The notes below the pieces were generated by a model that saw nothing but the letters and a program-made list of their open reading frames with translations, had not been told where the DNA came from and made no database searches. Below are positions 1-64,000 of a stretch of DNA of 64,000 bases, one piece after another (position 1 is the first letter of the stretch; every line of letters begins with the position of its first letter). Origin of the DNA: Kocuria rosea (lineage in GTDB: Bacteria > Actinomycetota > Actinomycetes > Actinomycetales > Micrococcaceae); assembly GCF_023715525.1 (NCBI RefSeq), contig NZ_JAMBOG010000020.1, positions 1 through 64,000 on the forward strand. The letters run 5' to 3'. The position numbers were made by a program, and so were the translations under genes.

Positions 1-2
1 TG

Positions 3-197
3 CTGGCGATCGCCGGGCTGGTCCCGCGCTTCGAACAGCACCAGGACGGCTGGAGACGTCAGAGCGAGGCGCTGCTGCGGGCCCGGCAGCAGTCCCAGCG
101 CGCCACCACGGTCCCGGATGCCCACGAGCCGGCCGCAGGCGCCCGCGCCCAGCTCACCCCCGCCGCCCCGCGATCGCGGGCTCCCATCCCCCGGTAA
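3..197 (+). CDS. 3' end of an unidentified protein (cut by window edge)
   Basis: An open frame enters from the left edge and stops at TAA 195-197, leaving 64 residues. The visible part is rich in Arg, Gln and Ala, helical in the first half (a stretch like QSEALLRARQQSQ) and low-complexity Pro/Arg in the last 20 residues. I do not recognise the family. The basic, Gln-rich tail would fit a plasmid or mobile-element protein, but that is only a guess from composition. Confidence 0.45.
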   Translation: MAIAGLVPRFEQHQDGWRRQSEALLRARQQSQRATTVPDAHEPAAGARAQLTPAAPRSRAPIPR

Positions 198-985
198 AAA
201 CCGTGCCCCCGCACCCGCTCTGACCTCTTGCAGGGCCGGCCGGGCCGGCTGCCCACCGGCTCCGGTCCAGCCGGGCGAGGCGGCACAGGGCTAGGGCGGT
301 GGTGTCGTCGTCGGCCGCTGCGGAATCGGCGTAGTCGCCGCACAGTCCCACGAGCTCTTCGGCGGGGGCGGACGGGCCGTCGCCTGCACCGACCCTGCTC
401 GGGGAGGGGACTTGCTGTGCTGAAGGCCCCACAGGATGAGCGGCGGTGGTGAGGTGATGGCCGCACCGGGAGGGTACCGCCAGTAGCCGGAGGATGCGAC
501 ACCGGGCCACGGCCGAGTGCATGATGCGGGCCCAGGTCGCTGCCGCCAGGCGGGCCGGGGTGAACGCCACTGCCGTCGCTCCCCGGCTTCACGGCTGCTG
601 GGCGAAGCCCAGCATGTTCCGCATCGACCGTGAGGCCCGCACCGGAACCCCTGTCGCAACGCCGGGTCCGTGAAGCATGGACCCGCGAGTCAGTGGTTGA
701 TGCGACCGAGGGCGAGCTGGACCGCATCCAGGGTCCCGCACCCCAGCCAGCCCGAGCACGCTGATGGTGTTCCGTGAGCTCCGGTCACTGGGGGATGGCA
801 CGCGTGGCCGGACGGGGTGGGCGGGGCTCCTGCTGGGGAACGGCGGCGGTGGTGGCACGTACGACGACGCGGTGTTCGTCAGTTTCCCACGACCGACCAT
901 CCCACCGGTCTACCAGCCTCGTCAGTGGTTCGCGGGACAGGCCCTGACCGCCCTCACCAGGACTGTCCCGGATGAGGCAGGCGGG
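198..985. other. Gene-poor stretch with decayed fragments
   Basis: No intact gene is supported. On the minus strand, about 230-370 reads like the tail of a PP2C/SpoIIE-type phosphatase (a DDDTTALALCRL motif), but no start or domain body can be assembled. A recombinase remnant at 590-670 is listed separately. The rest has no recognisable signal. Confidence 0.4.
590..670 (-). pseudogene. Serine recombinase remnant (copy A)
   Basis: Translating the minus strand gives RSMRNMLGFAQQ, the inter-domain helix start of Tn3/Hin-type resolvases (usual form RSTRNMLAFAEEL). The catalytic N-terminal domain and the downstream HTH are both missing. The same segment recurs at 43.45 kb and 57.79 kb, and DNA similarity to the 43.5 kb copy continues about 30 bases further upstream. 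Confidence 0.5.
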
Positions 986-988
986 TGT

Positions 989-1297
989 TCAGGCCGCCCG
1001 AGGCGCAGCGACCGCCCGCAGGTCGAACGCCGCCCAGGCGTGGGTGGTGAGCTCGCGCAGGTACCCCTGGGCTTCCAGCACCTGCAGGGCACCTTGAAGC
1101 TGCTCGCCGGTGAGCTGGTGCTCCACGGCCAGGGCAGCCAGATCCAGGTGCGGGGCCTCCTCGAGGAAGTGATCGATCAAGGCGTCCAGGACCACCACCG
1201 CGTCCACGCTCAGGTGCTCGTCGTGAATGGCGCGGGAGCGCAGTCGCGCGGTGGCAGAGGCGGCGGCGTTGATGAGACGAAACGGAGAGGTGTACAT
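989..1297 (-). CDS. Small hypothetical protein, winged-helix-like
   Basis: The protein has 102 residues from an ATG at 1297; a longer frame upstream lacks coding character. It is acidic and helical, with a central stretch (LDLAALAVEHQLTGEQLQGAL) followed by VLEAQGYLREL. This resembles the recognition region and wing of small winged-helix DNA-binding proteins. That is a pattern impression, not a family assignment. It stands alone with no operon partner. Confidence 0.5.
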   Translation of the reverse strand: MYTSPFRLINAAASATARLRSRAIHDEHLSVDAVVVLDALIDHFLEEAPHLDLAALAVEHQLTGEQLQGALQVLEAQGYLRELTTHAWAAFDLRAVAAPRAA

Positions 1298-1714
1298 GGG
1301 ACGACAGATACCCGTGGCTTCCTGAAAAAACCCTAATGATCCCTGATCCCCACGAAGCCCTCTCCTGCAGTGCTGCCCCACCCATCGGCTCCGTGCAGCG
1401 CTGCAGGACCCGTCCTGCTGCGCCCCGGGAGCCGACGTGCCGGAGGGTGCGCCGGGAAGGGCGCCCCTGCCGGGTCCGGGCAGACGGAACGGCGTCCACC
1501 CCTACGAACGGCCCTCACCGCGCCCACCATCCAGGAGGTCCTGGGCAGCTCGGTGACCGCGGCGTCGAGCTGGTGCCGGTCCGGCTCCACCGCCACGCTG
1601 GCGGCCAGCCCGTAGCCAAGGGCCGCCGGGGTCACACGCGTGCCAGCGGGCCACGACCGCTCCGCGAGTGAGGTGGGGCACATAGACTCATGGTCACCGA
1701 GGTAGGGAGGTTGC
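1298..1714. other. Intergenic, no gene seen
   Basis: Neither strand has a frame with convincing coding character here. A Shine-Dalgarno (GGGAGG) at the right end serves the gene starting at 1715. Confidence 0.5.
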
Positions 1715-2263
1715 ATGGGCATCGAGGACGAGTTGCGCGCTCGGGCGGCTGCCCCGGGGACGAACGAGCCGGACTCGCCCCGTCGAGCCGCATTGGATGG
1801 CGAGGCTCGAGGGCTGGGTCTGGAACAGGCCTTGGCAGACGTTCGGCAGGTCGCGATCGAGGCCAGCGAGCTGCTGCGCGCAGAAGGTCTGAAGCCGGCC
1901 AGACTTGTGTACGCCCCACCGGACGCCAAGTCCTACCCCGTAATCGGCCAGGCGTTCTCCATGGTCAGATGCGGTTACGGGTGGCACGTGGTTCGCGGCG
2001 TGGTCGTCGGCACGGACGGCCGGCTGTGGGCACGCAGGCAGGTCCACGACCCGACGCCGCAGAAGGACCTGGATGCCTGGATCCTGCAGGTGGAACCGCC
2101 CCACGGGCGGGGCCAGCTGCCGCCTGCTGTGGAGTACGACGGAAGGGCCCTCCACACCGTGCGCTGGATCTCCGAGAACGAGTACACGAAGGTCGACCTC
2201 ATCGACCGGCTCACGGACGGCTACGCGCGGCTGCTGCTCCTCCATCACCAGCGCGCGACATGA
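1715..2263 (+). CDS. Hypothetical protein, 182 aa
   Basis: The ATG at 1715 follows a good Shine-Dalgarno (GGGAGG, 6 nt away). The first 50 residues are charged and probably disordered. Residues 60-175 look globular, with mixed hydrophobic and aromatic positions (GYGWHVVRGVVVGTDGRLW, EYTKVDLIDRL). No signal peptide or membrane segment is visible. I do not recognise the family. It lies between gene-poor DNA and the thioesterase gene. Confidence 0.65.
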   Translation: MGIEDELRARAAAPGTNEPDSPRRAALDGEARGLGLEQALADVRQVAIEASELLRAEGLKPARLVYAPPDAKSYPVIGQAFSMVRCGYGWHVVRGVVVGTDGRLWARRQVHDPTPQKDLDAWILQVEPPHGRGQLPPAVEYDGRALHTVRWISENEYTKVDLIDRLTDGYARLLLLHHQRAT

Positions 2264-2270
2264 GGGGTGA

Positions 2271-2285
2271 GCCCGCGGAGCGGGT
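2271..2285 (+). terminator. Short GC hairpin after the 1715 gene
   Basis: GCCCGC, loop GGA, then GCGGGT gives a 6-bp stem with one G-T pair and no U-tract. It sits 7 nt past the stop codon. A very similar hairpin follows the threonine aldolase gene at 23.77 kb. Confidence 0.35.
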
Positions 2286-2429
2286 GCCACGGTACTTCCA
2301 AGAACGCATCTCATAATGTGGTGAGCTGCAGGATCTCGAGGTGGGGGCAGCCCGACGCCCTCACCGTGTCATCGCGCAGGGCCTCCACCTGTGGTGCGCC
2401 CACCCCCGCCCCTCGACATAGGAACGACC

Positions 2430-2855
2430 ATGGAACCCCAGGACATCTCCTTCCGTACCCGCAAGTGGGTCAAGCCCGAAGACCTCAACGCCAACGGCAC
2501 CCTCTTCGGCGGCAGCCTGCTGCGCTGGATCGACGAGGAGGCCGCGATCTACGCGATCGTCCAGCTCGGCAACCAGCGCGCCGTGACCAAGTACATGTCG
2601 GAGATCAACTTCGTCAGTTCCGCCGAGCAGGGCGACATCATCGAGATGGGTCTCACCGCCACCGGCTTCGGGCGGACGTCGTTGACCATGCGCGCGCAGG
2701 TGCGGAACATGATCACCCGGGAGCTGATCTTGACCATCGACAAGATCGTGTTCGTGAATCTGGACCGCGAGGGCCGGCCGGCCCCGCACGGCTACACCGA
2801 GATCACCTACGACCGCGACCGGATCCCCACCACAGCCGTGCCCACCGTGGGCTAG
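2430..2855 (+). CDS. Acyl-CoA thioesterase, YciA-type hotdog fold
   Basis: The protein has 141 residues from the ATG at 2430, preceded by AGGAACG; upstream in-frame starts would add a Pro-rich leader unlike the family. It hydrolyses acyl-CoA in the cytoplasm. The family signature is clear: NANGTLFGGSLLRWIDEEA (about residues 20-38, containing the helix and catalytic acidic residue), then YMSEINFVSSAEQGDIIEM, then a C-terminal strand LTIDKIVFVNLD. Length fits YciA/acyl-CoA hydrolases. It is monocistronic; the substrate is unknown. Confidence 0.88.
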   Translation: MEPQDISFRTRKWVKPEDLNANGTLFGGSLLRWIDEEAAIYAIVQLGNQRAVTKYMSEINFVSSAEQGDIIEMGLTATGFGRTSLTMRAQVRNMITRELILTIDKIVFVNLDREGRPAPHGYTEITYDRDRIPTTAVPTVG

Positions 2856-3291
2856 CGGAAGTACCGCGGCAGCGGGCAGCTCCCGGACAGACGGGAGCGC
2901 GCCACACTGTGCGATGAGCTCCACCGGCAGTCGCCGGGCGCCGATGATGGTGATGGCCAGGGTGGCCTGCGTCTGTCGAGACTCTTTCCTCGTAGGCCAT
3001 CACCGCCGCCGATCGTCCCGCGAACACCCCGGGGGACGGTGGCGTCCGTCGCTGAGACCACCCGGTGGCGGATGGCCGCGCCGGACACCGAGAGGCTCTG
3101 GTCCCGACAGGGTCGGCTCCTGAGCGCGCAGGGACGCCAGACCAACCGGGGACCCCGGACGGCGGCCTCGATCCCCGCACCGTGCTCGACATGCCGCCGT
3201 GGGGAACCGTCGTCCTCGTGCTCCCGGCGGACCCCGCATCAGCACCGCACGTGTTGGCACTACGTCGTCACAGGCCGGCTCCTGCCGTGCA
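2856..3291. other. Intergenic, no supported gene
   Basis: There is one weak plus-strand frame around 3150-3300 (contains WGTVVLVLPADPASAPHVL) without a start or family match. It may be the tail of a lost gene. Nothing else is seen. Confidence 0.4.
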
Positions 3292-4071
3292 TCAGAGGGG
3301 CCGCGGTTGACCGGTGGAGGCGGTCGTGCCCCCGTCGACGGGGATCACCGCACCCGTGATGTAAGCGGCGTCGGGGCCGGCCAGGAACAGGACGGCACGG
3401 GCGACGTCCTCCGGGGTGGCAGCCCGTCCCAGTGCCACCCGATTGTGCAAGGCGGCGGCGAAGGCCGGATCGTCCAGGCGGTCCTGGGTGAGACGGGTGG
3501 CGGTGAAGGCCGGGGCGATGACGTTGGCGCGCACCCCGTAGGCCCCCAGATCCAGCGCCAGGCTCTGCACCATGGCGTTCACCGCGCCCTTGGTGGCGTT
3601 GTAGGCGAACTGCCCCCAGTCCCCGCGCAGGCCGGACACGGAGGAGATCGCCACGAGGTTTCCGCGGGACTGCTTCAACAACGGCACGGCGGCGCGGGCG
3701 ACGAAGAGCACAGCGTCGAGGTTGATGCTGCGCATACGCTCCCACGCCGCGTCGTCGTAGTCCTCGATCTCCCCGCCCTCGAACACACCGGCGTTGTTGA
3801 CGGCGACGTCCAGGCGACCGAAGCGATCGGCGATCGCAGCGACGAGCCCCTCGACCTCGGCGCGGTCGGCGACATCGGTGGTGCGCACCAGGACCCGCTC
3901 CTCGGGGAACTCCTCGACCGTCTCCCGCAGAGGTTGTTCGTGGCGGCCGGTGACGCACACGCTGGCTCCCTGCTCCAGGAAAGCCCGCGCAATGGCCTGG
4001 CCGATACCGGAACCGGCTCCGGTGACCAGAACCACAGTGCCGTCATAGGGATAGCGAGCCCACGCGATCAT
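3292..4071 (-). CDS. SDR-family oxidoreductase
   Basis: The protein has 259 residues and is a classical short-chain dehydrogenase. It shows the NAD(P)-binding TGAGSGIG at 17-24, NNAG at 92-95, Ser143/144, and the catalytic YNATK (Tyr157, Lys161). The VDGG near the C-terminus is also typical of FabG-like enzymes. The substrate cannot be told. The start at 4071 has an excellent Shine-Dalgarno, AGGAGC, 5 nt upstream. That Shine-Dalgarno coincides with the inferred edge of an IS110 element whose transposase stops only 13 nt away on the same strand, so read-through from the IS is likely. Confidence 0.9.
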   Translation of the reverse strand: MIAWARYPYDGTVVLVTGAGSGIGQAIARAFLEQGASVCVTGRHEQPLRETVEEFPEERVLVRTTDVADRAEVEGLVAAIADRFGRLDVAVNNAGVFEGGEIEDYDDAAWERMRSINLDAVLFVARAAVPLLKQSRGNLVAISSVSGLRGDWGQFAYNATKGAVNAMVQSLALDLGAYGVRANVIAPAFTATRLTQDRLDDPAFAAALHNRVALGRAATPEDVARAVLFLAGPDAAYITGAVIPVDGGTTASTGQPRPL

Positions 4072-4084
4072 GGTTGCTCCTATG

Positions 4085-5167
4085 TCAAGCAGCTGTTGGT
4101 AGGCAGGATGGGGATTCGATGTGCTGGTTGGTCAGGGGCTTCTGCGCCTGATCGCGGATCAGGAGGTAGTACACCACGCGGGCGATCTTGCGTTTCATGC
4201 AGCGCAGAGCCTCCATGGTGGTCTTTCCACTGGCTTTGAGCCGTTCGTAGTAGTCCTTGCCAGGTCCTGGCAAGCGGATCTGGGTGATCGCGATTCGGTG
4301 CAGGGCGCAGTTGAGCTGCCGGTTCCCACCCCGATTCAGTCGTACTCGTCCGGCGGTCTTGCCCGACCACACCGGGATCGGGGCCACCCCGGCGGCCATC
4401 GCGAAGCACGCCTCGGTACGGAACCGGCCCACCCCGGCGACCTCGGCGTAGATCGTCGCCGCGCTGACCTCCCCGCACCCGGGCAGCTCCAGCAACTGCG
4501 GTGCCCGTAGCCGTACCAGGGCCCGGATCCGTGCGCTCAGCCCGGTGATGGCCTCACACAGCCGCTCCACATCGGCCAGGACCTGCCCGGCGATCTCCGC
4601 GACGATGCCTACCTGCCCGGCCAGGAACTCCCGGATCTGTGTCCGCACCCGGGCGCGGTCCAGGGACCGCGGGGCCGGATCGAGCTCGGGATCCAACTCG
4701 TGCAGGTGCCAGCGCAGGCGGTTGATCGCCCGGGTGCGCTCGGCCACCAGGTCATCGCGGCGGGCCACCAGCAGCGCCACCTCCCGGGCGGGCTCGTCGG
4801 TGACCGCCCTCGGCAGGTCCTCCTCCCGCGCCACGGCCCGGGCCACCGCCAGCGCGTCGATGGGATCGGACTTGCCCCGGGTCCGGGCCGAGGCCCGGTG
4901 CCGGGCCATGAGCTTGGTGGGCACCCGCACCACCGGCTCCCCGTGAGCCAGCAGGTCCCGCTCGAGCATCCCCGACAGGTGCCGGCAGTCCTCGATGCCC
5001 CAGACCCGGCTTTGATCGATGAACGCCGTGCGCGCCCACCGATAAGCCTTCTCGTGACCGGCGTGCGTGGCCGCGACCGTGAGCTGGCCGATCTGCTTGC
5101 CGGCCGCGTCCACGGCCACGAACGTATGGGAATGCTTGTGGACGTCCGCGCCGATGGCAATCACCAT
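4085..5167 (-). CDS. IS110-family transposase (DEDD recombinase)
   Basis: The protein is 360 residues and full length. The RuvC-like N-terminal domain has the DEDD acidic set: Asp8 in ADVHK, Glu59 in GIEDCRHL, and Asp101/Asp104 in SDPIDAL. The C-terminal transposase_20 region carries the helix-hairpin-helix ELPGCGEVSAATI and the conserved RGGNRQLN. In this family the enzyme works with an element-encoded bridge RNA that pairs with donor and target DNA. It reads away from the second IS110 transposase at 5489. Confidence 0.95.
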   Translation of the reverse strand: MVIAIGADVHKHSHTFVAVDAAGKQIGQLTVAATHAGHEKAYRWARTAFIDQSRVWGIEDCRHLSGMLERDLLAHGEPVVRVPTKLMARHRASARTRGKSDPIDALAVARAVAREEDLPRAVTDEPAREVALLVARRDDLVAERTRAINRLRWHLHELDPELDPAPRSLDRARVRTQIREFLAGQVGIVAEIAGQVLADVERLCEAITGLSARIRALVRLRAPQLLELPGCGEVSAATIYAEVAGVGRFRTEACFAMAAGVAPIPVWSGKTAGRVRLNRGGNRQLNCALHRIAITQIRLPGPGKDYYERLKASGKTTMEALRCMKRKIARVVYYLLIRDQAQKPLTNQHIESPSCLPTAA

Positions 5168-5248
5168 GGTGAGTGCCTCCCTTCCCAGTGAGGTAACCGG
5201 TTGGGCCGGTCGGCGGGCACTTCACAGTGGGGGCGATGCCACGCTCCT
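5168..5248 (-). ncRNA. Candidate bridge-RNA region of IS110 element 1
   Basis: This is the non-coding left end between the inferred element edge and the transposase start. It can fold: a GTGCC/GGCAC outer pair encloses the self-complementary AACCGGTT, with a small CACT/AGTG hairpin beside it. In IS110-group elements the bridge RNA lies in this position. The placement rests on family knowledge and local pairing only; the RNA could extend as far as about 5340. Confidence 0.25.
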
Positions 5249-5342
5249 GACTTGTCTTGAATGGGTGGTGGCCGGCACTGGGGAGTCTGCAGCTTCGTAG
5301 TGTTGAGAGTGGCGGTCGGCGCTGGTCCGCAAGCTTCTTGCC

Positions 5343-5356
5343 GCCCCTGGAAGGGG
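5343..5356. terminator. Small hairpin between the two IS110 elements
   Basis: GCCCCT, loop GG, then AAGGGGC gives a 6-bp stem just left of the second element's inferred edge. It could stop transcription between the divergent elements or belong to one of the non-coding ends. Weak. Confidence 0.25.
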
Positions 5357-5373
5357 CTGGCTCATTGATAGGG

Positions 5374-5488
5374 TGCCCGGCCGATCGCCACCTGCCCTGG
5401 GTGTGGTTCGACAGAGGCGTGCAGATGGATTGAAGTCAGAGTGCCCACCGAGGGAGCTTCACATCCCTGCCAGTGGAAGCAGTCTGCC
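5374..5488 (+). ncRNA. Candidate bridge-RNA region of IS110 element 2
   Basis: This non-coding stretch lies between the left inverted repeat and the transposase ATG. Its position matches where IS110-group elements encode the bridge RNA that specifies target and donor. I cannot fold it reliably by eye or point to the guide loops, so this is a location call only. Confidence 0.3.
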
Positions 5489-6523
5489 ATGACCGTCATC
5501 GGGATCGATCCGCACAAGTCCTCCCTCACCGCCGCAGCGTTAGCCGCCGATGGCACCGTAAAAGCCACACAGCGTTTCGCCGTGACCAAGGGCACCGGCC
5601 CGGCCGTGGTGGCCTGGGCCTCCCAGTTCGAGGACCTCCTGTTCGCCGTGGAAGGCGCCCAGGGTTTGGGCCGAGGCATTGCCCAGTACCTCACTAGTCA
5701 GGGCCACGAGGTCCTCGATGTGCCCTCCACGCTATCGATGAAGGCCCGGGTCTTGCACACCGGCGGTGGACGCAAGACCGATGCCGCCGATGCCCGGGCC
5801 GTGGGATGGGCTGCCCAGCACCATCAGGGCCTGCGGCGTGTGGCGGCCGAGGATCACGCCGAGATCCTGGACCTGCTCACGCATCAGCGCGACGCACTCA
5901 AGGGTGAGCGGACCCGGGCTCTGAGCCGGTTGCACGAGTTGCTGCGAGACCTGATCCCCGGTGGTGTGCCGAGGGGCCTGACTCTCACCAAGGCGCGGTC
6001 GGCCTTGCGCGGGCTGCGGCCGGCCACGGCCATCGAGCAGTGCCGCCGGGATCTGGCCCGCGATCTGATCGGTGAGGTGGCCCGGCTCGAGAAGCTTATG
6101 GACAACTACCAGCAGAAGATCGCCGAAGAGCTTCAGGCCACCGGCACCTCCTTGATGGAACTGCCGGGCCTCAGCACGATCCTGGCCGGGAAGATCCTGG
6201 GCGAGGTCGGCGACGTGCGCCGGTTCCCATCACCCGGGCACTTCGCCAGCTACACCGGCGCTGCGCCCCTGGATACCTCCAGCGGGGACAACCTGCGGCA
6301 ACGCCTGAACCCCGGCGGCAATCGCCAGCTGAACTCCGCGCTGCACGTAATGGCCGTGTGCCAGATCAGCCACGCAGGCCCCGGCCGGGACTACTACTTG
6401 AAGAAAATTCACGAAGGCAAGACCCCACGTGAGGCCCGCAGAGCCCTCAAACGCCGGTTGAGCAACGTCATCTACCGCACCATGGTCAACGACCTGACGG
6501 CTCGCAAACCGGCGCTCTCTTGA
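5489..6523 (+). CDS. IS110-family transposase (DEDD recombinase)
   Basis: The protein has 344 residues from the ATG at 5489; an in-frame GTG at 5441 would add 16 residues lying in the presumed RNA region. The DEDD residues are Asp7 in IDPHK, Glu55 in VEGAQ, and Asp98/Asp101 in KTDAADAR. The C-terminal half has the helix-hairpin-helix ELPGLSTILAGKIL and NPGGNRQLNSALH. The protein appears intact. It is only distantly similar to the neighbouring transposase, so the two elements are different insertion sequences. Confidence 0.95.
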   Translation: MTVIGIDPHKSSLTAAALAADGTVKATQRFAVTKGTGPAVVAWASQFEDLLFAVEGAQGLGRGIAQYLTSQGHEVLDVPSTLSMKARVLHTGGGRKTDAADARAVGWAAQHHQGLRRVAAEDHAEILDLLTHQRDALKGERTRALSRLHELLRDLIPGGVPRGLTLTKARSALRGLRPATAIEQCRRDLARDLIGEVARLEKLMDNYQQKIAEELQATGTSLMELPGLSTILAGKILGEVGDVRRFPSPGHFASYTGAAPLDTSSGDNLRQRLNPGGNRQLNSALHVMAVCQISHAGPGRDYYLKKIHEGKTPREARRALKRRLSNVIYRTMVNDLTARKPALS

Positions 6524-6540
6524 CACAGAGGCCCTATCAA

Positions 6541-7174
6541 GCCACGCCGACCGGTCCTTCACACCCGGTGCCGGCACAACCATGGCCAGCCAGCCCCAAC
6601 GGAGCGGCATCGAGGCTAGGAGCCAGGCACCAGGTGCAAAGGATCCAACCACCGCAGCACTTGCGGCACCACTCACCCTCACACTGACCTCGATGCTACG
6701 CACCCCATCCGGTGAACCGGTGAACTGCTTGGCTGGGAAGCGGCAATGGCGCCCAGCACCATCACGAAGGCACCCACACGCTCAGCGCATCACCCCGACC
6801 GCCGACCTCCCTCCATCGCGTCGATGTGCTCCGATCCCTTCCGTCCGAGACGTGGCTGAGCACCCCGCACGCGGACGGCCCGATGTGGAGACCTTCCTCC
6901 CATGACGGCTCCCCTGCCCCCTCCCTTCAGTCGGGTGTCGTCAGCGGGTGGCCTCACCGCAGCCAACCAGCGGGTTCGGCAGCCGGGCGTGGCACTGGAC
7001 GCCCGGGACCGCCCCACGACACGCCCTGGCACCTCTCGGCGACGCCGCAGGGCGAAGCGTCCGGGAACCGGCCGCGGGAGAACCCCTGACGCCACCCTCC
7101 GAGCGCGCAACCGGCTCACGCCGTGTCACGGTGACTCCAGCAGGACCCGTCTGCAGCGCCCCGGGGCCACCTGG
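6541..7174. other. Intergenic, no gene seen
   Basis: About 630 bases to the right of the IS110 element have no frame of convincing coding character on either strand. This is probably the remains of the locus into which the elements inserted. Confidence 0.45.
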
Positions 7175-7870
7175 CTACGGCAGGTAGTCCGGTGCCGGCT
7201 CGAGACCGAAGAACTCCTCCAGCGTGTTGACCCGCGCGTCGGCCTCTGCCGCCGCCTGCAGGTCCTCCACCAGGGCCGGACCGACATAGCGCAGGTGCCA
7301 GGGCTCGTAGGTGTAGCCGGTGACGGCCTCCTCGCCTTCGGGGTAGCGGATGATGAACCCGTACTCCCCGGCGTGCTCAGCCACCCACGCCCCGACCGGG
7401 GTGTCCTCGAAGCAGGCCTGCAGCGCGCACGCCCCGTCGGCGTTGGCCACGTCCATGGCCAGCCCAAGCTGGTGCTCGCTGTAGCCGGGCCGGGCCGCGA
7501 TGGTGTCAGCAGTGGCCTGCCCGTACTGGGCCACGTAGCTGTCGTAGAGGCTGGCCTGGTGGGCGGAGGAACGGTACCCGCTCACGGCCACGAGGTTGAC
7601 CCCGTCGACCTCCGCCGCCCGGCTCATGCGCTGGTAGGCCTCGGCGGCCTCGGTGCGCAGGTGCTCGGTCTGGACCCGGACAAGGTAGTCCGGCACGTAG
7701 CTCGGCGGGTCCAGCGGCCGGTGCTTGTTGACCACCACGGTCAGGCTCGAAGCGGAGTCGATGTCGTAGGCCGCCCCTGTCGCGACCGCCGTCGACGGGG
7801 CCACCAGACCCGTCGCCAGCGCCAGTACCGTCGCCGTACCACCGAGTCCACCCAGCTTCTTCTTCAGCAT
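7175..7870 (-). CDS. D-alanyl-D-alanine carboxypeptidase, VanY/M15B
   Basis: The protein has 231 residues from the ATG at 7870. A basic N-terminus (MLKKK) and a hydrophobic segment to about residue 30 form a signal peptide, so the enzyme acts outside the membrane on peptidoglycan stem peptides. M15B motifs are complete: SGYRS at 97-101, the zinc-site SEHQLGLAMDV (His133, Asp140), and EPWHLRYVG (Glu189, His192). Two cysteines between them (ACALQAC) may form a disulphide. It is monocistronic and convergent with nothing nearby; a role in wall trimming is inferred. Confidence 0.93.
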   Translation of the reverse strand: MLKKKLGGLGGTATVLALATGLVAPSTAVATGAAYDIDSASSLTVVVNKHRPLDPPSYVPDYLVRVQTEHLRTEAAEAYQRMSRAAEVDGVNLVAVSGYRSSAHQASLYDSYVAQYGQATADTIAARPGYSEHQLGLAMDVANADGACALQACFEDTPVGAWVAEHAGEYGFIIRYPEGEEAVTGYTYEPWHLRYVGPALVEDLQAAAEADARVNTLEEFFGLEPAPDYLP

Positions 7871-8058
7871 GCTCACGCCCCCACGTGTCCGGAAAAGATC
7901 CGTCTCAGCGTACCCACATGAGCCCACGGACGCGTGCTGTGTGACACATGCGCCCAGGCTCCGGGGCGCTCGGGCTCTCCGGGGCGCGGACGGCTTATCC
8001 TCTCAGCAGCGGTACAGCAATCGGCCGCGGCAACCTCGGACGGGCAAAGGATGCTGTT

Positions 8059-8433
8059 GTGGACCACAAGCTCTCCGTGACCGTCCAGGTGGCTCTGGAC
8101 GGGCAGAAGGTGCGGATCAGTGCCGGCGGATGCCTGACCCGGCTCAGCCAGTCGGGCCTGCACCCGCTGATCCGCCGGGCCCGCGGCCTCGCCCCGGGTG
8201 TCCAGGTCACCGTCGATCTGACCGGCACCCGTCACGTGGAGGCGATCGGGGTGGAACTGCTGCGCTGGGCGGTCGACCACGACGTCCCCGACCACCACGG
8301 GCCCGCGGTGGAGATCGTGGTCCCGGAGCCGCTGCCCGACCATCTGATCCCCGCCGCACCCCCGGTGCCGGACGCCTCGGGCGGCACCGGCCGCCCGCCC
8401 GGCCGGCCGAGGACGGCACCTGCAGAACGCTGA
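8059..8433 (+). CDS. STAS-domain protein (anti-sigma antagonist-like)
   Basis: I place the start at GTG 8059 after AAAGG, giving 124 residues. The core resembles STAS folds: strand (KVRISAGG), helix, then VTVDLTGTRHVEAIGVELL, which matches the DLSGVxxIDSSG signature. The usual phosphorylated Ser is replaced by Ala/Ile (EAIG), so regulation by a serine kinase is doubtful. The last 30 residues are Pro/Arg-rich and disordered. It stands alone, with no anti-sigma factor gene beside it. Confidence 0.6.
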   Translation: MDHKLSVTVQVALDGQKVRISAGGCLTRLSQSGLHPLIRRARGLAPGVQVTVDLTGTRHVEAIGVELLRWAVDHDVPDHHGPAVEIVVPEPLPDHLIPAAPPVPDASGGTGRPPGRPRTAPAER

Positions 8434-8535
8434 CCGCGGGGCACGACAGCACCCCCTGTCGTCCCGGCTCGGATGACGGTGGGGTCGGCAGTTCTCGGCT
8501 GCGCCGGCAGCGCACGGCGGCCCCGTCCCGGCGCG

Positions 8536-8690
8536 CCGGTTCCTGCCCGGGCTGATCCCGCTGACCTGGGACCGCCCGATCGACCCGGTCGAGGTCTTCG
8601 ACCTGACCCTGTCCTGGAGCAGGCCGCCGAGGCCTGCCGCGCGACGGACGGACACCGCGCCCTCGAGGTCCTGCTCACCACCGACCGACC
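8536..8690 (+). pseudogene. Remnant of Zn-dependent alcohol dehydrogenase C-terminus
   Basis: Two neighbouring frames give LTWDRPIDPVEVFDLTL followed, after a shift, by EQAAEACRATDGHRALEVLL. Together these match the end of zinc alcohol/formaldehyde dehydrogenases (form: DRRIDPGKVFDLTLPL ... AYRAMDERRAIKVLL). There is no body of the gene upstream. Frameshifted and truncated. Confidence 0.5.
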
Positions 8691-8994
8691 TGTTCTCGCA
8701 CGGCGCCTTCCCCTCTCCCCCGATCCCCCGGAGGGACCGACTGTGTCGAGGTCGAACCACGCAGCTGGTGCTCCCGGTCCGGCGGCGTCGCGTGAGCCGG
8801 TCTCCCACGATCGGCGTCGGAGCCTGGAACCGGCGGGGCCGGCGGCGACGGATCAGGTTTCGGGATCAGGTCCGGCAGGTGAACAACTGCTGAACAGGTA
8901 GCGTAACGGTACTGGGTCTGTCTGGGCCCGACAATGGGGTGGATGTCAAGGGTGTTCGGGGAGCACGCGCGCATCTGGAACGTGAGGTGTTGCC

Positions 8995-10551
8995 ATGTCC
9001 GGCCGGATTCTTCACGTGATCCGACGGGTTGGCGTCGTCGGGGGACGCGTCCTGGTCTACGCCCTGATCTGGGCGGGGCTCGTGCTGCTCATCACCGCCG
9101 CCGGCATCCGTTTCTACTGGGGCAGGATCTCTGTGGGCCAGATGCTCCTGAACCTCGTCTCCGTGGAAACCGACGGCGGGGGCGGGGCCATCGTCTGGGT
9201 CGGCGTCCTCGGGATCGGCGTCGCGCCCCTGCTCATCACCGTCGGGATCGCCCTGTGGCAGTGCTTCCGGCGCCGCGCGCGCCACCACCACGGCGACGAG
9301 ACGCGTCCTCGTCGATCGCCGTGGATCGCGCGCACCGTCTTCACCGCCTCGGTGGCCGCGGTGGTCGTCGGCGGCACCACGGCCTTCGCCACCACGGTGG
9401 GTATGGGGGACTACATCAAGGCGGCGAACTCCCGGTACGACCTCGGCGACTACTACGCGGAGCCGACCGTCACCGGCGACCAGCACAAGCGCAACCTGGT
9501 GCTGGTCTACCTCGAGTCCGGCGAGGCCACCCTTGCGGACGACCAGCTCTCGGAGACGGACGCGTTCGCTCCCCTGCAGGAGGTCACCCGGGCCTCGGAC
9601 GGCTGGCGGAGCGTGCACGATCTCCGGCAGTACGAGGGTGGAGGCTGGACCATGGCCGGGCTCGTCTCGACGCAGTGCGGCGTCCCGCTGAAGGACATGG
9701 TCTCCACCGCGGGCAGCGGCGCCTCGGACGGGTCCGACGGCGACGTCGACGCCTACCTGGGAGGGCTGACCTGCCTGGGCGACGTCCTCGACGAGCACGG
9801 TTACCACAGCGTCTTCCTGGGCGGGGCCAACGCCTCCTTCGCCGCGAAGGACACCTTCCTGCACAGCCACGGCTACTCCGGGGTGAAGGACCTCTCCGAC
9901 TGGCGCGCCGCCGGCGAACCGGAGAAGCACTTCCGCAGCGACTGGGGCCTGAGCGACGAACGCCTCATGGCCCACGCCAAGGACGAGGTCGACGAGCTGC
10001 ACGCCGAGGCGGAGAGGACCGGCCAGCCGTTCCACCTCTCCGTGCTGACGCTGGACACCCACGAGCCGGTGCACGTCTTCGACTACTGCACCGTGGATGC
10101 GCAGAACGAGGTCGCCTCCGTGCTCTCCTGCTCCATGACCCAGGTGGCCGGATTCGTGGACCACATGCAGGAGAAGGGCTACCTCGACGACACCGCCGTG
10201 GTGATCATGGGCGACCACCTCATGCCCAAGAACGCCGGCGACGCTTTCCACGAGCAGCTGGACGACCACGAGAACCGCACCATCTTCAACCGGATCTGGA
10301 TTCCGGGCGAGGACGCGAACAGCACGCTGCGCCCCCGCGCGGACCAGCTGAGCATGTACCCCACGATCCTGGAGGCTGCCGGCCTGACCCTGCAGGGTCA
10401 CGAGGCCGGGCTGGGCGTGTCCGCCTTCGCCCCGGAGGTCCCGGACGGTTCAGCGCAGGCGATGGAGCCGGGTCCCTATGCCGAGCTGCTGAGCTCGCGC
10501 TCCCCCTGGTTCTACGCGCAGGCCTGGGCCGGCGAGAGCGCCGCCCGGTAG
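8995..10551 (+). CDS. Sulfatase-fold phosphoglycerol transferase, OpgB/LtaS-like membrane protein
   Basis: The protein has 518 residues. Three membrane helices (about 18-40, 63-88, 113-134) are followed by a large extracytoplasmic sulfatase-fold domain. Catalytic features: Glu174 in YLESGE, the nucleophile Thr219 in GGWTMAGLVSTQCGVPL (very close to MdoB/OpgB), TLDTHEP near 350 and GDHLMPKN near 403 as metal ligands. Enzymes of this group transfer phosphoglycerol or similar groups to glycans or glycolipids. In an actinobacterium a lipoglycan or teichoic-acid-like acceptor is plausible but unproven. It is a single-gene unit. Confidence 0.85.
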   Translation: MSGRILHVIRRVGVVGGRVLVYALIWAGLVLLITAAGIRFYWGRISVGQMLLNLVSVETDGGGGAIVWVGVLGIGVAPLLITVGIALWQCFRRRARHHHGDETRPRRSPWIARTVFTASVAAVVVGGTTAFATTVGMGDYIKAANSRYDLGDYYAEPTVTGDQHKRNLVLVYLESGEATLADDQLSETDAFAPLQEVTRASDGWRSVHDLRQYEGGGWTMAGLVSTQCGVPLKDMVSTAGSGASDGSDGDVDAYLGGLTCLGDVLDEHGYHSVFLGGANASFAAKDTFLHSHGYSGVKDLSDWRAAGEPEKHFRSDWGLSDERLMAHAKDEVDELHAEAERTGQPFHLSVLTLDTHEPVHVFDYCTVDAQNEVASVLSCSMTQVAGFVDHMQEKGYLDDTAVVIMGDHLMPKNAGDAFHEQLDDHENRTIFNRIWIPGEDANSTLRPRADQLSMYPTILEAAGLTLQGHEAGLGVSAFAPEVPDGSAQAMEPGPYAELLSSRSPWFYAQAWAGESAAR

Positions 10552-11119
10552 CGCCGGCCCCGGCTCTGGCCGTGGCCACGGTCGGGCACGTGGTCGTGGC
10601 GATGAGCCCGGACTGCACCGTGATGCCCCGCCGCCCGCTTCCCCACCGCGGTGGCCACCGGCGCGTTCTGAGCCGTGGGCTCCGTCGGCGCGCGCCAAGT
10701 TCGCAGCCCCGGTCGGTCCTCCAGCGGCTGCCGCGCCCCCGTGCCTCGGCCAGCCGGGGAGCATCGCGGATCCGGAAGTCGGTGCAGGTCTGGCGCTGCC
10801 CATCCAGGTCCTTGCCGGCGGACCTTCCCCCGGCCACCGAACCGGTGATGCGCTCGCCTCTGGTCCCCGGTCTGGTTGTTGTTCGTCGGTCTCACCGGGC
10901 TGGGGCCGGTTGGCGAACGCGGCGTGCACGCCGGGGCCGTTCGACCCCGCTGTCAGGCCCCTGCCCCGAGGGGGTCGCCGAAGACGCCGACGGCGCCCTG
11001 AGCTGCCGGGTCCGCCGCCCCCCAGGGAGGAAATGGGCGGAACGGACGTCAGCGCATGAGTTGCCTGCTCGCGTGGCTGGTGCTCAGGCATGCCGGAGTT
11101 CTGCCGTGTCCGGGCTGAC
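10552..11119. other. Gene-poor stretch
   Basis: Apart from the recombinase remnant at 10741-10860, no coding frame is convincing. The thiF-like gene ends at 11120 on the minus strand; I see no strong hairpin for it. Confidence 0.45.
10741..10860 (-). pseudogene. Serine recombinase remnant (copy G)
   Basis: The minus strand reads RITGSVAGGRSAGKDLDGQ followed by QTCTDFRIRDAPRLAE. This is the hinge and start of the C-terminal HTH of a resolvase (form: RITDSVAKRRAAGKDLGGRRQTFTDSQIRNALRLIE). Both flanking parts of the gene are lost. The copy is more diverged than those at 43 and 57 kb. Confidence 0.55.
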
Positions 11120-13149
<2,030 letters not shown>

Positions 13150-13389
13150 TCAGCCTCCCTGGACAGCGGTGATGATCTCGACGTCCTGGCCCTGCACCAC
13201 GGGCGTGCGGTGCCAGCGGCTGCGGGGGACGATCGCGGCGTCGACGGCCACGGCCACGCCCAGGCGGCCCCCGTCCACGGGGTGGCCGTCGGGGCCCAGG
13301 GCCCGGCCGACGGTCTCGGCGACGAGGTCGATGACGGTGGTGTCCTCGGCCACGGTGCGCGAGGCGCCGTTGAGGGTGATGGCGGACAT
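13150..13389 (-). CDS. thiS: Sulphur carrier protein ThiS
   Basis: The protein has 79 residues, ubiquitin-like, ending in the required Gly-Gly (TAVQGG). ThiF adenylates and thiocarboxylates this end, and ThiG uses it as sulphur donor. The family motif VPRSRWHRTPVVQGQDVEII is present. The ATG overlaps the thiO stop (ATGA), indicating translational coupling. It is slightly longer than the usual 66 residues because of an insertion around 30-42. Confidence 0.95.
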   Translation of the reverse strand: MSAITLNGASRTVAEDTTVIDLVAETVGRALGPDGHPVDGGRLGVAVAVDAAIVPRSRWHRTPVVQGQDVEIITAVQGG

Positions 13390-14675
13390 CAGATGCTCCT
13401 GTTCGGTGGTCCGGCGATCTGCAGATCGAAGCGGTGCGGGTCGGTGGTGGCGAGGTGTGCTGCGTCGGCCGCCGGGTCGGCCCCCGGCTCCCCGGTGACC
13501 AGCTGAGCGGCGAGGCGGGCGGCCAGCGGGGTGAGCAGCACGCCGTGGCGGAAATAGCCCGTGGAGACGACCAGCCCGGCCACCGGCTCGCCGCTGTCCG
13601 CGCGGACGCGGCCGAGATACGGGATGTCGTCGGGGGTGCCGGGGCGCGCGCGGGCCATGACTTCCGCCAGCTCGAGGTCGGCCACTCCGGGAACCAGCGC
13701 CTGGGCGTCGCGCAGCAGCCGGAACACGCCCCCGGCGCTGGCCCCGTCCAGCCCGTCCTCCCGGGAGGTGGCCCCGATGACCACGGTCCCGTCGGCGCGC
13801 GGCACCAGGTAGACAGGCACACCGTGGACCAGGCCGCGGACGGTGCGCTCGAGTAGCTCGGGCGCTCCCGCGGGCGGGCGCGCCCGCAGGATGTCCCCGT
13901 GCACCGGGCGCATCGGCAGCCGGCACCCGACGGGCAGGCCCGCCAGGGCCCCGAGCCCCGCGCCCGGGGACAGGACCGTCTCCGCGGCCGCCACCTCCTG
14001 TCCGCCGGCCAGGACGACCCCGGTGACCGCGCCCCGGGCGTCGTGCTGCAGCGCCGCGGCAGGCTCGCGCACGAGGCGGACCGGACCGCCGTCACCGCCT
14101 CCGTCGAGGGCCGGATCGCTCGGCAGCGGCGCGGTGAGCGCGGCCAGCAACGCGGCCACGAGCCGGCGCGGGTCGACCTGGTGGTCACCGGGGATCCGGA
14201 ACGCGGCGGACAGCCGCGGGCTCAGCGCCGGCTCCAGGGCGCGGGCGGTGCGCAGGGGCAGGGGCTGCACGTCCATGCCGTGGCGCAGCTGCAGCTCGCG
14301 CAGGTCCGCCAGGGCCTGGCGGTCGGCGGCGTCGACGCCGCAGACCAGGGTCTCGGTGGTGCGGTGGCCCACCGGCTGCCCGGCGGCCCGTTCCAGGGCG
14401 GCCACGAAGGCCGGGTACTCGGCGGCCGAGGTCGTCATCAGGGGGTAGAGGGGTTCCTGCTGGTACTGGACCTCGCTGACGGGGGCGAGCATCCCGGCCG
14501 CGGCCCGGCTCGCCCCCGAGCCGGGGTCCGGGTCGACCACCGCGACGGAGCGACCGCGGCGGCGCAGCTCCCAGGCGGTGGCGAGGCCGATCAGCCCAGC
14601 GCCCACGACCGCGACGTCGACGGCGGCCCCGGAGGGCCCGGGGCCCGGCAGCGCGGCAAGGGGCACGGCGGGCAC
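13389..14675 (-). CDS. thiO: Glycine oxidase ThiO
   Basis: The protein has 428 residues, a D-amino-acid-oxidase-fold flavoenzyme that oxidises glycine to the imine used by ThiG. The FAD motif VAVVGAGLIGLATAWEL is at about 21-37. Others: SRAAAGMLAPVSE, PVHGDILRAR, and the C-terminal VSTGYFRHGVLLTPLAA. I choose GTG 14675; its Shine-Dalgarno (GGAAAGG) is part of the riboswitch 3' edge. First gene of the thi operon, so glycine is the inferred nitrogen/carbon source rather than tyrosine (ThiH). Confidence 0.93.
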   Translation of the reverse strand: MPAVPLAALPGPGPSGAAVDVAVVGAGLIGLATAWELRRRGRSVAVVDPDPGSGASRAAAGMLAPVSEVQYQQEPLYPLMTTSAAEYPAFVAALERAAGQPVGHRTTETLVCGVDAADRQALADLRELQLRHGMDVQPLPLRTARALEPALSPRLSAAFRIPGDHQVDPRRLVAALLAALTAPLPSDPALDGGGDGGPVRLVREPAAALQHDARGAVTGVVLAGGQEVAAAETVLSPGAGLGALAGLPVGCRLPMRPVHGDILRARPPAGAPELLERTVRGLVHGVPVYLVPRADGTVVIGATSREDGLDGASAGGVFRLLRDAQALVPGVADLELAEVMARARPGTPDDIPYLGRVRADSGEPVAGLVVSTGYFRHGVLLTPLAARLAAQLVTGEPGADPAADAAHLATTDPHRFDLQIAGPPNRSI

Positions 14676-14682
14676 GGCATGT

Positions 14683-14763
14683 CCTTTCCTACGGCGGCAT
14701 GACCCGCATCAGGTGTGGCGGTCGGCGCTCAAGCCCTCTCAGCCCCGGCAGGGCTCCCGCAGA
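14683..14763 (-). promoter_or_regulatory. TPP riboswitch upstream of thiO
   Basis: The minus strand carries the thi-box hallmarks in order: GGCTGAGAGGG, then the spacer with CCGACC, then ACCTGATGCGGGTCATGCCG and CGTAGGAA. This is the thiamine-pyrophosphate aptamer. The 3' end overlaps the thiO Shine-Dalgarno (GGAAAGG), which suggests control of translation by ribosome-site sequestration. The divergent thiE is not downstream of it. Confidence 0.95.
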
Positions 14764-14784
14764 ACTGCTGACTAACATCAGCGT

Positions 14785-15504
14785 GTGACCCAGCATACCC
14801 ATGACCTCCCCGCCCCCGCCGACCCCGGTCTGCGGCGATCCCGCACCGAGAAGCTCGCCGCCGCCCGGCTGTACCTCTGCACGGACGCCCGCCTGGAACA
14901 GGACGACCTCGAGGAGTTCCTGCATGCCGCCTACTCCGGAGGAGCCGACATCGTGCAGCTGCGGGACAAGGCGCTGGACACCGACGCCGAGATCGAGGCG
15001 CTGCAGGTGCTGGCCCGGGTGGCCGCCCAGCACGAGAAGCTGTTCGCGGTCAACGACCGCGCGGACGTCGCAGCCCTCGTGGGCGCCGACGTCTTCCACA
15101 CCGGCCAGCACGACCTCTCTCCCGCCCAGGCCCGCTCCCTGCTCGGCCCCGACGTGCTGATCGGCCGGTCCACCCACGACCTCGGCCAGGCCCGCACCGC
15201 ACTGGAGGACCCGGACGTCGACTACTTCTGCACCGGTCCCGTGTGGGAGACCCCCACCAAACCAGGCCGCACCGCCACCGGTCTGCGTTTCCTCCGGGAG
15301 GTCGCCGACCTCTCGGCCGGCGCCCCGGCCGCGGTCACCAAGCCGTGGTTCGCCATCGGCGGCATCGACGGAACCCGACTTCCCGCAGTCCTCGGCGCCG
15401 GGGCCACGCGCGCAGTGGTCGTCCGCGCCCTGACCACATCGGCCGATCCCCACGACACCGCCGACAGGCTCCGCCGCGGACTCGACGCACCGGGCGGACA
15501 GTGA
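14785..15504 (+). CDS. thiE: Thiamine-phosphate synthase ThiE
   Basis: The protein has 239 residues, joining thiazole phosphate and HMP-PP. Signature segments: LYLCTDAR, GADIVQLRDKALD, FAVNDRADVAALVGADVFHTGQ (pyrophosphate and Mg site), IGRSTHDLGQA, GPVWETPTKPGR, WFAIGGIDG. The start is GTG 14785, only about 20 nt from the riboswitch 5' edge on the other strand and without an obvious Shine-Dalgarno, so the transcript may be leaderless. It is transcribed away from the thiOSGF operon. Confidence 0.94.
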   Translation: MTQHTHDLPAPADPGLRRSRTEKLAAARLYLCTDARLEQDDLEEFLHAAYSGGADIVQLRDKALDTDAEIEALQVLARVAAQHEKLFAVNDRADVAALVGADVFHTGQHDLSPAQARSLLGPDVLIGRSTHDLGQARTALEDPDVDYFCTGPVWETPTKPGRTATGLRFLREVADLSAGAPAAVTKPWFAIGGIDGTRLPAVLGAGATRAVVVRALTTSADPHDTADRLRRGLDAPGGQ

Positions 15505-15592
15505 CGGCGACCAGCAGACCCTGCAGGATCTGCGCCGGCCGGTGGTGATCCTCCAGCAGGAGCACGCTCGCCACGTCCAGCAGCACGAGCAT

Positions 15593-15618
15593 GCGGCGGC
15601 TCCCCCGGAGGCTGCCGC
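15593..15618. terminator. Hairpin between thiE and the XRE gene
   Basis: GCGGCGGCTCC and GGAGGCTGCCGC pair with one bulge around a CCC loop, midway between two convergent genes. It probably serves as a shared terminator. Confidence 0.4.
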
Positions 15619-15638
15619 CGGGACCGGGGCGGGTGGGC

Positions 15639-16226
15639 CTAGGCTCCGACGACGACGCGGGTGAACTCGGCCCAGGTGCCGCCGTCGTTGCGGTAGGTGT
15701 AGTGCTGGTCGCTGCGGATCCGGCCGGCCTCGCCGGCCCGCACCCGCAGGGCGAGCCCGCTGGTGGTGATGACCAGCTCCCCGGCGTGGACCTCGTGCAG
15801 CTCCTCGGTCCCGGCCCTGTCCGGCCGGGCGTGGTAGGTGTCTCCCGGGGCCAGGCGCCAGCGCCACAGCTCGGTGCGCGGGGAGCGCTCGGTGGCGATG
15901 AGCAGCACGGCCTCGCTGCCGTGGTCCGAGCTCCACACGCGCACCGCCGTCCCCGCCCGGTGTCCACCGGTGTCCTGCGCGGGTGCCGCGGGCGCCATGG
16001 CGAGGGAGACGAAGTCGGTGTCCAGTGCGTGGGCGATGTGGTCGACGGTCACCAGGCTGGGGTTCGCCTGGCCCAGCTCGATCTGGGTCAGCATGCGCCG
16101 GCTCACCCCGGCGCGGTCGGAGAGCTCCTGGACGCTCCACCCGCGCTGCCGGCGCCGGTGGCGGATCTGCCGGCCGACCGTGGCGACGAACTCGGCGGTG
16201 GCCTCGCCTTTCTCACGGGCGGCCAT
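15639..16226 (-). CDS. XRE-family regulator with C-terminal cupin
   Basis: The protein has 195 residues. An HTH of the XRE type occupies about 16-70 (RQRGWSVQELSDRAGVSRR then LTQIELGQANPSL), followed by a cupin barrel (LHEVHAGELVITTSG). This architecture is common for regulators of amino-acid or amine metabolism and exporters. It lies 11 nt downstream of the EamA transporter gene on the same strand, so it most likely controls that transporter, with a ligand bound in the cupin. Confidence 0.9.
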   Translation of the reverse strand: MAAREKGEATAEFVATVGRQIRHRRRQRGWSVQELSDRAGVSRRMLTQIELGQANPSLVTVDHIAHALDTDFVSLAMAPAAPAQDTGGHRAGTAVRVWSSDHGSEAVLLIATERSPRTELWRWRLAPGDTYHARPDRAGTEELHEVHAGELVITTSGLALRVRAGEAGRIRSDQHYTYRNDGGTWAEFTRVVVGA

Positions 16227-16237
16227 CCGGATCCTCC

Positions 16238-17320
16238 TCAGGAGGCAGCAGGGCGGACAGGGGCGACGCCGTTCTCGCCGGCTGCTCCCCGGACCGGCTC
16301 GTCCTCTGCGGAGCCGGCCCGCCCCGGGCCCGAGGCCCGGGAAGTGCTCGATCGCCGGCGCCGGTCACCGGGCCTCGAGGTGTTCCCGGTCCGCGCCCTC
16401 ACCGGCTCCCGGGGCGGGTGGCCCCCGGCCTCCGGGCCACGGGGGCGCAGCTCGCTGACCAGGACACCGGCGACGATCAGCACGGCCCCGAGGATCGCCA
16501 GACCGGGCAGTCGTTCTCCGGCGAGGCGCCCGATGATCCCGCCCCACACCGGCTCTCCGGCGTAGATGACGGTGGCTCTGGTGGCCGAGACGGAGCGCTG
16601 CGCCCAGTTCATCGCCAGCTGGATCAGGATGCTCGCCGCCCCGAGCCCGACGCCGGCCGCCAGCCACACCCAGGAGAATTCCGGGACCTGCTCGCCGGCC
16701 ACCGGCATCATGGCCAGGGACAGCAGCCCCGCCACCGCCACCTGCACCACGGTCACCCGGCGGGCGTCCACGGTGCCGGCGAAGCGGCTGATGAGCACGA
16801 TCTCCACCGCGCAGGCCACCGCGCTCAGCAGCGTGACCGTCTCCCCGGTGCTCAGCCCGCCCAGCCCGGCGTCCGGGCCGGCCAGGAGCACCAGTCCGGC
16901 GAAGGCGAACGCCACCCCGACCAGGGTCATCGCCCCGGGCGCCCTGCGCAGCAGCACCCACTGCAGCAGGGGCACCATCGGTACGTACAGGGCGGTGATG
17001 AACGCCGACTGGCTGGCCGTGATCGTCTGCAGCCCCACTGTCTGCAGCCCGTAGCCCACGAAGATCGACACCCCGATCCCGGCCCCGGCGGCGATCTCGT
17101 GCCGGGTGATTCCCCGCAGGGCGCGCCAGAACACGACCGCCCCGATCAGCCCGGCCACCACGAAGCGGATCCCGACGAAGAAGAGCGGTCCGCTGTGCGC
17201 CATCGCCACATGGATGATCAGGAAGGTCGCCCCCCAGAGCATGGTGATGCCGATCAGGACCAGCTCGGGGCGGCTGACGCGGAGCCTGGCTCCGCCGTTG
17301 CGCAAGAAGGTGTGCCACAC
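16238..17320 (-). CDS. DMT-superfamily transporter (two EamA domains)
   Basis: I use GTG 17320, which begins just before the first helix; the longer upstream frame has no coding look. Ten hydrophobic helices form two EamA repeats (PELVLIGITMLWGATFLIIH begins the first; ATVIYAGEPVWGGIIGRL lies near the end of the second). The last 70 residues are a charged Pro/Arg-rich cytoplasmic tail. These proteins export amino acids or other metabolites. Operon with the XRE-cupin gene downstream. Confidence 0.85.
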   Translation of the reverse strand: MWHTFLRNGGARLRVSRPELVLIGITMLWGATFLIIHVAMAHSGPLFFVGIRFVVAGLIGAVVFWRALRGITRHEIAAGAGIGVSIFVGYGLQTVGLQTITASQSAFITALYVPMVPLLQWVLLRRAPGAMTLVGVAFAFAGLVLLAGPDAGLGGLSTGETVTLLSAVACAVEIVLISRFAGTVDARRVTVVQVAVAGLLSLAMMPVAGEQVPEFSWVWLAAGVGLGAASILIQLAMNWAQRSVSATRATVIYAGEPVWGGIIGRLAGERLPGLAILGAVLIVAGVLVSELRPRGPEAGGHPPREPVRARTGNTSRPGDRRRRSSTSRASGPGRAGSAEDEPVRGAAGENGVAPVRPAAS

Positions 17321-17455
17321 GCGCGCCAGCCTATGGGAAATATAGTGCGCACAGCAAGACGGCGCCCTGCCGCCCTGCCGGCCCCCACGGCGCCCGGCCA
17401 CCGCGCCGGCGGTTCCCTCCCGTGGAGGGCCCGGCTCCGTCGGGGCGGGACCGCC

Positions 17456-17722
17456 GTGTCCGACCTGCTGCTCGTCATGGCCATCGGTTGCGTCGGCTTC
17501 CTGCTGCGCCGCTACGGCTTTCCGCCGGCCCCGGTGATGATCGGGATGGTCCTGGGCCCGCTGGCCGAGACCAGCCTGCGCAACGCCCTGATGTCCTCCG
17601 GCGGCCGGGTCGGCACCTTCGTGGGCAGCCCCATCACCTGGAGCCCCTACGGCCTGCTGGCGCTCGTCCTCGCCCACACCGCCGTCCGGAAGCTCCGTGC
17701 CGCCCAGCGCCAGGACGTCTGA
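17456..17722 (+). pseudogene. TctA C-terminal remnant
   Basis: The sequence LLVMAIGCVGFLLRRYGFPP followed by APVMIGMVLGPLAETSLRNA is the conserved end of tripartite tricarboxylate transporter TctA proteins. About 88 of the usual 500 residues remain, opening at a GTG with no Shine-Dalgarno. The remnant is not a copy of the intact tctA at 36.4 kb; it is closer to ordinary TctA than that one in this region. Confidence 0.75.
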
Positions 17723-18060
17723 ACCGGCAGCACGCCACCTGGCTGCCGCCGGAGGAGGCCGTTGTCCTCCCGCCGGAGGAGGACGGCCGCCTCTCGGCCT
17801 GCGCGCCGCCGGGCCCAGGGAAGCCGGAGGCGGTGGCAACCGTCCGTTCTCGGGCGACGGGATGCTGTCCGCACGCCCGGTGAGGATCTCCGGGGTGCTG
17901 CCGCGGCCGAGGGCATCCGGCGGGCAGACGTCGCTTCCTGTTCCTCGCGTCGGGGTGGACTAGCCTCGGCACTGGGCCGGCGGACCGGACCGTGCTCCTG
18001 GGCCGGCGGACGTGCACGGGCCCAGGCTGCTGCCGGCGCGACAGGTGAGCGAGGAATCCG
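17723..18060. other. Intergenic, no gene seen
   Basis: A 13-base word (TGGGCCGGCGGAC) occurs twice about 30 bases apart near 17974 and 18000, and inverted GGAGGAGG/CCTCCTCC-like words near 17750-17790. There is no coding frame. The promoter of the following gene should lie at the right end. Confidence 0.4.
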
Positions 18061-18678
18061 ATGACCGAGATCTGGCCCGTGGTCCACGCCGAGCGGGCGG
18101 CGTTAATCGAGGACCTGCAGACCGTGACGGGGCGGCAGTGGTCCACCCCCTCCCTGTGTCCCGGCTGGGACGTCCACGATGTCCTGGCCCACCTCGTCGA
18201 CGACGCGAAGACCACCCGGCTGGGATTCCTCCGCGACCTCCTCGCCGCCGGCTTCGACTTCGACCGCCTCAACGCCGGCGGTGTGGCCCGGGAACGCGCC
18301 GAGGACCCGGCCCGGACCGTGGAGCGGTTCCGCGAGGTGCACTCACGCACGACCGGCGCCCCGGCCCCGCCGGCCACCCGGCTGGTGGAGGCGTTCGTGC
18401 ACGGGGAGGACATCCGGCGCCCGCTGGGCATCGGCCACGACTATCCGAGGGCCCACGTGATCACCGCGCTGCGCCACCAGCTGGACACCAGCGGGAGGTT
18501 CGGCGGCGGCAGGGAACGAGCACGGGGACTGCACCTGGTGGCCACGGACACCGGCTTCACCACCGGTGTGGGCGAGGACGTGCGAGGGACCGCCATCGCC
18601 TTGCTGCTGGCCGTGTCCGGGCGCCCCGTGACCGCCGAAGAGCTCACCGGCCCCGGAGCCGCCCGCCTGAGCGGGTAG
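18061..18678 (+). CDS. Maleylpyruvate isomerase family mycothiol-dependent enzyme
   Basis: The protein has 205 residues. The MDMPI_N/DinB-like four-helix fold is recognised by CPGWDVHDVLAHL (metal His44) and VEAFVHGEDIRRPLG (His114, Glu116). Members use mycothiol as cofactor or thiol partner, which fits an actinobacterium. The last 60 residues are typical of the small C-terminal domain. The true reaction is unknown; most family members are not maleylpyruvate isomerases. Monocistronic. Confidence 0.88.
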   Translation: MTEIWPVVHAERAALIEDLQTVTGRQWSTPSLCPGWDVHDVLAHLVDDAKTTRLGFLRDLLAAGFDFDRLNAGGVARERAEDPARTVERFREVHSRTTGAPAPPATRLVEAFVHGEDIRRPLGIGHDYPRAHVITALRHQLDTSGRFGGGRERARGLHLVATDTGFTTGVGEDVRGTAIALLLAVSGRPVTAEELTGPGAARLSG

Positions 18679-18742
18679 GACATGGCCGCCCACCGCCCGT
18701 CGCTGACCGGCCGACCCGCCGGCCTGCGCCCCGTCATGCCGA

Positions 18743-19660
18743 TCATGATCGCCGCCCCGGAGCAGGGTCACTCTCCCGGCCGGTGGGGATGATCATCACG
18801 GGGCTCTCGCCCCCGTGGAGCACGGCCTGCGACACGGAACCCATCAGCAGGCCCCGGAACCCCCCGTAGCCGCGGCTGCCCACCACCACGAGCTCCGCCG
18901 AGCGGCCGGCCTCCACGAGCTCGTCCGCGGGCACCCCGAAGAGCACATGCGTTTCCACCGTCAGATCCGAGTCCTTCGCCCGCACTTCCTCGGCCACCTC
19001 GCCCACCATGGCCTGCGCCGGGCCCAGGAGCTGGTCGCGGATCGCCCGGTCCAGATCCACCGACCCCGTGAAGGTGGTCGTGGCCTCCGGGACCACGGTG
19101 AGCAAGGTCAGGCCCAGGCCGTGCCGGCCCGCGTAGCAGGTCGCGGCCACGAGCGCGGGATTGTCCGCCCCCAGCCGGTCCACCCCCACCACGACGCGAC
19201 CGGCGAAAGCACCCGCGCCGGCCCGGGACGCCCGCACCCCGGGCGTCCACCGGCCCGGCAGCACGACCACCGGACACCGCGCGTGGGCCGCCACGGCCGC
19301 CGAGACCGAGCCCACCCGCCCACGCACACCGCGCCGGCCGCGCCTGCCCAGCACGAGCCCCGAGACCGTCCGCGAGCGCTCCACCAGCACCCCGGCGGGG
19401 TCACCGCGGGCCACCACCCCCACCGCCGGGACACCGCGCTCCTGCGCTCGCGCCACGGCCTGGCCCGCGACCGTGCCCGCCTCCTCCTCGACCGCCGCCA
19501 GGAAGGAGCCGTAGAGGCTGGTCTCCACCGCCACGGGGCGCCCGGTGGAGACCACCACCTGCAGCTCGGCCGACAGCACCGCCGCCTCCCGGAGGGCCCA
19601 CTCCAGGGCACGGTCGCTGTGCTGGGACCCGTCGTAGCCCAGGACGATCTGCTCTGCCAT
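18743..19660 (-). CDS. Universal stress protein, tandem UspA domains
   Basis: The protein has 305 residues with two USP domains (about 1-140 and 155-295). Domain 1 begins IVLGYDGSQHSDRALEWAL and ends with GRRGRRGVRGRVGSVSAAV; domain 2 has VVVGVD and the ATP-type loop GSRGYGGFRGLLMGSVSQAV. The second domain has the better G-2X-G-9X-G-S nucleotide motif. Cytoplasmic; family roles are in stress and dormancy. Monocistronic, convergent with the MDMPI gene. Confidence 0.93.
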   Translation of the reverse strand: MAEQIVLGYDGSQHSDRALEWALREAAVLSAELQVVVSTGRPVAVETSLYGSFLAAVEEEAGTVAGQAVARAQERGVPAVGVVARGDPAGVLVERSRTVSGLVLGRRGRRGVRGRVGSVSAAVAAHARCPVVVLPGRWTPGVRASRAGAGAFAGRVVVGVDRLGADNPALVAATCYAGRHGLGLTLLTVVPEATTTFTGSVDLDRAIRDQLLGPAQAMVGEVAEEVRAKDSDLTVETHVLFGVPADELVEAGRSAELVVVGSRGYGGFRGLLMGSVSQAVLHGGESPVMIIPTGRESDPAPGRRS

Positions 19661-19960
19661 GGTGGGGCGCTCCGTTCACCCGGGGCCCTCCGGGGCCGCG
19701 GCGGTGGTTCCCACCGTAGCGAGCACCTCCCGCCGGCGTCGCGTGAGCACCGGCTCCGCCGGACATGTTTCACGCGGCGGCCGGCAGCCGCGCGCACGCC
19801 CGTCGACGACCGGCACGCCCTCGGCGGGCGGATCCACCAGCGTTGCCGTTGCATCCGCACCCCGGACCCCAGCACGGTGGTCCGTCTCCGGCGTGCCCCG
19901 CCGAGCACCCAGCGCGCCCCGGCGTGGGCCCTCAGAGGGTCCAGGGGTCGGAGGCGGTCC
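19661..19960. other. Intergenic, no gene seen
   Basis: About 300 bases between two minus-strand genes contain no coding frame and no strong hairpin. Confidence 0.4.
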
Positions 19961-20416
19961 TCACGCTTCAGCAGTGGGCAGCATGGGCCGATGCTCGTAG
20001 AAGGTCTGCAGCACCACCGTGGTGCGGGTGTTGACGGACGCTACGTGGCGCACCTCGTTGACGAGCGCCTCGAGCTCCTTCGGTGAGCCGACCCTGACGA
20101 ACAGCATGTAGGCGGCGTCGCCGGCAACCGAGTGGCAGGCCTCGATCGCCGTGAGCGACTGCAGGAGCTCGGGGGCGTTGTCGGGCTGACGAGGATCGAG
20201 CGGTGTGATCTCGATGAATGCGGCCAGCGGTTTGCCAATGGCTTCGGGGTCGAGAATCGCCTGGTAGCCGACGATCACGCCGCTGCTCTCGAGCTTTCGC
20301 AGCCGTGCCTGCACTGCCGAGGTCGAAAGGCCGACCCGTTCGGACAGCTGGGCGAGAGTGGCACGCGGATCGTGCGAGACCGCGGTGGCCAGTCGCACGT
20401 CGACAGGGTCGTCCAT
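19961..20416 (-). CDS. Lrp/AsnC-family regulator
   Basis: The protein has 151 residues: an N-terminal HTH (TLAQLSERVGLSTSAVQARL at 21-40) and a C-terminal RAM ligand domain with VAGDAAYMLFVRV. Such proteins sense amino acids. It is transcribed divergently from the DUF6421/SDR/threonine-aldolase operon, with 124 nt between the starts, so it probably controls that operon and itself, with an amino acid as effector. Confidence 0.93.
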   Translation of the reverse strand: MDDPVDVRLATAVSHDPRATLAQLSERVGLSTSAVQARLRKLESSGVIVGYQAILDPEAIGKPLAAFIEITPLDPRQPDNAPELLQSLTAIEACHSVAGDAAYMLFVRVGSPKELEALVNEVRHVASVNTRTTVVLQTFYEHRPMLPTAEA

Positions 20417-20540
20417 GCGGGGAAGGCTATCAGCTGATCATCCCGAAGGGGTTGACACGACCGTAAGCACATGTGAATGTTCCTGTCTATGAGCTAGATC
20501 ACCGGACAATTTCCGTTGATTCCGTGACAGGAGGGGTTGA
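20417..20540. promoter_or_regulatory. Divergent promoter region of AsnC regulator and DUF6421 operon
   Basis: A consensus -35 hexamer TTGACA sits at 20452-20457 facing the operon; the -10 is poor, as expected for an activated promoter. The palindrome CACATGTG follows it at 20468-20475. A strong Shine-Dalgarno AGGAGGGG precedes the ATG at 20541. The DNA here is clearly more AT-rich than its neighbours. Confidence 0.45.
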
Positions 20541-21971
20541 ATGTCCACGTCACTGCAGACGGTGCAGGCCATCATCGGCGAGCCCGAGGTCGTCGAGGAC
20601 GCCGGCACCGTGGAGTCGAGTCCCGCGTGGCTCCGGCTCAAGTCGGCAGCCACCGAACTGCAGGCGCTGCAGATCAAGGACGGTTCGATTCCCGAGCCCG
20701 CCGACCACCCGACCGCGCGCGAGCACGTCGAGGTGATCGTGGAGTCGGTCGCCGAGCTCGCACCGCTGTTCCCGCACGGTGCGGCGTACCTGGCGGCCCT
20801 GCCCGGTGACTTCGCGCGCTGGGTCGACGGCGGCTTCGGGGAGCCGGACTTCCTCGACTCCCTCGTCGCGTTCCAGCCCCAGCAGCACCGCATCGACGGC
20901 ATCCGGCACCTCGTCGTGTTCCCCATGTACACCCAGAACGGCTCGGCGAACCGGCACGTCGAGGCGCTGATCGTCGAGGCGATCTGGCCGGAGTTCATCG
21001 CCGAGCTCGAGGCCGGGGACTACGGCAACGAGCTGTTCCTGTCCCTGCGGCTGATCGACTTCACCCCGGGATACGACTCCAACTCGGCGGTCATGTTTCC
21101 CGAGACGGTCGCCGTGCGGCAGACCCCGCCGTTCACCTGGGGGGCGATCTTCCAGGACCGCGAGGCGGCACGCTACCGTCGCGTGGTCACCGCGGCCGCC
21201 GACATCACGAAGCTGGACCTGCCCGACGACGCCGCGGCACTTCTCGCCGACCAGGACCTCGCCGAGAAGACCTTCGTGATGTGGGACCTCATCCACGACC
21301 GCACGCACATGCGCGGCGACCTGCCGTTCGACCCGTTCATGATCAAGCAGCGGATGCCGTTCTTCCTGTACACCCTGGAGGAACTGCGCTGCGACCTGAC
21401 GGCGTTCCGGGAATCGGTCACGATCGAGCGTGCCCTCACGGCGCGCACGGCAGCCGGCGAAGAGCTCACCGACCTCGAGGAGCAGACCCGCCGGCACGGG
21501 AAGCTCGTGCAGTACGCGGTGATGTTCGACCGGATCTTCCGTTTCGCCATCACCGGTTCGCGCGTGCGCAACTACGACGGGCTGGGCGGGCAGCTGCTGT
21601 TCGCCTGGCTCCACCGGAAGCACGTGCTGCAGTGGCGTGACGTCGAGCTCAGCTTCGACTGGGAGAGGGTCGCCGATGCGGTCGTCGAGCTCGGCGACGC
21701 GATCGACCGGCTGTACTGGGAGTCGATCGACCGGCCGAAGACGGTGCACTGGTTGAAGGCCTACGAGCTCATCGCCTCCGTCGTCGCCCCGCACCCTGCG
21801 TCAGCGTGGGCCGAGGGGCTCCCCCGCGAGGTGCTGGCCGGACCGCCGAAGGGGTACACGGACCTGGTGCTGGACGACGAGTTCCCGCTGTCGATGTTCT
21901 TCGAAGCGCTCGACAAGAAGATGAAGGACGTCGTCGCATCGACGACCGGCATCCGCGCCACGGACGACTGA
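20541..21971 (+). CDS. DUF6421-like conserved actinobacterial protein
   Basis: The protein has 476 residues and is soluble, with no signal peptide. I recognise it as the large conserved protein that accompanies SDR and threonine-aldolase genes in actinobacteria; the DUF number is from memory. Its function is unknown. A possible metal site is His252 and His256 in IHDRTHMRGD, with acidic residues soon after in LEELRCD (about 280-285). Another conserved-looking segment is FPMYTQNGSANRHVEAL (127-143). It is first in a tightly packed operon (3 nt to the SDR gene). Confidence 0.8.
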   Translation: MSTSLQTVQAIIGEPEVVEDAGTVESSPAWLRLKSAATELQALQIKDGSIPEPADHPTAREHVEVIVESVAELAPLFPHGAAYLAALPGDFARWVDGGFGEPDFLDSLVAFQPQQHRIDGIRHLVVFPMYTQNGSANRHVEALIVEAIWPEFIAELEAGDYGNELFLSLRLIDFTPGYDSNSAVMFPETVAVRQTPPFTWGAIFQDREAARYRRVVTAAADITKLDLPDDAAALLADQDLAEKTFVMWDLIHDRTHMRGDLPFDPFMIKQRMPFFLYTLEELRCDLTAFRESVTIERALTARTAAGEELTDLEEQTRRHGKLVQYAVMFDRIFRFAITGSRVRNYDGLGGQLLFAWLHRKHVLQWRDVELSFDWERVADAVVELGDAIDRLYWESIDRPKTVHWLKAYELIASVVAPHPASAWAEGLPREVLAGPPKGYTDLVLDDEFPLSMFFEALDKKMKDVVASTTGIRATDD

Positions 21972-21974
21972 GCG

Positions 21975-22658
21975 ATGACCGATCCGACCGGACGCACCGT
22001 GCTGATCGCGGGCGCCACCAGCGCGTCCGGCCTGGCGGCGGCGCGGGCCCTGACCTCCGCCGGGGCCCGCGTCGTCGCCACGGGGCGCAGCGCGGAGAAG
22101 CTCGCTCCCCTCGCCGCACTGGGGGCGCTCACGGAAACGGTGGACCTGGCGGACGAGCGGGCCGTGCTCGCCCTCGCCCGCAGGCTGCACGACCGTGGCT
22201 CGTCGATCGACGGGCTCCTCCACCTCGTCGGCGGCTGGCGCGGCGGGGGTGGGATCGCCGGGCAGACGGAGGAGGACTACCGCGCGCTGGAGACCTCCTT
22301 CACCGCGCTGCGGCACGTGAGCCGCGCCTTCGACGACGACCTGCGGACCTCACCCGCGGGACGGCTGGCGATCGTGTCCTCGACCGCAGTGGACCGCCCG
22401 CTGGCGGGAGGCGCCAACTACGCCGCCGTGAAGGCCGCGAGCGAGGCCTGGACCCGGGCGGTGGCGCAGGGATACGCGAAGGCCGCCCGCGAGGCCGGCG
22501 AACCGCTGCGCGCTGCAGCCGTGATCTTCCGGGTGCGGGCCCTGGCCGGCCTGGAGGACCGTCTCGCCGCCGCCTACGCCGGGCTGTGGGGCGCCGAGGC
22601 GGCGGAGCTGAACGGCTCGACCGTCGACATCCAGGAGAAGAAGCGAGGACCCGAATGA
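21975..22658 (+). CDS. SDR-family oxidoreductase in the threonine-aldolase operon
   Basis: The protein has 227 residues. The nucleotide motif is variant, AGATSASGLAAARAL instead of TGxxxGIG. The NNAG position is HLVGGW, while the catalytic set is kept as Ser127-Thr-Ala and YAAVKA (Tyr, Lys). The variant motifs suggest an unusual substrate or a binding role. The stop overlaps the aldolase start (ATGA). Confidence 0.88.
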   Translation: MTDPTGRTVLIAGATSASGLAAARALTSAGARVVATGRSAEKLAPLAALGALTETVDLADERAVLALARRLHDRGSSIDGLLHLVGGWRGGGGIAGQTEEDYRALETSFTALRHVSRAFDDDLRTSPAGRLAIVSSTAVDRPLAGGANYAAVKAASEAWTRAVAQGYAKAAREAGEPLRAAAVIFRVRALAGLEDRLAAAYAGLWGAEAAELNGSTVDIQEKKRGPE

Positions 22659-23728
22659 AAAGAGCTCATGACGTGCAGCTGCGAGGATTCGCCTCCGACA
22701 ACTACTCCGGGGTGCACCCGGAGGTGCTGGAAGCGCTCGCCGAGGCCAACGGCGGCCATCAGGTCGCCTACGGCGAGGACGAGTACACAGCACGGCTGCA
22801 GGACGTGATCGTGCGGCACTTCGGCGAAGGCGCTTCGGTGTGGCCGATGTTCAACGGCACGGGCGCCAACGTCGTCGGGCTGCAGTCCATGCTCCCCCGC
22901 TGGGGCGCGGTGATCTGCGCGGACACCGCGCACATCCACGTCGACGAGGGCGGTGCGCCAGAGAAGTCCGCCGGCATCAAGCTCCTCACCGTCCCGACGG
23001 ACGACGGCAAGCTCACCCCCGAGCTGATGGCGGCAGAGGCCTGGGGCTGGGGGGACGAGCACCGTGCCCAGCCGCTCGTCGTCCACATCACCCAGCCCAC
23101 CGAGCTCGGCACCCTGTACACACCGGAGGAGCTCCGCGCCATCACGGGCTACGCGCACGCGCACAACATGTCCGTCTACATGGACGGGGCCCGGCTCTCG
23201 AACGCGGCGGCCGCCCTGGGGCTGCCCCTGCGCGCCTTCACCACCGACGTCGGCATCGACGTGCTCGCCCTGGGCGGCACCAAGAACGGGGCTCTCGGCG
23301 CCGAGGCCGTGGTGGTCCTCAACGAGGCCGCATCCCAGGGGCTGGTCTACCTGCGGAAGAACCAGATGCAGCTGGCGTCGAAGATGCGGTTCGTCTCGGC
23401 CCAGCTGCTGGCGCTGCTGGACGGCGACCTGTACCTGCGCAACGCGGGCCGTGCGAACGCGATGGCCCGGCGTCTTCGCGACGGCATCGAGGCGGGCATG
23501 GCCGACGGGTCGTTGCGAGGCGTGACCTTCACGCAGGAGACCCAGGTGAACGCCGTCTTCGCCACCTTGCCCGGCGGCACCGCGGACCGCCTGCGCCGAC
23601 GGTTCCGGTTCTACGACTGGGACGCCGCGAAGGGCGAGGTCCGCTGGGTGTGCAGCTTCGACACCACGGAGGAGGACGTCGACGCCTTCCTGGGCGCCCT
23701 TCGTGCCGAGCTCGTCCCGGTCGGCTGA
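22655..23728 (+). CDS. Low-specificity L-threonine aldolase-type PLP enzyme
   Basis: The protein has 357 residues, fold-type I, splitting beta-hydroxy amino acids into glycine and an aldehyde. Markers: FASDNYSGVHPEVLEAL, MFNGTGANVVGL, His93 stacking on PLP, YMDGAR (Asp177), and the PLP lysine Lys210 in ALGGTKNGALG. The start is the ATG overlapping the SDR stop. With an AsnC regulator and a dehydrogenase beside it, an amino-acid-related pathway is likely; the actual substrate is unknown. Confidence 0.92.
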   Translation: MKRAHDVQLRGFASDNYSGVHPEVLEALAEANGGHQVAYGEDEYTARLQDVIVRHFGEGASVWPMFNGTGANVVGLQSMLPRWGAVICADTAHIHVDEGGAPEKSAGIKLLTVPTDDGKLTPELMAAEAWGWGDEHRAQPLVVHITQPTELGTLYTPEELRAITGYAHAHNMSVYMDGARLSNAAAALGLPLRAFTTDVGIDVLALGGTKNGALGAEAVVVLNEAASQGLVYLRKNQMQLASKMRFVSAQLLALLDGDLYLRNAGRANAMARRLRDGIEAGMADGSLRGVTFTQETQVNAVFATLPGGTADRLRRRFRFYDWDAAKGEVRWVCSFDTTEEDVDAFLGALRAELVPVG

Positions 23729-23767
23729 CCCCCGGGGGGAAGCGGGAGGCGCCCGGTCCACGACGGT

Positions 23768-23787
23768 GAGCCCGCGGAGGCGGGTTC
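23768..23787 (+). terminator. Hairpin after the threonine aldolase gene
   Basis: GAGCCCGC, loop GGAG, GCGGGTTC: 7 of 8 pairs, ending the three-gene operon. It closely resembles the hairpin at 2271. Confidence 0.5.
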
Positions 23788-23790
23788 CTG

Positions 23791-24264
23791 CCGCCGCCGG
23801 CCCCGCGCGCCCTCGCCCGCCTGGACCGCCGCGGCGTGCCGATGACCGCGCTGGTGGCCACCACCGCGGTCGGGGCCGCCTGCTTCCTCACCACCTTCAT
23901 CGGCGACGGCGCCGCCTACGTCTGGCTGGTCAGCGCCTCCGGGCTGGCCGGGTTCATCGTGTGGACGGGCATCGCCTGGAGCCACTACCGCTTCCGCCGG
24001 GCCTACACCATCCAGGGCCACGACCTCGCCGACCTGCCCTTCCGCGCCCGGCTCTTCCCCCTGGGACCGCTGCTGGCCCTGGCCCTGTGCGCGGTGGTCA
24101 TCCTCGGGCAGAACTACCAGGCCCTCACCGGCGACCTCGACCTGCTCGCGGCCCTGTCGGCCTACCTCGGCCTGCCCCTGTTCCTGGCCCTGTGGGCCGG
24201 CCACCGCCTCCTCACCGGCAGCCGCACCGTCCGCTACCAGGACGCCGACCTCACCCGCCCCTGA
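23791..24264 (+). pseudogene. C-terminal remnant of an APC amino-acid permease
   Basis: The open frame starts without a start codon and reads RALARLDRRGVPMTALVATT, then hydrophobic segments with WSHYRFRRAYTIQGHDL and LPFRARLFPLGP. These are typical of the last five helices of lysine/arginine-type permeases (LysP family). About 155 of 470 residues remain. The 5' part is lost immediately after the hairpin at 23768. An ATG at 23836 could in principle express a fragment, but it would not transport. Confidence 0.75.
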
Positions 24265-24604
24265 CCCCCCGTGGTTCCGGGACCGAGCCAGCTCCATCCG
24301 GTGGCGTGCGCCCGGACCACGATCCCTGTCCGGTCCACCACCGGTCAACGTGGAACTCCGAGGACCCGGACAGGTCGACCGGGATCCGCTGCCGGCGCTC
24401 TCCTCGGAGGCGCACCTCACAGCTCTTCTCATCGCACCGCTCCGACGGGAGCCCGCAGAAGCATCCTCGGGAAGCGCACGCATCGGGTCCCGCGACCAGA
24501 ACGACTCATCGCCCTTGCTCCGGGAGACGACCCCTGCGGTCCGGGACCCGGCAGCGATCTGCGGAGCCACACCCCCGAGGACCACATGCCACGTGTCAGC
24601 TCAG

Positions 24605-24922
24605 ACCCGGGGGGCCGACCTACGGGTACACGATCGCCGCCGAGCTGGCCCAGGCAGGAATCGGGGGACGTCAAGGGCGGCACGCTCTATCCCCTGCCGG
24701 CCCGACTCGAGAAGAACAGCTTGGTCAGCACCGAGTGGAGGGCCGGTGAAGGCGGGCCGGGCCGGAAGTACTTCGCCCTCACCGAGGCCGGCCGCACCGG
24801 GCTGGAGCAGGGCATCGCCCAGTGGCGGACGTTCTCGGCCACGGTCACCGACTATCCGTCCACCGGCATCACCGGCAACGCGCCGCAGCCCCCCGCCCCC
24901 GTGCTCCTCGAGGAGGACACCA
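24605..24922 (+). pseudogene. PadR-family regulator, frameshifted
   Basis: Frame one gives GPTYGYTIAAELAQAGIG; one base later, after a G-run at about 24662, frame two gives DVKGGTLYPLPARLEKNSLV followed by EGGPGRKYFALTEAGR. Joined, these are a clear PadR winged helix. The first helix is missing or unrecognisable. One extra G explains the break. It precedes a frameshifted membrane protein, the usual PadR partner. Confidence 0.75.
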
Positions 24923-25550
24923 TGAACACCACCCCCACACCCAGGTACTGTCCCCTGATGTCCGGCAGCGCCCGTTCGTGCAGGCCCACCGGAAGTGGTG
25001 CGACGGCTTCGTGGTGGAACTGCGCCTGCTCGAGGTTCCCGGGCCGGTGATCGGAGACCGCCCCGGCGAGGTGGAGACCCGCTGCGCGGCCACCGGGAGC
25101 ACGCCGGCCGAGGCCTTCGGCGACCCACTCGCCTACGCCACCCAGATCGCCCAGGACGGCACCACGGAGCCGGTCTCCGGGGCCTGGAGGATCACTGCAC
25201 TCTCCGCCGCCCAGGTGATGGCCATGCTGGTGGGCACCACGGCGGTCACCGACTGGGTCCGGGGCGAGGACCTGGTTTACAACGTCGTCCCGGTGGGGCT
25301 CCTGAGCCTGTTCCTGCTGGTGCTCCTGTGCCTGCCCAGGATCATCCGCCCCCTGGTGCGCCACCTCTGGGCGGCCGGCGTCCCCCTGGCCGGCGGGGTC
25401 CCGCTGCTGGCGCTGTGGGCGGCGCTCCCCAGCCAGTTCGACCTGCCGATCGCACTGCGCCTTCCCTCCGCGCCGATCACCATCGGCCTGTTCGTGGTGG
25501 TCCTGGTCCTGGCGTGGCTCCAGCACCGCGAACTGGCTCGCGGCCTCTGC
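24921..25550 (+). pseudogene. PadR-associated membrane protein (HAAS/DUF1700-like), frameshifted
   Basis: The start ATG at 24921 follows GAGGA, but the frame shifts within about 20 nt; the continuing frame reads HTQVLSPDVRQRPFVQAHRK, then ELRLLEVPG and GDPLAYATQIAQ. The N-terminal HAAS pattern is followed by four hydrophobic helices (VVPVGLLSLFLLVLLCLP; WAAGVPLAGGVPLLALWAA). No stop ends the domain in place. With the adjacent PadR break, the module is dead. Confidence 0.6.
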
Positions 25551-25659
25551 ACCGGCCCGGGAGGCGTCCCTCTCCATTCTTGTTCCTGGGTGCGTCTTCT
25601 CCCGCCCTGGCGCTCGGCCTCGGGAATCTATAATCCCGGCAGGTGGAGGGGGGACGGCG

Positions 25660-26385
25660 ATGCCCGACGAGGAGGTCTTCGTACCCTACGGCCCCACGCA
25701 CTGGGCTGCTCTGGGCGTCTGCGTCCTCGGTGCCGTGGTCGTGGTGATGCTGGGCCGCCGTCTACGGGACACCGAAGCCGAGATGGTCTTCTCCCGGGCC
25801 TTCGCCTCGGTGCTGACCGCGTACACGGTGACGATGCTCGTCTACCGGTGCTTGCCGGGCAATTTCGACGTCCACATCTCTCTGCCGGTCCACCTCTCGG
25901 ACCTCGCGTGGATGGTCGCTGTCATCGCCCTGTGGACGCGGGTCCACTGGGCGATGGCGCTCACCTACTACTGGGGACTGACTCTCAACCCGCAGGCTGT
26001 TCTCACCCCGGCCCTCGACTCGCCGGACTTCCCCCACATCGACTTCATCGACCTCTGGGTCCAGCACATCCTGGTGCTCTGGGCAGCCCTGTACCTGATG
26101 TGGGGACGCGGTGGCCGCGTCGACTGGCGCAGCTACCGCCTGACCATGGTCGTCACTGTCACGTGGGCGACGGCGACTCTCGGGCTCAACAGCTGGCTGG
26201 GGACCAATTACGGCTTCCTCAACGGGAAGCCGGCTCACCCCTCGCTCCTCGACCTGTTCGGTCCCTGGCCGTGGTACCTGCTGGTGGAGTTGCTCATCAT
26301 CACCGCGGCGTGGGCGCTCATCACCTGGCCGTGGACGATCCGGGGGCCGGGCAGGGCCGAGACCCGGACTGGTGCGGCAGGCTGA
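25660..26385 (+). CDS. YwaF/TIGR02206-family integral membrane protein
   Basis: The protein has 241 residues and about six helices. Family-specific motifs are present: VHLSDLAWMVAV, YYWGLTLNPQAVLTP, and LGTNYGFLNGKPAHPSLLD. The biochemical role is unknown. A TATAAT box at 25629-25634 lies 26 nt before the ATG, so the gene probably has its own promoter despite following a dead gene. Confidence 0.88.
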   Translation: MPDEEVFVPYGPTHWAALGVCVLGAVVVVMLGRRLRDTEAEMVFSRAFASVLTAYTVTMLVYRCLPGNFDVHISLPVHLSDLAWMVAVIALWTRVHWAMALTYYWGLTLNPQAVLTPALDSPDFPHIDFIDLWVQHILVLWAALYLMWGRGGRVDWRSYRLTMVVTVTWATATLGLNSWLGTNYGFLNGKPAHPSLLDLFGPWPWYLLVELLIITAAWALITWPWTIRGPGRAETRTGAAG

Positions 26386-26419
26386 GACCGCACGACCGCA
26401 GGGCATCGGTTCAGGCTCA

Positions 26420-26516
26420 CCGCGGCGGCGGGCTGGTTCACCACCCGATGGGCGTGCTGGCGGCCGATCAGTCCGGCGCCGACGACGGCGGTGCGCAGGT
26501 GGGGCTCATCGGTCAC
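26420..26516 (-). pseudogene. N-terminal remnant of a Gfo/Idh/MocA oxidoreductase
   Basis: From a GTG at 26516 the minus strand reads HLRTAVVGAGLIGRQHAHRV. This is the Rossmann start (GAGLIGxxHAxR) of Gfo/Idh/MocA dehydrogenases. Homology ends after some 30 residues. Confidence 0.7.
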
Positions 26517-26621
26517 CCTTCGGGATGGGTGCGGACCCGGCCGTCCGCACCGGCGCTGCTGGGCGCGCAGGCAGCAGCCGTCACGGTCCTGCTCCTTCTC
26601 GGCTGTGGGTGGTTGCCATGA

Positions 26622-26662
26622 CGGTGGGCCCCGGAAGATCGGGGATCTTCCGGGGCCCACCG
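26622..26662. terminator. Strong hairpin after the MFS gene
   Basis: A perfect 19-bp stem with a GGG loop (arms 26622-26640 and 26644-26662), 50 nt beyond the stop of the MFS gene at 26714. It can act in both directions. Confidence 0.85.
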
Positions 26663-26713
26663 CTCTGACGCGGTGCCTCGGAGCAGGGTTTTCCCCCCGG
26701 GAGGGTGGACGGT

Positions 26714-28093
26714 TCAGCGGCTGACGGCGCCGTGGGCTTCGGGGTGGTGGACCGGTTTGCCCAGCTGCTCCAAGGGGGTGCGGTAGGTCTCCTTGGCCCA
26801 CAGGGCGCCGATGGTGGCGATGACCGAGGAGCCGGCCACGATCCAGGCGGCCGGGCCCCAGTTGGCGGGGTCCCCGCCGACCAGGGCGGTGCCCAGGGTG
26901 GGGGTGAAGCCGGCGCAGAGGATGCCGATCTGCAGGCCGATGGCCATCCCGGAGTAGCGGACCCGGACGTTGAACAGCTCAGGGAACCAGCCCGGGTAGA
27001 TCGAGTTGGACATCGCGTAGGTGCCGGCGGTGATCAGCGTGCTGGCCAGGAAGATCATCGGGATGTTGCCGGTGGAGAGCACGTTGAAGTAGACGAAGAT
27101 CAGCACGGCCGAGCCGGTGACCCCGCCGATGAACATCGGTTTGCGCCCGAACCGGTCGGACAGGGCGGCGAACAGCGGCTGGGAGAAGATCGCCAGGACG
27201 TTGCCGAGGATGCTCACCCACAGCATGGTGGAGGTCGGGATGCCCACGATCTTGGTGGCGTAGGCCAGCCCGAACGACTGCATGAAGGTGTTGGTCACCG
27301 TCTGGAAGGACATCAGGGTGACCTGGAAGAACTGGGCCGGGTGGGTGCGGAACATCTCGGCGAAGGGCAGCTTGACCAGGTCGTGGTGCTCGGCCTTCTC
27401 CTCGAAGACCTCCGGCTCCTCCAGGGACCGGCGCACCAGGTAGGCCACCACCAGCACGACCAGCGAGAGCCAGAACGGGATGCGCCAGCCCCAGGACAGG
27501 CGGGCCTCCTCCGACATGGCCGCCACCGGCAGGAAGGCCAGGGAGGCCAGCACGATCCCGGCGGAGATCCCGCTCATGGCGAAGCTGGGGAAGAACCCCC
27601 GGCGCCCGACCGGGGACTCCTCCATGGTCAGGGCCGAGGCACCGGCGGTCTCACCACCGGCGGACATGCCCTGCAGGATGCGCAGGAACACCAGCAGCCC
27701 CGGAGCCCAGTACCCGGCGGTGGCGAAGTCCGGGAGCACGCCGATGAGGAAGGTCGCCCCACCCATCAGCACCAGCGTCATCACCAGGGTGTTCTTGCGC
27801 CCGATCTTGTCGCCCAGGTGGCCGAACACGAACGCCCCCAGCGGGCGGAAGACGTAGCCGACGCCGAAGACGGCGAAGGACTGGATCAGGGCGACCGTGG
27901 GATCCCCGGCGGGGAAGAAGATCTGGCTGAAGATCAGCGAGGCCGCGGTGGCGTAGATGAAGAAGTCGTAGTACTCCAGCGCTCCGCCCAGGAAGGCGGC
28001 CAGGGAGGCCTTCTTCGCCCGCTTGAGCTGGTACTGGGCCCGGGCCGGGGACACGGCCTCGGGGGCAGAACCTGCCGATGTTTGAGGTGACAT
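26714..28093 (-). CDS. MFS metabolite:H+ symporter (ShiA/MHS type)
   Basis: The protein has 459 residues and 12 helices. The MHS signature is clear: ALEYYDFFIYATAASLIF near the N-terminus, FRPLGAFVFGHLGDKIGRK in loop 2-3, LRILQGMSAGGETAG, and LSDRFGRKPMF in loop 8-9. Members import shikimate, citrate, ketoglutarate or similar acids with protons. It is divergent from the IclR gene and a quinate/shikimate dehydrogenase gene, so quinate or shikimate is the likely cargo. Confidence 0.9.
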   Translation of the reverse strand: MSPQTSAGSAPEAVSPARAQYQLKRAKKASLAAFLGGALEYYDFFIYATAASLIFSQIFFPAGDPTVALIQSFAVFGVGYVFRPLGAFVFGHLGDKIGRKNTLVMTLVLMGGATFLIGVLPDFATAGYWAPGLLVFLRILQGMSAGGETAGASALTMEESPVGRRGFFPSFAMSGISAGIVLASLAFLPVAAMSEEARLSWGWRIPFWLSLVVLVVAYLVRRSLEEPEVFEEKAEHHDLVKLPFAEMFRTHPAQFFQVTLMSFQTVTNTFMQSFGLAYATKIVGIPTSTMLWVSILGNVLAIFSQPLFAALSDRFGRKPMFIGGVTGSAVLIFVYFNVLSTGNIPMIFLASTLITAGTYAMSNSIYPGWFPELFNVRVRYSGMAIGLQIGILCAGFTPTLGTALVGGDPANWGPAAWIVAGSSVIATIGALWAKETYRTPLEQLGKPVHHPEAHGAVSR

Positions 28094-28244
28094 GGTCGTC
28101 GCTCCTACTGGATCAGGGAAGGCGGGCGCCTGCGCCCCCTCCGTCGGTCGTCATCCCGCGCGGCGGCGGGGGCCTGTTCGGTGGGTGAGTCGTGGGACGT
28201 CTCCCCATCCCACCGGTATGGCGGGAAGTGTTCCGCCGACCTCA

Positions 28245-28279
28245 TTCCAACTATTGGCAATGTATGCTGTATGTTGGAA
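28245..28279. promoter_or_regulatory. Inverted-repeat operator between MFS and IclR genes
   Basis: TTCCAAC and GTTGGAA, 21 nt apart, form a symmetrical site in an AT-rich patch (TGTATGCTGTATG inside). It lies 46 nt before the IclR ATG and 152 nt before the MFS start. Probable IclR binding site; the binder is inferred. Confidence 0.55.
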
Positions 28280-28324
28280 GATAAGCATGAGGCAGATCAC
28301 AGCACACGTCAACATGGGAGCGTC

Positions 28325-29086
28325 ATGGCCACGGACAGATCCGGCACGGCGGGCAAGGCCCTGGGGGTCCTGACCCTGCTGGGGGACTACCCCGGCGGGG
28401 CGACGACCGGGCAGATCGCCGAGGCGACCGGCTATCCCTTCAGCACCGCCTACCGCCTGCTGAATACCTTGGTCGACACCGGCTTCGCCACCTACGACCC
28501 GACCGACAAGCGCTACCAGCTGGGCCTGCGGATCTACCAGCTGGGCCAGAAGGTCGCCCACCACCGCGGCTTCGAGGGCTCGGCCGTGCCGATCCTGCAG
28601 CACCTGACCGAGGTCACCGGGGAGAGCTCCGTGCTGCACGTGCTCGACGGGGACCAGAGCCTCACGGTGCACAAGGTCGACGGACCGCAGTTCCGCACCA
28701 CCAGCGACCCCGGCGACCGCAGCCCCCTGCACACCACCGCCTCCGGCAAGGTGCTGCTGGCCTTCGCCGATCGCACCACCCGCGAGCACCTGCTCGAGAC
28801 CGTCGACCTGACCCCGCGCACCGAGCACTCCATCACCGACCGCGACGAGCTGGCCCGCCAGGTCGAGCAGATCCGGACCCAGGGATGGGCGGCCCAGTCG
28901 GAGGAGAACGACATCGGCATGGCCGCCATCGCCGCCCCGGTCCTGTCCTCCTCGGGTCGGCTGATCGCCGCGGTCACCCTGGCCGCCCCGATGTTCCGGG
29001 CAACCTTGGAAGACCTGTGTCAGCACGTGCCCCACCTGCAGGAGGCCACCGCCGAGCTGGGCCTGAAGCTGCCCCAGCGCCCGTGA
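28325..29086 (+). CDS. IclR-family regulator of the quinate/shikimate module
   Basis: The protein has 253 residues from the ATG at 28325 (a longer in-frame start would run through the operator). N-terminal winged helix (TGQIAEATGYPFSTAYRLLN) and IclR effector domain (LHTTASGKVLLAF, IAAPVLSSSGRLIAAVTLAA). It is divergent from the MFS gene and followed 83 nt later by the dehydrogenase, so it probably senses quinate, shikimate or a product. Confidence 0.93.
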   Translation: MATDRSGTAGKALGVLTLLGDYPGGATTGQIAEATGYPFSTAYRLLNTLVDTGFATYDPTDKRYQLGLRIYQLGQKVAHHRGFEGSAVPILQHLTEVTGESSVLHVLDGDQSLTVHKVDGPQFRTTSDPGDRSPLHTTASGKVLLAFADRTTREHLLETVDLTPRTEHSITDRDELARQVEQIRTQGWAAQSEENDIGMAAIAAPVLSSSGRLIAAVTLAAPMFRATLEDLCQHVPHLQEATAELGLKLPQRP

Positions 29087-29169
29087 ACGGAACCGTACCG
29101 GCTCCGTCGTCCTGCGTCCCCACCGCACACCCCAGGGCCTGTCTTGGCCGCCTTATCCGAGGAGTTCCC

Positions 29170-30045
29170 ATGAGCACCGTTTCCGAGTCCTACCTGGTCG
29201 GCCTGATCGGTGAGGGCATCACCGCCAGCCTCACCCCGGCCATGCACGAAGCAGAAGCAGCCCACCACGGCCTGCACTACCTCTACCGGCCCGTGGACCT
29301 GGAGGTCATCGGCCGCCCCGCCACCGAGGTGGGCGAGCTGCTGCGCGCCGGGCGGGACCTGGGCTTCAACGCCTTCAACATCACCCACCCCTGCAAGCAG
29401 CTGGTCCTGGCCCACCTGGACGAGATCGCCCCCGCAGCGGCCGCCCTGGGCGCGGTGAACACCGTGCTCATCCGCGACGGACGGTTCCTCGGCCACAACA
29501 CCGACCACTCCGGCTTCGCCGCCGGACTCGCCACGCAGCTGCCCGAGGTCCCCCGGGAGCACGTGGTCCAGATCGGCACCGGCGGAGCCGGCTCCGCGGT
29601 GGCCTCCGCCCTGCTCTCCTCAGGCGTGCGCACCCTGCACCTGTTCGACCTCGACCCCGCCCGCGCCGCCGAGCGCGCGGCGGCCCTGGCCGCGCTGCAC
29701 CCCGACCGGCAGGTCGCCGCCGCCACCGCCGAGACCCTGCCCGCGCTGATCCGCTCCGCCGACGGGGTGGTCAACGCCACCCCGGTGGGCATGCACCACC
29801 ACCCCGGCACCCCCTTCGACACCGGTCTGCTCGACGGGCACCAGTGGGTGGCCGACGTCATCTACCTGCCCGTGGACACCGAGCTCGTCGTCGCCGCCCG
29901 CGCCGCCGGGTGCCGGGTCCTCGACGGCGGGCACATGGCCGTGGGCCAGGCCGCCGACGCCTTCGGCCTGATCACCGGGATCACCCCGGACCGGACCCGG
30001 ATGCGCACCCACTTCCTGGACCTCCTCCACGTCCAGCAGGGCTGA
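29170..30045 (+). CDS. qsuD: Quinate/shikimate dehydrogenase (QsuD/AroE family)
   Basis: The protein has 291 residues; the ATG follows GAGGAG. Substrate-binding LTPAMHEAEA, catalytic Lys76 in NITHPCKQ, Asp112 in GHNTDHSGF, and the Rossmann loop IGTGGAGSAVASAL. The motifs follow Corynebacterium QsuD (recalled) more than biosynthetic AroE, and the neighbours are transporters and an IclR regulator. This points to NAD-dependent quinate or shikimate catabolism. Biosynthetic shikimate reduction is less likely but not excluded. Confidence 0.9.
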   Translation: MSTVSESYLVGLIGEGITASLTPAMHEAEAAHHGLHYLYRPVDLEVIGRPATEVGELLRAGRDLGFNAFNITHPCKQLVLAHLDEIAPAAAALGAVNTVLIRDGRFLGHNTDHSGFAAGLATQLPEVPREHVVQIGTGGAGSAVASALLSSGVRTLHLFDLDPARAAERAAALAALHPDRQVAAATAETLPALIRSADGVVNATPVGMHHHPGTPFDTGLLDGHQWVADVIYLPVDTELVVAARAAGCRVLDGGHMAVGQAADAFGLITGITPDRTRMRTHFLDLLHVQQG

Positions 30046-30046
30046 G

Positions 30047-31267
30047 GTGCATCCCCGCCCCGTCCCGCGCCAGGCTTTGCCCTGGGTCCTCGTCGGGATC
30101 GTCCTCGTCGCGCTGAGCCTGCGCGCCCCGATCATCGCCCCCACCCCGGTCATCACCGACATCCGGTCCGACCTGGGGCTCTCCGCGGCCGCGGCGGGCC
30201 TGCTCACCGGCCTGCCGGTGCTGCTCTTCGCGCTGGTCACGCCCCTGGCGGCGCGCCTGATCAGCCGCGCCGGCCCGGAGGCCGCAGTCCTGGCCTGCCT
30301 GGGCGGTGTGCTGGCCGGCACCGTGATCCGCTCGGCCGGCCCCGCCCCGGTGGTCCTGGCCGGCACCGTGGTCATCGGCGCTGCGATCACCATCGGCAAC
30401 ATCGTCGTGCCGGTGATCATCCGCCGTGACGTGTCCTGGCGCCGGGTGCCCATGGCAACTGGCGTCTACACCGCTGCCCTCAACGTCGGATCGATGATCA
30501 CCGCCCTGGGCACCGCCCCGCTGGCCGCCCACATCGGATGGCGCTGGGCCCTGGTCACCTGGGGCGTCCTGACCCTGGGGGCCCTGGTCTTCTGGCTGGT
30601 CGTGGCCCGCCGCCGGGCCGGCACACCGCCGGCCGCCGCATCCACCCCCACCGAGCCCAGCACGACCACCGGGGCGCTGAGGCAGGCCCGGGGCACCGCG
30701 CAGATCAAGCGCATCGGCTGGCTGCTGACCTTCGCCTTCAGCGGCCAGGCCTTCTCCTACTACTCCGTCACCACCTGGCTACCCACCCTGCTGGCCGACA
30801 CCCGCGGGCTGAGCCTGGCAGCCTCTGGCGTGAGTGCCTCGCTGTTCCAGGTCGCCGCCATCGCCGGGGCCCTGGGGGTGCCCGTGCTGGCCGCCCGCAC
30901 CCCGGCCTGGACGCCCGTGGCCGTCATCGGGGCCCTGTGGGTCGCCCTGCCCATCGGCCTGCTCATCGCCCCCGGGGGATACATCGGGTGGTCGATCGTC
31001 GGCGGCATCGCCCAGGGCGGGGGCTTCGTCGCGATCTTCTCCATCGTCGCCCGCATCGTGCGCAGCGATGCCGAGGCCGCCACCACCTCGGCCCGGATCC
31101 AGGGCACGGGCTACATCGCCGCCACGATCGGTCCTCCCCTGGTCGGGGGCCTGAACTCCGTCACCGGAGGATGGTCCGCTCCCCTGCTGGTGATCCTGGC
31201 GGCGACCCTGATCTTCCTGACCGGTGGGCTGCTGGCAGCCCGCCAGACCCAACGCGGCAGCGCATGA
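30047..31267 (+). CDS. MFS transporter, CynX/NimT type
   Basis: The protein has 406 residues; GTG start one base after the dehydrogenase stop, so it is coupled. Twelve helices; VALSLRAPIIAPTPVITDIR followed by LGLSAAAAGLLTGLPVLLFA is diagnostic of the CynX/NimT family. The substrate is unknown; by context it may export or import a pathway acid, making it the second porter in this module. Confidence 0.88.
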   Translation: MHPRPVPRQALPWVLVGIVLVALSLRAPIIAPTPVITDIRSDLGLSAAAAGLLTGLPVLLFALVTPLAARLISRAGPEAAVLACLGGVLAGTVIRSAGPAPVVLAGTVVIGAAITIGNIVVPVIIRRDVSWRRVPMATGVYTAALNVGSMITALGTAPLAAHIGWRWALVTWGVLTLGALVFWLVVARRRAGTPPAAASTPTEPSTTTGALRQARGTAQIKRIGWLLTFAFSGQAFSYYSVTTWLPTLLADTRGLSLAASGVSASLFQVAAIAGALGVPVLAARTPAWTPVAVIGALWVALPIGLLIAPGGYIGWSIVGGIAQGGGFVAIFSIVARIVRSDAEAATTSARIQGTGYIAATIGPPLVGGLNSVTGGWSAPLLVILAATLIFLTGGLLAARQTQRGSA

Positions 31268-31305
31268 GAACTCATGTCATGACGTGCTGGGCTGTCGATG
31301 GCTGA

Positions 31306-32016
31306 TCAGGGCTTGAACCGTTCCACCAGGTGGCCCTTGGCCGGCCCGATCGGACCATTCCGGGTGGCCACCGTCTCCTGCGCCCCGCGGATCTGCTTCG
31401 CCTCGGCGAAGGCTACGGCCGCATGCGCCACCAGGGCCCCGATCTCCTCGAAGTCCTCCTCGAGAGCGTCGTGGTCGGCCCCGTAGACATCCAGCGCCCC
31501 GAGGACGTCGGCTCCCCCGCCCCCCGCGGCTGGAAGCACAGCAGGGATGTCCTCCCGGCCGCGGCGGCGGCCGGGGCGAAGGCCGACCACCGGGCTCGAC
31601 CCGAGAATTCGGCGCCCGCGCGATCCGCTGCCGGTAGGACGCATCCAGGCACGGGCCCTCCCCGGTGGCCTAGGGAGGGCGTCCACGTCCCGGGGCAGGC
31701 CGGACGAGGGGGCGAGGGAGGAAGTGGTCCGGTGTTTCTGCGCCACTGAGACCGGGGCCGCCGCCCCGGTAATCCGCTGCCGGGCCGCGTGGGCCATGGT
31801 CGCCGGGGTCGCCGCGAGGTCGGCATCATCCTGCAGCCGGCGGGCTCGCTCGCTCAGCTGCCCAGCCGGCTCCCCGGGGAGCCACTGGCCGTGGTGACCG
31901 GCGGAATCACCGGTGTTCTTGGAGGAGAGCGGCGTTGTTCCCTGGGTTCCCCTGCGCGCCGGCGCACCGGAGGATTCCTCCTGCTTCTCAACGTGGTGTC
32001 CCGCGATGGTGGTCAT
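31306..32016 (-). pseudogene. GAF-ANTAR regulator, broken
   Basis: The C-terminal frame reads DVLGALDVYGADHDALEEDF, then ALVAHAAVAFAEAK and NGPIGPAKGHLVERFK, which is the end of a GAF domain and the start of an ANTAR RNA-binding domain. A second frame supplies FAPAAAAAGRTSLLCFQPRG from the GAF core. At least two frameshifts separate these, and ANTAR stops after its first helix. The original protein would be a transcription antiterminator sensor. Confidence 0.7.
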
Positions 32017-32040
32017 GAGCGGACTGCTGCGCGGGAGGGG

Positions 32041-32757
32041 TCAGGGCTCCGTGGAGCGGGTGGAGGGATCCTCACCGCGGCGCATCACCGACAGGTGTTC
32101 GACCCGGTGGGCGAGGCCGCTCAGGCGTGCGCTGACCGCCCGCAGCCCGGGAGCGGTCCGTCCGGGGCCGCGCAGGACTGCGGTGTCCACGAGATCCCGG
32201 GCTCGGTCGAGCACCGACAGCGGGAGGGCCGCCACGGCGTTGCCCGGCGGTCGGCGCGCCACCACGGGGTGGGCGCGGGTCGGAGCGGTGCGGCGCACCA
32301 CCTCCCAGGCCAGCCCGAGGCCCCGCAGCCGGGCCTGGTCCAGGGCGGCCTGCAGCCGCGGCAACAGCACGTCCTCCTCATCGCGCACGTCCTCGCGCAG
32401 CACCTCGGCCAGCCGGGCCAGCAGGGGCCCCCGTCCGGCGTCGTCCCCGTCCATGGCCTCGAGCCGGGTGACGAGCTCGTTGACCTCCTGGTGCTCGCGC
32501 TCCACCTCCAGTGTCAGCTCGTGGCCGTCGGGCAGGACCTTTCGCATGACCGGCCACAGCACGGCCTCCTCGGCGAAGGCGTGGGGGAACACCAGCCGGT
32601 AGATCCGCAGCAGCACCCGCCCCTGGGCGGCACCGGTGGCGCCCTCGAGTTCCTCCAGCAGGTCCTGCAGCCTGACGTGGTCCCGTTTCTGCCGGGTGAG
32701 CACGCTCAGCCGCCCCCCGAGTTCGTGCGCGTTCTGTTCGGCGATGGATCTCATCAT
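32041..32757 (-). CDS. Hemerythrin-like HHE-domain protein
   Basis: The protein has 238 residues. The four-helix iron-binding pattern is visible: His in RDHVRLQDLL, HAFAEEAVLWP, EREHQEVNELV, and DEEDVLLPRL. These soluble di-iron proteins bind O2 or NO or act in stress. The C-terminal 80 residues (from about 155) are Arg-rich and beyond the usual domain. Monocistronic, beside the dead GAF-ANTAR gene. Confidence 0.87.
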   Translation of the reverse strand: MMRSIAEQNAHELGGRLSVLTRQKRDHVRLQDLLEELEGATGAAQGRVLLRIYRLVFPHAFAEEAVLWPVMRKVLPDGHELTLEVEREHQEVNELVTRLEAMDGDDAGRGPLLARLAEVLREDVRDEEDVLLPRLQAALDQARLRGLGLAWEVVRRTAPTRAHPVVARRPPGNAVAALPLSVLDRARDLVDTAVLRGPGRTAPGLRAVSARLSGLAHRVEHLSVMRRGEDPSTRSTEP

Positions 32758-33018
32758 GATGACCTTTCACCAGGGGCCCGTTCCGGGCCAGCTGATCGGG
32801 GATGGCCGTGCTGGTATGCACGGGAGGACAGTGCCGGCGCCGTCCTGCCCGGATCGTGCTCTGCGCCGCTGATCCCCCTTCCCGGACATGTTAAGCCTGC
32901 TGATAGACGATTCGTTGTCCACCTTCCGGCAATCGTCCGCGGTCGGAGCAGGCTGAAAGCGGAAGGGGTCTCGCCGCAGGGACCAGGATGTGGTTCCGAG
33001 AGCAGTTCTTCGGTGCGG

Positions 33019-33110
33019 CATCACTGCCGCTACGGCGCTGCCGCCGACCTCACCACGCCCTGCCTGAACAAGGCCTGCTCCCCCCCCTTCACTCGGCATG
33101 TCGTGACAGC
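33019..33110 (+). repeat. 92-bp repeat, left copy
   Basis: About 75% identical by eye to 62346-62437, with long exact words (CCGCCGACCTCACCACGC). Both copies sit next to a recombinase remnant, but on opposite sides of it. Origin unknown; no domain recognised in any frame. Confidence 0.6.
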
Positions 33111-33154
33111 GCAAGAACTCGACACGCTTGGGACCCGTGGCATCCTTCCGACAA

Positions 33155-33395
33155 CGGATGGTCGTCCGCCCAGCCCCCTGCCCGCGGCCTGGCGCCTGGC
33201 AACCGAGTTCGTGATGCGTACGCGTGTGCTCTCCAGTTCCCTCTGGGCCAGGGCGGCCAGGGCGGCCATGACGGTGAGGACCGCCGAGCCCGTCGGGGTG
33301 GCGGTGTCCACGTCTCCCCCACCGAGGTGGAGCACCGGCAACCTGACACCCCTGCTGCCCAGGTGCTCGGCGAGGACCGGCAGGTCCTGCACTCA
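33155..33395 (-). pseudogene. Serine recombinase remnant (copy B)
   Basis: The minus strand gives GVRLPVLHLGGGDVDTATPT, VMAALAALAQRELE and RITNSVARRQAAG, the middle and hinge of a resolvase C-terminal half. The HTH is replaced by unrelated sequence, and the catalytic Ser domain is absent. Confidence 0.75.
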
Positions 33396-33537
33396 TCGAC
33401 GATGCGGCGCAGGAACCCCTGCGACACACACAGCGCGACCTGTCTGCGGAGGCCTGGTGCGGGCGGTGGCGCGGCCGGTGCCATGTGGGTGGATACGGAG
33501 GAGCCCCGAGACGTGCTGATCAGTTCATAGGCACGGG

Positions 33538-33571
33538 CAACGGCTCGTCAGCTGTCGCTGACGAGCCGTTG
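33538..33571. terminator. Hairpin after the MatC-like gene
   Basis: A perfect 14-bp stem (CAACGGCTCGTCAG) with loop CTGTCG, 37 nt past the stop of the minus-strand gene at 33609. Confidence 0.8.
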
Positions 33572-33608
33572 CTGGCGTACACAGATCAGGCCGCCGGGGC
33601 GGGGTCGA

Positions 33609-35048
33609 TCACATGATGCCGGTGGGGACCAGCAGGGCCCAGGCCAGCGCCGGGGCGAAGAGCACGACGCCGCCGGCGTAGATCATCAGCTCACGGTAGA
33701 CGCGCTGCCGGTCGTTCTCGCGGGCGTTGGCGACGACGAGGGCGCCGTTGGTGGAGAACGGGGAGATGTCCACGACGGTGGCCGCGATGGCCAGGGCCGC
33801 CACCGTGCCGGAGACGCTGAGGGTGCTGGTGGCCAGCAGGGGGCCGGCCAGGGGAATGAACGCGGCCAGCAGGGCGGTGGAGGAGGCGAAGGCCGAGCCG
33901 ATGCCGATGACGTAGCACAGGACCATGGCGACCAGCAGGGGGGCGCCCAGAGCCAGGGCCATGTGGGCGAGGGTGTCGATGACACCGACGTGCTGGAGCA
34001 GGGAGACGTAGGTGATCATGCCCGCGACCAGCAGGACCGTGGACCAGGAGATCCCGTTGATGAAGCTCTGGTGTTCCTTGATGTTGATCAGCGCCAGGAG
34101 CAGCCCGGCCGAGAGGGCCACGAAGCCGATCGGCAGGTGGAAGCCCAGGGTGCACACCAGCATTCCGGCGATCAGTCCCAGGGTGAGGATCTGCTGGCCG
34201 CGCGGGCGTGCGGAACCGGCGGAGTCGACGTCGGCGTGCTGGCCGGCCTCACCAGCGCGCAGCCGGCCCAGGGCCGCGAACAGGATGAGGGTCAGCACCG
34301 AGAGGATGATGTTGATCGCGAAGCTGGCGGCGAACAGGGCCCCCCGAGAGACGGGGAAGCCGTTCTCGGCGGCCACGTCGTGCACGAGCACCCCGGCCAC
34401 CGACAGCGGGGAGAAACCGCCGGCGTGGGCGCCGTTGATGATGAAGGCGCCCATCAGCACGGGGTGGAGGCGGGATTCGTAGGCGAAGCCGATGGCCGCC
34501 GGGGCCAGCAGGGCGACCGCGGCCGGGGAGAAGGTGCCCAGGGCGGTGAGGGCGGCGGCGATCAGGAAGAACATCCAGGGCAGCAGCATGGTCTTGCCGC
34601 GGACCAGACGCACACAGTTCCGGACGATGACATCGATGGTGCCGTTGTGCTGGGCCATGCTGAAGAAGTAGGTCACACCGATGATCGTCAGCACGATGCC
34701 GGCGGGGAACTCCGCCAGGATCTCCTTGTCGTCCATGCCGAGCATGAAGTACCCGACCCCGAAGGAGGCGACCAGGCCCATCACCCCGATGTTCACCGGC
34801 CACCTGGTGGCCACGACGAACATCACGACGAGGATCACGAGCGGGACGATCTGGGTAGCAGTCATGGTGGGCTCCGTGGTGGGGCCCTCCGGGTTGAGGA
34901 CGACGCTGCCCAGCACGATGGCGACCAGACCCAGGGCCCCGACAGCTGCCGCCGTCATCAACAGCCTGCGGCGGCGGGCGGGAGGGTCAGGGCGGCCGTC
35001 CTGGGGGTCGCCGACGGGGGCGACGGTCTCCTGCACGGTCTCGGTCAT
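33609..35048 (-). CDS. MatC-like dicarboxylate carrier of the SLC13/ArsB-like class
   Basis: The protein has 479 residues from the ATG at 35048 (Shine-Dalgarno GGAG). About 12 helices follow a 60-residue N-terminal part. The MatC_N-type region includes WPVNIGVMGLVASFGVGYFM and NGAHAGGFSPLSVAGV; the C-terminal half has DISPFSTNGALVVANA. Such proteins carry malonate, malate or other C4 acids. Strikingly, residues 1-58 resemble the N-terminus of the unrelated TctC-like protein at 38.4-39.6 kb. It has its own terminator and the promoter described at 35267. Confidence 0.85.
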   Translation of the reverse strand: MTETVQETVAPVGDPQDGRPDPPARRRRLLMTAAAVGALGLVAIVLGSVVLNPEGPTTEPTMTATQIVPLVILVVMFVVATRWPVNIGVMGLVASFGVGYFMLGMDDKEILAEFPAGIVLTIIGVTYFFSMAQHNGTIDVIVRNCVRLVRGKTMLLPWMFFLIAAALTALGTFSPAAVALLAPAAIGFAYESRLHPVLMGAFIINGAHAGGFSPLSVAGVLVHDVAAENGFPVSRGALFAASFAINIILSVLTLILFAALGRLRAGEAGQHADVDSAGSARPRGQQILTLGLIAGMLVCTLGFHLPIGFVALSAGLLLALINIKEHQSFINGISWSTVLLVAGMITYVSLLQHVGVIDTLAHMALALGAPLLVAMVLCYVIGIGSAFASSTALLAAFIPLAGPLLATSTLSVSGTVAALAIAATVVDISPFSTNGALVVANARENDRQRVYRELMIYAGGVVLFAPALAWALLVPTGIM

Positions 35049-35266
35049 GGTGGTCTCCTCGGAGAGTGCTCCTGCAAGCCAGGCACGACGACGGTGTCGG
35101 ATGCCCGTAGGGATCGTTGGTGGCGGTGGCCACGGAGTCCGATGGTGCGCACTCCGGGTCCGGAGGGTCTGACGGGTGAGGTGCCTTTCGGCAACCCCGT
35201 CCGTCTCGAAGTGCGTGACCCCGGTCATGCCCCCTCTGGTGGCGCCCCGCCAGGGGGCCTCACTAG

Positions 35267-35299
35267 AGATTGATGCACATCACACCTTAAGACAATGTC
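35267..35299 (-). promoter_or_regulatory. Promoter/operator of the MatC-like gene
   Basis: On the minus strand: GACATTGTCTTAAG, then TGTGAT, then CAATCT. Reads as -35 TTGTCT (35290-35295), 17-bp spacer, -10 CAATCT (35267-35272). Nearly the same sequence precedes prpF at 40744-40776. The 5' leader would be about 210 nt. Confidence 0.7.
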
Positions 35300-35961
35300 C
35301 CGTTCATGGACCCCCGTGTAGAAACGCTTGACATTCCGGGCCGACAGGCCTCTTCTCTCGGATGTCGGTCCCTGCTGCTGCGTAAGAAGACCTGGAACCC
35401 GTAGGACACGTACGCTGATGTAGGTCCTGAAGAGTTTGGGACCCCGTGTCAAGGAATGGTTCAAGCACAGGTGCGTACGGTCGGGCTGCACTGCTCGGTG
35501 TCGGCGTCGTGTTCACGGTCGTCGGTGGTCCTCTCGCCTGGCCCGTGGCTGCGCAGGGCGGGGTCGCGAAGGGCCTGCGACGGGCGGATGCGGTCGTCGG
35601 CCAGGGTGAGCATCGTGCGGGCCCCGGTGCCGGTCTCGCGGATCGGGACCACGCCGGGTGGGGTGCGGGTTCTTCCACCACACCGCTCGCCGGGTGGCGG
35701 GTCCGCATCCGCTGGTGCCAGGCCTCGATCGATGCGCCCCCTCCAAGGGTTGCGGATCGGGGGTGTGGCCCTCATCGGCGGGGTGGCCGTCGGTGGTCTG
35801 GTGCGGGGTCCTTCCAGGAGTGCCGGCCGGGGGCCCGGGTGCGGTGCTCCGGGGCCGTTCGGGTCAGCCGCTGAGGCGGAGGCCGCCGCGGGTGGGATGT
35901 GGGCAGGACCCGCACCGGCAGTGGTGGCTGCCGGTACGGGCCCTGTCGGGGTGGGACTTGT
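35300..35961. other. 660-bp stretch without a supported gene
   Basis: Several overlapping frames exist on both strands, none with a start, Shine-Dalgarno and recognisable domain. One minus-strand frame (about 35470-35770) has mild coding character (VVPIRETGTGARTMLTLADD) and may be the remains of a gene. Confidence 0.4.
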
Positions 35962-36360
35962 CTAGGCGTGCTCGGTGGCCTTGACGACCAGGACGGGGCA
36001 GTCGACCTCGAGCAGGATCTTCTGCGCGACGCTGCCCATGAGCAGCTTGCCCACCCGGGAGCGGCGGCGGATGCCGAGCACGATGAGGTCGGGCTGGGTC
36101 TCCTGGGCGACGGCGATGGCCTGGTCGCCGGCGTCGTGGATGGTCGGGGACGGTGGGATGAAGGTGATGTGGGCTCCGGCGGCTTCGAGCTTGGCCTGGT
36201 CGATGGGCAGGTCCTCCGGGGCGGGTCCGTGGCCGTCGGCCTCGGTGGAGAGGATGGCCACGTCCCAGCCCTTCTCCAGGGCGATCTCCTCGCCCACGTG
36301 CAGGGCACGGCGGCCGAAGTCGCTGTCGTTGGCGACGATGAGCAGGTGCGGTCGGGTCAT
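35962..36360 (-). CDS. Universal stress protein, single UspA domain
   Basis: The protein has 132 residues. IVANDSDFGRRAL at the N-terminus replaces the usual VAVDGS; the C-terminal loop GIRRRSRVGKLLMGSVAQKI keeps a G-2X-G-9X-G-S-like nucleotide motif. It is 38 nt downstream of the tctA-tctB fusion on the same strand. USP genes are common companions of tripartite transporters and may modulate them. Confidence 0.92.
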   Translation of the reverse strand: MTRPHLLIVANDSDFGRRALHVGEEIALEKGWDVAILSTEADGHGPAPEDLPIDQAKLEAAGAHITFIPPSPTIHDAGDQAIAVAQETQPDLIVLGIRRRSRVGKLLMGSVAQKILLEVDCPVLVVKATEHA

Positions 36361-36398
36361 GACGACGCCTTTCACGGGTGGTGAGTGGACGAAACGGG

Positions 36399-38363
36399 TC
36401 AGCTGACGAAGCGGGTGAGCAGGCCCTCGGGCAGGTCCACCGGCAGCAGGGAGGGCAGGGCCAGCAGCACGACCAGGGTCACGGCGGTGTAGATGAGCAC
36501 GACCTTGGTCCGGGCGCGGGCGACGAGGAGCAGGAAGGCCGGGACGAAGAGCATGGCCGCCAGCAGGTATCCACCGAGGTAGACCAGGGTGAGGAACCCG
36601 GCCATCCAGATGAAGGTGGTGGCTGCGGTGCGCAGGTGCGGCCGGTAGGACCCGGTGGCCTGCTTGCCGCGGCGGGCCAGGATCTCCTTGACCAGCAGCG
36701 CGATCGAGAAGACCAGCCCCGCGCCGGAGACGAGCCGGGGCACCAGGGCCGCCTCCGGGGAGAAGCCGCTGGAGACGATCAGCCCGGCCGCGAACAGCAC
36801 CACGGCGACGACCGCCACTGCCAGGGAGTAGGGGGAGTCGGCCAGCGGGGTCTCCTCGTCGGACTCGATGTCGTGGGTGTCGTCCTTGTCGCGGCGGCGG
36901 CGGTGGCGGATGGTTTTGACGAGGTTCCACAGCGCCGGGATGATCAGGATGGCCAGGAAGACCAGCACCCCGGGCCGGAGCATCCATTCGAAGCCTTCGT
37001 AGAGGCTGTCGGTGAGGAAGTAGTAGCGCTCCAGCGGGATGGCCAGCACGAAGCCGATGAGGAACGGGGCCCGGGGAACGCCGGTGGTCTTGAGGAACCA
37101 CCCCGCCACCCCGAGCAGGACCATGACCCACAGGTCGCCGAGCTGCCCGCCGTCCTGGTAGGAGCCCAGCAGCATCAGCACCACGAGCCCGGCCGAGAGC
37201 ACGGCGAAGGGCACGGCGGTGAGCTTGGCGAGCTTGCCCACGGACAGGAAGCACAGCAGGGCCCCGAGCACGGAGGCGATGGCGAAGGACCACACGATCA
37301 GGTACATCAGCTCGAGGTTGTCCTCGATGATGGCCGGGCCGGGCTGGATGCCGTAGGTCAGGAGCATGCCCAGCAGCAGCGCGGAGGGCACGCCGCCGGG
37401 GATGCCGAAGAGCAGGGTGGGGATCAGGTCCCCGGCCTCCACGGAGTTGTTCGCGCTCTCGGGACCGACGATCCCCCGGGGGTCGCCCTTGCCGAACCTG
37501 GACTTGTCCTTGGCGGTGGCCACGGCCTGGCCGTAGGCCAGCCAGGTGCCGGCGGTCGCCCCGACCCCGGGCAGGATCCCGGCCCAGATCCCGATCAGGG
37601 ATCCGCGGATGACCTGGGACCAGTGGGTGAGCCATTCGCGGATGCCGGCGAACCAGCCCCCGCCCACCCGGATCTGGGTGGTGTCGCCGCGGCGCTGGCT
37701 GGCGCGGCTGGCGATCTCGGCCAGCCCGAACACGCCCAGGGCCACGGCCACCAGGGACAGCCCGTCGCCGAGGAAGAGGCTGCCGAAGGTGAAGCGCTCC
37801 TCGGCGGTCGTGGGCGAGATCCCGACCATGCCCAGCAGCAGCCCGAGCATGCCGGCGGTCAGGCCTTTGAGGACGTTGCCTCTCGAGAGCACCGCGGCCA
37901 GGGACACACCCAGGACGGCGAGCATGAACAGTTCGGGGCTGGCGAAGGAGAGCACCAGCGGCCGGGCCAGCGGGATGGCCAGGGTCAGGCCGATGGCCCC
38001 GATGATGCCCCCGGCCATCGAGGACAGGAACGCCAGGGACAGGGCGCGGGCGGCCTTGCCCTGCTTGGCCATGGAGTAGCCGTCGAGCATGGTCACCGAG
38101 GCCGAGGCCGAGCCGGGGGCTCCGAGCAGGACGGCGGAGACGGTGTCGGAGGTGTGGACCACGGCCAGGGCCCCGATGAGCAGGGCCAGGGCCGGCTCGG
38201 GGTCCATGCCGAAGGTCACCGGCAGGAGGATGGCCACGGCACCGGTGCCGCCCAGTCCGGGGATCAGACCCATGATCAGGCCTGCGGTCGCGCCGATGAC
38301 GAGCATGATCAACAGGCTCGGATCGGTCAGGGAGCTCAGGGCTCCCAAAGCTGCATCAAGCAT
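36399..38363 (-). CDS. tctA: Tripartite tricarboxylate transporter, TctA-TctB fusion
   Basis: The protein has 654 residues, against about 500 for TctA. Residues 1-490 are TctA: GLIMGLIPGLGGTGAVAILL, HTSDTVSAVLLGAPGSA, GIWAGILPGVGATAGT, and ESANNSVEAGDLIPTLLFGI. After a charged linker (about 485-505, RRRRDKDDTHDIESDEE), four further helices to 654 match the small TctB subunit in size and topology. The pair forms the membrane channel that works with the TctC binding protein. No separate tctB is present, supporting the fusion. Confidence 0.9.
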   Translation of the reverse strand: MLDAALGALSSLTDPSLLIMLVIGATAGLIMGLIPGLGGTGAVAILLPVTFGMDPEPALALLIGALAVVHTSDTVSAVLLGAPGSASASVTMLDGYSMAKQGKAARALSLAFLSSMAGGIIGAIGLTLAIPLARPLVLSFASPELFMLAVLGVSLAAVLSRGNVLKGLTAGMLGLLLGMVGISPTTAEERFTFGSLFLGDGLSLVAVALGVFGLAEIASRASQRRGDTTQIRVGGGWFAGIREWLTHWSQVIRGSLIGIWAGILPGVGATAGTWLAYGQAVATAKDKSRFGKGDPRGIVGPESANNSVEAGDLIPTLLFGIPGGVPSALLLGMLLTYGIQPGPAIIEDNLELMYLIVWSFAIASVLGALLCFLSVGKLAKLTAVPFAVLSAGLVVLMLLGSYQDGGQLGDLWVMVLLGVAGWFLKTTGVPRAPFLIGFVLAIPLERYYFLTDSLYEGFEWMLRPGVLVFLAILIIPALWNLVKTIRHRRRRDKDDTHDIESDEETPLADSPYSLAVAVVAVVLFAAGLIVSSGFSPEAALVPRLVSGAGLVFSIALLVKEILARRGKQATGSYRPHLRTAATTFIWMAGFLTLVYLGGYLLAAMLFVPAFLLLVARARTKVVLIYTAVTLVVLLALPSLLPVDLPEGLLTRFVS

Positions 38364-38372
38364 GGGATGTCC

Positions 38373-39563
38373 TCAGTGAACGGTGATGTCGTAGGACCTC
38401 TGGAGGAGGTCTCGGATGTAGGTGACGGTGTCGTCGGAGACCGTGTAGGCCTCCTGCACCTGGGCGGCGACGTCGTCACCGGACTCCAGGGGGTAGCCCC
38501 CGAGGATCTCCTCGGCCTCTTCCAGGAAGGCCGTGTCGGCGGCCATCTTCCGGGCCGACTCCCGCAGCAGGGCCAAGGCCTCGGGCGGGGTGTCCTTCGG
38601 CGCCCACAGGCCCTTCTGGTAGGTGTAGGTCAGCCCGAGCACGGTCTTGTACGCCTCGAACTCGGGTCCGCTGGGCGCCTGTCCGTGCAGCTGCTCGTAG
38701 GCCTCCGCCACGGTGGGCACATCCGGGAAGTTCGGATCGCGCACGACCTCGCCGGCCTCGTTGAGCTGGCCGAAGGAGGCCAGCACGACGGCGTCGCCGT
38801 CCTCGACCATTCCCTCCACCGCCGACTCGTAGCTGGTGGTGGTCTGGTAGTCCAGGTCGATCTCCCCGCGCTGCAGGGCCAGGTTCACCGGGCCGCGGCC
38901 CTCGAAGCCGAAGGTGGCGGTGACGTCGGCGTCCAGCAGGTCGAAGGCGATCAGGGTGGTGATGTCCAGCCCGGTGGCGGTGATCCCGCCGAACTCCAGG
39001 GGGGTGTCGCGGTCCACGAGGTCTTCCACGCCCTGCACCCCGGCGTCGGTGCGGGCGTAGATGACCCCGCCGGTGCCGTTGACCAGCACGGGCTCGAGCT
39101 CGTCGAAGGAGTAGTGCACCGCTTCGCGCTCCAACAGCCAGGGCACCACGGTCGTGGCGGTGCTCACCAGCAGCTCCGTGCCGTCGGGCTCGGCGGAGGT
39201 GACGAACTGGTTGCTGCCGGTGATGCCCTCACCACCGGCCTCGTTGACCGGGGAGAACCCGGGCTGACCGGGGATGTGCTCGGTCATTTCCGCCCCGATG
39301 AAACGGGCCCAGGTGTCGGTGCCCCCGCCCTCGGCCAGCGGGATGAGCAGCGAGAGGGTCTCCCCGGCGTAGTCGCCGTCGGTGGTGGTGGCCGGGGGGT
39401 TGAGGATGTCCCCGCCCAGCACGGTGGCCACCAGGCCCAGGACCCCGAACCCGGCCACGGCCGCCAGCACGGTCCGGCGCTGGGGAGCCGGCGGGTCAGG
39501 GCGCTGGTCCTCCACCTCCCCACTGGGGATCTCGGGGCGCGGATCCTGCACGGGCTCAGTCAT
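38373..39563 (-). CDS. tctC: TctC-type substrate-binding protein, membrane-anchored
   Basis: The protein has 396 residues. A cytoplasmic Pro/Arg-rich segment and one helix (VLAAVAGFGVLGLVATVLGG, about 32-51) anchor it; there is no lipobox Cys. The Bug/TctC domain follows (LSLLIPLAEGGGTDTWARFI; GFEGRGPVNLALQRGEIDLD). It captures an organic acid outside and delivers it to TctAB. Residues 1-58 resemble the start of the MatC-like carrier. The start overlaps the prpF stop by 8 nt. Confidence 0.9.
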   Translation of the reverse strand: MTEPVQDPRPEIPSGEVEDQRPDPPAPQRRTVLAAVAGFGVLGLVATVLGGDILNPPATTTDGDYAGETLSLLIPLAEGGGTDTWARFIGAEMTEHIPGQPGFSPVNEAGGEGITGSNQFVTSAEPDGTELLVSTATTVVPWLLEREAVHYSFDELEPVLVNGTGGVIYARTDAGVQGVEDLVDRDTPLEFGGITATGLDITTLIAFDLLDADVTATFGFEGRGPVNLALQRGEIDLDYQTTTSYESAVEGMVEDGDAVVLASFGQLNEAGEVVRDPNFPDVPTVAEAYEQLHGQAPSGPEFEAYKTVLGLTYTYQKGLWAPKDTPPEALALLRESARKMAADTAFLEEAEEILGGYPLESGDDVAAQVQEAYTVSDDTVTYIRDLLQRSYDITVH

Positions 39564-40692
39564 GGTCGGCTCCTCGGGCGGTGGTCCCGACGGAAGCGGC
39601 GGCTTCGACGCCGGGTGCCTCGGGCAGGTGGATGGTGGTGGTGGCGATGGTGCGGGCGGTGCGGTCGACGCCGACGATCAGGGTGCCGTCGTTCTCCTCG
39701 GACCAGGTGTCGATCACCCCGGCCGGGGTGCGCAGCCAGAGAGTGCCCTCCGGGGTGTCCCCGACGATGTCGTGCAGCACGGTGCCGGGCGTGCGAGTGG
39801 CCAGGGTCAGGGCGATGCTGCCGGTGATGGCCAGGGCCGGGTGCGGCTTGCCCATCGACAGCATCATCACGTTGACGTCGCAGGTGGGGTCGGCGGGGGT
39901 GGGCGCGGCGACGAGGGCCAGCTTCGGGATCGCCCGGGCGGCCCCGGCGATGGTGGGGGCCAGCCCCATCCGTACCGCCGCCTGCCGGCGCACGTGCTCG
40001 AGGGTGTCCAGCTGCAGCTCCACCCCGGTGCGCCAGTTCTCGTACCGGGCCGGGTCCAGGCCCAGCTCCTCGGCACGGACGATGACCACCGGCGCCCCGG
40101 CGTCGACCATCGACACCGTCAAGGGCGTGCCGCCGGCGGTGATCGTGTCGGTGGCCGAACCGGTGGGCAGCAGTGCTCCGGTGGTCTTGCCGGCCGGGTC
40201 CTGGAACCCCAGCCCCACCCGGTAGCCGGGGAAGGGCACCCCGGGCATCTGCGCGTCCGGGACGGGCGGCAGGGCCCGGTGAGGGGTGGGCACCCGCTGG
40301 ATGATGATCTGGCCGGTGTTGGTGTTGCGGGTGACGATGCGAGTCATCTCCCCGGCAGGAGTGACCCAGCCCTTCTCCAGCGCGTACAGGCCCACGACCG
40401 CGGAGCAGTTGCCGCAGTTGCTGCCCCAGTCCACCGTGGCTTCCTCGATGCCCACCTGGGCGAAGGTGAACTCCACATCGGCCTCGTCATCGGCAGGCGC
40501 CCGGTGGAGTATCACGGCCTTGCTGGTGGTCGAGGTGGCCCCGCCGACCCCGTCGACCTGCCGGGGATCAGGGCTGCCGAACAACCTCGGCAACAGCGCA
40601 TCCACGCTGGAGCCGCTCTCCTGCAGATGCTCGGTCTCGAACACCCAGCACTTGCTGGTGCCGCCGCGCATCCATTCCGCTTCGATCTTCAT
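39556..40692 (-). CDS. prpF: PrpF-family isomerase (methylaconitate / oxalomesaconate type)
   Basis: The protein has 378 residues from the ATG at 40692. PrpF fold (diaminopimelate-epimerase-like): MRGGTSKCWVFE, SNCGNCSAVVGLYAL, and TGSATDTITAGG, VMMLSMGKPHPALAITGSI. Family members shift double bonds in unsaturated tricarboxylates: 2-methylaconitate, aconitate-like acids, or 4-oxalomesaconate. Here it leads an operon with a tricarboxylate transporter and lacks prpD/acnD or protocatechuate-4,5 genes, so its substrate is probably the imported acid. Confidence 0.88.
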   Translation of the reverse strand: MKIEAEWMRGGTSKCWVFETEHLQESGSSVDALLPRLFGSPDPRQVDGVGGATSTTSKAVILHRAPADDEADVEFTFAQVGIEEATVDWGSNCGNCSAVVGLYALEKGWVTPAGEMTRIVTRNTNTGQIIIQRVPTPHRALPPVPDAQMPGVPFPGYRVGLGFQDPAGKTTGALLPTGSATDTITAGGTPLTVSMVDAGAPVVIVRAEELGLDPARYENWRTGVELQLDTLEHVRRQAAVRMGLAPTIAGAARAIPKLALVAAPTPADPTCDVNVMMLSMGKPHPALAITGSIALTLATRTPGTVLHDIVGDTPEGTLWLRTPAGVIDTWSEENDGTLIVGVDRTARTIATTTIHLPEAPGVEAAASVGTTARGADHD

Positions 40693-40743
40693 GGGGGTGA
40701 CCACGTCTCCTCGTGTCTCAATCCAGTGAGTGGGGCTGAGAAG

Positions 40744-40776
40744 AGATTGAGCCAGGTCACAACTTAAGACAATGTC
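40744..40776 (-). promoter_or_regulatory. Promoter/operator of the prpF-tctC-tctAB-usp operon
   Basis: Minus strand: GACATTGTCTTAAG, TGTGAC, CAATCT. -35 TTGTCT at 40767-40772, 17-bp spacer, -10 CAATCT at 40744-40749, about 50 nt before the ATG. Shared with the site at 35267. The LysR gene is divergent from here. Confidence 0.72.
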
Positions 40777-40933
40777 GGCTTTCTCAACGGGGATATAGGT
40801 ATCCTTAATCCATTGCGGCAGCAGGGTCCGGGACGTCGGCATCTCGTGGGCGTCCAGCACATCAGGGCTCGGAATCGCACGGCTGACGAGGGCAAATTCA
40901 GTCGATGAAACATCAGAAGAGGAGGGTGAACTT

Positions 40934-41872
40934 TTGCTTCACGATGACAGTCAGCACTTGTTCGACATACGGCGCCTGGCCCTGCTGGTGGAGGTGGTCG
41001 AGCAGGGTTCCATCACCGCGGCGGCCGAGCTGATGATGTACACGCCGTCGGCCGTGTCCCAGCAGCTGCGCAAGCTCGAGCAGGAGGTCGGCCAGCCGTT
41101 GCTGAACCGCCGCTCGCGTGGGATGGTGCCCACCGAGGCCGGCCAGGTGCTGGCCGACCACGCCCGCAAGATCGTGCGGCAGATGCAGGCCGCCCAGTCC
41201 GATCTGGATCAGATCGCCGGACTCAAGCGCGGATCTCTGACCATCGGCACCTTCCCCACTCTGGCCGGGTCCTTCCTGCCCACCGTGATCCGGGTCTTCA
41301 AGAAGCGCTACCCGGCGATTAGCCTGTCGGTGCGCAGCGCCCGTTTCGACGAGCTCGTGGCCGATCTGGAGTCGGGGGTCACCGGGCTGTGCCTGCTGTG
41401 GGACTACCCGTGGAACCCTTTCCACGACGAAGCCATCCGGGTCACCGAGGTCTTCCAGGAGTCCACCGTGATCCTGGTGGCCCGCGGCCACCGACTGGCC
41501 GAGCGCGAGCAGGTCACCATGGAGGAGCTGCGCCACGAGTCGTGGATCGTGCGCGCCGAGGCCCACCCCGTGGTGGAGGTCCTGCAGCGCTCCGCTCACG
41601 AGGCCGGGTTCGAACCGACCCTCGGGTTCCTGGCCAACGACTACCAGGAGGCCCAGGCCATGGTGAGTGTGGGCATGGGGGTGGCCATGGTCCCCAAGAC
41701 CGCGGTGGCTCTGCAGCACCCCGACGTGCGGGTGCTGCGCCTGGGCCCGGAGGCCCCGATGCGCCGCGTACTGCTGGCCCAGCGCCAGGACAAGGTCTAC
41801 GCCCCGGCGGAGGTGGCCTTCCACTCCACCCTCCTGGAGGTCGCCCGTGAACGGGCCGGCGAGTACCTGTAG
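40934..41872 (+). CDS. LysR-family regulator of the organic-acid module
   Basis: The protein has 312 residues with a TTG start behind a strong Shine-Dalgarno (GAGGAGGG). LysR HTH at about 12-70 (ITAAAELMMYTPSAVSQQLR) and the periplasmic-binding-like effector domain (LTIGTFPTLAGSFLPTVI; VSVGMGVAMVPKTAVAL). It is divergent from prpF, with the shared promoter/operator in between. The same element at the MatC-like gene suggests it controls both transcription units. Confidence 0.93.
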   Translation: MLHDDSQHLFDIRRLALLVEVVEQGSITAAAELMMYTPSAVSQQLRKLEQEVGQPLLNRRSRGMVPTEAGQVLADHARKIVRQMQAAQSDLDQIAGLKRGSLTIGTFPTLAGSFLPTVIRVFKKRYPAISLSVRSARFDELVADLESGVTGLCLLWDYPWNPFHDEAIRVTEVFQESTVILVARGHRLAEREQVTMEELRHESWIVRAEAHPVVEVLQRSAHEAGFEPTLGFLANDYQEAQAMVSVGMGVAMVPKTAVALQHPDVRVLRLGPEAPMRRVLLAQRQDKVYAPAEVAFHSTLLEVARERAGEYL

Positions 41873-41939
41873 CCGGGGCCGACGGTACGCTCCCACCTCA
41901 GGCAGTGGACACCCTGAAGCACCCTGGGAAGGACGAGCC

Positions 41940-42896
41940 ATGACTCTGCAGTGCGCGGTGATCGACGGCTACCAGGGCGCCGCCCGCCGGTTCGCCGACT
42001 GGCCCTCCCTGGGCGACCAGGTGGGGCTGACGGTGTTCACCGATCACCTGGATGACCAGGACGCGGTGGCCGAACGCCTCGCCGGCTTCGACATCGTGGT
42101 CGTCATGCGCGAACGCACCCCCTTCCCCGCCTCCTTGCTGGCCCGGCTGCCCCGGCTGCGGCTGCTGATCACCTCCGGGATGCGCAACGCCGCCATCGAC
42201 CTCGCCGCCGCCCGGCACCAGGGCGTCATCGTGTGCGGCACCACCAGCAACTCCGAACCCCCCTCCGAGCTGACCTGGGCGCTGATCCTGGGCCTGAGCC
42301 GACACCTGCTCCCCGAGACCACCGCCGTCCGGGACCGCGGACCGTGGCAGCACACCGTGGGGACCGACCTGCACGGGGCCACCCTGGGGGTGCTCGGGCT
42401 GGGCAGGATCGGCACCCAGGTCGCCCGCATCGGGGCGGCCTTCGGCATGGACGTGCTCGCCTGGAGCCAGCACTTGACCCAGGAGCGAACTGAGGCCGCC
42501 GGGGCACGGCTGGCCGGCTCCAAGGAGGCGCTGCTGGCCGCCGCCGACATCGTCTCCCTCCACCTGGTGCTCAGCGACCGCACCCGCGGGCTGCTCGGGG
42601 CGCAGGACCTGGCTCTGATGAAGCCCACCGCCTACCTCATCAACACCTCCCGGGCCGGCCTCGTCGACCAGGACGCCCTCCTGGACGCCCTGGTAAGCAA
42701 CCGGATCGCCGGGGCCGGCCTGGACGTCTTCGACACCGAACCCCTCCCGGCCAACGACCCGTTCCGGGACCTGCCCAACGTGCTGGCCACCCCGCACCTG
42801 GGCTACGTCACCGCGCGCAACTACCGGACCTACTTCACCCAAGCGGTGGAGAACATCCAGGCCTTCCTCGACAGCAACCCGATCCGCACCCTGTGA
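41940..42896 (+). CDS. D-2-hydroxyacid dehydrogenase family protein
   Basis: The protein has 318 residues. NAD-binding LGVLGLGRIGTQVARIG at about 148-164; the catalytic triad is Arg in NTSRAGLVDQDAL, Glu in DTEPLPAND, and His in TPHLGYVT. It reduces 2-oxoacids or oxidises 2-hydroxyacids; the substrate is unknown. It lies 67 nt after the LysR gene on the same strand and may handle the acid imported by the module. Confidence 0.92.
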   Translation: MTLQCAVIDGYQGAARRFADWPSLGDQVGLTVFTDHLDDQDAVAERLAGFDIVVVMRERTPFPASLLARLPRLRLLITSGMRNAAIDLAAARHQGVIVCGTTSNSEPPSELTWALILGLSRHLLPETTAVRDRGPWQHTVGTDLHGATLGVLGLGRIGTQVARIGAAFGMDVLAWSQHLTQERTEAAGARLAGSKEALLAAADIVSLHLVLSDRTRGLLGAQDLALMKPTAYLINTSRAGLVDQDALLDALVSNRIAGAGLDVFDTEPLPANDPFRDLPNVLATPHLGYVTARNYRTYFTQAVENIQAFLDSNPIRTL

Positions 42897-43099
42897 CCGA
42901 CACCCGACCGCAATCATGCACCTGGCCCCGAGCCCGCGTGTCGGCGACTGCAGCGACCGGGACCTCGGCGACGACCATCGGCGCCTCGAAGGAGTATTCT
43001 CGGGTCGGCGCCCGGTTCGAGCCACCGGCCGGGCGTCTTGATCTTTCTCCCACCCCACTCGCCGTCCGCCGAGAACGTCTTCACTCCGGCGCACTCGAC

Positions 43100-43510
43100 C
43101 CATGGCCACAGGCAGTTCCCTGGTCCGCCGATAGAGGATGGCTCGGGACATCCCGAGGTCGCGGGCGACCTGGGTGGCCGGCTCCCCGCCCTCGATGAGT
43201 CGAAGGGCGTTGCAGATCGGGGAGTCGGTGGAGGTCTGCCGCCGACCGCCGAGGTCCTTGCCGGCGGCCCGGTGCGTGGCCACGGAGGCGGTGATCCGTT
43301 CACGGTCGACGTCCAGCTCCCTCTGGGCCCGGGCGGCCATGGCGGTGCAGACCATGGACCCCACCGGGGTGGCGGTGTCCACGTCTCCCCCACCGAGGTG
43401 GAGCACCCGCAACCCCGCGCCCCTGCTCTGCGGTGCCTCGGCGACGGTCAGCATGCTCTTCGACGACCGTGACGCCCGCCCGGGAACCCCTACTGCACTG
43501 CGTGCTGCAG
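43100..43510 (-). pseudogene. Serine recombinase remnant (copy C, most complete)
   Basis: The minus strand reads GAGLRVLHLGGGDVDTATPV, MAARAQRELDVDRERITASV, RAAGKDLGGRRQTSTDSPIC, IEGGEPATQVARDLGMSRAI and LYRRTRELPVAMG. It is thus the whole C-terminal half including the HTH. The catalytic N-terminal domain is missing, with only SKSMLTVAEA of the linker helix upstream. Confidence 0.8.
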
Positions 43511-43562
43511 GTTGCTCCGCTGATGGCTGTGGGAGTGTCCACAAAGGATCATCGCGAACCGT

Positions 43563-44072
43563 CTAGTGGACGCGGAAGACGTCGATCCGCACGCCGTCCG
43601 GTCGTCGCTGCCCGGTGCCGATGAACAGGGTGCGGTTCATCCACCCGTAGGGCCCGGCCTCGTCGGCAGTCAGGCGCGGCACGCAGCGGAAGTAGATCCG
43701 GGCCGGGTCGACCGTCTCCCCGGCCATCACCTTTCGCAGGTCTTCGGGATCACCGGTGCGCAGGGCGCGGTTCTGCACCAGGACGTGGTGGCCGTCCTCG
43801 AGCTCCAGGACGTAGTCGGCGACCAGGTAGGCGAGGTCCTCAGCGGGGTACTGCTGGAAGTCGGCTCCGGCGTGGAGGACCCGCCCGGCGAGGTCCGGGC
43901 CGTGGACCCGGCCGCCGCGGATCGGGACCACGCGCCGGACTCCGTCCACGGTGGTGCCGATGGTGATGGGCGGGTCCACGTCGACCTCGATCGTGGCGAC
44001 GTACGCCAACGGGGGTGGCTGCACTCCCTCGGAAGGGAGGTGGGGTGATTGCTGGGGGCGGGGACGGGTCAT
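43563..44072 (-). CDS. DUF3237 family protein
   Basis: The protein has 169 residues. DUF3237 pattern: YVATIEVDVDPPITIGTTVD, RRVVPIRGGRVHGPDL, GADFQQYPAEDLAYLVADYV, RTLFIGTGQRR and a C-terminal VFRVH. A beta-barrel protein of unknown function, often near aromatic-degradation genes. Its ATG overlaps the TGA of a regulator remnant, so it was once translated from a two-gene message. Confidence 0.85.
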   Translation of the reverse strand: MTRPRPQQSPHLPSEGVQPPPLAYVATIEVDVDPPITIGTTVDGVRRVVPIRGGRVHGPDLAGRVLHAGADFQQYPAEDLAYLVADYVLELEDGHHVLVQNRALRTGDPEDLRKVMAGETVDPARIYFRCVPRLTADEAGPYGWMNRTLFIGTGQRRPDGVRIDVFRVH

Positions 44073-44185
44073 GCCAGGTCCTCTCGTCGATTCGTTTCCG
44101 TGGCTTGGAGCACCTCGATGGCGGCGGTGACGCGGCGGGAGAGCTTCTGCCCAGCCGGGGTGACGGCCACGATGGAGTTGGGCGG
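44069..44185 (-). pseudogene. C-terminal remnant of a MarR-like regulator
   Basis: The minus strand reads SIVAVTPAGQKLSRRVTAAI ending at TGA 44071, overlapping the DUF3237 ATG. The VTPAGxxLxxR pattern is the wing and last helix of MarR-type proteins. A frame change upstream of about 44185 hides the rest. Confidence 0.45.
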
Positions 44186-44295
44186 GGCCTGTCGGCCACC
44201 GGGCGGTACACCACCTGGTGCTCGTCGAAGGTGGCGCCGGTGGCGGGGATGCTGTTGGCGACGGAGTACCCCTGGACGGTGGCATCGCGGTGAGG

Positions 44296-44385
44296 GTCTT
44301 CACCGCTGAGGTCTTCACCGCTGAGGTCTTCACCGCTGAGGTCTTCACCGCTGAGGTCTTCTCCGCTGAGGTCTTCTCCGAGCAG
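44296..44385 (+). repeat. Six tandem 15-bp repeats
   Basis: GTCTTCACCGCTGAG occurs four times exactly, then twice with changes (GTCTTCTCCGCTGAG, GTCTTCTCCGAGCAG). In the plus frame it would encode VFTAE repeats. There are no spacers, so this is not CRISPR. It lies within decayed DNA between DUF3237 and the MFS gene. Confidence 0.95.
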
Positions 44386-45051
44386 CTGCGCACCCTGTCG
44401 GTCGTGGTCCGCTGCTGCTGGGCGTGCTGCTCAGCGCGGGTGGGGCCGTGTGCTGAGTCAGGGTCGAGCGCAGTCTGCGCCACCGGACTCCTCTGCCCCT
44501 GGCCCGGGGACGCACGGCGCTGGCCCTCATCACCGACGTCGCAGGTGTGCTGGGCCTGACCACAGCCACAGCCGTCCTTAGCCTCGACGTGGTGCTCGCC
44601 TGCGCCTGGCCCAGACAGAGTCCCTGTACTCCGCACCTATCCTGCACGAGACCCTCCGGCAGGAAGCTGGACATGACGAGCGGTGGAGGAACCCCTGCTG
44701 CAACGTCGTTCTCGTGGGCCAGTGGCCGACAACTCCGCCATATGTGTAGCGGCAGCGCCGAGCCCCCGTCCACATGGCAGACCAATTCCTGCGGTGACGA
44801 CAAGCCGGAAGACCTGGCGTGCCAGGTCACACGACTCTTCCGTGTTCTCGGGCGGGGCTGCCGGGTTCAGGGGCGTGGTCCGGGTGGTCTCCATCGGGGT
44901 GTCGTGGTCGTGCTCGCGCATGGGGTCTTTCCGTTCCTCCGGGCCGGGGATGGGCACGGCGCAGCCGTCGGCCGCCCCCCGGCGGGGGGGGGGGGGCGGC
45001 GGGGGGGCCGGCGGGGGGGGCGCCCGCCGGCTGCGCCGGCAGGGTCGGCGC
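44386..45051. other. Decayed stretch and G-rich tract
   Basis: No intact gene. A plus-strand fragment near 44505-44590 (ALITDVAGVLGLTTATAVLS in one frame) looks like a membrane-protein end. At 44983-45020 runs of 13, 7 and 8 G lie almost back to back, next to the inverted CCGGC/GCCGG words; this may form G-quadruplex or block polymerase. It lies just past the stop of the MFS gene. Confidence 0.45.
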
Positions 45052-46473
45052 TCAGTTGCGCTTCTCGGCGGCCCCGGCGGCCCCGGCGGCCCCGGCGGTC
45101 CCGGCGGCCTCGGTGGCTTCGGGGTGGGCGGCGTGGTCCTGGTGCCCGTCGGCTACGTGCAGATCGGTACCCTGGAGCCGCTTGGGGACCATGGACACCG
45201 CGATCAGGGAGACGATCGCCAGGCCGGCGATGTAGGCGCCGATGGTCCAGGAGGCACCGGTCTCGTTGAGCAGCAGCTGGGCGATCATCGGGGCGAAGGC
45301 CCCGCCGATGATGGAGCCGAACGCGTAGCCGATCGAGACCCCGGAGTAGCGCACCCGGGCCGGGAACATCTCCGCGTACAGCGCCGACTGCGGGCCGTAG
45401 GACGGGCCCAGCCCGATGGTGAGGACCACGATGGCGGCGGCGAACAGCGGCAGGGAGGCGGTGTCGAGCAGCCACCACATCGGGATCGCCCACACGATGA
45501 TGATCGCGTAGCCGATCTGGAAGGTGCGCACCCGCCCGACGGTGTCGGACATCGCCCCGCCGAGCATCGTGAAGACCAGCCACCCGAGCCCGCCGATGAG
45601 GGAGGCGATCAGGGTCGCGGAGCGGTCCATGCCCAGGGCCTTGGCGCCGTAGGAGGCGAAGAAGGCGATGACCAGGTAGCCGGCGGCGTTGTTCGCGGCG
45701 AAGATCAGCGCCGCGAGGGTGACCTCCTTCTTGTGGTGCCGGACCAGCTGGCCCAGCGGCGCGGAGGACTCCTTCTTGCGCAGCTGCATCTGCTGGAACA
45801 CCGGAGACTCGTCGACGGTCTTGCGGATGAGGTAGCCGACCACGATGAGCACCACCGAGGACAGGAACGGGATGCGCCAGCCCCAGGCCTCGAACTGCTC
45901 CGGGCTCAGCGCGGAGGTCAGGGCGAACATGAACCCGGTGGCCAGGAGCATGCCCAGGGGCACGCCGATCTGGGGGTAGGCGCCGAAGAGCCCGCGCTTG
46001 TTGACCGGGGCGTGCTCCACGGCCATCAGCGCCGCCCCGCCCCACTCACCGCCGGCGGAGAAGCCCTGCAGAATTCGCAGCACTACCAGCAGGATCGGGG
46101 CCCACACCCCGATGGAGGCGTAGGTGGGCAGCAGCCCGATCAGCATGGTGGCCGCGCCCATGCCTACCAGGGTCAGAACCAGCACGAGTTTGCGCCCGTG
46201 CTTGTCGCCCAGGTGTCCCGCCACCACCGCCCCGAGGGGGCGGAAGAGGAAGCTGATGCCCAGGGAGGCCCAGGCGACCACCTGGGCCAGGCCGGCGTTC
46301 TCCTCCGCCAGCGGGGCGAAGAACAATGGGGCCAGCACGAAGGCTGCCGCCTGGGCGTAGATGAAGAAGTCGTACCACTCGATGGTGGTGCCCACGAGCG
46401 TGCCCGCGAGGACCTTGCGCTCCTCGCGGGTCATCTCGTGCCGCCGGGCCGGGGCGGAGGAAGAATGGGCCAT
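45052..46473 (-). CDS. MFS metabolite:H+ symporter (MHS family)
   Basis: The protein has 473 residues and 12 helices. MHS markers: TTIEWYDFFIYAQAAAFVL, FRPLGAVVAGHLGDKHGRK, LRILQGFSAGGEWGGAAL, and EMFPARVRYSGVSIGYAFGS. The C-terminus is a His/Ala-rich tail ending in GAAGAAGAAEKRN. It lies 248 nt downstream of the FAD hydroxylase on the same strand, so it is a likely importer of the phenolic acid. Confidence 0.9.
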   Translation of the reverse strand: MAHSSSAPARRHEMTREERKVLAGTLVGTTIEWYDFFIYAQAAAFVLAPLFFAPLAEENAGLAQVVAWASLGISFLFRPLGAVVAGHLGDKHGRKLVLVLTLVGMGAATMLIGLLPTYASIGVWAPILLVVLRILQGFSAGGEWGGAALMAVEHAPVNKRGLFGAYPQIGVPLGMLLATGFMFALTSALSPEQFEAWGWRIPFLSSVVLIVVGYLIRKTVDESPVFQQMQLRKKESSAPLGQLVRHHKKEVTLAALIFAANNAAGYLVIAFFASYGAKALGMDRSATLIASLIGGLGWLVFTMLGGAMSDTVGRVRTFQIGYAIIIVWAIPMWWLLDTASLPLFAAAIVVLTIGLGPSYGPQSALYAEMFPARVRYSGVSIGYAFGSIIGGAFAPMIAQLLLNETGASWTIGAYIAGLAIVSLIAVSMVPKRLQGTDLHVADGHQDHAAHPEATEAAGTAGAAGAAGAAEKRN

Positions 46474-46721
46474 GGGAAACTCCAGTGGGGTCGGGATGAT
46501 GCCGGGCGCCTCGGCACCTCGGCGGAGGAAGGGGATGGAGCGACAACACGGGCTGTCACACCCGCGGGCCGACAGCCCGAACTCTGGGGCCGCCAGCTCA
46601 TGGGGCGCACAGACAGACGGCCGGGGTCAGCAGCTGCATGGGATCGGGGCGTCGGGATGCGGCAGTGGTCAGCTCGCCGGCGTCGGTGGTGGGGAGCATG
46701 CTCGGGGGCTGACGGGATCGG
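46474..46721. other. Gap between the hydroxylase and MFS genes
   Basis: 248 bases without a gene. They may hold a separate promoter for the MFS gene; no clear -35/-10 pair or hairpin is visible. Confidence 0.4.
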
Positions 46722-48617
46722 TCAGGGGGTGTAGATCCGCGTCAGGAAGTCCGACAGTTCGGCGGTTGCGGTCAGGGGCAGCACGTGGGCGACGTACTGG
46801 TCCGGGCGGACCACCACGACCACGCCGTCGCGGCTCAGGCCGCGAGCCGCGTAGATGTCGTCGGCCGGGTCGACACCCCACACCTTGTTCAGGTTGGAGA
46901 TCTGGAACTTGCCGACCTTCGGGCGGAACACGGACGGGACCTTCATCAGTTCCACCTCTTCGTGCGGTTGCTGGTAGACCACGTGGAGGTCGAACAGGGC
47001 GTCGAGGTCCCGGTCCTCCGGGGTGAACCGGCGCACCGGCGATTCCGCGGAGTCCATCCACTCGGCCCAGGCCCGCAGCGTCGAGCTCTCCGCGGAGGAC
47101 ACTGCGGAGTCGGCGAAGGCGTAGATCCGCCACCGTCCGTCGGCGACGTGCTGGTGGCCCAGGAACTTCGGGTTGGTGTCGCAGACGCGCTTGACCGGGT
47201 GGGCCTTGAAGCGCTTGCCCAGGGGGAAGCCCGTGGCCAGCTCCTGGTGCGTGGCCTCGCCCCGGAGCAGGCTCACCGGGTATTCGGTCATGAAGCCGGC
47301 CGGGAACTCGGCGGTCTTCACGTAGAAGTCCTCCAGCGCGGTCGCGCTCTCGAGCTCCTCCGGCTTGGCGGCCATCATGGAGGACCACTCGCGGTCGAAG
47401 TCGATGAGGTCCTGGGCGATCTGCTGGCGCTCGGCGGTGTAGGTGGCCAGCAGCTTCTCCGGTGCCAGCCCGGTCAGCACGTGACCCAGCTTCCAGCCCA
47501 GGTTGAAGGCATCCTGGATGGAGACGTTCATGCCCTGGCCCGCCTTGGCCGAGTGGGTGTGGCAGGCGTCGCCGGCGATGAACACCCGCGGGTTGCGCTG
47601 TCCCGCTTCCTCGGCGGGGACGTCGTCGAAGCGGTCCGTCACTCGGTGGCCGACCTCGTAGACGCTCCACCACGCCACGTTCTTCACGTCCACGGTGTAG
47701 GGCGAGACGATCGTGTTGGCCTGGCGGATGATCTCCTCCAGCGGGGTCTTGCGCACGGCGCCGGCGTCGTTGTGGTCCACCTCGCCGAGGTCCACGTACA
47801 GGCGGACCAGGAAGCCGCCCTCACGCGGGATGAGCAGGATCGACCCGTGCTGGGACTGGATGGCGCACTTGGTGCGGATGTCCGGGAAATCGGTCTCGAC
47901 CAGGACGTCCATGACGCCCCAGGCGTGGTAGGACACGGCACCGACGTGCTGGGCGCCGATGTCCCGGCGGACCTTGGAGCGGGCGCCGTCGGCGCCCAGC
48001 ACGTACTTCGCGCGCACGACGCGCTCCTCGCCGGGGTTCACCCCGGCCTCGGCGCTCTCGCCGGTGCGCTTCAGGGTGACGGCGATCGGGTGCTCCCCCT
48101 CGCCGATCTCCAGCTTGACGAACTCCCAGCCGAAGTACGGCTCGGTCCGGGACGGGGCGTTCTTCGCGAAGCGGGCGAAGTAGTCCAGCACGCGCGCCTG
48201 GTTCACGATCAGGTGCGGGAACTCGCTGACACCCGTGGGGTCGTCGACTGTGCGGGCCGTGCGGATGATGCGGTCCGGGTGGGCCGGGTCCGGCTTCCAG
48301 AAGATCATCTCGGTGAGGTCGTAGGCCTCGGCGATGATCTCCTGGGCGAAGCCGAACGCCTGGAAGGTCTCGACGCTGCGGGCCTGGATGCCGTCGGCCT
48401 GGCCGATCTCCAGCCGGTGCGGACGGCGGTCGACGAGGCAGGTCATGACGTCGGGGAAGCTGGCCAGCTGGGCGGTGGCGGTCATGCCGGCGGGACCAGA
48501 GCCGACCACCAGCACGTCCATGACCTCCGGCAGGTCGGGGGAGCGGTCAACACCCACACCGGCGGCGGGCTGGATCCGGGGGTCCGTGGACACGTAGCCG
48601 TGGTGGTGGAACAGCAT
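46722..48617 (-). CDS. FAD-dependent aromatic hydroxylase, 3-hydroxybenzoate 4-monooxygenase (MobA)-like
   Basis: The protein has 631 residues, the size of MobA/phenol-hydroxylase-type enzymes (about 640). FAD loop VVGSGPAGMTATAQL at 38-52, the DG motif LGADGARSKVRRD, and the GD motif FIAGDACHTHSAKAGQGMNV are present; the C-terminal thioredoxin-like domain begins near 450. It uses NAD(P)H and O2 to add an ortho hydroxyl to a phenol. MobA makes protocatechuate. Here no protocatechuate genes follow; the neighbours are for homoprotocatechuate, so a hydroxyphenylacetate is an alternative substrate. Controlled by the divergent IclR. Confidence 0.88.
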   Translation of the reverse strand: MLFHHHGYVSTDPRIQPAAGVGVDRSPDLPEVMDVLVVGSGPAGMTATAQLASFPDVMTCLVDRRPHRLEIGQADGIQARSVETFQAFGFAQEIIAEAYDLTEMIFWKPDPAHPDRIIRTARTVDDPTGVSEFPHLIVNQARVLDYFARFAKNAPSRTEPYFGWEFVKLEIGEGEHPIAVTLKRTGESAEAGVNPGEERVVRAKYVLGADGARSKVRRDIGAQHVGAVSYHAWGVMDVLVETDFPDIRTKCAIQSQHGSILLIPREGGFLVRLYVDLGEVDHNDAGAVRKTPLEEIIRQANTIVSPYTVDVKNVAWWSVYEVGHRVTDRFDDVPAEEAGQRNPRVFIAGDACHTHSAKAGQGMNVSIQDAFNLGWKLGHVLTGLAPEKLLATYTAERQQIAQDLIDFDREWSSMMAAKPEELESATALEDFYVKTAEFPAGFMTEYPVSLLRGEATHQELATGFPLGKRFKAHPVKRVCDTNPKFLGHQHVADGRWRIYAFADSAVSSAESSTLRAWAEWMDSAESPVRRFTPEDRDLDALFDLHVVYQQPHEEVELMKVPSVFRPKVGKFQISNLNKVWGVDPADDIYAARGLSRDGVVVVVRPDQYVAHVLPLTATAELSDFLTRIYTP

Positions 48618-48656
48618 GGGGCCTCCTGGCGCGGGGAAGGACGGAACGGCTAGTTT

Positions 48657-48691
48657 GTTCTATAATGGAACACGCGGTTCTTTTATCGAAC
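48657..48691. promoter_or_regulatory. Two IclR-type operators, GTTC-N7-GAAC
   Basis: GTTC-TATAATG-GAAC (48657-48671) and GTTC-TTTTATC-GAAC (48677-48691) have centres exactly 20 bp apart, two DNA turns. They lie 40 nt before the hydroxylase ATG and resemble the GTTCGATAATCGNAC consensus of PobR/PcaU-type IclR proteins. AT-rich core with TATAAT. Confidence 0.8.
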
Positions 48692-48866
48692 TCTTGGGGG
48701 CGATCATATACGTTGAGTGACCGCCCTCACAAGGCCCCGCGACGCCGCTCACGCTACGGTCCGGGGAGAGCCTGCTCGCCCCGGGCCACGACCTGCCCGG
48801 CCTCCGGTGCCGCTCCGCGGCCCGGCCCGGGGAACCCCCTCCGACCGCCCACAGAAAGGGGCCACG

Positions 48867-49673
48867 GTGAACGCTCAGGGACATCCTCCCGCCCAGGTGC
48901 CGGCGAGCAGGACGTCGGCCGCGCAGTCGACCGGGAGCGAGCACGGCCGGGCCGCCGCGCCGGTACCGCTCTCCCAGACCCTCTCCCGGGGGGTGCGCAT
49001 GCTCGAACTGGTGGTCTCGGCGCAAGAGCCGCCCACGATCGCCGACGTGGCCGCGCAGCTCGGCGTGCACCGGTCGATCGCCTACCGGATGCTGCGCACC
49101 CTGGAGAGCCACGGCCTGCTGACCCGGGACTCCACCGGCCGGCTGATCGGCGCACCCGGGCTGGCGGTGCTCGCGCGGGGGGTGCAGCAGGACCTCCAGT
49201 CGGCGTCCCTGCCGGAACTGACCGCACTGGCCAACGAGCTGCAGATGAGCGCCTTCGTCGCGGTCTGGGGCCAGGAGGAGTGCATCACGCTGGTGACGGT
49301 GGAGCCCTCTCGCGGCCACGCCGTCACCCAGCGTCCGGGCACGCGCCACCCGCTGGACCGCGGCGCCCCCGGGCTCGCCGTGCAGGCGGGCATGGACCCG
49401 GACGAGCTCACCGAGCTGATGGGCGGCGTCCGCCCCCGCGCGGAGGTGGAGCAGACCCGGCAACGCGGATTCGCCGTGAGCAGCAACGAGGTGCTGGACG
49501 GGGTCTCGTCCGTGGCCGTTCCCCTCCGCGTTCCCGGCCACCTGCCGGCAGCGCTGGCCGTCGTCTACGCCACCCGCCAGCTCGACGTCGAGGCGCTGAG
49601 CCAGCGGCTGACGCACAGCGCGGGGCTGATCGCCGCCCGCCTCGGGCAGCGATCAGCCCCGTCGGATCAGTAG
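48867..49673 (+). CDS. IclR-family regulator of the aromatic module
   Basis: The protein has 268 residues; GTG start after AAAGGGG. HTH (TIADVAAQLGVHRSIAYRML) and a shorter effector domain (FVAVWGQEECITLVTVEP, SVAVPLRVPGHLPAALAVVY). Divergent from the hydroxylase, with tandem operators between, and overlapping the end of hpaI by 7 bp tail to tail. Likely senses the phenolic substrate. Confidence 0.92.
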   Translation: MNAQGHPPAQVPASRTSAAQSTGSEHGRAAAPVPLSQTLSRGVRMLELVVSAQEPPTIADVAAQLGVHRSIAYRMLRTLESHGLLTRDSTGRLIGAPGLAVLARGVQQDLQSASLPELTALANELQMSAFVAVWGQEECITLVTVEPSRGHAVTQRPGTRHPLDRGAPGLAVQAGMDPDELTELMGGVRPRAEVEQTRQRGFAVSSNEVLDGVSSVAVPLRVPGHLPAALAVVYATRQLDVEALSQRLTHSAGLIAARLGQRSAPSDQ

Positions 49674-50512
49674 GACCCGCGCGGTCCCGTGCCCGGTCCC
49701 TGCTCCTCTCCTGCCGGAGCGCACCATGCGTCGGCCAGTGCCTCGGTCCCGCGGGCCAGCAGCGCGACGTCGGCGCCCACGTTGACGAAGTCGGCGCCGG
49801 CGTCGAGATAGTCCTGGGCCTGGGACGGCGCGAATGCGTTGACTCCCACGAACTTCCCCGCCTGCCGCACGGCGGCGATGACGTCCTTGACGGCGGCCAC
49901 CACGTCGGGGTGGCCCTGCTGGCCGATCAGGCCCATGGAGGCGGCGAGGTCCGAGGGACCGACGAAGACGCCGTCCACCCCGCCCACCGCGGCGATCTGC
50001 GCGGTCGCCTCGACCGCGGCTGCGCTCTCGATCTGCACCACCAGGGTGACCAGATCGGCGGCGCGGGTGAGGTACCCGGGGACCCGGTTCCACCGGGCCG
50101 ACCGCGCGAGCGCCGAGCCCACCCCGCGCACCCCGCGCGGCGGGTAGTGCACGGCGCGCACGGCGGCCTCGGCGTCGGCGGCGCTGTTGACCATGGGCAC
50201 CACCAGGGACTGCGCGCCGAGGTCCAGGTACTGCTTGACCAGCACCTCGTCCAGTCCGGGGAGCCGGACCACCGGGATCGAGCCGTAGCCGGCCATGGCT
50301 CGCAGCTGGGCCTGGATGGTCTCCAGGCCCAGCGGTGAGTGCTCGGCGTCGATCAGCAGGTAGTCCAGGCCGGCCGAGGCGCAGATCTCGGTCACGGTGG
50401 GATCTCCCGAGCTGACGAACATGCCGGCCGCCGGTCGCCCGCTGCGCTCCGCGCAGGCGGCCTCGGTGAACAGGTCCTTGAGGCTCGGCTGGGCCTCTAG
50501 ACGAATCGGCAT
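49667..50512 (-). CDS. hpaI: 4-hydroxy-2-oxoheptane-1,7-dioate aldolase HpaI
   Basis: The protein has 281 residues, class II HpcH/HpaI aldolase. Metal and substrate motifs: LDYLLIDAEHSPLGLETIQA, VVRLPGLDEVLVKQYLDLGA, VVQIESAAAVEA (metal Glu), and GVFVGPSDLAASMG (metal Asp). It splits the C7 acid into pyruvate and succinic semialdehyde, the last step of the pathway. Last gene of the hpa operon, overlapping hpaH by 16 bp. Confidence 0.93.
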   Translation of the reverse strand: MPIRLEAQPSLKDLFTEAACAERSGRPAAGMFVSSGDPTVTEICASAGLDYLLIDAEHSPLGLETIQAQLRAMAGYGSIPVVRLPGLDEVLVKQYLDLGAQSLVVPMVNSAADAEAAVRAVHYPPRGVRGVGSALARSARWNRVPGYLTRAADLVTLVVQIESAAAVEATAQIAAVGGVDGVFVGPSDLAASMGLIGQQGHPDVVAAVKDVIAAVRQAGKFVGVNAFAPSQAQDYLDAGADFVNVGADVALLARGTEALADAWCAPAGEEQGPGTGPRGSY

Positions 50513-51282
50513 GTGATGGTCCCCAGTTCCCCGTAGTCGGCGTAGACGGTGTCCCCGGCGTGGACCCACATGGGCCGGGTGAAGGACCCGGCGAGGATGA
50601 TCTCCCCGGCCTCCAGGCGGTCCCCGTGGCCGGCGATCCGGTTGGCCAGCCAGTGCACCCCGTTGGCGGGGTGGTTGAGCACCCCGGAGGCCACCCCGGT
50701 CTCGACGATCTCCTGGTTGCGCCACAGCGCCCCGGCGACCCAGCGCAGGTCGACGGCGTCCGGGGCGACCGGGCGACCGCCGATCACCATGGAGCCGAGC
50801 GCGGCGTTGTCCGAGATGGTGTCGGTGATGGTGCGGCCCTCCATCTCGATGCGCGAGTCCAGCACCTCGAGGGCCGGCACCACGTACTCGGTGGCGCGCA
50901 GCACGTCGAAGAGGGTCACGCCGGGGCCGGCGAGGTCCTCCTTCAGGACGAAGGCCAGTTCCATCTCGATGCGCGGGTGGGTGTACCTCGCCCACTCGTA
51001 GACGTGGCCGGACTCGACCACCTGGTCGTCGAAGATCACCCCGTAGTCCGGCTCGTCGATGCCGGTGGCGTCCTGCATGGCCTTGGAGGTCAGCCCGATC
51101 TTGTGCCCGGCTTTGGTGCGGCCGGCCCCCTCCTGCCGCTGCGCCCAGATCCGCTGCACCGCGTAGGAGTCCTCGATCTGCATCTGCGGGTACCGCTTGG
51201 TCAGCCGCGGCACCGGCGTACGGTCCAGTCCGGCCTGGTGCAGCTCATCGGCGATCTTCACATGGGTCTCGTGGTCCAGCAT
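50497..51282 (-). CDS. hpaH: 2-oxo-hept-4-ene-1,7-dioate hydratase HpaH
   Basis: The protein has 261 residues, of the MhpD/HpaH/4-oxalocrotonate decarboxylase fold. Motifs: KAGHKIGLTSKAMQDATGID, PDYGVIFDDQV, HPRIEMELAFVLKEDL (metal Glu pair), and GVASGVLNHPANGVHWLANR. Adds water to the dienoate before HpaI. Fifth gene of the operon. Confidence 0.94.
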   Translation of the reverse strand: MLDHETHVKIADELHQAGLDRTPVPRLTKRYPQMQIEDSYAVQRIWAQRQEGAGRTKAGHKIGLTSKAMQDATGIDEPDYGVIFDDQVVESGHVYEWARYTHPRIEMELAFVLKEDLAGPGVTLFDVLRATEYVVPALEVLDSRIEMEGRTITDTISDNAALGSMVIGGRPVAPDAVDLRWVAGALWRNQEIVETGVASGVLNHPANGVHWLANRIAGHGDRLEAGEIILAGSFTRPMWVHAGDTVYADYGELGTITCRFV

Positions 51283-51297
51283 CGTCGCAGTCCCCGC

Positions 51298-52464
51298 TCA
51301 GAGCTGGTGTCCGAGCTTGAAGCCCTTGGCGGCCTCGCCCTGGTAGCTGCCCGAGTCGTCACCGGCGCGGGTGTAGGAGAACCCGTCGGCGCCGATGGTC
51401 ACCTCCATCTCGGAGTCGTGGGTGCGGGCCACGACCTCCTGCGGGTTGCCGTCCAGGTCCAGGACCAGAGAGGCCTCGGTGTACCAGGACGGGACGACCG
51501 GGTTGCCCCACCAGTCGCGGCGCTGGTTGTCGTGCACGTCCCAGGTGACGACCGGGTTGTCCGGGTCACCGGTGTAGTAGTCCTGGGTGTAGATCTCGAT
51601 CCGGTGGCCGTCCGGGTCGAGGATGTACAGGTAGAACGCGTTGGAGACCCCGTGGCGGCCCGGTCCGCGCTCGATGCGGTCGGAGATGCGCAGGGCGCCC
51701 ATCTTGTCGCAGATCGCCAGGATGTTGTGCTTCTCGTGGGTGGCGAAGGCGACGTGGTGCATGCGCGGGCCGTCGCCGCCGGTCATGGCGGTGTCGTGCA
51801 CGGTCGGCTTGCGGCGCATCCAGGCGGCGTAGACGGTGCCCTCGTCGTCCTGGATGTCCTCGGTGACGCGGAAGCCCAGGTCCTGCATGAACTTCGTGGC
51901 GCGCGGCACGTCCGGGGTGACCTGGTTGAAGTGGTCCAGGCGGACCAGGGAACCGGGGGTGTACAGGTCGTAGCGCCAGGCCAGTCGCTCGACGTGCTCG
52001 ACGTCGTGGAAGAACTCGTAGGGGAAGCCCAGCGGGTCCTCGACGCGCACCGAGTCGCCGATGCCCTTGGTGAAGCCCTCCGGACGGCGCTCCACACGGC
52101 AGCCGAGCTCCTCGTAGAAGGCCACGGCCTTGTCCAGGTCCTCGGGTGTGCGCACGCGGTAGGAGAAGGCGGCGACGGCGGCCACGGGGCCCTTCCGGAG
52201 CACGAGGTTGTGGTGGATGAACTCCTCCAGGGACCTCAGGTAGACGGCGTTCTCGTCCTCCTCGGTCACGGTCAGCCCCAGCACGTCCACGTAGAACTCC
52301 CGCGAACGCTCCAGATCGGTGACCACGAGCTCCATGTAGGCGCAGCGCAGGATGTCCGGCGCGGGGGCCTGCGGGGTCGGGACGGGGTTGTCGGAATGGA
52401 TCGGGGCTTCCTGGGAGACGTAGAAGCCGGAGGACGTCATCGTCCGGTCGTCGAGGTGGGTCAT
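51298..52464 (-). CDS. hpaD: Homoprotocatechuate 2,3-dioxygenase (extradiol)
   Basis: The protein has 388 residues, two VOC modules. Ligands are His178 (RLDHFN), His237 (MHHVAF) and Glu290 (HRIEIYTQDYY); second-sphere His223, His271 and Tyr280 are also present. Each is exactly 23 higher than the known residue of the Brevibacterium fuscum enzyme (155, 214, 267, 200, 248, 257). The only large difference is a longer N-terminus. It opens homoprotocatechuate to 5-carboxymethyl-2-hydroxymuconate semialdehyde. Confidence 0.97.
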   Translation of the reverse strand: MTHLDDRTMTSSGFYVSQEAPIHSDNPVPTPQAPAPDILRCAYMELVVTDLERSREFYVDVLGLTVTEEDENAVYLRSLEEFIHHNLVLRKGPVAAVAAFSYRVRTPEDLDKAVAFYEELGCRVERRPEGFTKGIGDSVRVEDPLGFPYEFFHDVEHVERLAWRYDLYTPGSLVRLDHFNQVTPDVPRATKFMQDLGFRVTEDIQDDEGTVYAAWMRRKPTVHDTAMTGGDGPRMHHVAFATHEKHNILAICDKMGALRISDRIERGPGRHGVSNAFYLYILDPDGHRIEIYTQDYYTGDPDNPVVTWDVHDNQRRDWWGNPVVPSWYTEASLVLDLDGNPQEVVARTHDSEMEVTIGADGFSYTRAGDDSGSYQGEAAKGFKLGHQL

Positions 52465-52511
52465 GGTGCTGTCCTTTGTGATGAGGGGTGGGTGTCGGCA
52501 GGCGCGCAGGG

Positions 52512-54065
52512 TCAGGCCTGGAGCTCCTCGGCGGCCTGCTCCTGGCGGCCGAAGACCGGGTTGTGGACCTCGCCCAGGTTGATGTGCACGGCCTGCTGGT
52601 CGGTGTAGAAGTCGATCGAGCGGTAGCCGCCCTCGTGGCCCAGGCCCGAGGCCTTCACACCGCCGAAGGGGGTGCGCAGGTCGCGGACGTTGTTGGAGTT
52701 CAGCCACACCATGCCGGCCTCGACGTTCTGGGCGAAGTTGTGGGACCGCTTCAGGTCGTTCGTCCAGATGTAGGCGGCCAGGCCGTACCTGGTGTTGTTG
52801 GCCAGCTCCAGCGCCTCCTCGTCCGTGTCGAACGGGGTGATGGCCACGACCGGGCCGAAGATCTCCTCCTGGAAGATCCGGGCGTCCGGGGCGACGTCGG
52901 CGAAGACGGTCGGCCGGATGAAGTTGCCCTCCGGGAACTCCTCGGGACGGCCGCCGCCGGCGGTCAGACGGGCCTCGCCCTTGCCGATCTCCACGTAGGA
53001 CATGACCTTCTCGAAGTGCTCGGGGTGCACCAGGGCACCGACCTCGGTGCTCTCCTCGTGCGGCAGGCCGACCCGCACGCGCTCGGCCTGGGCGGAGTAG
53101 CGCTCCACGAACTCGTCGTAGATGCCGCGCTGGACCAGGATGCGCGAGCCGGCGGTGCAGCGTTCGCCGTTGAGGGAGAAGACGCCGAAGATCGTCGCGT
53201 CGATCGCGGCGTCCAGGTCGGCGTCGTCGAAGACGACGGCGGGGGACTTCCCGCCCAGTTCCATGGACAGCCCCTTCAGGTACGGCGCGGCGTTGCCGAA
53301 GATGATCTGGCCGGTGCGGGACTCGCCGGTGAAGGAGATCAGCGGCACGTCCGGGTGCCTGACCAGGGAGTCGCCGGCGAAGCCTTCCTCGCCGTAGCCG
53401 TGGACGACGTTGAACACGCCCTTCGGCAGGCCGGCCTCTTCGAAGATGCTCGGCCACAGGGACGCGGACAGCGGGGTGAACTCGGCCGGCTTGAGCACCA
53501 CGGTGTTGCCGGTGGCGAGCGCCGGGCCCAGCTTCCAGGACTCCAGCATGAAGGGGGTGTTCCACGGGGTGATGAGCCCGGCCACCCCGATCGGCTTGCG
53601 GTTGACGTAGTTCACCTGGCGTCCGGGCACCTTGTAGGTGTCGTCGGCCTGGGCGACGATCAGGTCGGCGAAGAACCGGAAGTTCTCGGCGGCGCGCCGG
53701 GCCTGGCCGCGGGCCTGGGCGATCGGCAGGCCGGTGTCGAAGCACTCCATCTCGGCCAGATCCTGGCCACGGGACTCCACGATGTCGGCGACCTTGTGCA
53801 GCACCCGGGAGCGTTCGCGCGGGAGCATGCCCGGCCACGGGCCGTTCTGGAAGGCGTCCTTGGCAGCGGCGACGGCGGCGCCGATGTCGGCGACCTTGCC
53901 GGAGGCGGCTTTGAGGTAGGGCTGGTTGGTGACCGGGTCCAGCACGTCGAAGGTGTCACCGTCGATCGAGTTGACGTGCTCACCGTTGATGTAGTGCTGA
54001 ATCTTTCCCGGCAGGTTGGCCGGGACCCAGCGCTGTGCGTTGTCGGGGGTGGTCTCGGTGCTCAT
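52512..54065 (-). CDS. hpaE: 5-carboxymethyl-2-hydroxymuconate semialdehyde dehydrogenase HpaE
   Basis: The protein has 517 residues, an NAD aldehyde dehydrogenase with Asn169 (TPWNTPF), Glu269 (MELGGKSP) and the catalytic Cys303 (NGERCTAGSR). It oxidises the ring-opened semialdehyde produced by HpaD. The start overlaps the gntR stop (ATGA). Confidence 0.94.
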   Translation of the reverse strand: MSTETTPDNAQRWVPANLPGKIQHYINGEHVNSIDGDTFDVLDPVTNQPYLKAASGKVADIGAAVAAAKDAFQNGPWPGMLPRERSRVLHKVADIVESRGQDLAEMECFDTGLPIAQARGQARRAAENFRFFADLIVAQADDTYKVPGRQVNYVNRKPIGVAGLITPWNTPFMLESWKLGPALATGNTVVLKPAEFTPLSASLWPSIFEEAGLPKGVFNVVHGYGEEGFAGDSLVRHPDVPLISFTGESRTGQIIFGNAAPYLKGLSMELGGKSPAVVFDDADLDAAIDATIFGVFSLNGERCTAGSRILVQRGIYDEFVERYSAQAERVRVGLPHEESTEVGALVHPEHFEKVMSYVEIGKGEARLTAGGGRPEEFPEGNFIRPTVFADVAPDARIFQEEIFGPVVAITPFDTDEEALELANNTRYGLAAYIWTNDLKRSHNFAQNVEAGMVWLNSNNVRDLRTPFGGVKASGLGHEGGYRSIDFYTDQQAVHINLGEVHNPVFGRQEQAAEELQA

Positions 54066-54751
54066 GGTGTGTCCTTTCGGCGTGCAGCGTCGTGAGGTGT
54101 GGTCCGTGATGCCAGATAGGCGTCGAGCGTGTTGAGGCGGTGTTGCCGCGCGGCGGCCTCGACGGCTTCGAAGGAGGCGCCCTGGGCGATGAGGTCCAGC
54201 AGGTGCTCGTGCTCGTCCACGGAGGCACGGGCCCGGCCGGGGACGTAGGCGAAGGTGGAGGAGCGCAGGGCGGCCAGCCGGTTCCAGCCGCGGTGCACCA
54301 GGTCGAGGATGTGTGCGTTCTGGTGGTGCTCGTAGAGCGTGGAGTGGAACTGCTTGTTCAGCGTGGTGAACTGCACCGGGTCGAACTCCTCCAGCACCCG
54401 GCGCATCTGATCGTTGATCCCACGGGCCCGCTGCAGGTCGGCTTCGGTGACCAGCGGCGCGCACTGGGCGGTGGAGAATCCCTCGACCAGGGCCAGGGTC
54501 TCCATGGTGTTCCGGTACTCCACGGGGTCGATGCCCACCACGGTGGCACCGACATTGCGCTCATAGGCCACCAGGCCGTCCTGTTGGAGCATTCGCACGG
54601 CCTCGCGCACCGGCACCACGGACATCTTCAGCTCGGCGGCCAGCTGGGCCAGCACCAGGCGGCTGCCAGGCGCGAAACGGCCCTGCTGGATCCCCTCGAG
54701 GATGGCCTGGTAGGCCATTTCCGCCTTGGACAGGATGACCTCGGCGCTCAT
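54062..54751 (-). CDS. GntR-family (FCD) regulator inside the hpa operon
   Basis: The protein has 229 residues: winged helix (RLVLAQLAAELKMSVVPVREAVRML) and an all-helical FCD ligand domain (FTTLNKQFHSTLYEHHQNAHI). Its position between hpaG and hpaE, with ATGA overlaps on both sides, makes it co-transcribed, so it probably autoregulates the operon. A perfect palindrome before hpaG is the likely operator. Confidence 0.94.
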   Translation of the reverse strand: MSAEVILSKAEMAYQAILEGIQQGRFAPGSRLVLAQLAAELKMSVVPVREAVRMLQQDGLVAYERNVGATVVGIDPVEYRNTMETLALVEGFSTAQCAPLVTEADLQRARGINDQMRRVLEEFDPVQFTTLNKQFHSTLYEHHQNAHILDLVHRGWNRLAALRSSTFAYVPGRARASVDEHEHLLDLIAQGASFEAVEAAARQHRLNTLDAYLASRTTPHDAARRKDTP

Positions 54752-56316
54752 GGGGTGTCCTGTCCGGTGCGCGACTGCTGGTGCTCCTGGTACTTGCGCT
54801 TCCATTCGGCGTTGGGCGGGAACAGTCCGTCCACCGGGTGGCCTGCGGCCACCTGGTCATACACCCAGGCGTCCTGCTGTTCCTGCTCCCAGGCGTCGGC
54901 GATCACCTCGGTCAACATCTGGGGAGGGACGACCACGACGCCGTCGTCGTCACCGATGACGATGTCGCCCGGCTGGACGGTGGTCCCGCCGCAGGCCACC
55001 GTGCCGCCGACCTCCCAGGGGATGTGGCGGCGGCCCAGCACGGCCGGGTGGACGCCGTTGGAGTAGACCTGGATGCCGACCTCGGCGACAGCGGCACTGT
55101 CCCGCACGCCGCCGTCGGTGATCACCGCGTTGGCGCCTCGCACCTTGGCGCGCAGGGCGAGGACGTCGCCGAGGGTGCCGGTTCCCTTCTCACCGCGGGC
55201 CTCCATGACCACCACGTCGTCCGGCTGCACCGTGTCCATGGCGCGCTTCTGGGCGTTGAACCCGCCGCCGAAGGCCTTGAACAGGTCTTCCCGGTTGGGC
55301 ACGTAGCGCAGTGTCTTGGCGTAGCCGAGGATGCGGCGGCCGGGATGGGTGGGCCGCACGCCGTCGATCGTGGCGTTGTCGATCCCCCGCTTGCGCAGCT
55401 GCGCGGTGATGGTGGCCACGGCCGTCTCGTTGATCTTCGCGGTGAGCTCCTCGGTGAGCAGGCTGCGGTCGGGGGCCGGGGAGTCGGGCACATAGTGGTA
55501 CGGCTCCGTGTCCGCTGCGGCCGGCGGCAGTCCGGCGGCCTCGCGCGATCCCCAGGCCTCCTCCCGCTGTGTGTCGTCCACCTGCGGGCCGTGCCCGTAG
55601 GGCGCCATCGGCTCCTCGCCGGCCACCACGCGGGTGACCAGCCGGCCGCTGGAGGGAGCGCCGGGCGCCTCGGGCGCGTCCACCTCGACCTCGACGACGT
55701 CGCCCGGCTGGGCCACGGAGGAGCCGGCCGGGGTGCCCGTCAGGATGACGTCGCCCTCCTCCAGCGTCATGAGCTGGGACAGGTCCGCCACGAGCTGGCC
55801 GAAGGGGAAGACCAGCGCCTCGGTGGTGTCGTCCTGGACGAGGTTCCCGTTGACCCAGGTCCGGATGCGCAGCGCGGCCGGATCGATCCCGGCGGCCGGG
55901 ATGAGGTTCGGGCCCAGCGGGGTGTAGCCGTCCCCGGACTTGTTCTTGACGTTGGAGCCCTTGTCGGCGTGGCGCAGGTCGTACAGGCCCCAGTCGTTGG
56001 CGGCGGTGATGCCCGAGACCTTGGACCAGCCCTCCTCCGGGCGCACGCGGCGGCACGTCTGACCGATGACCAGGGCGATCTCCCCTTCGTAGGCCAGCAG
56101 CTCGGTGCCGGCCGGGCGTTCGATCGTGTCCCCGGTCCGGGCGATGGAGGTTCCGGCCTTGAGGAAGTAGCCGGGGAACTTCGGAGAGCGGCCCCGCTGG
56201 GCGATGCGGGAGGGATAGTTCAGGTGCAGGGCGATGACCTTTCCGGGGCGGTTCGCCCGATCGGTGAAGTCAATGGCCCCGGTGGCCCCGGGAGGGGCCG
56301 GTGTCGTCTCTGCCAT
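54748..56316 (-). CDS. hpaG: FAH-domain isomerase/decarboxylase fused to an RraA-like domain (HpaG-like)
   Basis: The protein has 522 residues from the ATG at 56316. Residues 1-235 are a fumarylacetoacetate-hydrolase fold (HLNYPSRIAQRG; metal Glu77/Glu79 in AYEGEIALVIG; ANDWGLYDLRHADKG; MTLEEGDVILTGTPAG). Residues 285-522 are an RraA/HMG-aldolase-like domain (GTLGDVLALRAKVRGANA; DGGVRD at 400-405; GDIVIGDDDGVVVVP). Classic HpaG has two FAH domains, one decarboxylating and one isomerising. Here the second is replaced by RraA, which in other proteins decarboxylates oxaloacetate. First gene of the operon. Confidence 0.87.
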   Translation of the reverse strand: MAETTPAPPGATGAIDFTDRANRPGKVIALHLNYPSRIAQRGRSPKFPGYFLKAGTSIARTGDTIERPAGTELLAYEGEIALVIGQTCRRVRPEEGWSKVSGITAANDWGLYDLRHADKGSNVKNKSGDGYTPLGPNLIPAAGIDPAALRIRTWVNGNLVQDDTTEALVFPFGQLVADLSQLMTLEEGDVILTGTPAGSSVAQPGDVVEVEVDAPEAPGAPSSGRLVTRVVAGEEPMAPYGHGPQVDDTQREEAWGSREAAGLPPAAADTEPYHYVPDSPAPDRSLLTEELTAKINETAVATITAQLRKRGIDNATIDGVRPTHPGRRILGYAKTLRYVPNREDLFKAFGGGFNAQKRAMDTVQPDDVVVMEARGEKGTGTLGDVLALRAKVRGANAVITDGGVRDSAAVAEVGIQVYSNGVHPAVLGRRHIPWEVGGTVACGGTTVQPGDIVIGDDDGVVVVPPQMLTEVIADAWEQEQQDAWVYDQVAAGHPVDGLFPPNAEWKRKYQEHQQSRTGQDTP

Positions 56317-56395
56317 GCCGTCCTGCCTTCGTGGTCTTCGGAGGTGACCCGGGTCGTACACCTCCAACGGTGTGGCCCGGATCTCATGAGCAGGA

Positions 56396-56410
56396 TCGTA
56401 TCTGATACGA
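56396..56410. promoter_or_regulatory. 15-bp palindrome upstream of hpaG, probable GntR operator
   Basis: TCGTATC-T-GATACGA is perfectly symmetrical and lies 80 nt before the hpaG start. The size and sequence fit FCD-type GntR sites. The presumed binder is the GntR encoded by the second gene of the operon. Confidence 0.75.
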
Positions 56411-56599
56411 AGTGCTTCGCGCCACCCCTGCGGGATTCCTTTGAGGGGCGCGCATGCGTATGGCTTCGGAAGCAGGGATGCGCGTTGTCGCTGCAGGCTC
56501 CGGGGAGATCACGGCGAGGTGCGCGCGTTGCACGCCGCCGTGAAGGTGGACGGGATCCGCCTGCCGTGGATCCGGCGGCCATGGCAGAAGACCTGTTCC

Positions 56600-57195
56600 G
56601 GGGGAGTTCACCAGCACCGCCCAGACCTGTGCCGCACTCGAGCGGCTCTACGTCCACGAAGACGTCTACGACGCCGCGTGCGAGGCGCTGACCGAGGTGT
56701 CCGCGAAGGTGCCGATGGGCGGGCGTGGGGCGGGACGAGAACAACGTCATGGGCCCGCTGCAGAACCAGGCCCAGTACGACGTCGTGGCCGACCTGGTGG
56801 AGCAGGCCTGGGCCGGTGGCGGACGCGTGCTGCTCGGCGGCAACCCCGAGACCGGGAAGCCGGGGTACTCCTTCCCGGCGACCCTGGTGGCCGAATCGGA
56901 CGATGACAACCCGCTGGTGGCCGAGGAGCAGTTCCGCCCCGCCTGCCCCTCATCAAGTACTCGGACATCGACGAGGTGATCGCGATGGCCAACGCCCTGG
57001 AGGTCGGCCTGGGTGCCTCGGCGTGGTCCGCCAACCCGGAGAAGGCCCGCGAGGTCGCCGCCCGCATCCGGGCCGGCACGGTGTGGATCAACAAGCACGA
57101 AGCCGTGGACCCCCGCGTCCCCTTCGGCGGGACCGAGCAGTCCGGCTACGGCCCGGAGTTCGGCGTGGAGGGCCCCAAGCACCCACTCGAGCGGC
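56600..57195 (+). pseudogene. Aldehyde dehydrogenase remnant (C-terminal half), two frameshifts
   Basis: Consecutive frames give RLYVHEDVYDAACEALTEVS, then DENNVMGPLQNQAQYDVVAD and SFPATLVAESDDDNPLVAEE, then PLIKYSDIDEVIAMANALE with GTVWINKHEAVDPRVPFGGT. Breaks at about 56720 and 56945. The catalytic Cys region is missing and the last 15 residues are lost. It resembles phenylacetaldehyde-type dehydrogenases. Confidence 0.8.
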
Positions 57196-57454
57196 GCCGA
57201 CCCCTAAGGGGGAGCCGGCGCCGCTTTCGTACTCACCCATCTGAAGGCATGCGCTCCCCGCAGGTGAACTTCTCGCCGCCCGCCCACGTCCAGGACGACG
57301 GGGTCACGGATGACGCACCAGGGGCGACGGGAGGTCTTCGGGTCTGACCCACCCACGATGAGAACGAACAATCAGGGACGGCGCCGGGGCAGGATGAATC
57401 CGTTGAGTGTGCAGGCACGCCCACTCTTCGCGGGGACATGCTCGCTCGAATACT

Positions 57455-57806
57455 GGCCACGGGCAGTCCTCGGGTCCGTCGGCAGAGGGTCGCCCTGGAC
57501 ATCCCGGGGTCCCGTGCCACCTGGGTGGTCGGCCCCCCCGCCCTCGATCGGCCGGACGGCGCTGCGGATCTGGGAGTCGATGAAGGTCTAGCGCCGTCCG
57601 CCGAGGTCCTTGCCGGCAGCTCTCCGTTCGGCGACCGAGTCGGTGATGCGTTCACGTCCGCTGTTCGACTTCATTTGGGCCAGGGCGGCCATGACCTCGA
57701 AGACCACCGGGGTGGCGGTGTCCACGTCTCCCCCACCCGGTTCAGCACCCGCCCCCCGCTCCGTAGTTGCTGGGCGAAGGCCAGCATGTTCCGCGTCGAC
57801 GGATCC
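57455..57806 (-). pseudogene. Serine recombinase remnant (copy D)
   Basis: The minus strand gives STRNMLAFAQQL, then in other frames GGGDVDTATPVVFEVMAALA, RERITDSVAERRAAGKDLGG, TTQVARDPGMSRATLCRRTR. The whole C-terminal half is present, but with at least two frameshifts and a stop after KDLGGRR. Confidence 0.8.
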
Positions 57807-58114
57807 GCCTCCGGACCTGCACGACCAACTGATGTGGTGTCTGGGCAGCGCCATGACACGACACGACGCCCTGACAACAATGCCCCTCCCCTGATGGTTG
57901 CGCAGCTGCCGTGGCATCGTGTGCCGCCGGCTCCTCCCTCCGCTGGTCGGCGTCCGTGGTCTCCGCCTCTCTGCCGGCACAGCTCGTCAGGCACGGGGTC
58001 CGGAACGAACCACTCGACACGACGACCACGACGAGACCCGGGCATGGCGGCCACCGGGGTGAGGCTTGGTGATCGCTGGCTTCAGGGGGCGGACAAGGCT
58101 TCTTCAGCGCTGGG
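57807..58114. other. Intergenic, no gene seen
   Basis: About 310 bases between two remnants have no coding frame of note. Confidence 0.4.
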
Positions 58115-58340
58115 CTAGGGGGTAAGCACCCGGACCATGCCGGTCAGCTCCAGGAGCATCCGCACCGCCGGGCTCTCGTTGGCGATCCGCAGGTCACCGC
58201 CAGCCCGCCGGGCCAGTTCCAGGGACCCGATCAGCGCCCCCGGCCCCGAGAAGTCCATGATCTCTGTGGCTCCCAGATCCCAGCACACGCCGGGCCCCGT
58301 CGCTCAGGGCCTTGGCCGCGGTCTCGCGCCGCTGGATGCC
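58115..58340 (-). pseudogene. STAS-domain anti-sigma antagonist remnant
   Basis: The minus strand reads LGATEIMDFSGPGALIGSLE and ARRAGGDLRIANESPAVRML, then LELTGMVRVLTP and TAG. This is the C-terminal two-thirds of a STAS protein, with the usual Ser of DSSG as Phe-Ser. A one-base frameshift near 58295 cuts off the upstream AKALSDGARRVL, and the N-terminus is gone. Confidence 0.75.
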
Positions 58341-58379
58341 GTCAACCCGGTCAGGGCGCGGCGCTGACCCCGGGGAACG

Positions 58380-58416
58380 GCTGAGGGTGCCCGTCCGGTG
58401 GACGGGCACCCTCAGC
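58380..58416. terminator. Strong hairpin after the secreted-protein gene
   Basis: A perfect 17-bp stem with loop GGT (arms 58380-58396 and 58400-58416), 17 nt past the stop at 58433. Confidence 0.85.
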
Positions 58417-58432
58417 GGGTCAGGGCCTGGAC

Positions 58433-58906
58433 TCAGTGCTTGTGGCCGTTGCCCTTGCCGTGGCCCTTGTCCTTGTCGTGGCCGTGGTCCTTGTCCTCGT
58501 CCTGCTCGAAGTAGACCTTGACCCACTTCTTGTCGACCGTCTTGACGGTCTTGTCGGTCTTGTCGGTGTACTTGGCGTCGCGGTAGTAGTTGTCCCACTT
58601 GCCGCCGTCGGCCTTGTCCTTGGCGATGGAGGCGGCCTTCTTCAGGCTGACGTCCTCGTACTCCTTGACCTTCCACTTGCCGTGGTGGCGGTACTTGACC
58701 TTGACGTCGACCTCGCCGTTCTTGGTCTCGTCGTCGCGGTCACGGTCCTTGCCCTTGCCGCGGTCCTTGCCGTGGTCCTTGTCGTGGCTGTAGCCGCCGT
58801 TGTCGTCGCCCTTGTTGTCCCCCGCGAACGCCGGAGCGGAGGCCCCGCCCGTCACGAGCAGACCGGCCAGAGCGGCCCCGGCCAGTGTCTTGTGCAGCGT
58901 GTCCAT
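58433..58906 (-). CDS. Secreted Asp/Lys/His-rich protein
   Basis: The protein has 157 residues. A clear signal peptide (1-28, ending SAPAFA) precedes a charged mature part: a DKDHGKDRGKGKDRDRDD block (about 43-60), a central segment with possible fold (VDVKVKYRHHGKWKVKEYED; WDNYYRDAKYT), and a His/Asp/Lys tail ending in GHGKGNGHKH. It is very hydrophilic and may bind cations or wall polymers. I do not recognise the family. It has its own terminator; the upstream DNA is AT-richer. Confidence 0.8.
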   Translation of the reverse strand: MDTLHKTLAGAALAGLLVTGGASAPAFAGDNKGDDNGGYSHDKDHGKDRGKGKDRDRDDETKNGEVDVKVKYRHHGKWKVKEYEDVSLKKAASIAKDKADGGKWDNYYRDAKYTDKTDKTVKTVDKKWVKVYFEQDEDKDHGHDKDKGHGKGNGHKH

Positions 58907-59489
58907 CTGTATTCCCCCTCAATAGATTACGAGACTTCCCGATAGCGAAGCCAGTGGCCTCAGAGTAGGCGATAGCAAACCGCGCGCACAAGCAAATTTC
59001 CCATGTGTTAACCCAGCAGTTTTTACGGTCGGGAACACAGTGAGGTCCTGTTCTCCAAGCGCTGGCCCGCAGGAGCCTTCCCTGCTCCTTCCCCCAGTCA
59101 GCGCGCGGTCGGCGGCGCGGTCGCCGAAACGACCTTATTGTCACAAGAGCAAATCAGGGCCGCACCGAATTTACGAAGGTGATCCCGAGTATGTTTCCTG
59201 GACGCGGACAACCCTCCATGTATTTGACACTATTTACTTTTACAAAAGGGCTGGAGACTTGGAAGTTATCGGGCACCCTCGACAGGACCTCCCGGGGGCG
59301 TGAGAAAAGCCGGGCCATGGGGTCCGGCTTTTCTCACACACGTGAATGGGGATACACGTGGAATGAGTGTGACAGGTTTTAGTCACCTGCTCCACGGTCC
59401 GGGGAAATCTTCCCCACCCCTTTGCCCGTGGTCCCAGTGCCACGCTCCGTGCGAGGCACCCGCGCACTCGGGCTCATACCTTCGCCGGG
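58907..59489. other. AT-richer intergenic island
   Basis: About 580 bases visibly lower in GC than the surroundings (for example around 58970-59030 and 59215-59250), with no convincing gene. It holds the promoter of the secreted protein at its left end and the hairpin at 59300. Probably of foreign origin. Confidence 0.45.
59300..59337. terminator. 14-bp inverted repeat with 10-nt loop
   Basis: GTGAGAAAAGCCGG and its exact complement (59324-59337) flank a 10-nt loop. The A-run and T-run in the arms make a terminator possible in either direction, but no gene ends nearby. It could be an element end. Confidence 0.5.
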
Positions 59490-59685
59490 GGCAGCTCTTG
59501 GAGGCACCGGCAGAGGAGGCCAGAGACATGCCGAGCTCCCGGGCCACCTGGGTCACCGGCTCTCCCGCCTCGGTCAGCCGCAGCGCGTAGCGCATCTGGC
59601 AGTCCGTGAACGTCGGACGCCGCCCGCCGGAGCCCTTGCCGGTGACTCTGCGCTGAGCCACCGAATCGGTGATGCGTTCACGTGC
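59490..59685 (-). pseudogene. Serine recombinase remnant (copy E)
   Basis: The minus strand gives RITDSVAQRRVTGKGSGGRR, then PTFTDCQMRYALRLTEAGEP and VTQVARELGMSLASS. Hinge and HTH only. Its upstream end is fused to a truncated histidine-kinase gene at about 59680. Confidence 0.8.
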
Positions 59686-59785
59686 ACAGCACGATCGTCA
59701 GACCGGCCAGCAGGACCGAGATCTGCGCCAGCATCAGCCGCACTGTCAGCGGGCCCCCGGACACGAGGCGGCCCGTGGTGGTCAT
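59678..59785 (-). pseudogene. Histidine kinase N-terminus, truncated
   Basis: The ATG at 59785 overlaps the response-regulator stop. The 35 residues RLVSGGPLTVRLMLAQISVL and LAGLTIVLCT form the first helix of a sensor kinase; the frame ends at a TGA in recombinase remnant E. The insertion or deletion at this joint removed the rest. Confidence 0.7.
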
Positions 59786-60344
59786 CGCCCGGTCCCCATC
59801 CGGTAGCCGATGCCGCGGATGGTGTGGATGAACCGCGGGCTGGCGGCCTCGTCGCCGAGCTTCTTGCGGATCCGCCCGATGTGCACATCCACCAGGTGGG
59901 CGTCCCCGGACCAGTGCGCGTCCCAGACCATCTCCACCAGTTGCCGGCGGGAGAGCACCAGCTGCGGGTGGGCGGCCAGGGCGGCCAGCAGGTCGAACTC
60001 GATCCGCGTCAGCTCCACCGCCTTCCCGCCCACACGGACCTGTCGGGCGGCCTCGTCCACCACCAGCTCCCCGATCACCCGGGCCCGGACCGCCGGATCG
60101 GACCCGGCCGCGGGCTCGTCGGGACGGGCGCGGCCGCGGGAGCGGCGCAGCATCGCCTGGACCCGGGCCACGAGCTCGCGCGGGCTGAACGGTGTGGTCA
60201 CGTAGTCGTCCGCGGCCACGGCCTCGCTCTCCTCGTGCCGCACGACCACCTCCAGACCGGCCTTGCGCAGGTACCCTCGATCAACCGCGCCACATCGATC
60301 TCCTCGTCAACCACCGGGGCCCGACCGGTCAGGGACACGACCAT
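59782..60344 (-). pseudogene. OmpR-family response regulator, internally deleted
   Basis: The receiver start is VVSLTGRAPVVDEEIDVARL; after a frame change, YLRKAGLEVVVRHEESEAVA; then DDYVTTPFSPRELVARV. About 60 residues of the receiver, including the phosphorylated Asp, are missing. The C-terminal winged helix (VRVGGKAVELTRIEFDLLAA, VDVHIGRIRKKLGD, TIRGIGYRMG) is intact and could be translated from an internal GTG. Confidence 0.8.
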
Positions 60345-60535
60345 GGTGGCTCCTGGGTCCAGGACCGGCCCGCTGGCCGAAGAACCCCACGGACCGGTCG
60401 GAAGCCCGGTTGCCGAAGGGTCCGGCAGCCGGTGTCGATGATGATCTGGCGAATCTGCCGCGCCGAGTGCCTCCCCACCGGGGAGTCCGCCCGCTGCGGC
60501 AGGCACGGCCCGGGAGAGTCCGCCTCGATCGGTGC

Positions 60536-61733
60536 TCACTGCTGGTAGAGCCAGTGGTTGCGGTGGGGGCGGTGGAGCACGGTGCGGCGGGCGGTGCCCA
60601 CACTCGTGCTGACCACCCGTTCCAGCGGTCCCTGGCCCAGTGCTCGTTGCCAGGCGAGGGCGCACCAGGCCGCCGCCCCCAGATGGAGGACGACCCAGGT
60701 GTAGGGCAGGCCGTGGCCGACCCCGAGGGACACCGCCACCAGGTGGGCGGTGTACAGGGTCAGGGCCATCGCACCCATCGCCGACAGCGGCGACAACCAC
60801 GCCCCGGACTTCCTGCCGATCAGCAGGCAGGCCCCCAGCACCAGCAGTCCCACGCCCAGGCCGGCGGCGATCGCCAACGAGGTGTCGGTGGGCAACGAAC
60901 CCGGCCCCCGCACCAGCGCCTCCCCGAGCTCGTCCTGGCTCATCCCCCCGGTCTGGGGCAAACGGCCGTACCCGCCGAAGGCGGAGTCCACGACGGAGGG
61001 GGCGGCCCCGGCGAAGACCACCAGTCCTGCGCCCACCACCAGCAGGCGGATCTGGACCGCCTGCTCGCGCAGGTGCACCCGCCCCACGCCCAGTCCGACC
61101 AGCAGATAGACCAGGTACGGCAGGACCGGGTAGGCGCCGGTCAGCAGCAGCTGGCAGATCGTCCCACCCGGCTCGCCCACCACATCGGCGACCGTCCGGG
61201 AGGAGACGTGGACGGGGAGGACCTCCGCCAGGGCCTGCACCAGCAGCGGACCCACGAGCCAGAAGACCGCCGCGCAGGTCAACAGCGCCGCCGCGGACAG
61301 GTGCAGGAACGGGATCGCCAGCAGCAACAACACCCCGTAGGAGAACAAGAGGCTGTCCACCGGGCCGTCCTGGGGCATCACCGTACCGATCCCCAGGCCC
61401 ACCACGGTGATGAGCACCGCCCGCACGGCCACCCCCACCCGGTCGGCGGCCAGCCACCTGCCGGTGTGCGGGAACCGCCCCCCCGCAGGACAGCGCCAGC
61501 CCCACCCCGGCCAGCAAGGTGAGCAGCGCCGCCGAGTTCCCCGACAAGAACAGGGACGATCCGGTCGGCTCCTGGGTCACGTCGCCGCGGCCGGGCAGGA
61601 CGTGCACGGCCATCAGCCCGATCAGCGCCAGCCCACGGGCCGCGTCAACACCCACCGACCGCCTGGAGGACCTGCGGGCACCACCCGCAGCACCCGCCAG
61701 GTCGGATCCTTCCGTTCTGGGTCTCCAACTCAT
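60536..61733 (-). pseudogene. Membrane acyltransferase-like protein (DUF418/DUF1624 type), frameshifted
   Basis: The N-terminal frame from ATG 61733 reads GVDAARGLALIGLMAVHVLP, then LLTLLAGVGLALSCGG. After a run of seven G at about 61485, the frame shifts by one and continues from VGVAVRAVLITVVGLGIGTV to 60536 with some nine helices, a LSAMGAMALTLYTAHL motif and a basic tail. One base would restore the gene, so a sequencing error in the G-run is possible. Confidence 0.7.
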
Positions 61734-61997
61734 GACTCCCCCGGTGCGCCAGGCTCCCCCGGCACCCCCAGGATCCCGGCCACGAGCCGTATCTGCGGCC
61801 CCGGCACCTCCGGGACCGTCCTGTCCCCAGGGTCCGTGCCGCACCTTGCGCTCCCGTTGAGCAATCCTCAAGATCCCATGAAGTCCTGCGAGCCACACCG
61901 TGCACGCGAGGGGATCGCCTGCCGCACCCGTCCAGCACTCTGCGGTCGCCGGACGGAGGAACCCACGCCTCGCCCAATTCATCGACAACCGTTCGCT

Positions 61998-62283
61998 CAA
62001 ATGGTTGTCGGCATGGTGAGGTCCCGAATCCGCCGGTAGAGGGGACCTCTTGACATTCCCAGGTCGCGGACGACCTGGGTGGCCGGCGATCCGCCGTTCG
62101 GCCCACCGGGTCGGTGGTCCACTCCCGCTCGATTTCCAGCTCCATCTGCGTCGAGGTCGCCATGACGGTGAAGACCATGGACCCCCTCGGGGTTCAGACC
62201 TCTCGGACACGCGCCCTGCTGTGCAGTTCCTCGACGAGGGTGAGCAGGTTCTGCGTCGAGCCTCTCAGCCCGTCCAGCGTGGT
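61998..62283 (-). pseudogene. Serine recombinase remnant (copy F)
   Basis: In minus-strand frames: MVFTVMATSTQMELEIERE, then SPATQVVRDLGMSRGPLYRR followed by IRDL, with NLLTLVEELHSR upstream at about 62250. The stretch between hinge and HTH (RRAAGKDLGGRRQTF...) is deleted, and frames differ. Confidence 0.75.
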
Positions 62284-62345
62284 GACGACCACTGCGACAG
62301 CGCCAACCACACCTGGCTCTCAAGGCCATCCATGTGGCTGACAAC

Positions 62346-62437
62346 CATCACTGCGACTACGGCACCACCGCCGACCTCACCACGCACTGCCTGCATGAGG
62401 CCTTCTCACCACCTTTACCCGGGATGTCGTAGTGGCC
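62346..62437 (+). repeat. 92-bp repeat, right copy
   Basis: Partner of 33019-33110 (see there). It follows recombinase remnant F. Confidence 0.6.
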
Positions 62438-62507
62438 CACTAACACGACACGCCAGGAGCGCCATGGTGGTGCTCCCCGACCTCGCGGAGCACTCAACCC
62501 GACGGCG

Positions 62508-62671
62508 CGAACGACCCGCTGACCAGCGACCTGCAGACCCTACTGGTTGTGTCCGGGCGTTGGGGCGAGGTGATGGCCCGCCGGCGCGCCGAACAGCAGC
62601 GCCGGTGGGAGCTTGAGGAACGGTACGAGGCCCAGCGGATGGGTGTCGCACGGGTGCTGCGAACGGGGTGA
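62508..62671 (+). other. Fragment of an unidentified coding sequence
   Basis: A plus-strand frame without a clear start reads NDPLTSDLQTLLVVSGRWGE and EQQRRWELEERYEAQRMGVA before TGA 62669. It is amphipathic and helical and looks like the end of a real protein, but no family is recognised. Confidence 0.3.
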
Positions 62672-62718
62672 GTCTCCCGCCTACGGTGCGTGACAGGGGT
62701 TGGGCGAGGACGGTGATG

Positions 62719-63615
62719 CTATGCGGCGACAGCCGGTTGCTGGTCGGCGAGGTGCGCCAAGTGCTCCTTGGTCTGGCGCACGAAGGCCCGGAGGTTGGCG
62801 GAGCGGGCGTCGCGGCGCCAGGTGAGCCAGGTTTCCACGTTCCCCAGCTCGCCTTCGATGGGGTGGCAGGTGACGCGGTTGCCGCCGGGCAGGGTCTCGT
62901 AGAGGCTGCGCGGCATCATGCAGATCCCGGCCCCGGCGGCCACGCACGCGAGCATGCTGTAGTAGGAGGAGATCTCCACGACCCGGCCCGGGGTGATGCT
63001 GCTCTGCTCCATCCATTCCTCGAACCGCTGCCGGTAGGAGCACACGGTGCCGAAGACGAAGGCCGTGGGGTTGGAAGCCCGGAATCCCTCGTCGATGATC
63101 TCCACCGATTCGGGGGTGAGGATGACCAGGTCCTCGGTGAAGGCCCGCAGGCCCGTGAGCACCGGAGAGGCCGGCGCCCCGTCGGTGAAGACGGCGTTGA
63201 CCTGCCCACTGAGCAAGTGGTCGAAGAGCATGCCGGAAGCCCCGGCTGCCAGTTCGAGATCCACCGCCGGGTACTTGAGGTGAAACTCGGCCAGCAGGGA
63301 CGGGATCCGCACCGCCGAGGTGCTCTCCAGGGCCCCGATGCGGAACCGGCCGCGGGGCTGTTCGCCGGTGGCCAGGGACTTGGCCTCCCCGGCGATGTCG
63401 ATCAGCCGTCGGGCGTATTCCAGGAACGCCTCCCCGTCGGCCGAGAGAGTGACCTGCCGCTTGTCGCGCAGCAGCAGGTCCATGCCCAGCTCCTTCTCCA
63501 GGAGCCGAATGCGGGTGGACACATTCGAAGGAGCCCGCAGCAGCTTCTCGGCGGCGGCGGTGATCCCGCCGTGCTCAGCCACGGCCACGAACATTTCCAG
63601 TTGGACGAACTCCAT
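62719..63615 (-). CDS. LysR-family regulator
   Basis: The protein has 298 residues from the ATG at 63615. HTH ITAAAEKLLRAPSNVSTRIR (about 19-38) and effector domain (RGRFRIGALESTSAVRIPSL; VAAGAGICMMPRSLYETL). It is divergent from the gene that starts at 63982, which it probably controls. Confidence 0.92.
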   Translation of the reverse strand: MEFVQLEMFVAVAEHGGITAAAEKLLRAPSNVSTRIRLLEKELGMDLLLRDKRQVTLSADGEAFLEYARRLIDIAGEAKSLATGEQPRGRFRIGALESTSAVRIPSLLAEFHLKYPAVDLELAAGASGMLFDHLLSGQVNAVFTDGAPASPVLTGLRAFTEDLVILTPESVEIIDEGFRASNPTAFVFGTVCSYRQRFEEWMEQSSITPGRVVEISSYYSMLACVAAGAGICMMPRSLYETLPGGNRVTCHPIEGELGNVETWLTWRRDARSANLRAFVRQTKEHLAHLADQQPAVAA

Positions 63616-63631
63616 CGTTCTCTTTCCCAGA

Positions 63632-63649
63632 AGTTTAGGTTCCGAAACT
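63632..63649. promoter_or_regulatory. LysR-type inverted repeat
   Basis: AGTTTAGG-TT-CCGAAACT contains arms AGTTT/AAACT and fits a T-N11-A LysR box. It lies 17 nt upstream of the LysR start in a locally AT-rich patch. Confidence 0.45.
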
Positions 63650-63981
63650 GCTTGTTCGCAGCAGAATGACACCCCCCTAACCTTTTATCAAGAGGTCGCT
63701 GGCACAGGACGAGACAGATGTGAACCGATGAGAGCAAGAGATCAACCACACCCAGCAACCACCTTCCTCACAGCGACCGGGGGTCGGATCCACCTCTAGG
63801 CCACACCAGCGGCACGACGTGGTGGAGGCCCCGCCGTCGCCGGTTCGGGCCGGCCGGACGGACGGGAGCCCTCCCGTCCACCGGCTGACCCCCGTGTGGA
63901 CGTTGCCTCTCATCGTGCCTGTGAGGGCAGCGGACCACCTCGCGCACTTTCCCTGACCCGGCCCCGGAAAGGACCGTAATC
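63650..63981. other. Intergenic between divergent LysR and next gene
   Basis: About 330 bases with no coding frame. It should hold both promoters; I see no clear -35/-10 pair. Confidence 0.4.
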
Positions 63982-64000
63982 GTGACTGTCCAAGCATCTG
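63982..64000 (+). CDS. Start of a gene cut by the window edge
   Basis: GTG at 63982 after a good Shine-Dalgarno (GGAAAGGA, 8 nt away) begins MTVQAS. Too short to identify; the divergent LysR gene suggests a metabolic gene. Confidence 0.55.

Follow-up and report, generated by a model that had tools for sequence, protein, structure and literature searches.

Why should seven fragments of one recombinase gene lie in a single orientation within 64,000 nucleotides of Kocuria rosea DNA (the whole stretch analysed, hereafter the window)? BLAST comparison showed that each segment matches at least one other at 66-94% identity, invariably in direct orientation, and that the seven, read along the minus strand, are pieces of one protein extending from the late catalytic part to the C-terminal end. 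They are decayed copies of one small serine recombinase, called R1 here. A profile built from 30 intact R1 genes, which was used to find copies in the contigs of this genome, detected six of the seven (best E-values 6e-18 to 1e-87). The weakest, remnant A, was missed by the profile and is supported by BLAST matches of 33-76 nt only (74% over 76 nt with the 43.3-kb copy, 94% over 33 nt with the 57.6-kb copy). The original prediction of seven minus-strand remnants of one recombinase type is thus borne out, as is its statement that none retains the catalytic domain: even a broad protein profile detected no catalytic N-terminus in any of the seven (Table 1).

Table 1. Recombinase remnants and the two gene blocks that they bracket in the window.
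Feature	Positions	Strand	Part of R1 (nt)	Evidence
Remnant A (0.6 kb), short	577..652	-		BLAST matches to copies D and E
Remnant B	10742..10862	-	378-498	Profile E 5.8e-18; best intact identity 0.777
Remnant C	33161..33391	-	224-445	Profile E 4.7e-40; best intact identity 0.788
Organic-acid block between remnants C and D	33609..40860	-		Protein domain scan
Remnant D	43111..43470	-	216-575	Profile E 1e-87; protein profile 178 bits; best intact identity 0.869
Aromatic-degradation block between remnants D and E	43563..56367			Protein domain scan
Remnant E	57462..57803	-	216-575	Profile E 7.5e-72
Remnant F	59490..59682	-	382-575	Profile E 2.8e-36
Remnant G	62019..62296	-	183-425 and 496-572	R1 profile search

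Remnant D keeps an open frame across residues 70-192 and looks the youngest copy of the window, while remnant G looks as if it carries an internal deletion. The gene 3′ of remnant G (60475-62087) is also found after two intact R1 copies in a relative, G003. The remnants had been placed at or near the edges of gene modules, which proved partly right. The organic-acid block, bracketed by C and D, encodes MatC/CitMHS, TctA with a TctB-like part, and TctC; the TctB-like match and a 4-oxalomesaconate-tautomerase-like one are under their cut-offs. In the aromatic block, bracketed by D and E, three matches exceed their cut-offs (phenol 2-monooxygenase, HpaE and a member of the fumarylacetoacetate-hydrolase family), and HpaH is just under. 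Remnant F, at 59.6 kb, adjoins the start of a putative sensor kinase (read by eye) beside a response regulator.

The proposed search of the whole genome for a parent gene and further copies yielded both. The intact parent lies on contig C28 (326-916, minus strand) and encodes 196 aa with a resolvase catalytic domain (PF00239, E 1.2e-37) and an HTH domain (PF02796, E 4.6e-9). With a catalytic domain, a C-terminal HTH and a length within about 180-210 aa, R1 is a small serine recombinase of the resolvase/invertase type. The closest solved structures are those of a DNA-invertase, presumably Gin, and of Tn3/gamma-delta resolvases (4m6f, 3uj3). Since R1 is a serine recombinase, the locus is not an integron, which would combine a tyrosine integrase with attC cassettes. 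DNA and protein searches of the whole genome, followed by profiling of 13 contigs, gave 26 copies, 25 of them decayed (the profile hits and remnant A, found by BLAST only); weak hits on C15, C26 and C30 and at C14:36698, not confirmed by the profile, were excluded. Seven copies lie on C13 (minus), five on C25 (plus), three each on C16 (plus) and C45 (minus), two each on C14 and C9 (plus), and single copies on C28, C31 and C24 (minus) and on C4 (plus). The copies are clustered, with seven on a 68-kb contig and five on a 31-kb contig (Poisson P 8.5e-7 and 3.7e-6, for contigs not blindly chosen).

The uniform orientation noted in the original prediction holds on each contig of this genome: no contig has a listed copy of the other orientation, and all 16 pairs of adjacent copies agree (p=1.5e-5 if independent). 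Among same-contig repeats more than 500 nt apart on the contigs studied, R1 copies gave 19 direct and no inverted pairs, against 35 direct and 10 inverted for other repeats (Fisher p=0.026, the pairs not being independent). This indicates that the R1 bias is real, but that it stands on an uneven background. An IS110 orientation control was set aside, its sample being too small. In relatives, R1-type copies that neighbour each other at distances up to 100 kb form 14 pairs, 10 concordant and four opposite (concordant pairs: G003 5/5, G008 2/4, G014 1/2, G012 0/1, G016 1/1, G225 1/1); a G012 hit of 28 bases, with which there would be one more opposite pair, is excluded from this count, and the combined figure for this genome and its relatives, 25 of 29, was computed without G225. 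The further claim that recombination between copies would delete rather than invert has to accommodate K. marina KCTC 9943, in which two intact R1 copies lie in opposite orientation, 24 kb apart on a single contig.

R1 occurs on plasmids as well. With a threshold of E 1e-30, 930 plasmid records match it, 892 of them at less than 60% identity; the nearest, at about 90%, are Kocuria plasmids. Six of these, of 63-143 kb, were examined; they were chosen as R1 hits, R1-free Kocuria plasmids not entering the count. There R1 is solitary or near another recombinase gene, and five of the six carry the core described below. In the gene table, which is incomplete, no transposase adjoins R1 on five of these plasmids, and the upstream neighbour on the sixth is an IS110 transposase. 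On eight plasmids, the same incomplete table shows no Tn3-type transposase in the roughly 5-6 kb around R1, and this annotation suggests that R1 does not belong to a Tn3-family transposon. To the right of R1, K. rosea 13 plasmid 1 encodes an FAD monooxygenase, a dioxygenase and a maleylacetate reductase, an association of aromatic-degradation genes with R1 that recalls the window. Intact R1 is carried by the chromosomes of relatives too, with four copies in G003.

Upstream of R1 there is a conserved region of ~144 nt that starts with GGGATGCGAGAC/GTCTCGTC and has two more GAGAC-type repeats, a layout resembling Tn3-like res regions. The core, GGGATGCGAGAC/GTCTC, lies ~144-125 nt before the R1 start and is the usual left limit of homology between copies; recombination would be predicted inside GAGACGTCTC. 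A directional integration site at the 3′ end of a recombinase gene had been proposed; a recombination site beside the gene is supported, but it lies upstream and not at the 3′ end. When the left flanks of 35 copies were compared, 22 had at most 226 nt of pre-gene homology with any other copy and 13 had at least 0.8 kb in common with at least one other. Pairs with a common left flank stay alike through res into R1 and diverge at the R1 3′ end.

One natural exchange was found inside the core. The copy of K. marina SO9-6 (L044) equals copy 1 of KCTC 9943 (L029) to the left of the core and copy 2 (L042) to the right, with identities of 0.99 over the left 200 nt and 0.98 over the right 200 nt (alternatives 0.33 and 0.23); the stretch of identity at the crossover is only about 17-19 nt. 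The assembly matched to SO9-6 yielded no copy 1 (best match 85%), so inversion, replacement and exchange are indistinguishable here. With its palindromic core and this exchange, R1 would form, with the region beside it, a Tn3-type resolution system having a res region and crossover site, whose activity is predicted. In G003, the left flank of the R1 copy at 264 kb recurs at 2145 kb (82% identity); next to it there come a core carrying five mismatches, a stretch of 1.3 kb, then a second core that looks intact, and R1. This arrangement is suggestive of an insertion between two direct cores, and is the one case in relatives that speaks to the predicted gain or loss of modules between copies; deletion between copies, also predicted, is possible, with no clean example among the loci compared. 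Two other candidates were discounted: at 259.86 kb of G003 the left homology ends before the core, and in a plasmid/K. dechangensis pair the alleles differ close to it.

The res of R1 is itself a target of insertion, since Tn402-like elements are located inside it in relatives. Four of six junction sets have TGTG...CACA ends at nearly one position, one is single-ended and one is of another type; a protein scan of one element found a Mu-type transposase, an AAA protein and a resolvase. A second recombinase, R2, considered as sharing the R1 site, was dropped because it is part of Tn402-like elements inserted alongside. Such 'res site hunters' are described as preferring res sites as targets, by way of that site's resolvase (PMC7765201).

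In the window, no core or res sequence is recognisable near any copy, so that site-specific integration cannot be read from it, and the module junctions show no site halves such as a site-specific accretion array would have. Among all 26 copies, res is kept only by C28 and C14:28850, and in all of the 25 decayed copies except C14:28850-29420 a minimum of the first ~37 residues is missing. Part of this apparent loss may be a matter of detection, because res and the N-terminus are the more variable parts of intact genes (mean distance 0.31 for res, 0.19-0.20 for the N-terminus and 0.10-0.17 for the rest). The recurrent loss of the catalytic part near codon 70 in the best-preserved copies is nonetheless real: the well-preserved D and C25:26301 start at residues 70 and 66, and the peptide just ahead of these starts is common to all 44 intact genes. 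Such a loss would fit an integration point inside R1. Integration near codon 70 with displacement of the tail was, however, rejected, as searches of this genome found no R1 5′ halves separate from full-length copies and the tail starts have no junction motif in common beyond two pairs. Fusion of the core to codon ~71 was likewise unsupported (p 0.03-1.0 in 12 copies). Furthermore, the intact R1 genes are mosaic (segment-distance correlations only 0.13-0.45), and they are so throughout and not at one point, which counts against integration at codon 70. Several relatives do have tails placed downstream of, and oriented like, an intact copy, but this is not general (exception, G008:C3:116364). 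On C25, DNA collinear with G003 1925049-1930380 reaches to about 10 nt from the tail, at about R1 nt 210, which indicates that the tail is directly joined to host DNA.

The copies of the window look like arrivals of differing age and not duplicates of one scar, their best identities ranging from 0.62 (A) to 0.87 (D). Of 25 remnant pieces, 19 have their best match among the intact genes and not among the other remnants, one is tied and five show the reverse, all five with overlaps of 91-114 nt. This comparison, which counts remnant G as two pieces and omits the weak C45:78828, is tilted, since each piece met 44 intact candidates (a few of them identical) against 24 other pieces. A separate origin of most copies is supported but not proven; exceptions are A and D, which have 26 nt ahead of the tail in common, and E and C25:20347, which have ~220 nt. 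On C14, C16 and C25, a scan of 19 proteins encoded between copies or close to them found transport, catabolism, regulation, transposase and CHAT/NACHT proteins and no replication or partition protein.

The explanation that we favour, tentatively and as a possibility short of probable, is repeated capture of plasmid-type DNA at resident R1/res copies, giving direct repeats that later decayed. Circles (plasmids) with R1 and res would recombine with an R1/res copy resident in the chromosome, either site-specifically at the res core or homologously within R1. Direct repeats would result either way, so each new module would join the array in the same orientation; the copies would afterwards lose res and the catalytic end, decaying at different times, and the window would have been built stepwise. 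This is consistent with the intact parent and its 25 decayed relatives in one orientation per contig, with R1 on Kocuria plasmids, and with left homology ending at the core, the K. marina exchange, the G003 2145-kb locus and the Tn402-like insertions in res; the nearness of most remnants to intact genes, in the tilted comparison, points the same way. Against capture stand the absence of core and res from the window, an N-terminal loss that it does not account for, the C25 junction at about nt 210, unexpected from plain res x res recombination, the opposite pairs in relatives, the 35 direct pairs among 45 of non-R1 repeats, and the lack of replication or partition proteins among the 19 scanned. 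Entry by R1-R1 homology would produce direct repeats and clusters without the res core. The mosaic intact genes agree with it, as do the pairs alike from a common left flank into R1 and diverging at its 3′ end, but most left boundaries are at the core and the identity at the K. marina crossover is too short for ordinary homologous recombination; we regard this route as unlikely. Ordinary decay of resolvase genes brought by unrelated transfers into a gene-acquiring region, their orientation reflecting an excess of direct repeats and chance, seems rather unlikely. It would agree with the 78% of direct pairs among non-R1 same-contig repeats, the two orientations in relatives and the frequency of R1-like genes on plasmids; the 19:0 ratio, even with pairs that are non-independent, and the 16 concordant adjacent pairs argue against it, as do the genes of C13, which lie on both strands (25 along and 19 against the copies).

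The orientation could also follow replication, if insertion depended on replication polarity and the copies pointed with fork movement. Contigs were mapped on G003, a complete genome starting at dnaA, of which 44% was examined. The interval 1.73-2.14 Mb takes in C28 (19 kb), C25 (5 kb) and most of C45, and their copies point like four G003 copies at 1.80-1.96 Mb and opposite to a fifth, which is at 2.145 Mb; matches to the low end of C45 are scattered, C13 has a weak 1.8-kb anchor, and C4, C24 and C9 map elsewhere. These positions hint at a common region of arrays, roughly halfway along the G003 chromosome. A circular permutation between the window and G003, seen as two anchors apparently swapped around a remnant, was dropped because one anchor is a widespread gene that finds a better match at another place in the genome of this strain and the other lies on different contigs in relatives. 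With a terminus near 2.0-2.1 Mb, all ten R1-type copies found in G003 would run with the fork (counted over the whole genome at DNA level and over the examined part by profile; three hits to more distant paralogues, including one that opposes the fork, are omitted), and local GC skew is positive along the copies on all nine contigs with decayed copies. However, C4 and C24, mapped on G003, oppose the fork and C9 probably does too, C28, the contig of the intact copy, has a negative skew, no clean replichore pattern is visible in G003, no dif-like site was found in the 44% of it examined, and the intact K. marina copies are opposite within 24 kb. Replication-dependent insertion is improbable. As for capture itself, an extended form, in which the resolution system would act as a long-term one-way docking port in one chromosomal region, with the cargo kept and the older copy regularly disarmed, is decidedly doubtful; in it, loss of res and of the catalytic end (near codon 70) would fix the cargo and leave a datable tail, and the window and the genome would form a readable, ordered record of plasmid capture.

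If capture is the true explanation, the tails show where plasmid-derived chromosomal DNA begins and ends and in what relative order it arrived, information that usually vanishes, and a system credited with keeping plasmids single can also feed them into chromosomes in a fixed direction. A literature search of titles and abstracts, with most subscription journals outside its scope, found nothing, for Kocuria or its relatives, that dealt with R1, with remnants of it or with the associated res. R1 is like the Tn3/gamma-delta resolvases and DNA-invertases in family, length and an upstream res-like region with a palindromic outer core, and unlike Tn3 in that no Tn3 transposase is annotated beside it on the eight plasmids. 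Kholodii's 2001 work, 'The shuffling function of resolvases', is said to belong with the stand-alone plasmid resolvase systems nearest R1. In SCC and ICE arrays, islands accrete in tandem at one attachment site. The modules described here would similarly be added in succession and in one orientation, but SCC and ICE arrays depend on a fixed host gene and on integrases of the large serine or the tyrosine type, whereas the marker in the present case is a resolvase, next to genes that vary. CinH-RS2 of Acinetobacter plasmids is described as a 189-aa recombinase with a 119-bp site that recognises other res sites too (PMC9501444). R1 is likewise a small recombinase found on plasmids; unlike CinH-RS2, it is present in many chromosomal copies, decayed and set in one-way arrays.

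GC skew was positive in the direction of the copies on all nine contigs of the genome that carry decayed copies of the small serine recombinase R1 (C13, C25, C14, C9, C16, C45, C31, C24 and C4). It was negative on C28, which holds the intact R1 copy, and on C15, C26 and C30, whose weak R1 matches were dropped from the copy list. In the relative G003, the replichores are not followed by GC skew.

Features beside R1 copies and elsewhere in the window
Sequence	Positions	Feature
Window	4085-6523	two IS110-type transposase genes, opposite orientation, 35% identical to each other
Window	33019-33127 and 62346-62453	separate direct repeat pair, 78-82% identity
Window	58427-58906	gene for small repetitive protein (157 aa) containing short repeated units; no Pfam match
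Window	60475-62087	gene behind remnant G
L011 (C14)	5863-9576	NACHT- and CHAT-domain proteins (with L010)
L010 (C14)	17572-19827	NACHT- and CHAT-domain proteins (with L011)
L240 (G013:C41)	3768-7794	Tn402/Tn5053-like element

At remnant C the direct repeat flanks the 3′ side, whereas at remnant G it flanks the 5′ side. The gene behind remnant G is also found in G003 directly after R1 (C1:264641 and C1:1803191); read by eye, it and its counterparts would encode a putative membrane protein, and the frames of the window region had no match in Pfam or NCBIfam. The NACHT- and CHAT-domain proteins, encoded close to an R1 remnant, are possibly defence genes.

The element of L240 is inserted within res, the region directly upstream of the R1 gene, about 25 nt to the right of the core. 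Similar elements likewise occupy R1's res in L222, L224, L020 and L030, at nearly the same position across several relatives. These Tn402/Tn5053-like elements are apparently 'res site hunters' in Actinobacteria.

Follow-up and report, generated by a model that had tools for sequence, protein, structure and literature searches.

The window, a 64,000-nucleotide stretch of Kocuria rosea DNA (contig NZ_JAMBOG010000020.1, positions 1 to 64,000), carries a tightly packed set of genes for a DUF6421 protein, an SDR and a PLP-dependent aldolase of the threonine aldolase type, transcribed divergently from a gene for an Lrp/AsnC-family regulator (Table 1). In the ORF coordinates, a 3-nt gap separates the DUF6421 and SDR genes (TGA GCG ATG), and the aldolase start lies within the SDR stop codon (ATGA overlap), so that the arrangement described in a first-pass annotation of this DNA, including the divergent AsnC gene, was found again. 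The AsnC protein contains an AsnC HTH (PF13404) and a ligand-binding domain (PF01037, AsnC_trans_reg), both scoring above the cut-off.

Table 1. Genes and sites of the DUF6421 locus, in window coordinates
Feature	Position	Strand	Description	Assignment
AsnC gene	19961-20416	-	151 aa, divergent from operon	Lrp/AsnC-family regulator; Pfam
Predicted operator GGACAATTTCC	20504..20514	.	1 mismatch to GGAANNNTTCC; 26 nt before DUF6421 ATG	
DUF6421 gene	20541-21971	+	476 aa, long type	PF19985; predicted Fe(II)/pterin-dependent amino-acid oxygenase
SDR gene	21975-22658	+	227 aa, classical fold	Pfam adh_short, 72 bits; predicted pterin reductase
Threonine aldolase gene	22655-23728	+	357 aa	PF01212 Beta_elim_lyase, 156 bits; PLP-dependent low-specificity L-threonine aldolase type
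Permease remnant	23800-24261	+	C-terminal ~150 residues of a LysP-type amino-acid permease, ~498 residues when intact	

The three genes stay together in most of the examined actinobacteria that carry DUF6421. Among 73 DUF6421 loci with at least 2.5 kb of downstream sequence, the SDR gene is directly next in 61 and an aldolase gene lies no more than 5 kb away in 61, with both present in 50, a conservation far above chance that bears out the earlier proposal of a single conserved unit. Micrococcales strongly keep the neighbourhood, as do a large-genome genus that is probably Streptomyces and one distant lineage; the refuting condition named in the first-pass annotation, a neighbourhood not conserved elsewhere, therefore fails. 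The loci of genus g6, at 53-55% identity, and one distant lineage have an identical gene order. The SDR motif VGGWRG, discussed below, is encoded immediately 3' of 26 of the 28 DUF6421 genes in 41 Micrococcaceae genomes, and the distance matrices of the three genes correlate (r 0.69-0.81; 0 of 500 shuffles). The three-gene operon is the usual context of the long form of DUF6421, which is a new observation and brings with it a testable cofactor-recycling partner. Exceptions are found in Micrococcus L003, L059, L143 and L144, in which DUF6421 and the aldolase occur without the SDR, and in Agromyces, in which the SDR is present without an adjacent aldolase. Some Microbacterium loci carry upstream genes that resemble those of pyrimidine or beta-alanine catabolism (clusters 17 and 22).

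Absent from the first-pass annotation were the continuation of the operon in relatives and its trace in the window. Four Kocuria relatives have kept the order aldolase-ALDH (aldehyde dehydrogenase)-permease, and a permease also follows in Micrococcus L003. Compared with the Kocuria relatives, the window genome is missing ~2.68 kb near 23814-23825; this 2.7-kb deletion took away the ALDH gene together with two thirds of the permease, from its N-terminus, and left a remnant that matches the intact permease of L002 over residues 345-497 at 82% identity. The permease is of a LysP-like subfamily (721 bits, just below the cut-off of 735) and the ALDH falls close to the succinate-semialdehyde dehydrogenases; together they make a basic amino acid a possible substrate, too weakly to claim it.

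Of the 78 Micrococcales loci for which upstream sequence is available, 54 have the AsnC gene divergent from DUF6421. Most other Micrococcaceae, and the large-genome genus, have no adjacent AsnC gene. The palindrome GGAANNNTTCC occurs exactly in 46 of these 54 AsnC-DUF6421 intergenic regions (shuffled expectation 0.2) and in only 1 of 59 upstream regions in which no divergent AsnC gene was scored, and that single exception (L139) does carry AsnC. The palindrome, reported here for the first time, thus tracks the AsnC gene, and their co-occurrence suggests that AsnC may bind it. Control of the operon by AsnC, as first supposed, is likely; the AsnC gene is not a universal part of these loci. A longer operator pattern, CGGANAATTNTCCG, proved too strict, with no match in the promoter.

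The view that the large protein has no known role is outdated. It matches DUF6421 (PF19985) with 791 bits over 435 of 437 positions, against a gathering cut-off of 25 bits. This family of ~10,000 members has one characterised function, deciphered only in 2025, that of PolE, the Fe/pterin-dependent L-isoleucine desaturase of polyoxin biosynthesis (Du et al. 2025, PMC12614342). PolE, for which crystal structures are in the PDB (9j2e, 9j3g), depends on Fe, O2 and BH4 for its oxidation of L-Ile, a 3,4-desaturation; QDPR boosts its activity 2-3 fold, and motif mutants are inactive or insoluble (PMC12614342). Sequence identity between long-type DUF6421 and PolE is only ~15%, but the PolE crystal structures were retrieved from the PDB by the window sequence at E 1e-7, and an AF2 model superimposes on 9j2r and 9j3g with VIA Z of 26.4 and 26.1 (rmsd 3.6-3.8, ~358 residues; Foldseek E 1e-10 to PolE).

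The metal site is shared as well. The window protein has the PolE-type motif H[ED]xxH plus a downstream Glu, in the form H252-D253-x-x-H256 and E281; the letters are HDRTH here and HDxxH or HExxH in homologues. H252 and H256 are invariant in 47 Micrococcales and 17 diverse homologues, E281 sits in an invariant LEELR segment, and E280 is invariant too. The spacing is X24 to E281 or X23 to E280, versus X21-23 in the PolE paper, and mapping places H252, H256 and E281 on the PolE metal triad, with E281 equivalent to PolE Glu230. The metal centre suggested earlier thus stands as far as the two histidines are concerned, while the relevant acidic ligand is E281 and not simply an acidic stretch right after them. 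F186 and Y345 correspond to SnPolE F140 and Y280, whereas SnPolE Y157 (Ala in the mutant L-Ile complex) is replaced by Ile203. Although alike in Pfam family, fold, triad and these two aromatic positions, the window protein is ~100 residues longer than PolE, has HD instead of HE, and is encoded with an SDR and an aldolase and without PolF. We predict from sequence and model that it is an Fe(II)/pterin-dependent amino-acid oxygenase with H252, H256 and E281 as Fe ligands.

The aldolase has full-length homology to L-threonine/phenylserine-aldolase-type enzymes in the PDB (5vye, E 3e-69; also 7w0i and 1v72; E 1e-67 to 1e-69 overall). It has the GGTKNG lysine, predicted to form the PLP Schiff base (K210), and the His and Asp motifs in common with solved L-threonine aldolases, and its resemblance to these and to 1v72 agrees with the earlier view that it points to a beta-hydroxy amino acid. 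Unlike the known enzymes, it is encoded in one operon with what is presumed to be a hydroxylase.

The SDR does have altered nucleotide and NNAG motifs, as first noted: its nucleotide loop reads AGATSASG, and residues 85-90 are VGGWRG at the NNAG position. The catalytic residues S135, Y149 and K153 are intact, and the structure model has a pLDDT of 95.9. VGGWRG is present in nearly all operon-linked SDRs (one relative has VGAWRG), in lineages that share only 34-40% identity in this enzyme. The CVAGGWAGG segment of human QDPR (dihydropteridine reductase) aligns with it at the same place, and the C-terminal segment of longer SDR homologues also aligns with QDPR, sharing the pattern M-R-x2-P-x3-F-x2-[FW]-T. 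Because VGGWRG resembles the QDPR AGGWAGG, we propose that the SDR may recycle pterin, a role not suggested before. QDPR (1hdr) and the window SDR have in common the SDR fold, GGW.G in the NNAG place and Tyr-x3-Lys; they differ in the glycine-rich loop and at Ser135, where QDPR has Ala. Overall, the SDR is nearer FabG/ribitol-dehydrogenase-type SDRs than QDPR: PDB profile searches gave FabG-type SDRs first and no QDPR among the best 60, and global hhalign gave E 4e-12 to QDPR versus 5e-20 to FabG. A fold comparison does not discriminate: the top 50 VIA matches are other classical SDRs that tie within 1.2 Z of each other, with no QDPR among them. The FabG-type nearest relatives in sequence rule out membership of the QDPR family by sequence, and QDPR is therefore kept as a functional analogy only, pterin activity being a prediction. 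Service to an aromatic amino-acid hydroxylase is also ruled out, since PF00351 is absent from the 41 related Micrococcaceae genomes. GTP cyclohydrolase I is present, and no pterin-4a-carbinolamine dehydratase was found in the window genome; a link between the latter and DUF6421 across the 41 genomes (18/27 vs 5/14) was not convincing.

Sequence, fold or conservation gives direct support for the family and fold of all parts, the metal ligands, the gene order and the palindrome. We posit, with a probability of about 0.5, that the operon encodes an oxygen-dependent route from an amino acid to a beta-hydroxy amino acid and on to glycine and an aldehyde, which would serve to break down an amino acid or, less likely, to build one. 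As a mononuclear non-haem Fe(II) enzyme, the DUF6421 protein would attack a free amino acid on its C-beta side with the help of tetrahydropterin and O2; given the neighbouring aldolase, beta-hydroxylation would be expected and not the 3,4-desaturation of PolE. The SDR would use NAD(P)H to restore the pterin from its spent quinonoid or dihydro form, which would give the operon a pterin recycler of its own, and the aldolase would run in the direction of cleavage. In close relatives, the ALDH could dispose of the aldehyde and the permease could import the amino-acid substrate; with both lost here, these later steps would be covered elsewhere or be dispensable. The divergent Lrp/AsnC protein would control transcription via the palindrome upstream of DUF6421. 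That this amounts to a widespread actinobacterial pathway of Fe/pterin beta-hydroxylation and retro-aldol cleavage, under Lrp-type control and with a dedicated pterin reductase that is QDPR-like but evolved separately, is a more tentative extension, to which we give somewhat less than even odds. In the literature searched, DUF6421 is named in one paper, and no paper describes this pathway or joins pterin-dependent enzymes with a threonine aldolase in a pathway sense. In bacterial phenylalanine hydroxylase systems, phhA occurs with pterin recycling genes; both have an amino-acid hydroxylase of Fe/pterin type, here a predicted one, with a pterin-recycling function encoded nearby, but the phhA-type hydroxylase fold is unrelated to DUF6421 and the window operon continues with an aldolase. 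If true, the proposal would (i) add a pterin-dependent amino-acid route in common soil actinobacteria, the searched relatives of which lack an aromatic amino-acid hydroxylase, and (ii) pair an aldolase with a C-H hydroxylase of a new type, a combination of use in the synthesis or cleavage of beta-hydroxy amino acids; its testable product class is beta-hydroxy amino acids cleavable by the aldolase.

The second-best fold for the DUF6421 model is DPP III (Z 16.5), which would make the protein a hydrolase of that peptidase fold, a highly improbable assignment given that the zinc motif HExxGH is absent, that HDxxH and E281 are as in PolE, and that crystal PolE, an Fe/pterin oxidase, fits far better. 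A less distant alternative, still unlikely, is that the SDR is a dehydrogenase or reductase of a beta-hydroxy or beta-keto amino acid beside the aldolase. Its FabG/ribitol-dehydrogenase-like sequence and intact catalytic residues suit such a role, and an NAD-dependent L-phenylserine dehydrogenase of Pseudomonas syringae oxidises the beta-hydroxyl of phenylserine (PMC2963168). Against it stand the VGGWRG block, which matches QDPR at the same place and is conserved despite the divergence of the SDRs, and PolE chemistry, which uses up pterin that needs recycling.

The genes could instead be a cassette that builds a non-proteinogenic amino acid, in which the aldolase would join glycine to an aldehyde, or DUF6421 would carry out a PolE-like desaturation, with the SDR tailoring the product. 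Threonine aldolases are reversible, PolE acts in polyoxin biosynthesis, and unusual amino acids are expected from DUF6421 enzymes (PMC12614342); in L104, a short PolE-like DUF6421 gene lies beside apparent NRPS-type and flavoprotein genes, as judged from the ORFs by eye. We consider such a cassette doubtful and prefer the hydroxylation and retro-aldol route, because the long type occurs in ordinary chromosomal contexts that several genera share and that contain no recognised biosynthetic genes nearby, relatives add an ALDH and an importer, and all sampled genus g6 genomes carry long-type DUF6421.

The large DUF6421 protein, which the first-pass annotation had described as lacking a known role, belongs to a family that includes PolE, an Fe(II)- and tetrahydrobiopterin-dependent oxidase catalyzing 3,4-desaturation of L-isoleucine in polyoxin biosynthesis (Du et al. 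2025, PMC12614342). PolE activity needs Fe, O2 and BH4, is raised 2-3 fold by dihydropteridine reductase, and is lost in soluble motif mutants (PMC12614342); our literature search found no mention of DUF6421 outside that paper. The window protein matches the PolE crystal structure 9j3g by sequence (E 1.2e-7), and its structure model (pLDDT 81.5) matches PolE by Foldseek (E 1e-10) and by fold comparison, in which five PolE entries score Z 26.4-25.8 and the next fold, DPP III, Z 16.5. The structure prediction that the annotation had proposed returned the fold of an Fe(II)/pterin oxidase, and the metal centre hinted at H252/H256 stands: H252, H256 and E281 align to SnPolE-like H205, H209 and E233, which are PolE H202, H206 and E230 with an offset of three. 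SnPolE F140 and Y280, positions mutated in deposited structures, are likewise matched by F186 and Y345, whereas SnPolE Y157 is replaced by I203 in every long-type sequence (the form about 100 residues longer than PolE); SnPolE numbering is inferred from an equally long homologue (L104, 373 aa), which has the matching residue at each of the three mutated positions. An Fe/pterin-oxidase fold with its metal ligands is thus supported, and the match in sequence, fold and ligands makes metal, pterin and O2 chemistry likely, probably on a substrate other than that of PolE. We consider an Fe/pterin amino-acid oxygenase highly probable.

Short PolE-like DUF6421 (373 aa, HEYHH motif) occurs at L104 8956-10077 beside very long ORFs resembling NRPS and an FAD-dependent enzyme, and might supply a natural product with an unusual amino acid. 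At L103 8391-10553, from a distant lineage, the frame holding DUF6421 spans 720 codons, either an upstream fusion or merely a longer open frame.

Both the nucleotide and NNAG motifs of the SDR are altered, as first noticed. The replacement block, VDGxxHLVGGWRG, is nearly invariant from Micrococcales to the distant lineage, in proteins down to 34% identity; across 2 Mb of fetched DNA, [HP]LVGGWR occurs in 115 of 148 SDR-like ORFs and an NNAG-like block in 18. Human quinonoid dihydropteridine reductase (QDPR; query identical to PDB 1hdr) carries VDAILCVAGGWAGG at the position of VGGWRG, and its C-terminal segment aligns with longer SDR homologues, but the SDR as a whole is nearer FabG-type enzymes, and fold comparison does not discriminate. 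We conclude that the SDR has, as judged from sequence, a QDPR-like active-site feature without QDPR membership. Because PolE chemistry consumes pterin, pterin recycling would be its most economical role, one that we favor slightly. No PF00351 hydroxylase was found in 41 related genomes, which makes DUF6421 the probable user of the pterin. GTP cyclohydrolase I occurs, while the window's genome lacks a Pterin_4a dehydratase.

Enzymes of the L-threonine aldolase class split a beta-hydroxy amino acid, releasing glycine and an aldehyde. Assignment of the third protein to this class is supported by full-length alignment with 5vye and 7w0i, both L-threonine aldolases, and with aldolase 1v72; K210 in GGTKNG is the predicted PLP lysine. 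A Streptomyces coelicolor enzyme used for L-threo-DOPS production (PMC4761611) is alike at class level, which does not imply the same gene. DUF6421 would beta-hydroxylate an amino acid, the SDR would recycle the pterin, and the aldolase would cleave the product to glycine and aldehyde. That the aldolase acts on the DUF6421 product is somewhat probable, and we give the whole scheme a probability of about 0.5. The general idea is not new, since Du et al. noted that many DUF6421 genes adjoin genes of amino-acid-modifying enzymes (PMC12614342); the specific three-gene unit, QDPR-like motif and operator were not found in the literature searched.

Features of the operon and its control region
Feature	Position	Strand	Basis or remark
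AsnC regulator gene	19961-20416	-	ORF and family assignment
Palindrome copy, GGACAATTTCC	20504-20514	.	motif scan
DUF6421 gene	20541-21971	+	ORF and family assignment
SDR gene	21975-22658	+	3-nt gap after DUF6421
Aldolase gene	22655-23728	+	overlaps SDR gene by ATGA

ORF positions bear out the layout first described, including the coordinates, gap, overlap and divergent AsnC, and all four family assignments are strong. The genome measures 3.6 Mb, and the nearest loci are from Kocuria. The proposed survey across actinobacteria found the neighbourhood conserved: in a sample of 80 genome loci, divergent AsnC (54/78), adjacent SDR (61/73) and aldolase within 5 kb (61/73) recur beside DUF6421, the last two together at 50 of 73. 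The SDR and aldolase genes of many Microbacterium loci are separated by a gene on the opposite strand that belongs to a transporter-like cluster. DUF6421 is present in 27 of 41 Micrococcaceae genomes, with 28 genes in all, and the VGGWRG codon pattern of the SDR follows within ~400 bp in 26 of 28 (counted by hand from coordinates); the two exceptions (L143, L144) keep the aldolase. Away from DUF6421, the pattern is about as frequent in these genomes as its reversed control. DUF6421 was present in 10 of 198 genomes sampled phylum-wide. The unit occurs in all seven sampled genomes of a large-genome genus (7-10 Mb), probably Streptomyces, at identities to the window of 53-55% (DUF6421), 62-64% (aldolase) and ~38-40% (SDR), and in the distant lineage (G165). 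Conservation of the operon is thus supported. Pairwise distances of the three proteins correlate over 52 loci (r 0.81, 0.79, 0.69; 0/500 shuffles), as expected for co-inherited genes, although species descent contributes too. One genome has a second DUF6421-SDR copy with an apparently fragmented aldolase gene (L095, G008:C17). In some Microbacterium (L022, L031, L032, L046, L060, L072), omega-aminotransferase-like and (methyl)malonate-semialdehyde-dehydrogenase-like genes adjoin the operon upstream of AsnC.

The AsnC control first suggested is supported by a palindrome, GGAANNNTTCC, that tracks the divergent regulator: of 54 AsnC-DUF6421 intergenic regions, the window included, 46 hold an exact copy and 53 a copy with at most one mismatch (shuffled expectation, 0.2 and 3.2). 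Only 1 of 59 upstream regions for which no divergent AsnC was scored has an exact copy, and that one (L139) does have AsnC. AsnC very likely controls the operon, presumably by binding the palindrome. A related conserved site, GGATAATTTCC, lies upstream of DUF6421 at L096-L098 (large-genome genus), where AsnC is not adjacent.

Four close Kocuria relatives (L002/L118, L115, L117, L119) carry genes for an aldehyde dehydrogenase and a LysP-type permease after the aldolase gene, and Micrococcus L003 still has the permease. Of this permease gene the window retains only the final ~150 codons (23800-24261), and ~2.68 kb is absent between positions matching 23814 and 23825, a deletion, or possibly an assembly error, that removed the aldehyde dehydrogenase gene retained by the four relatives. 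Their importer and aldehyde dehydrogenase would fit a catabolic route.
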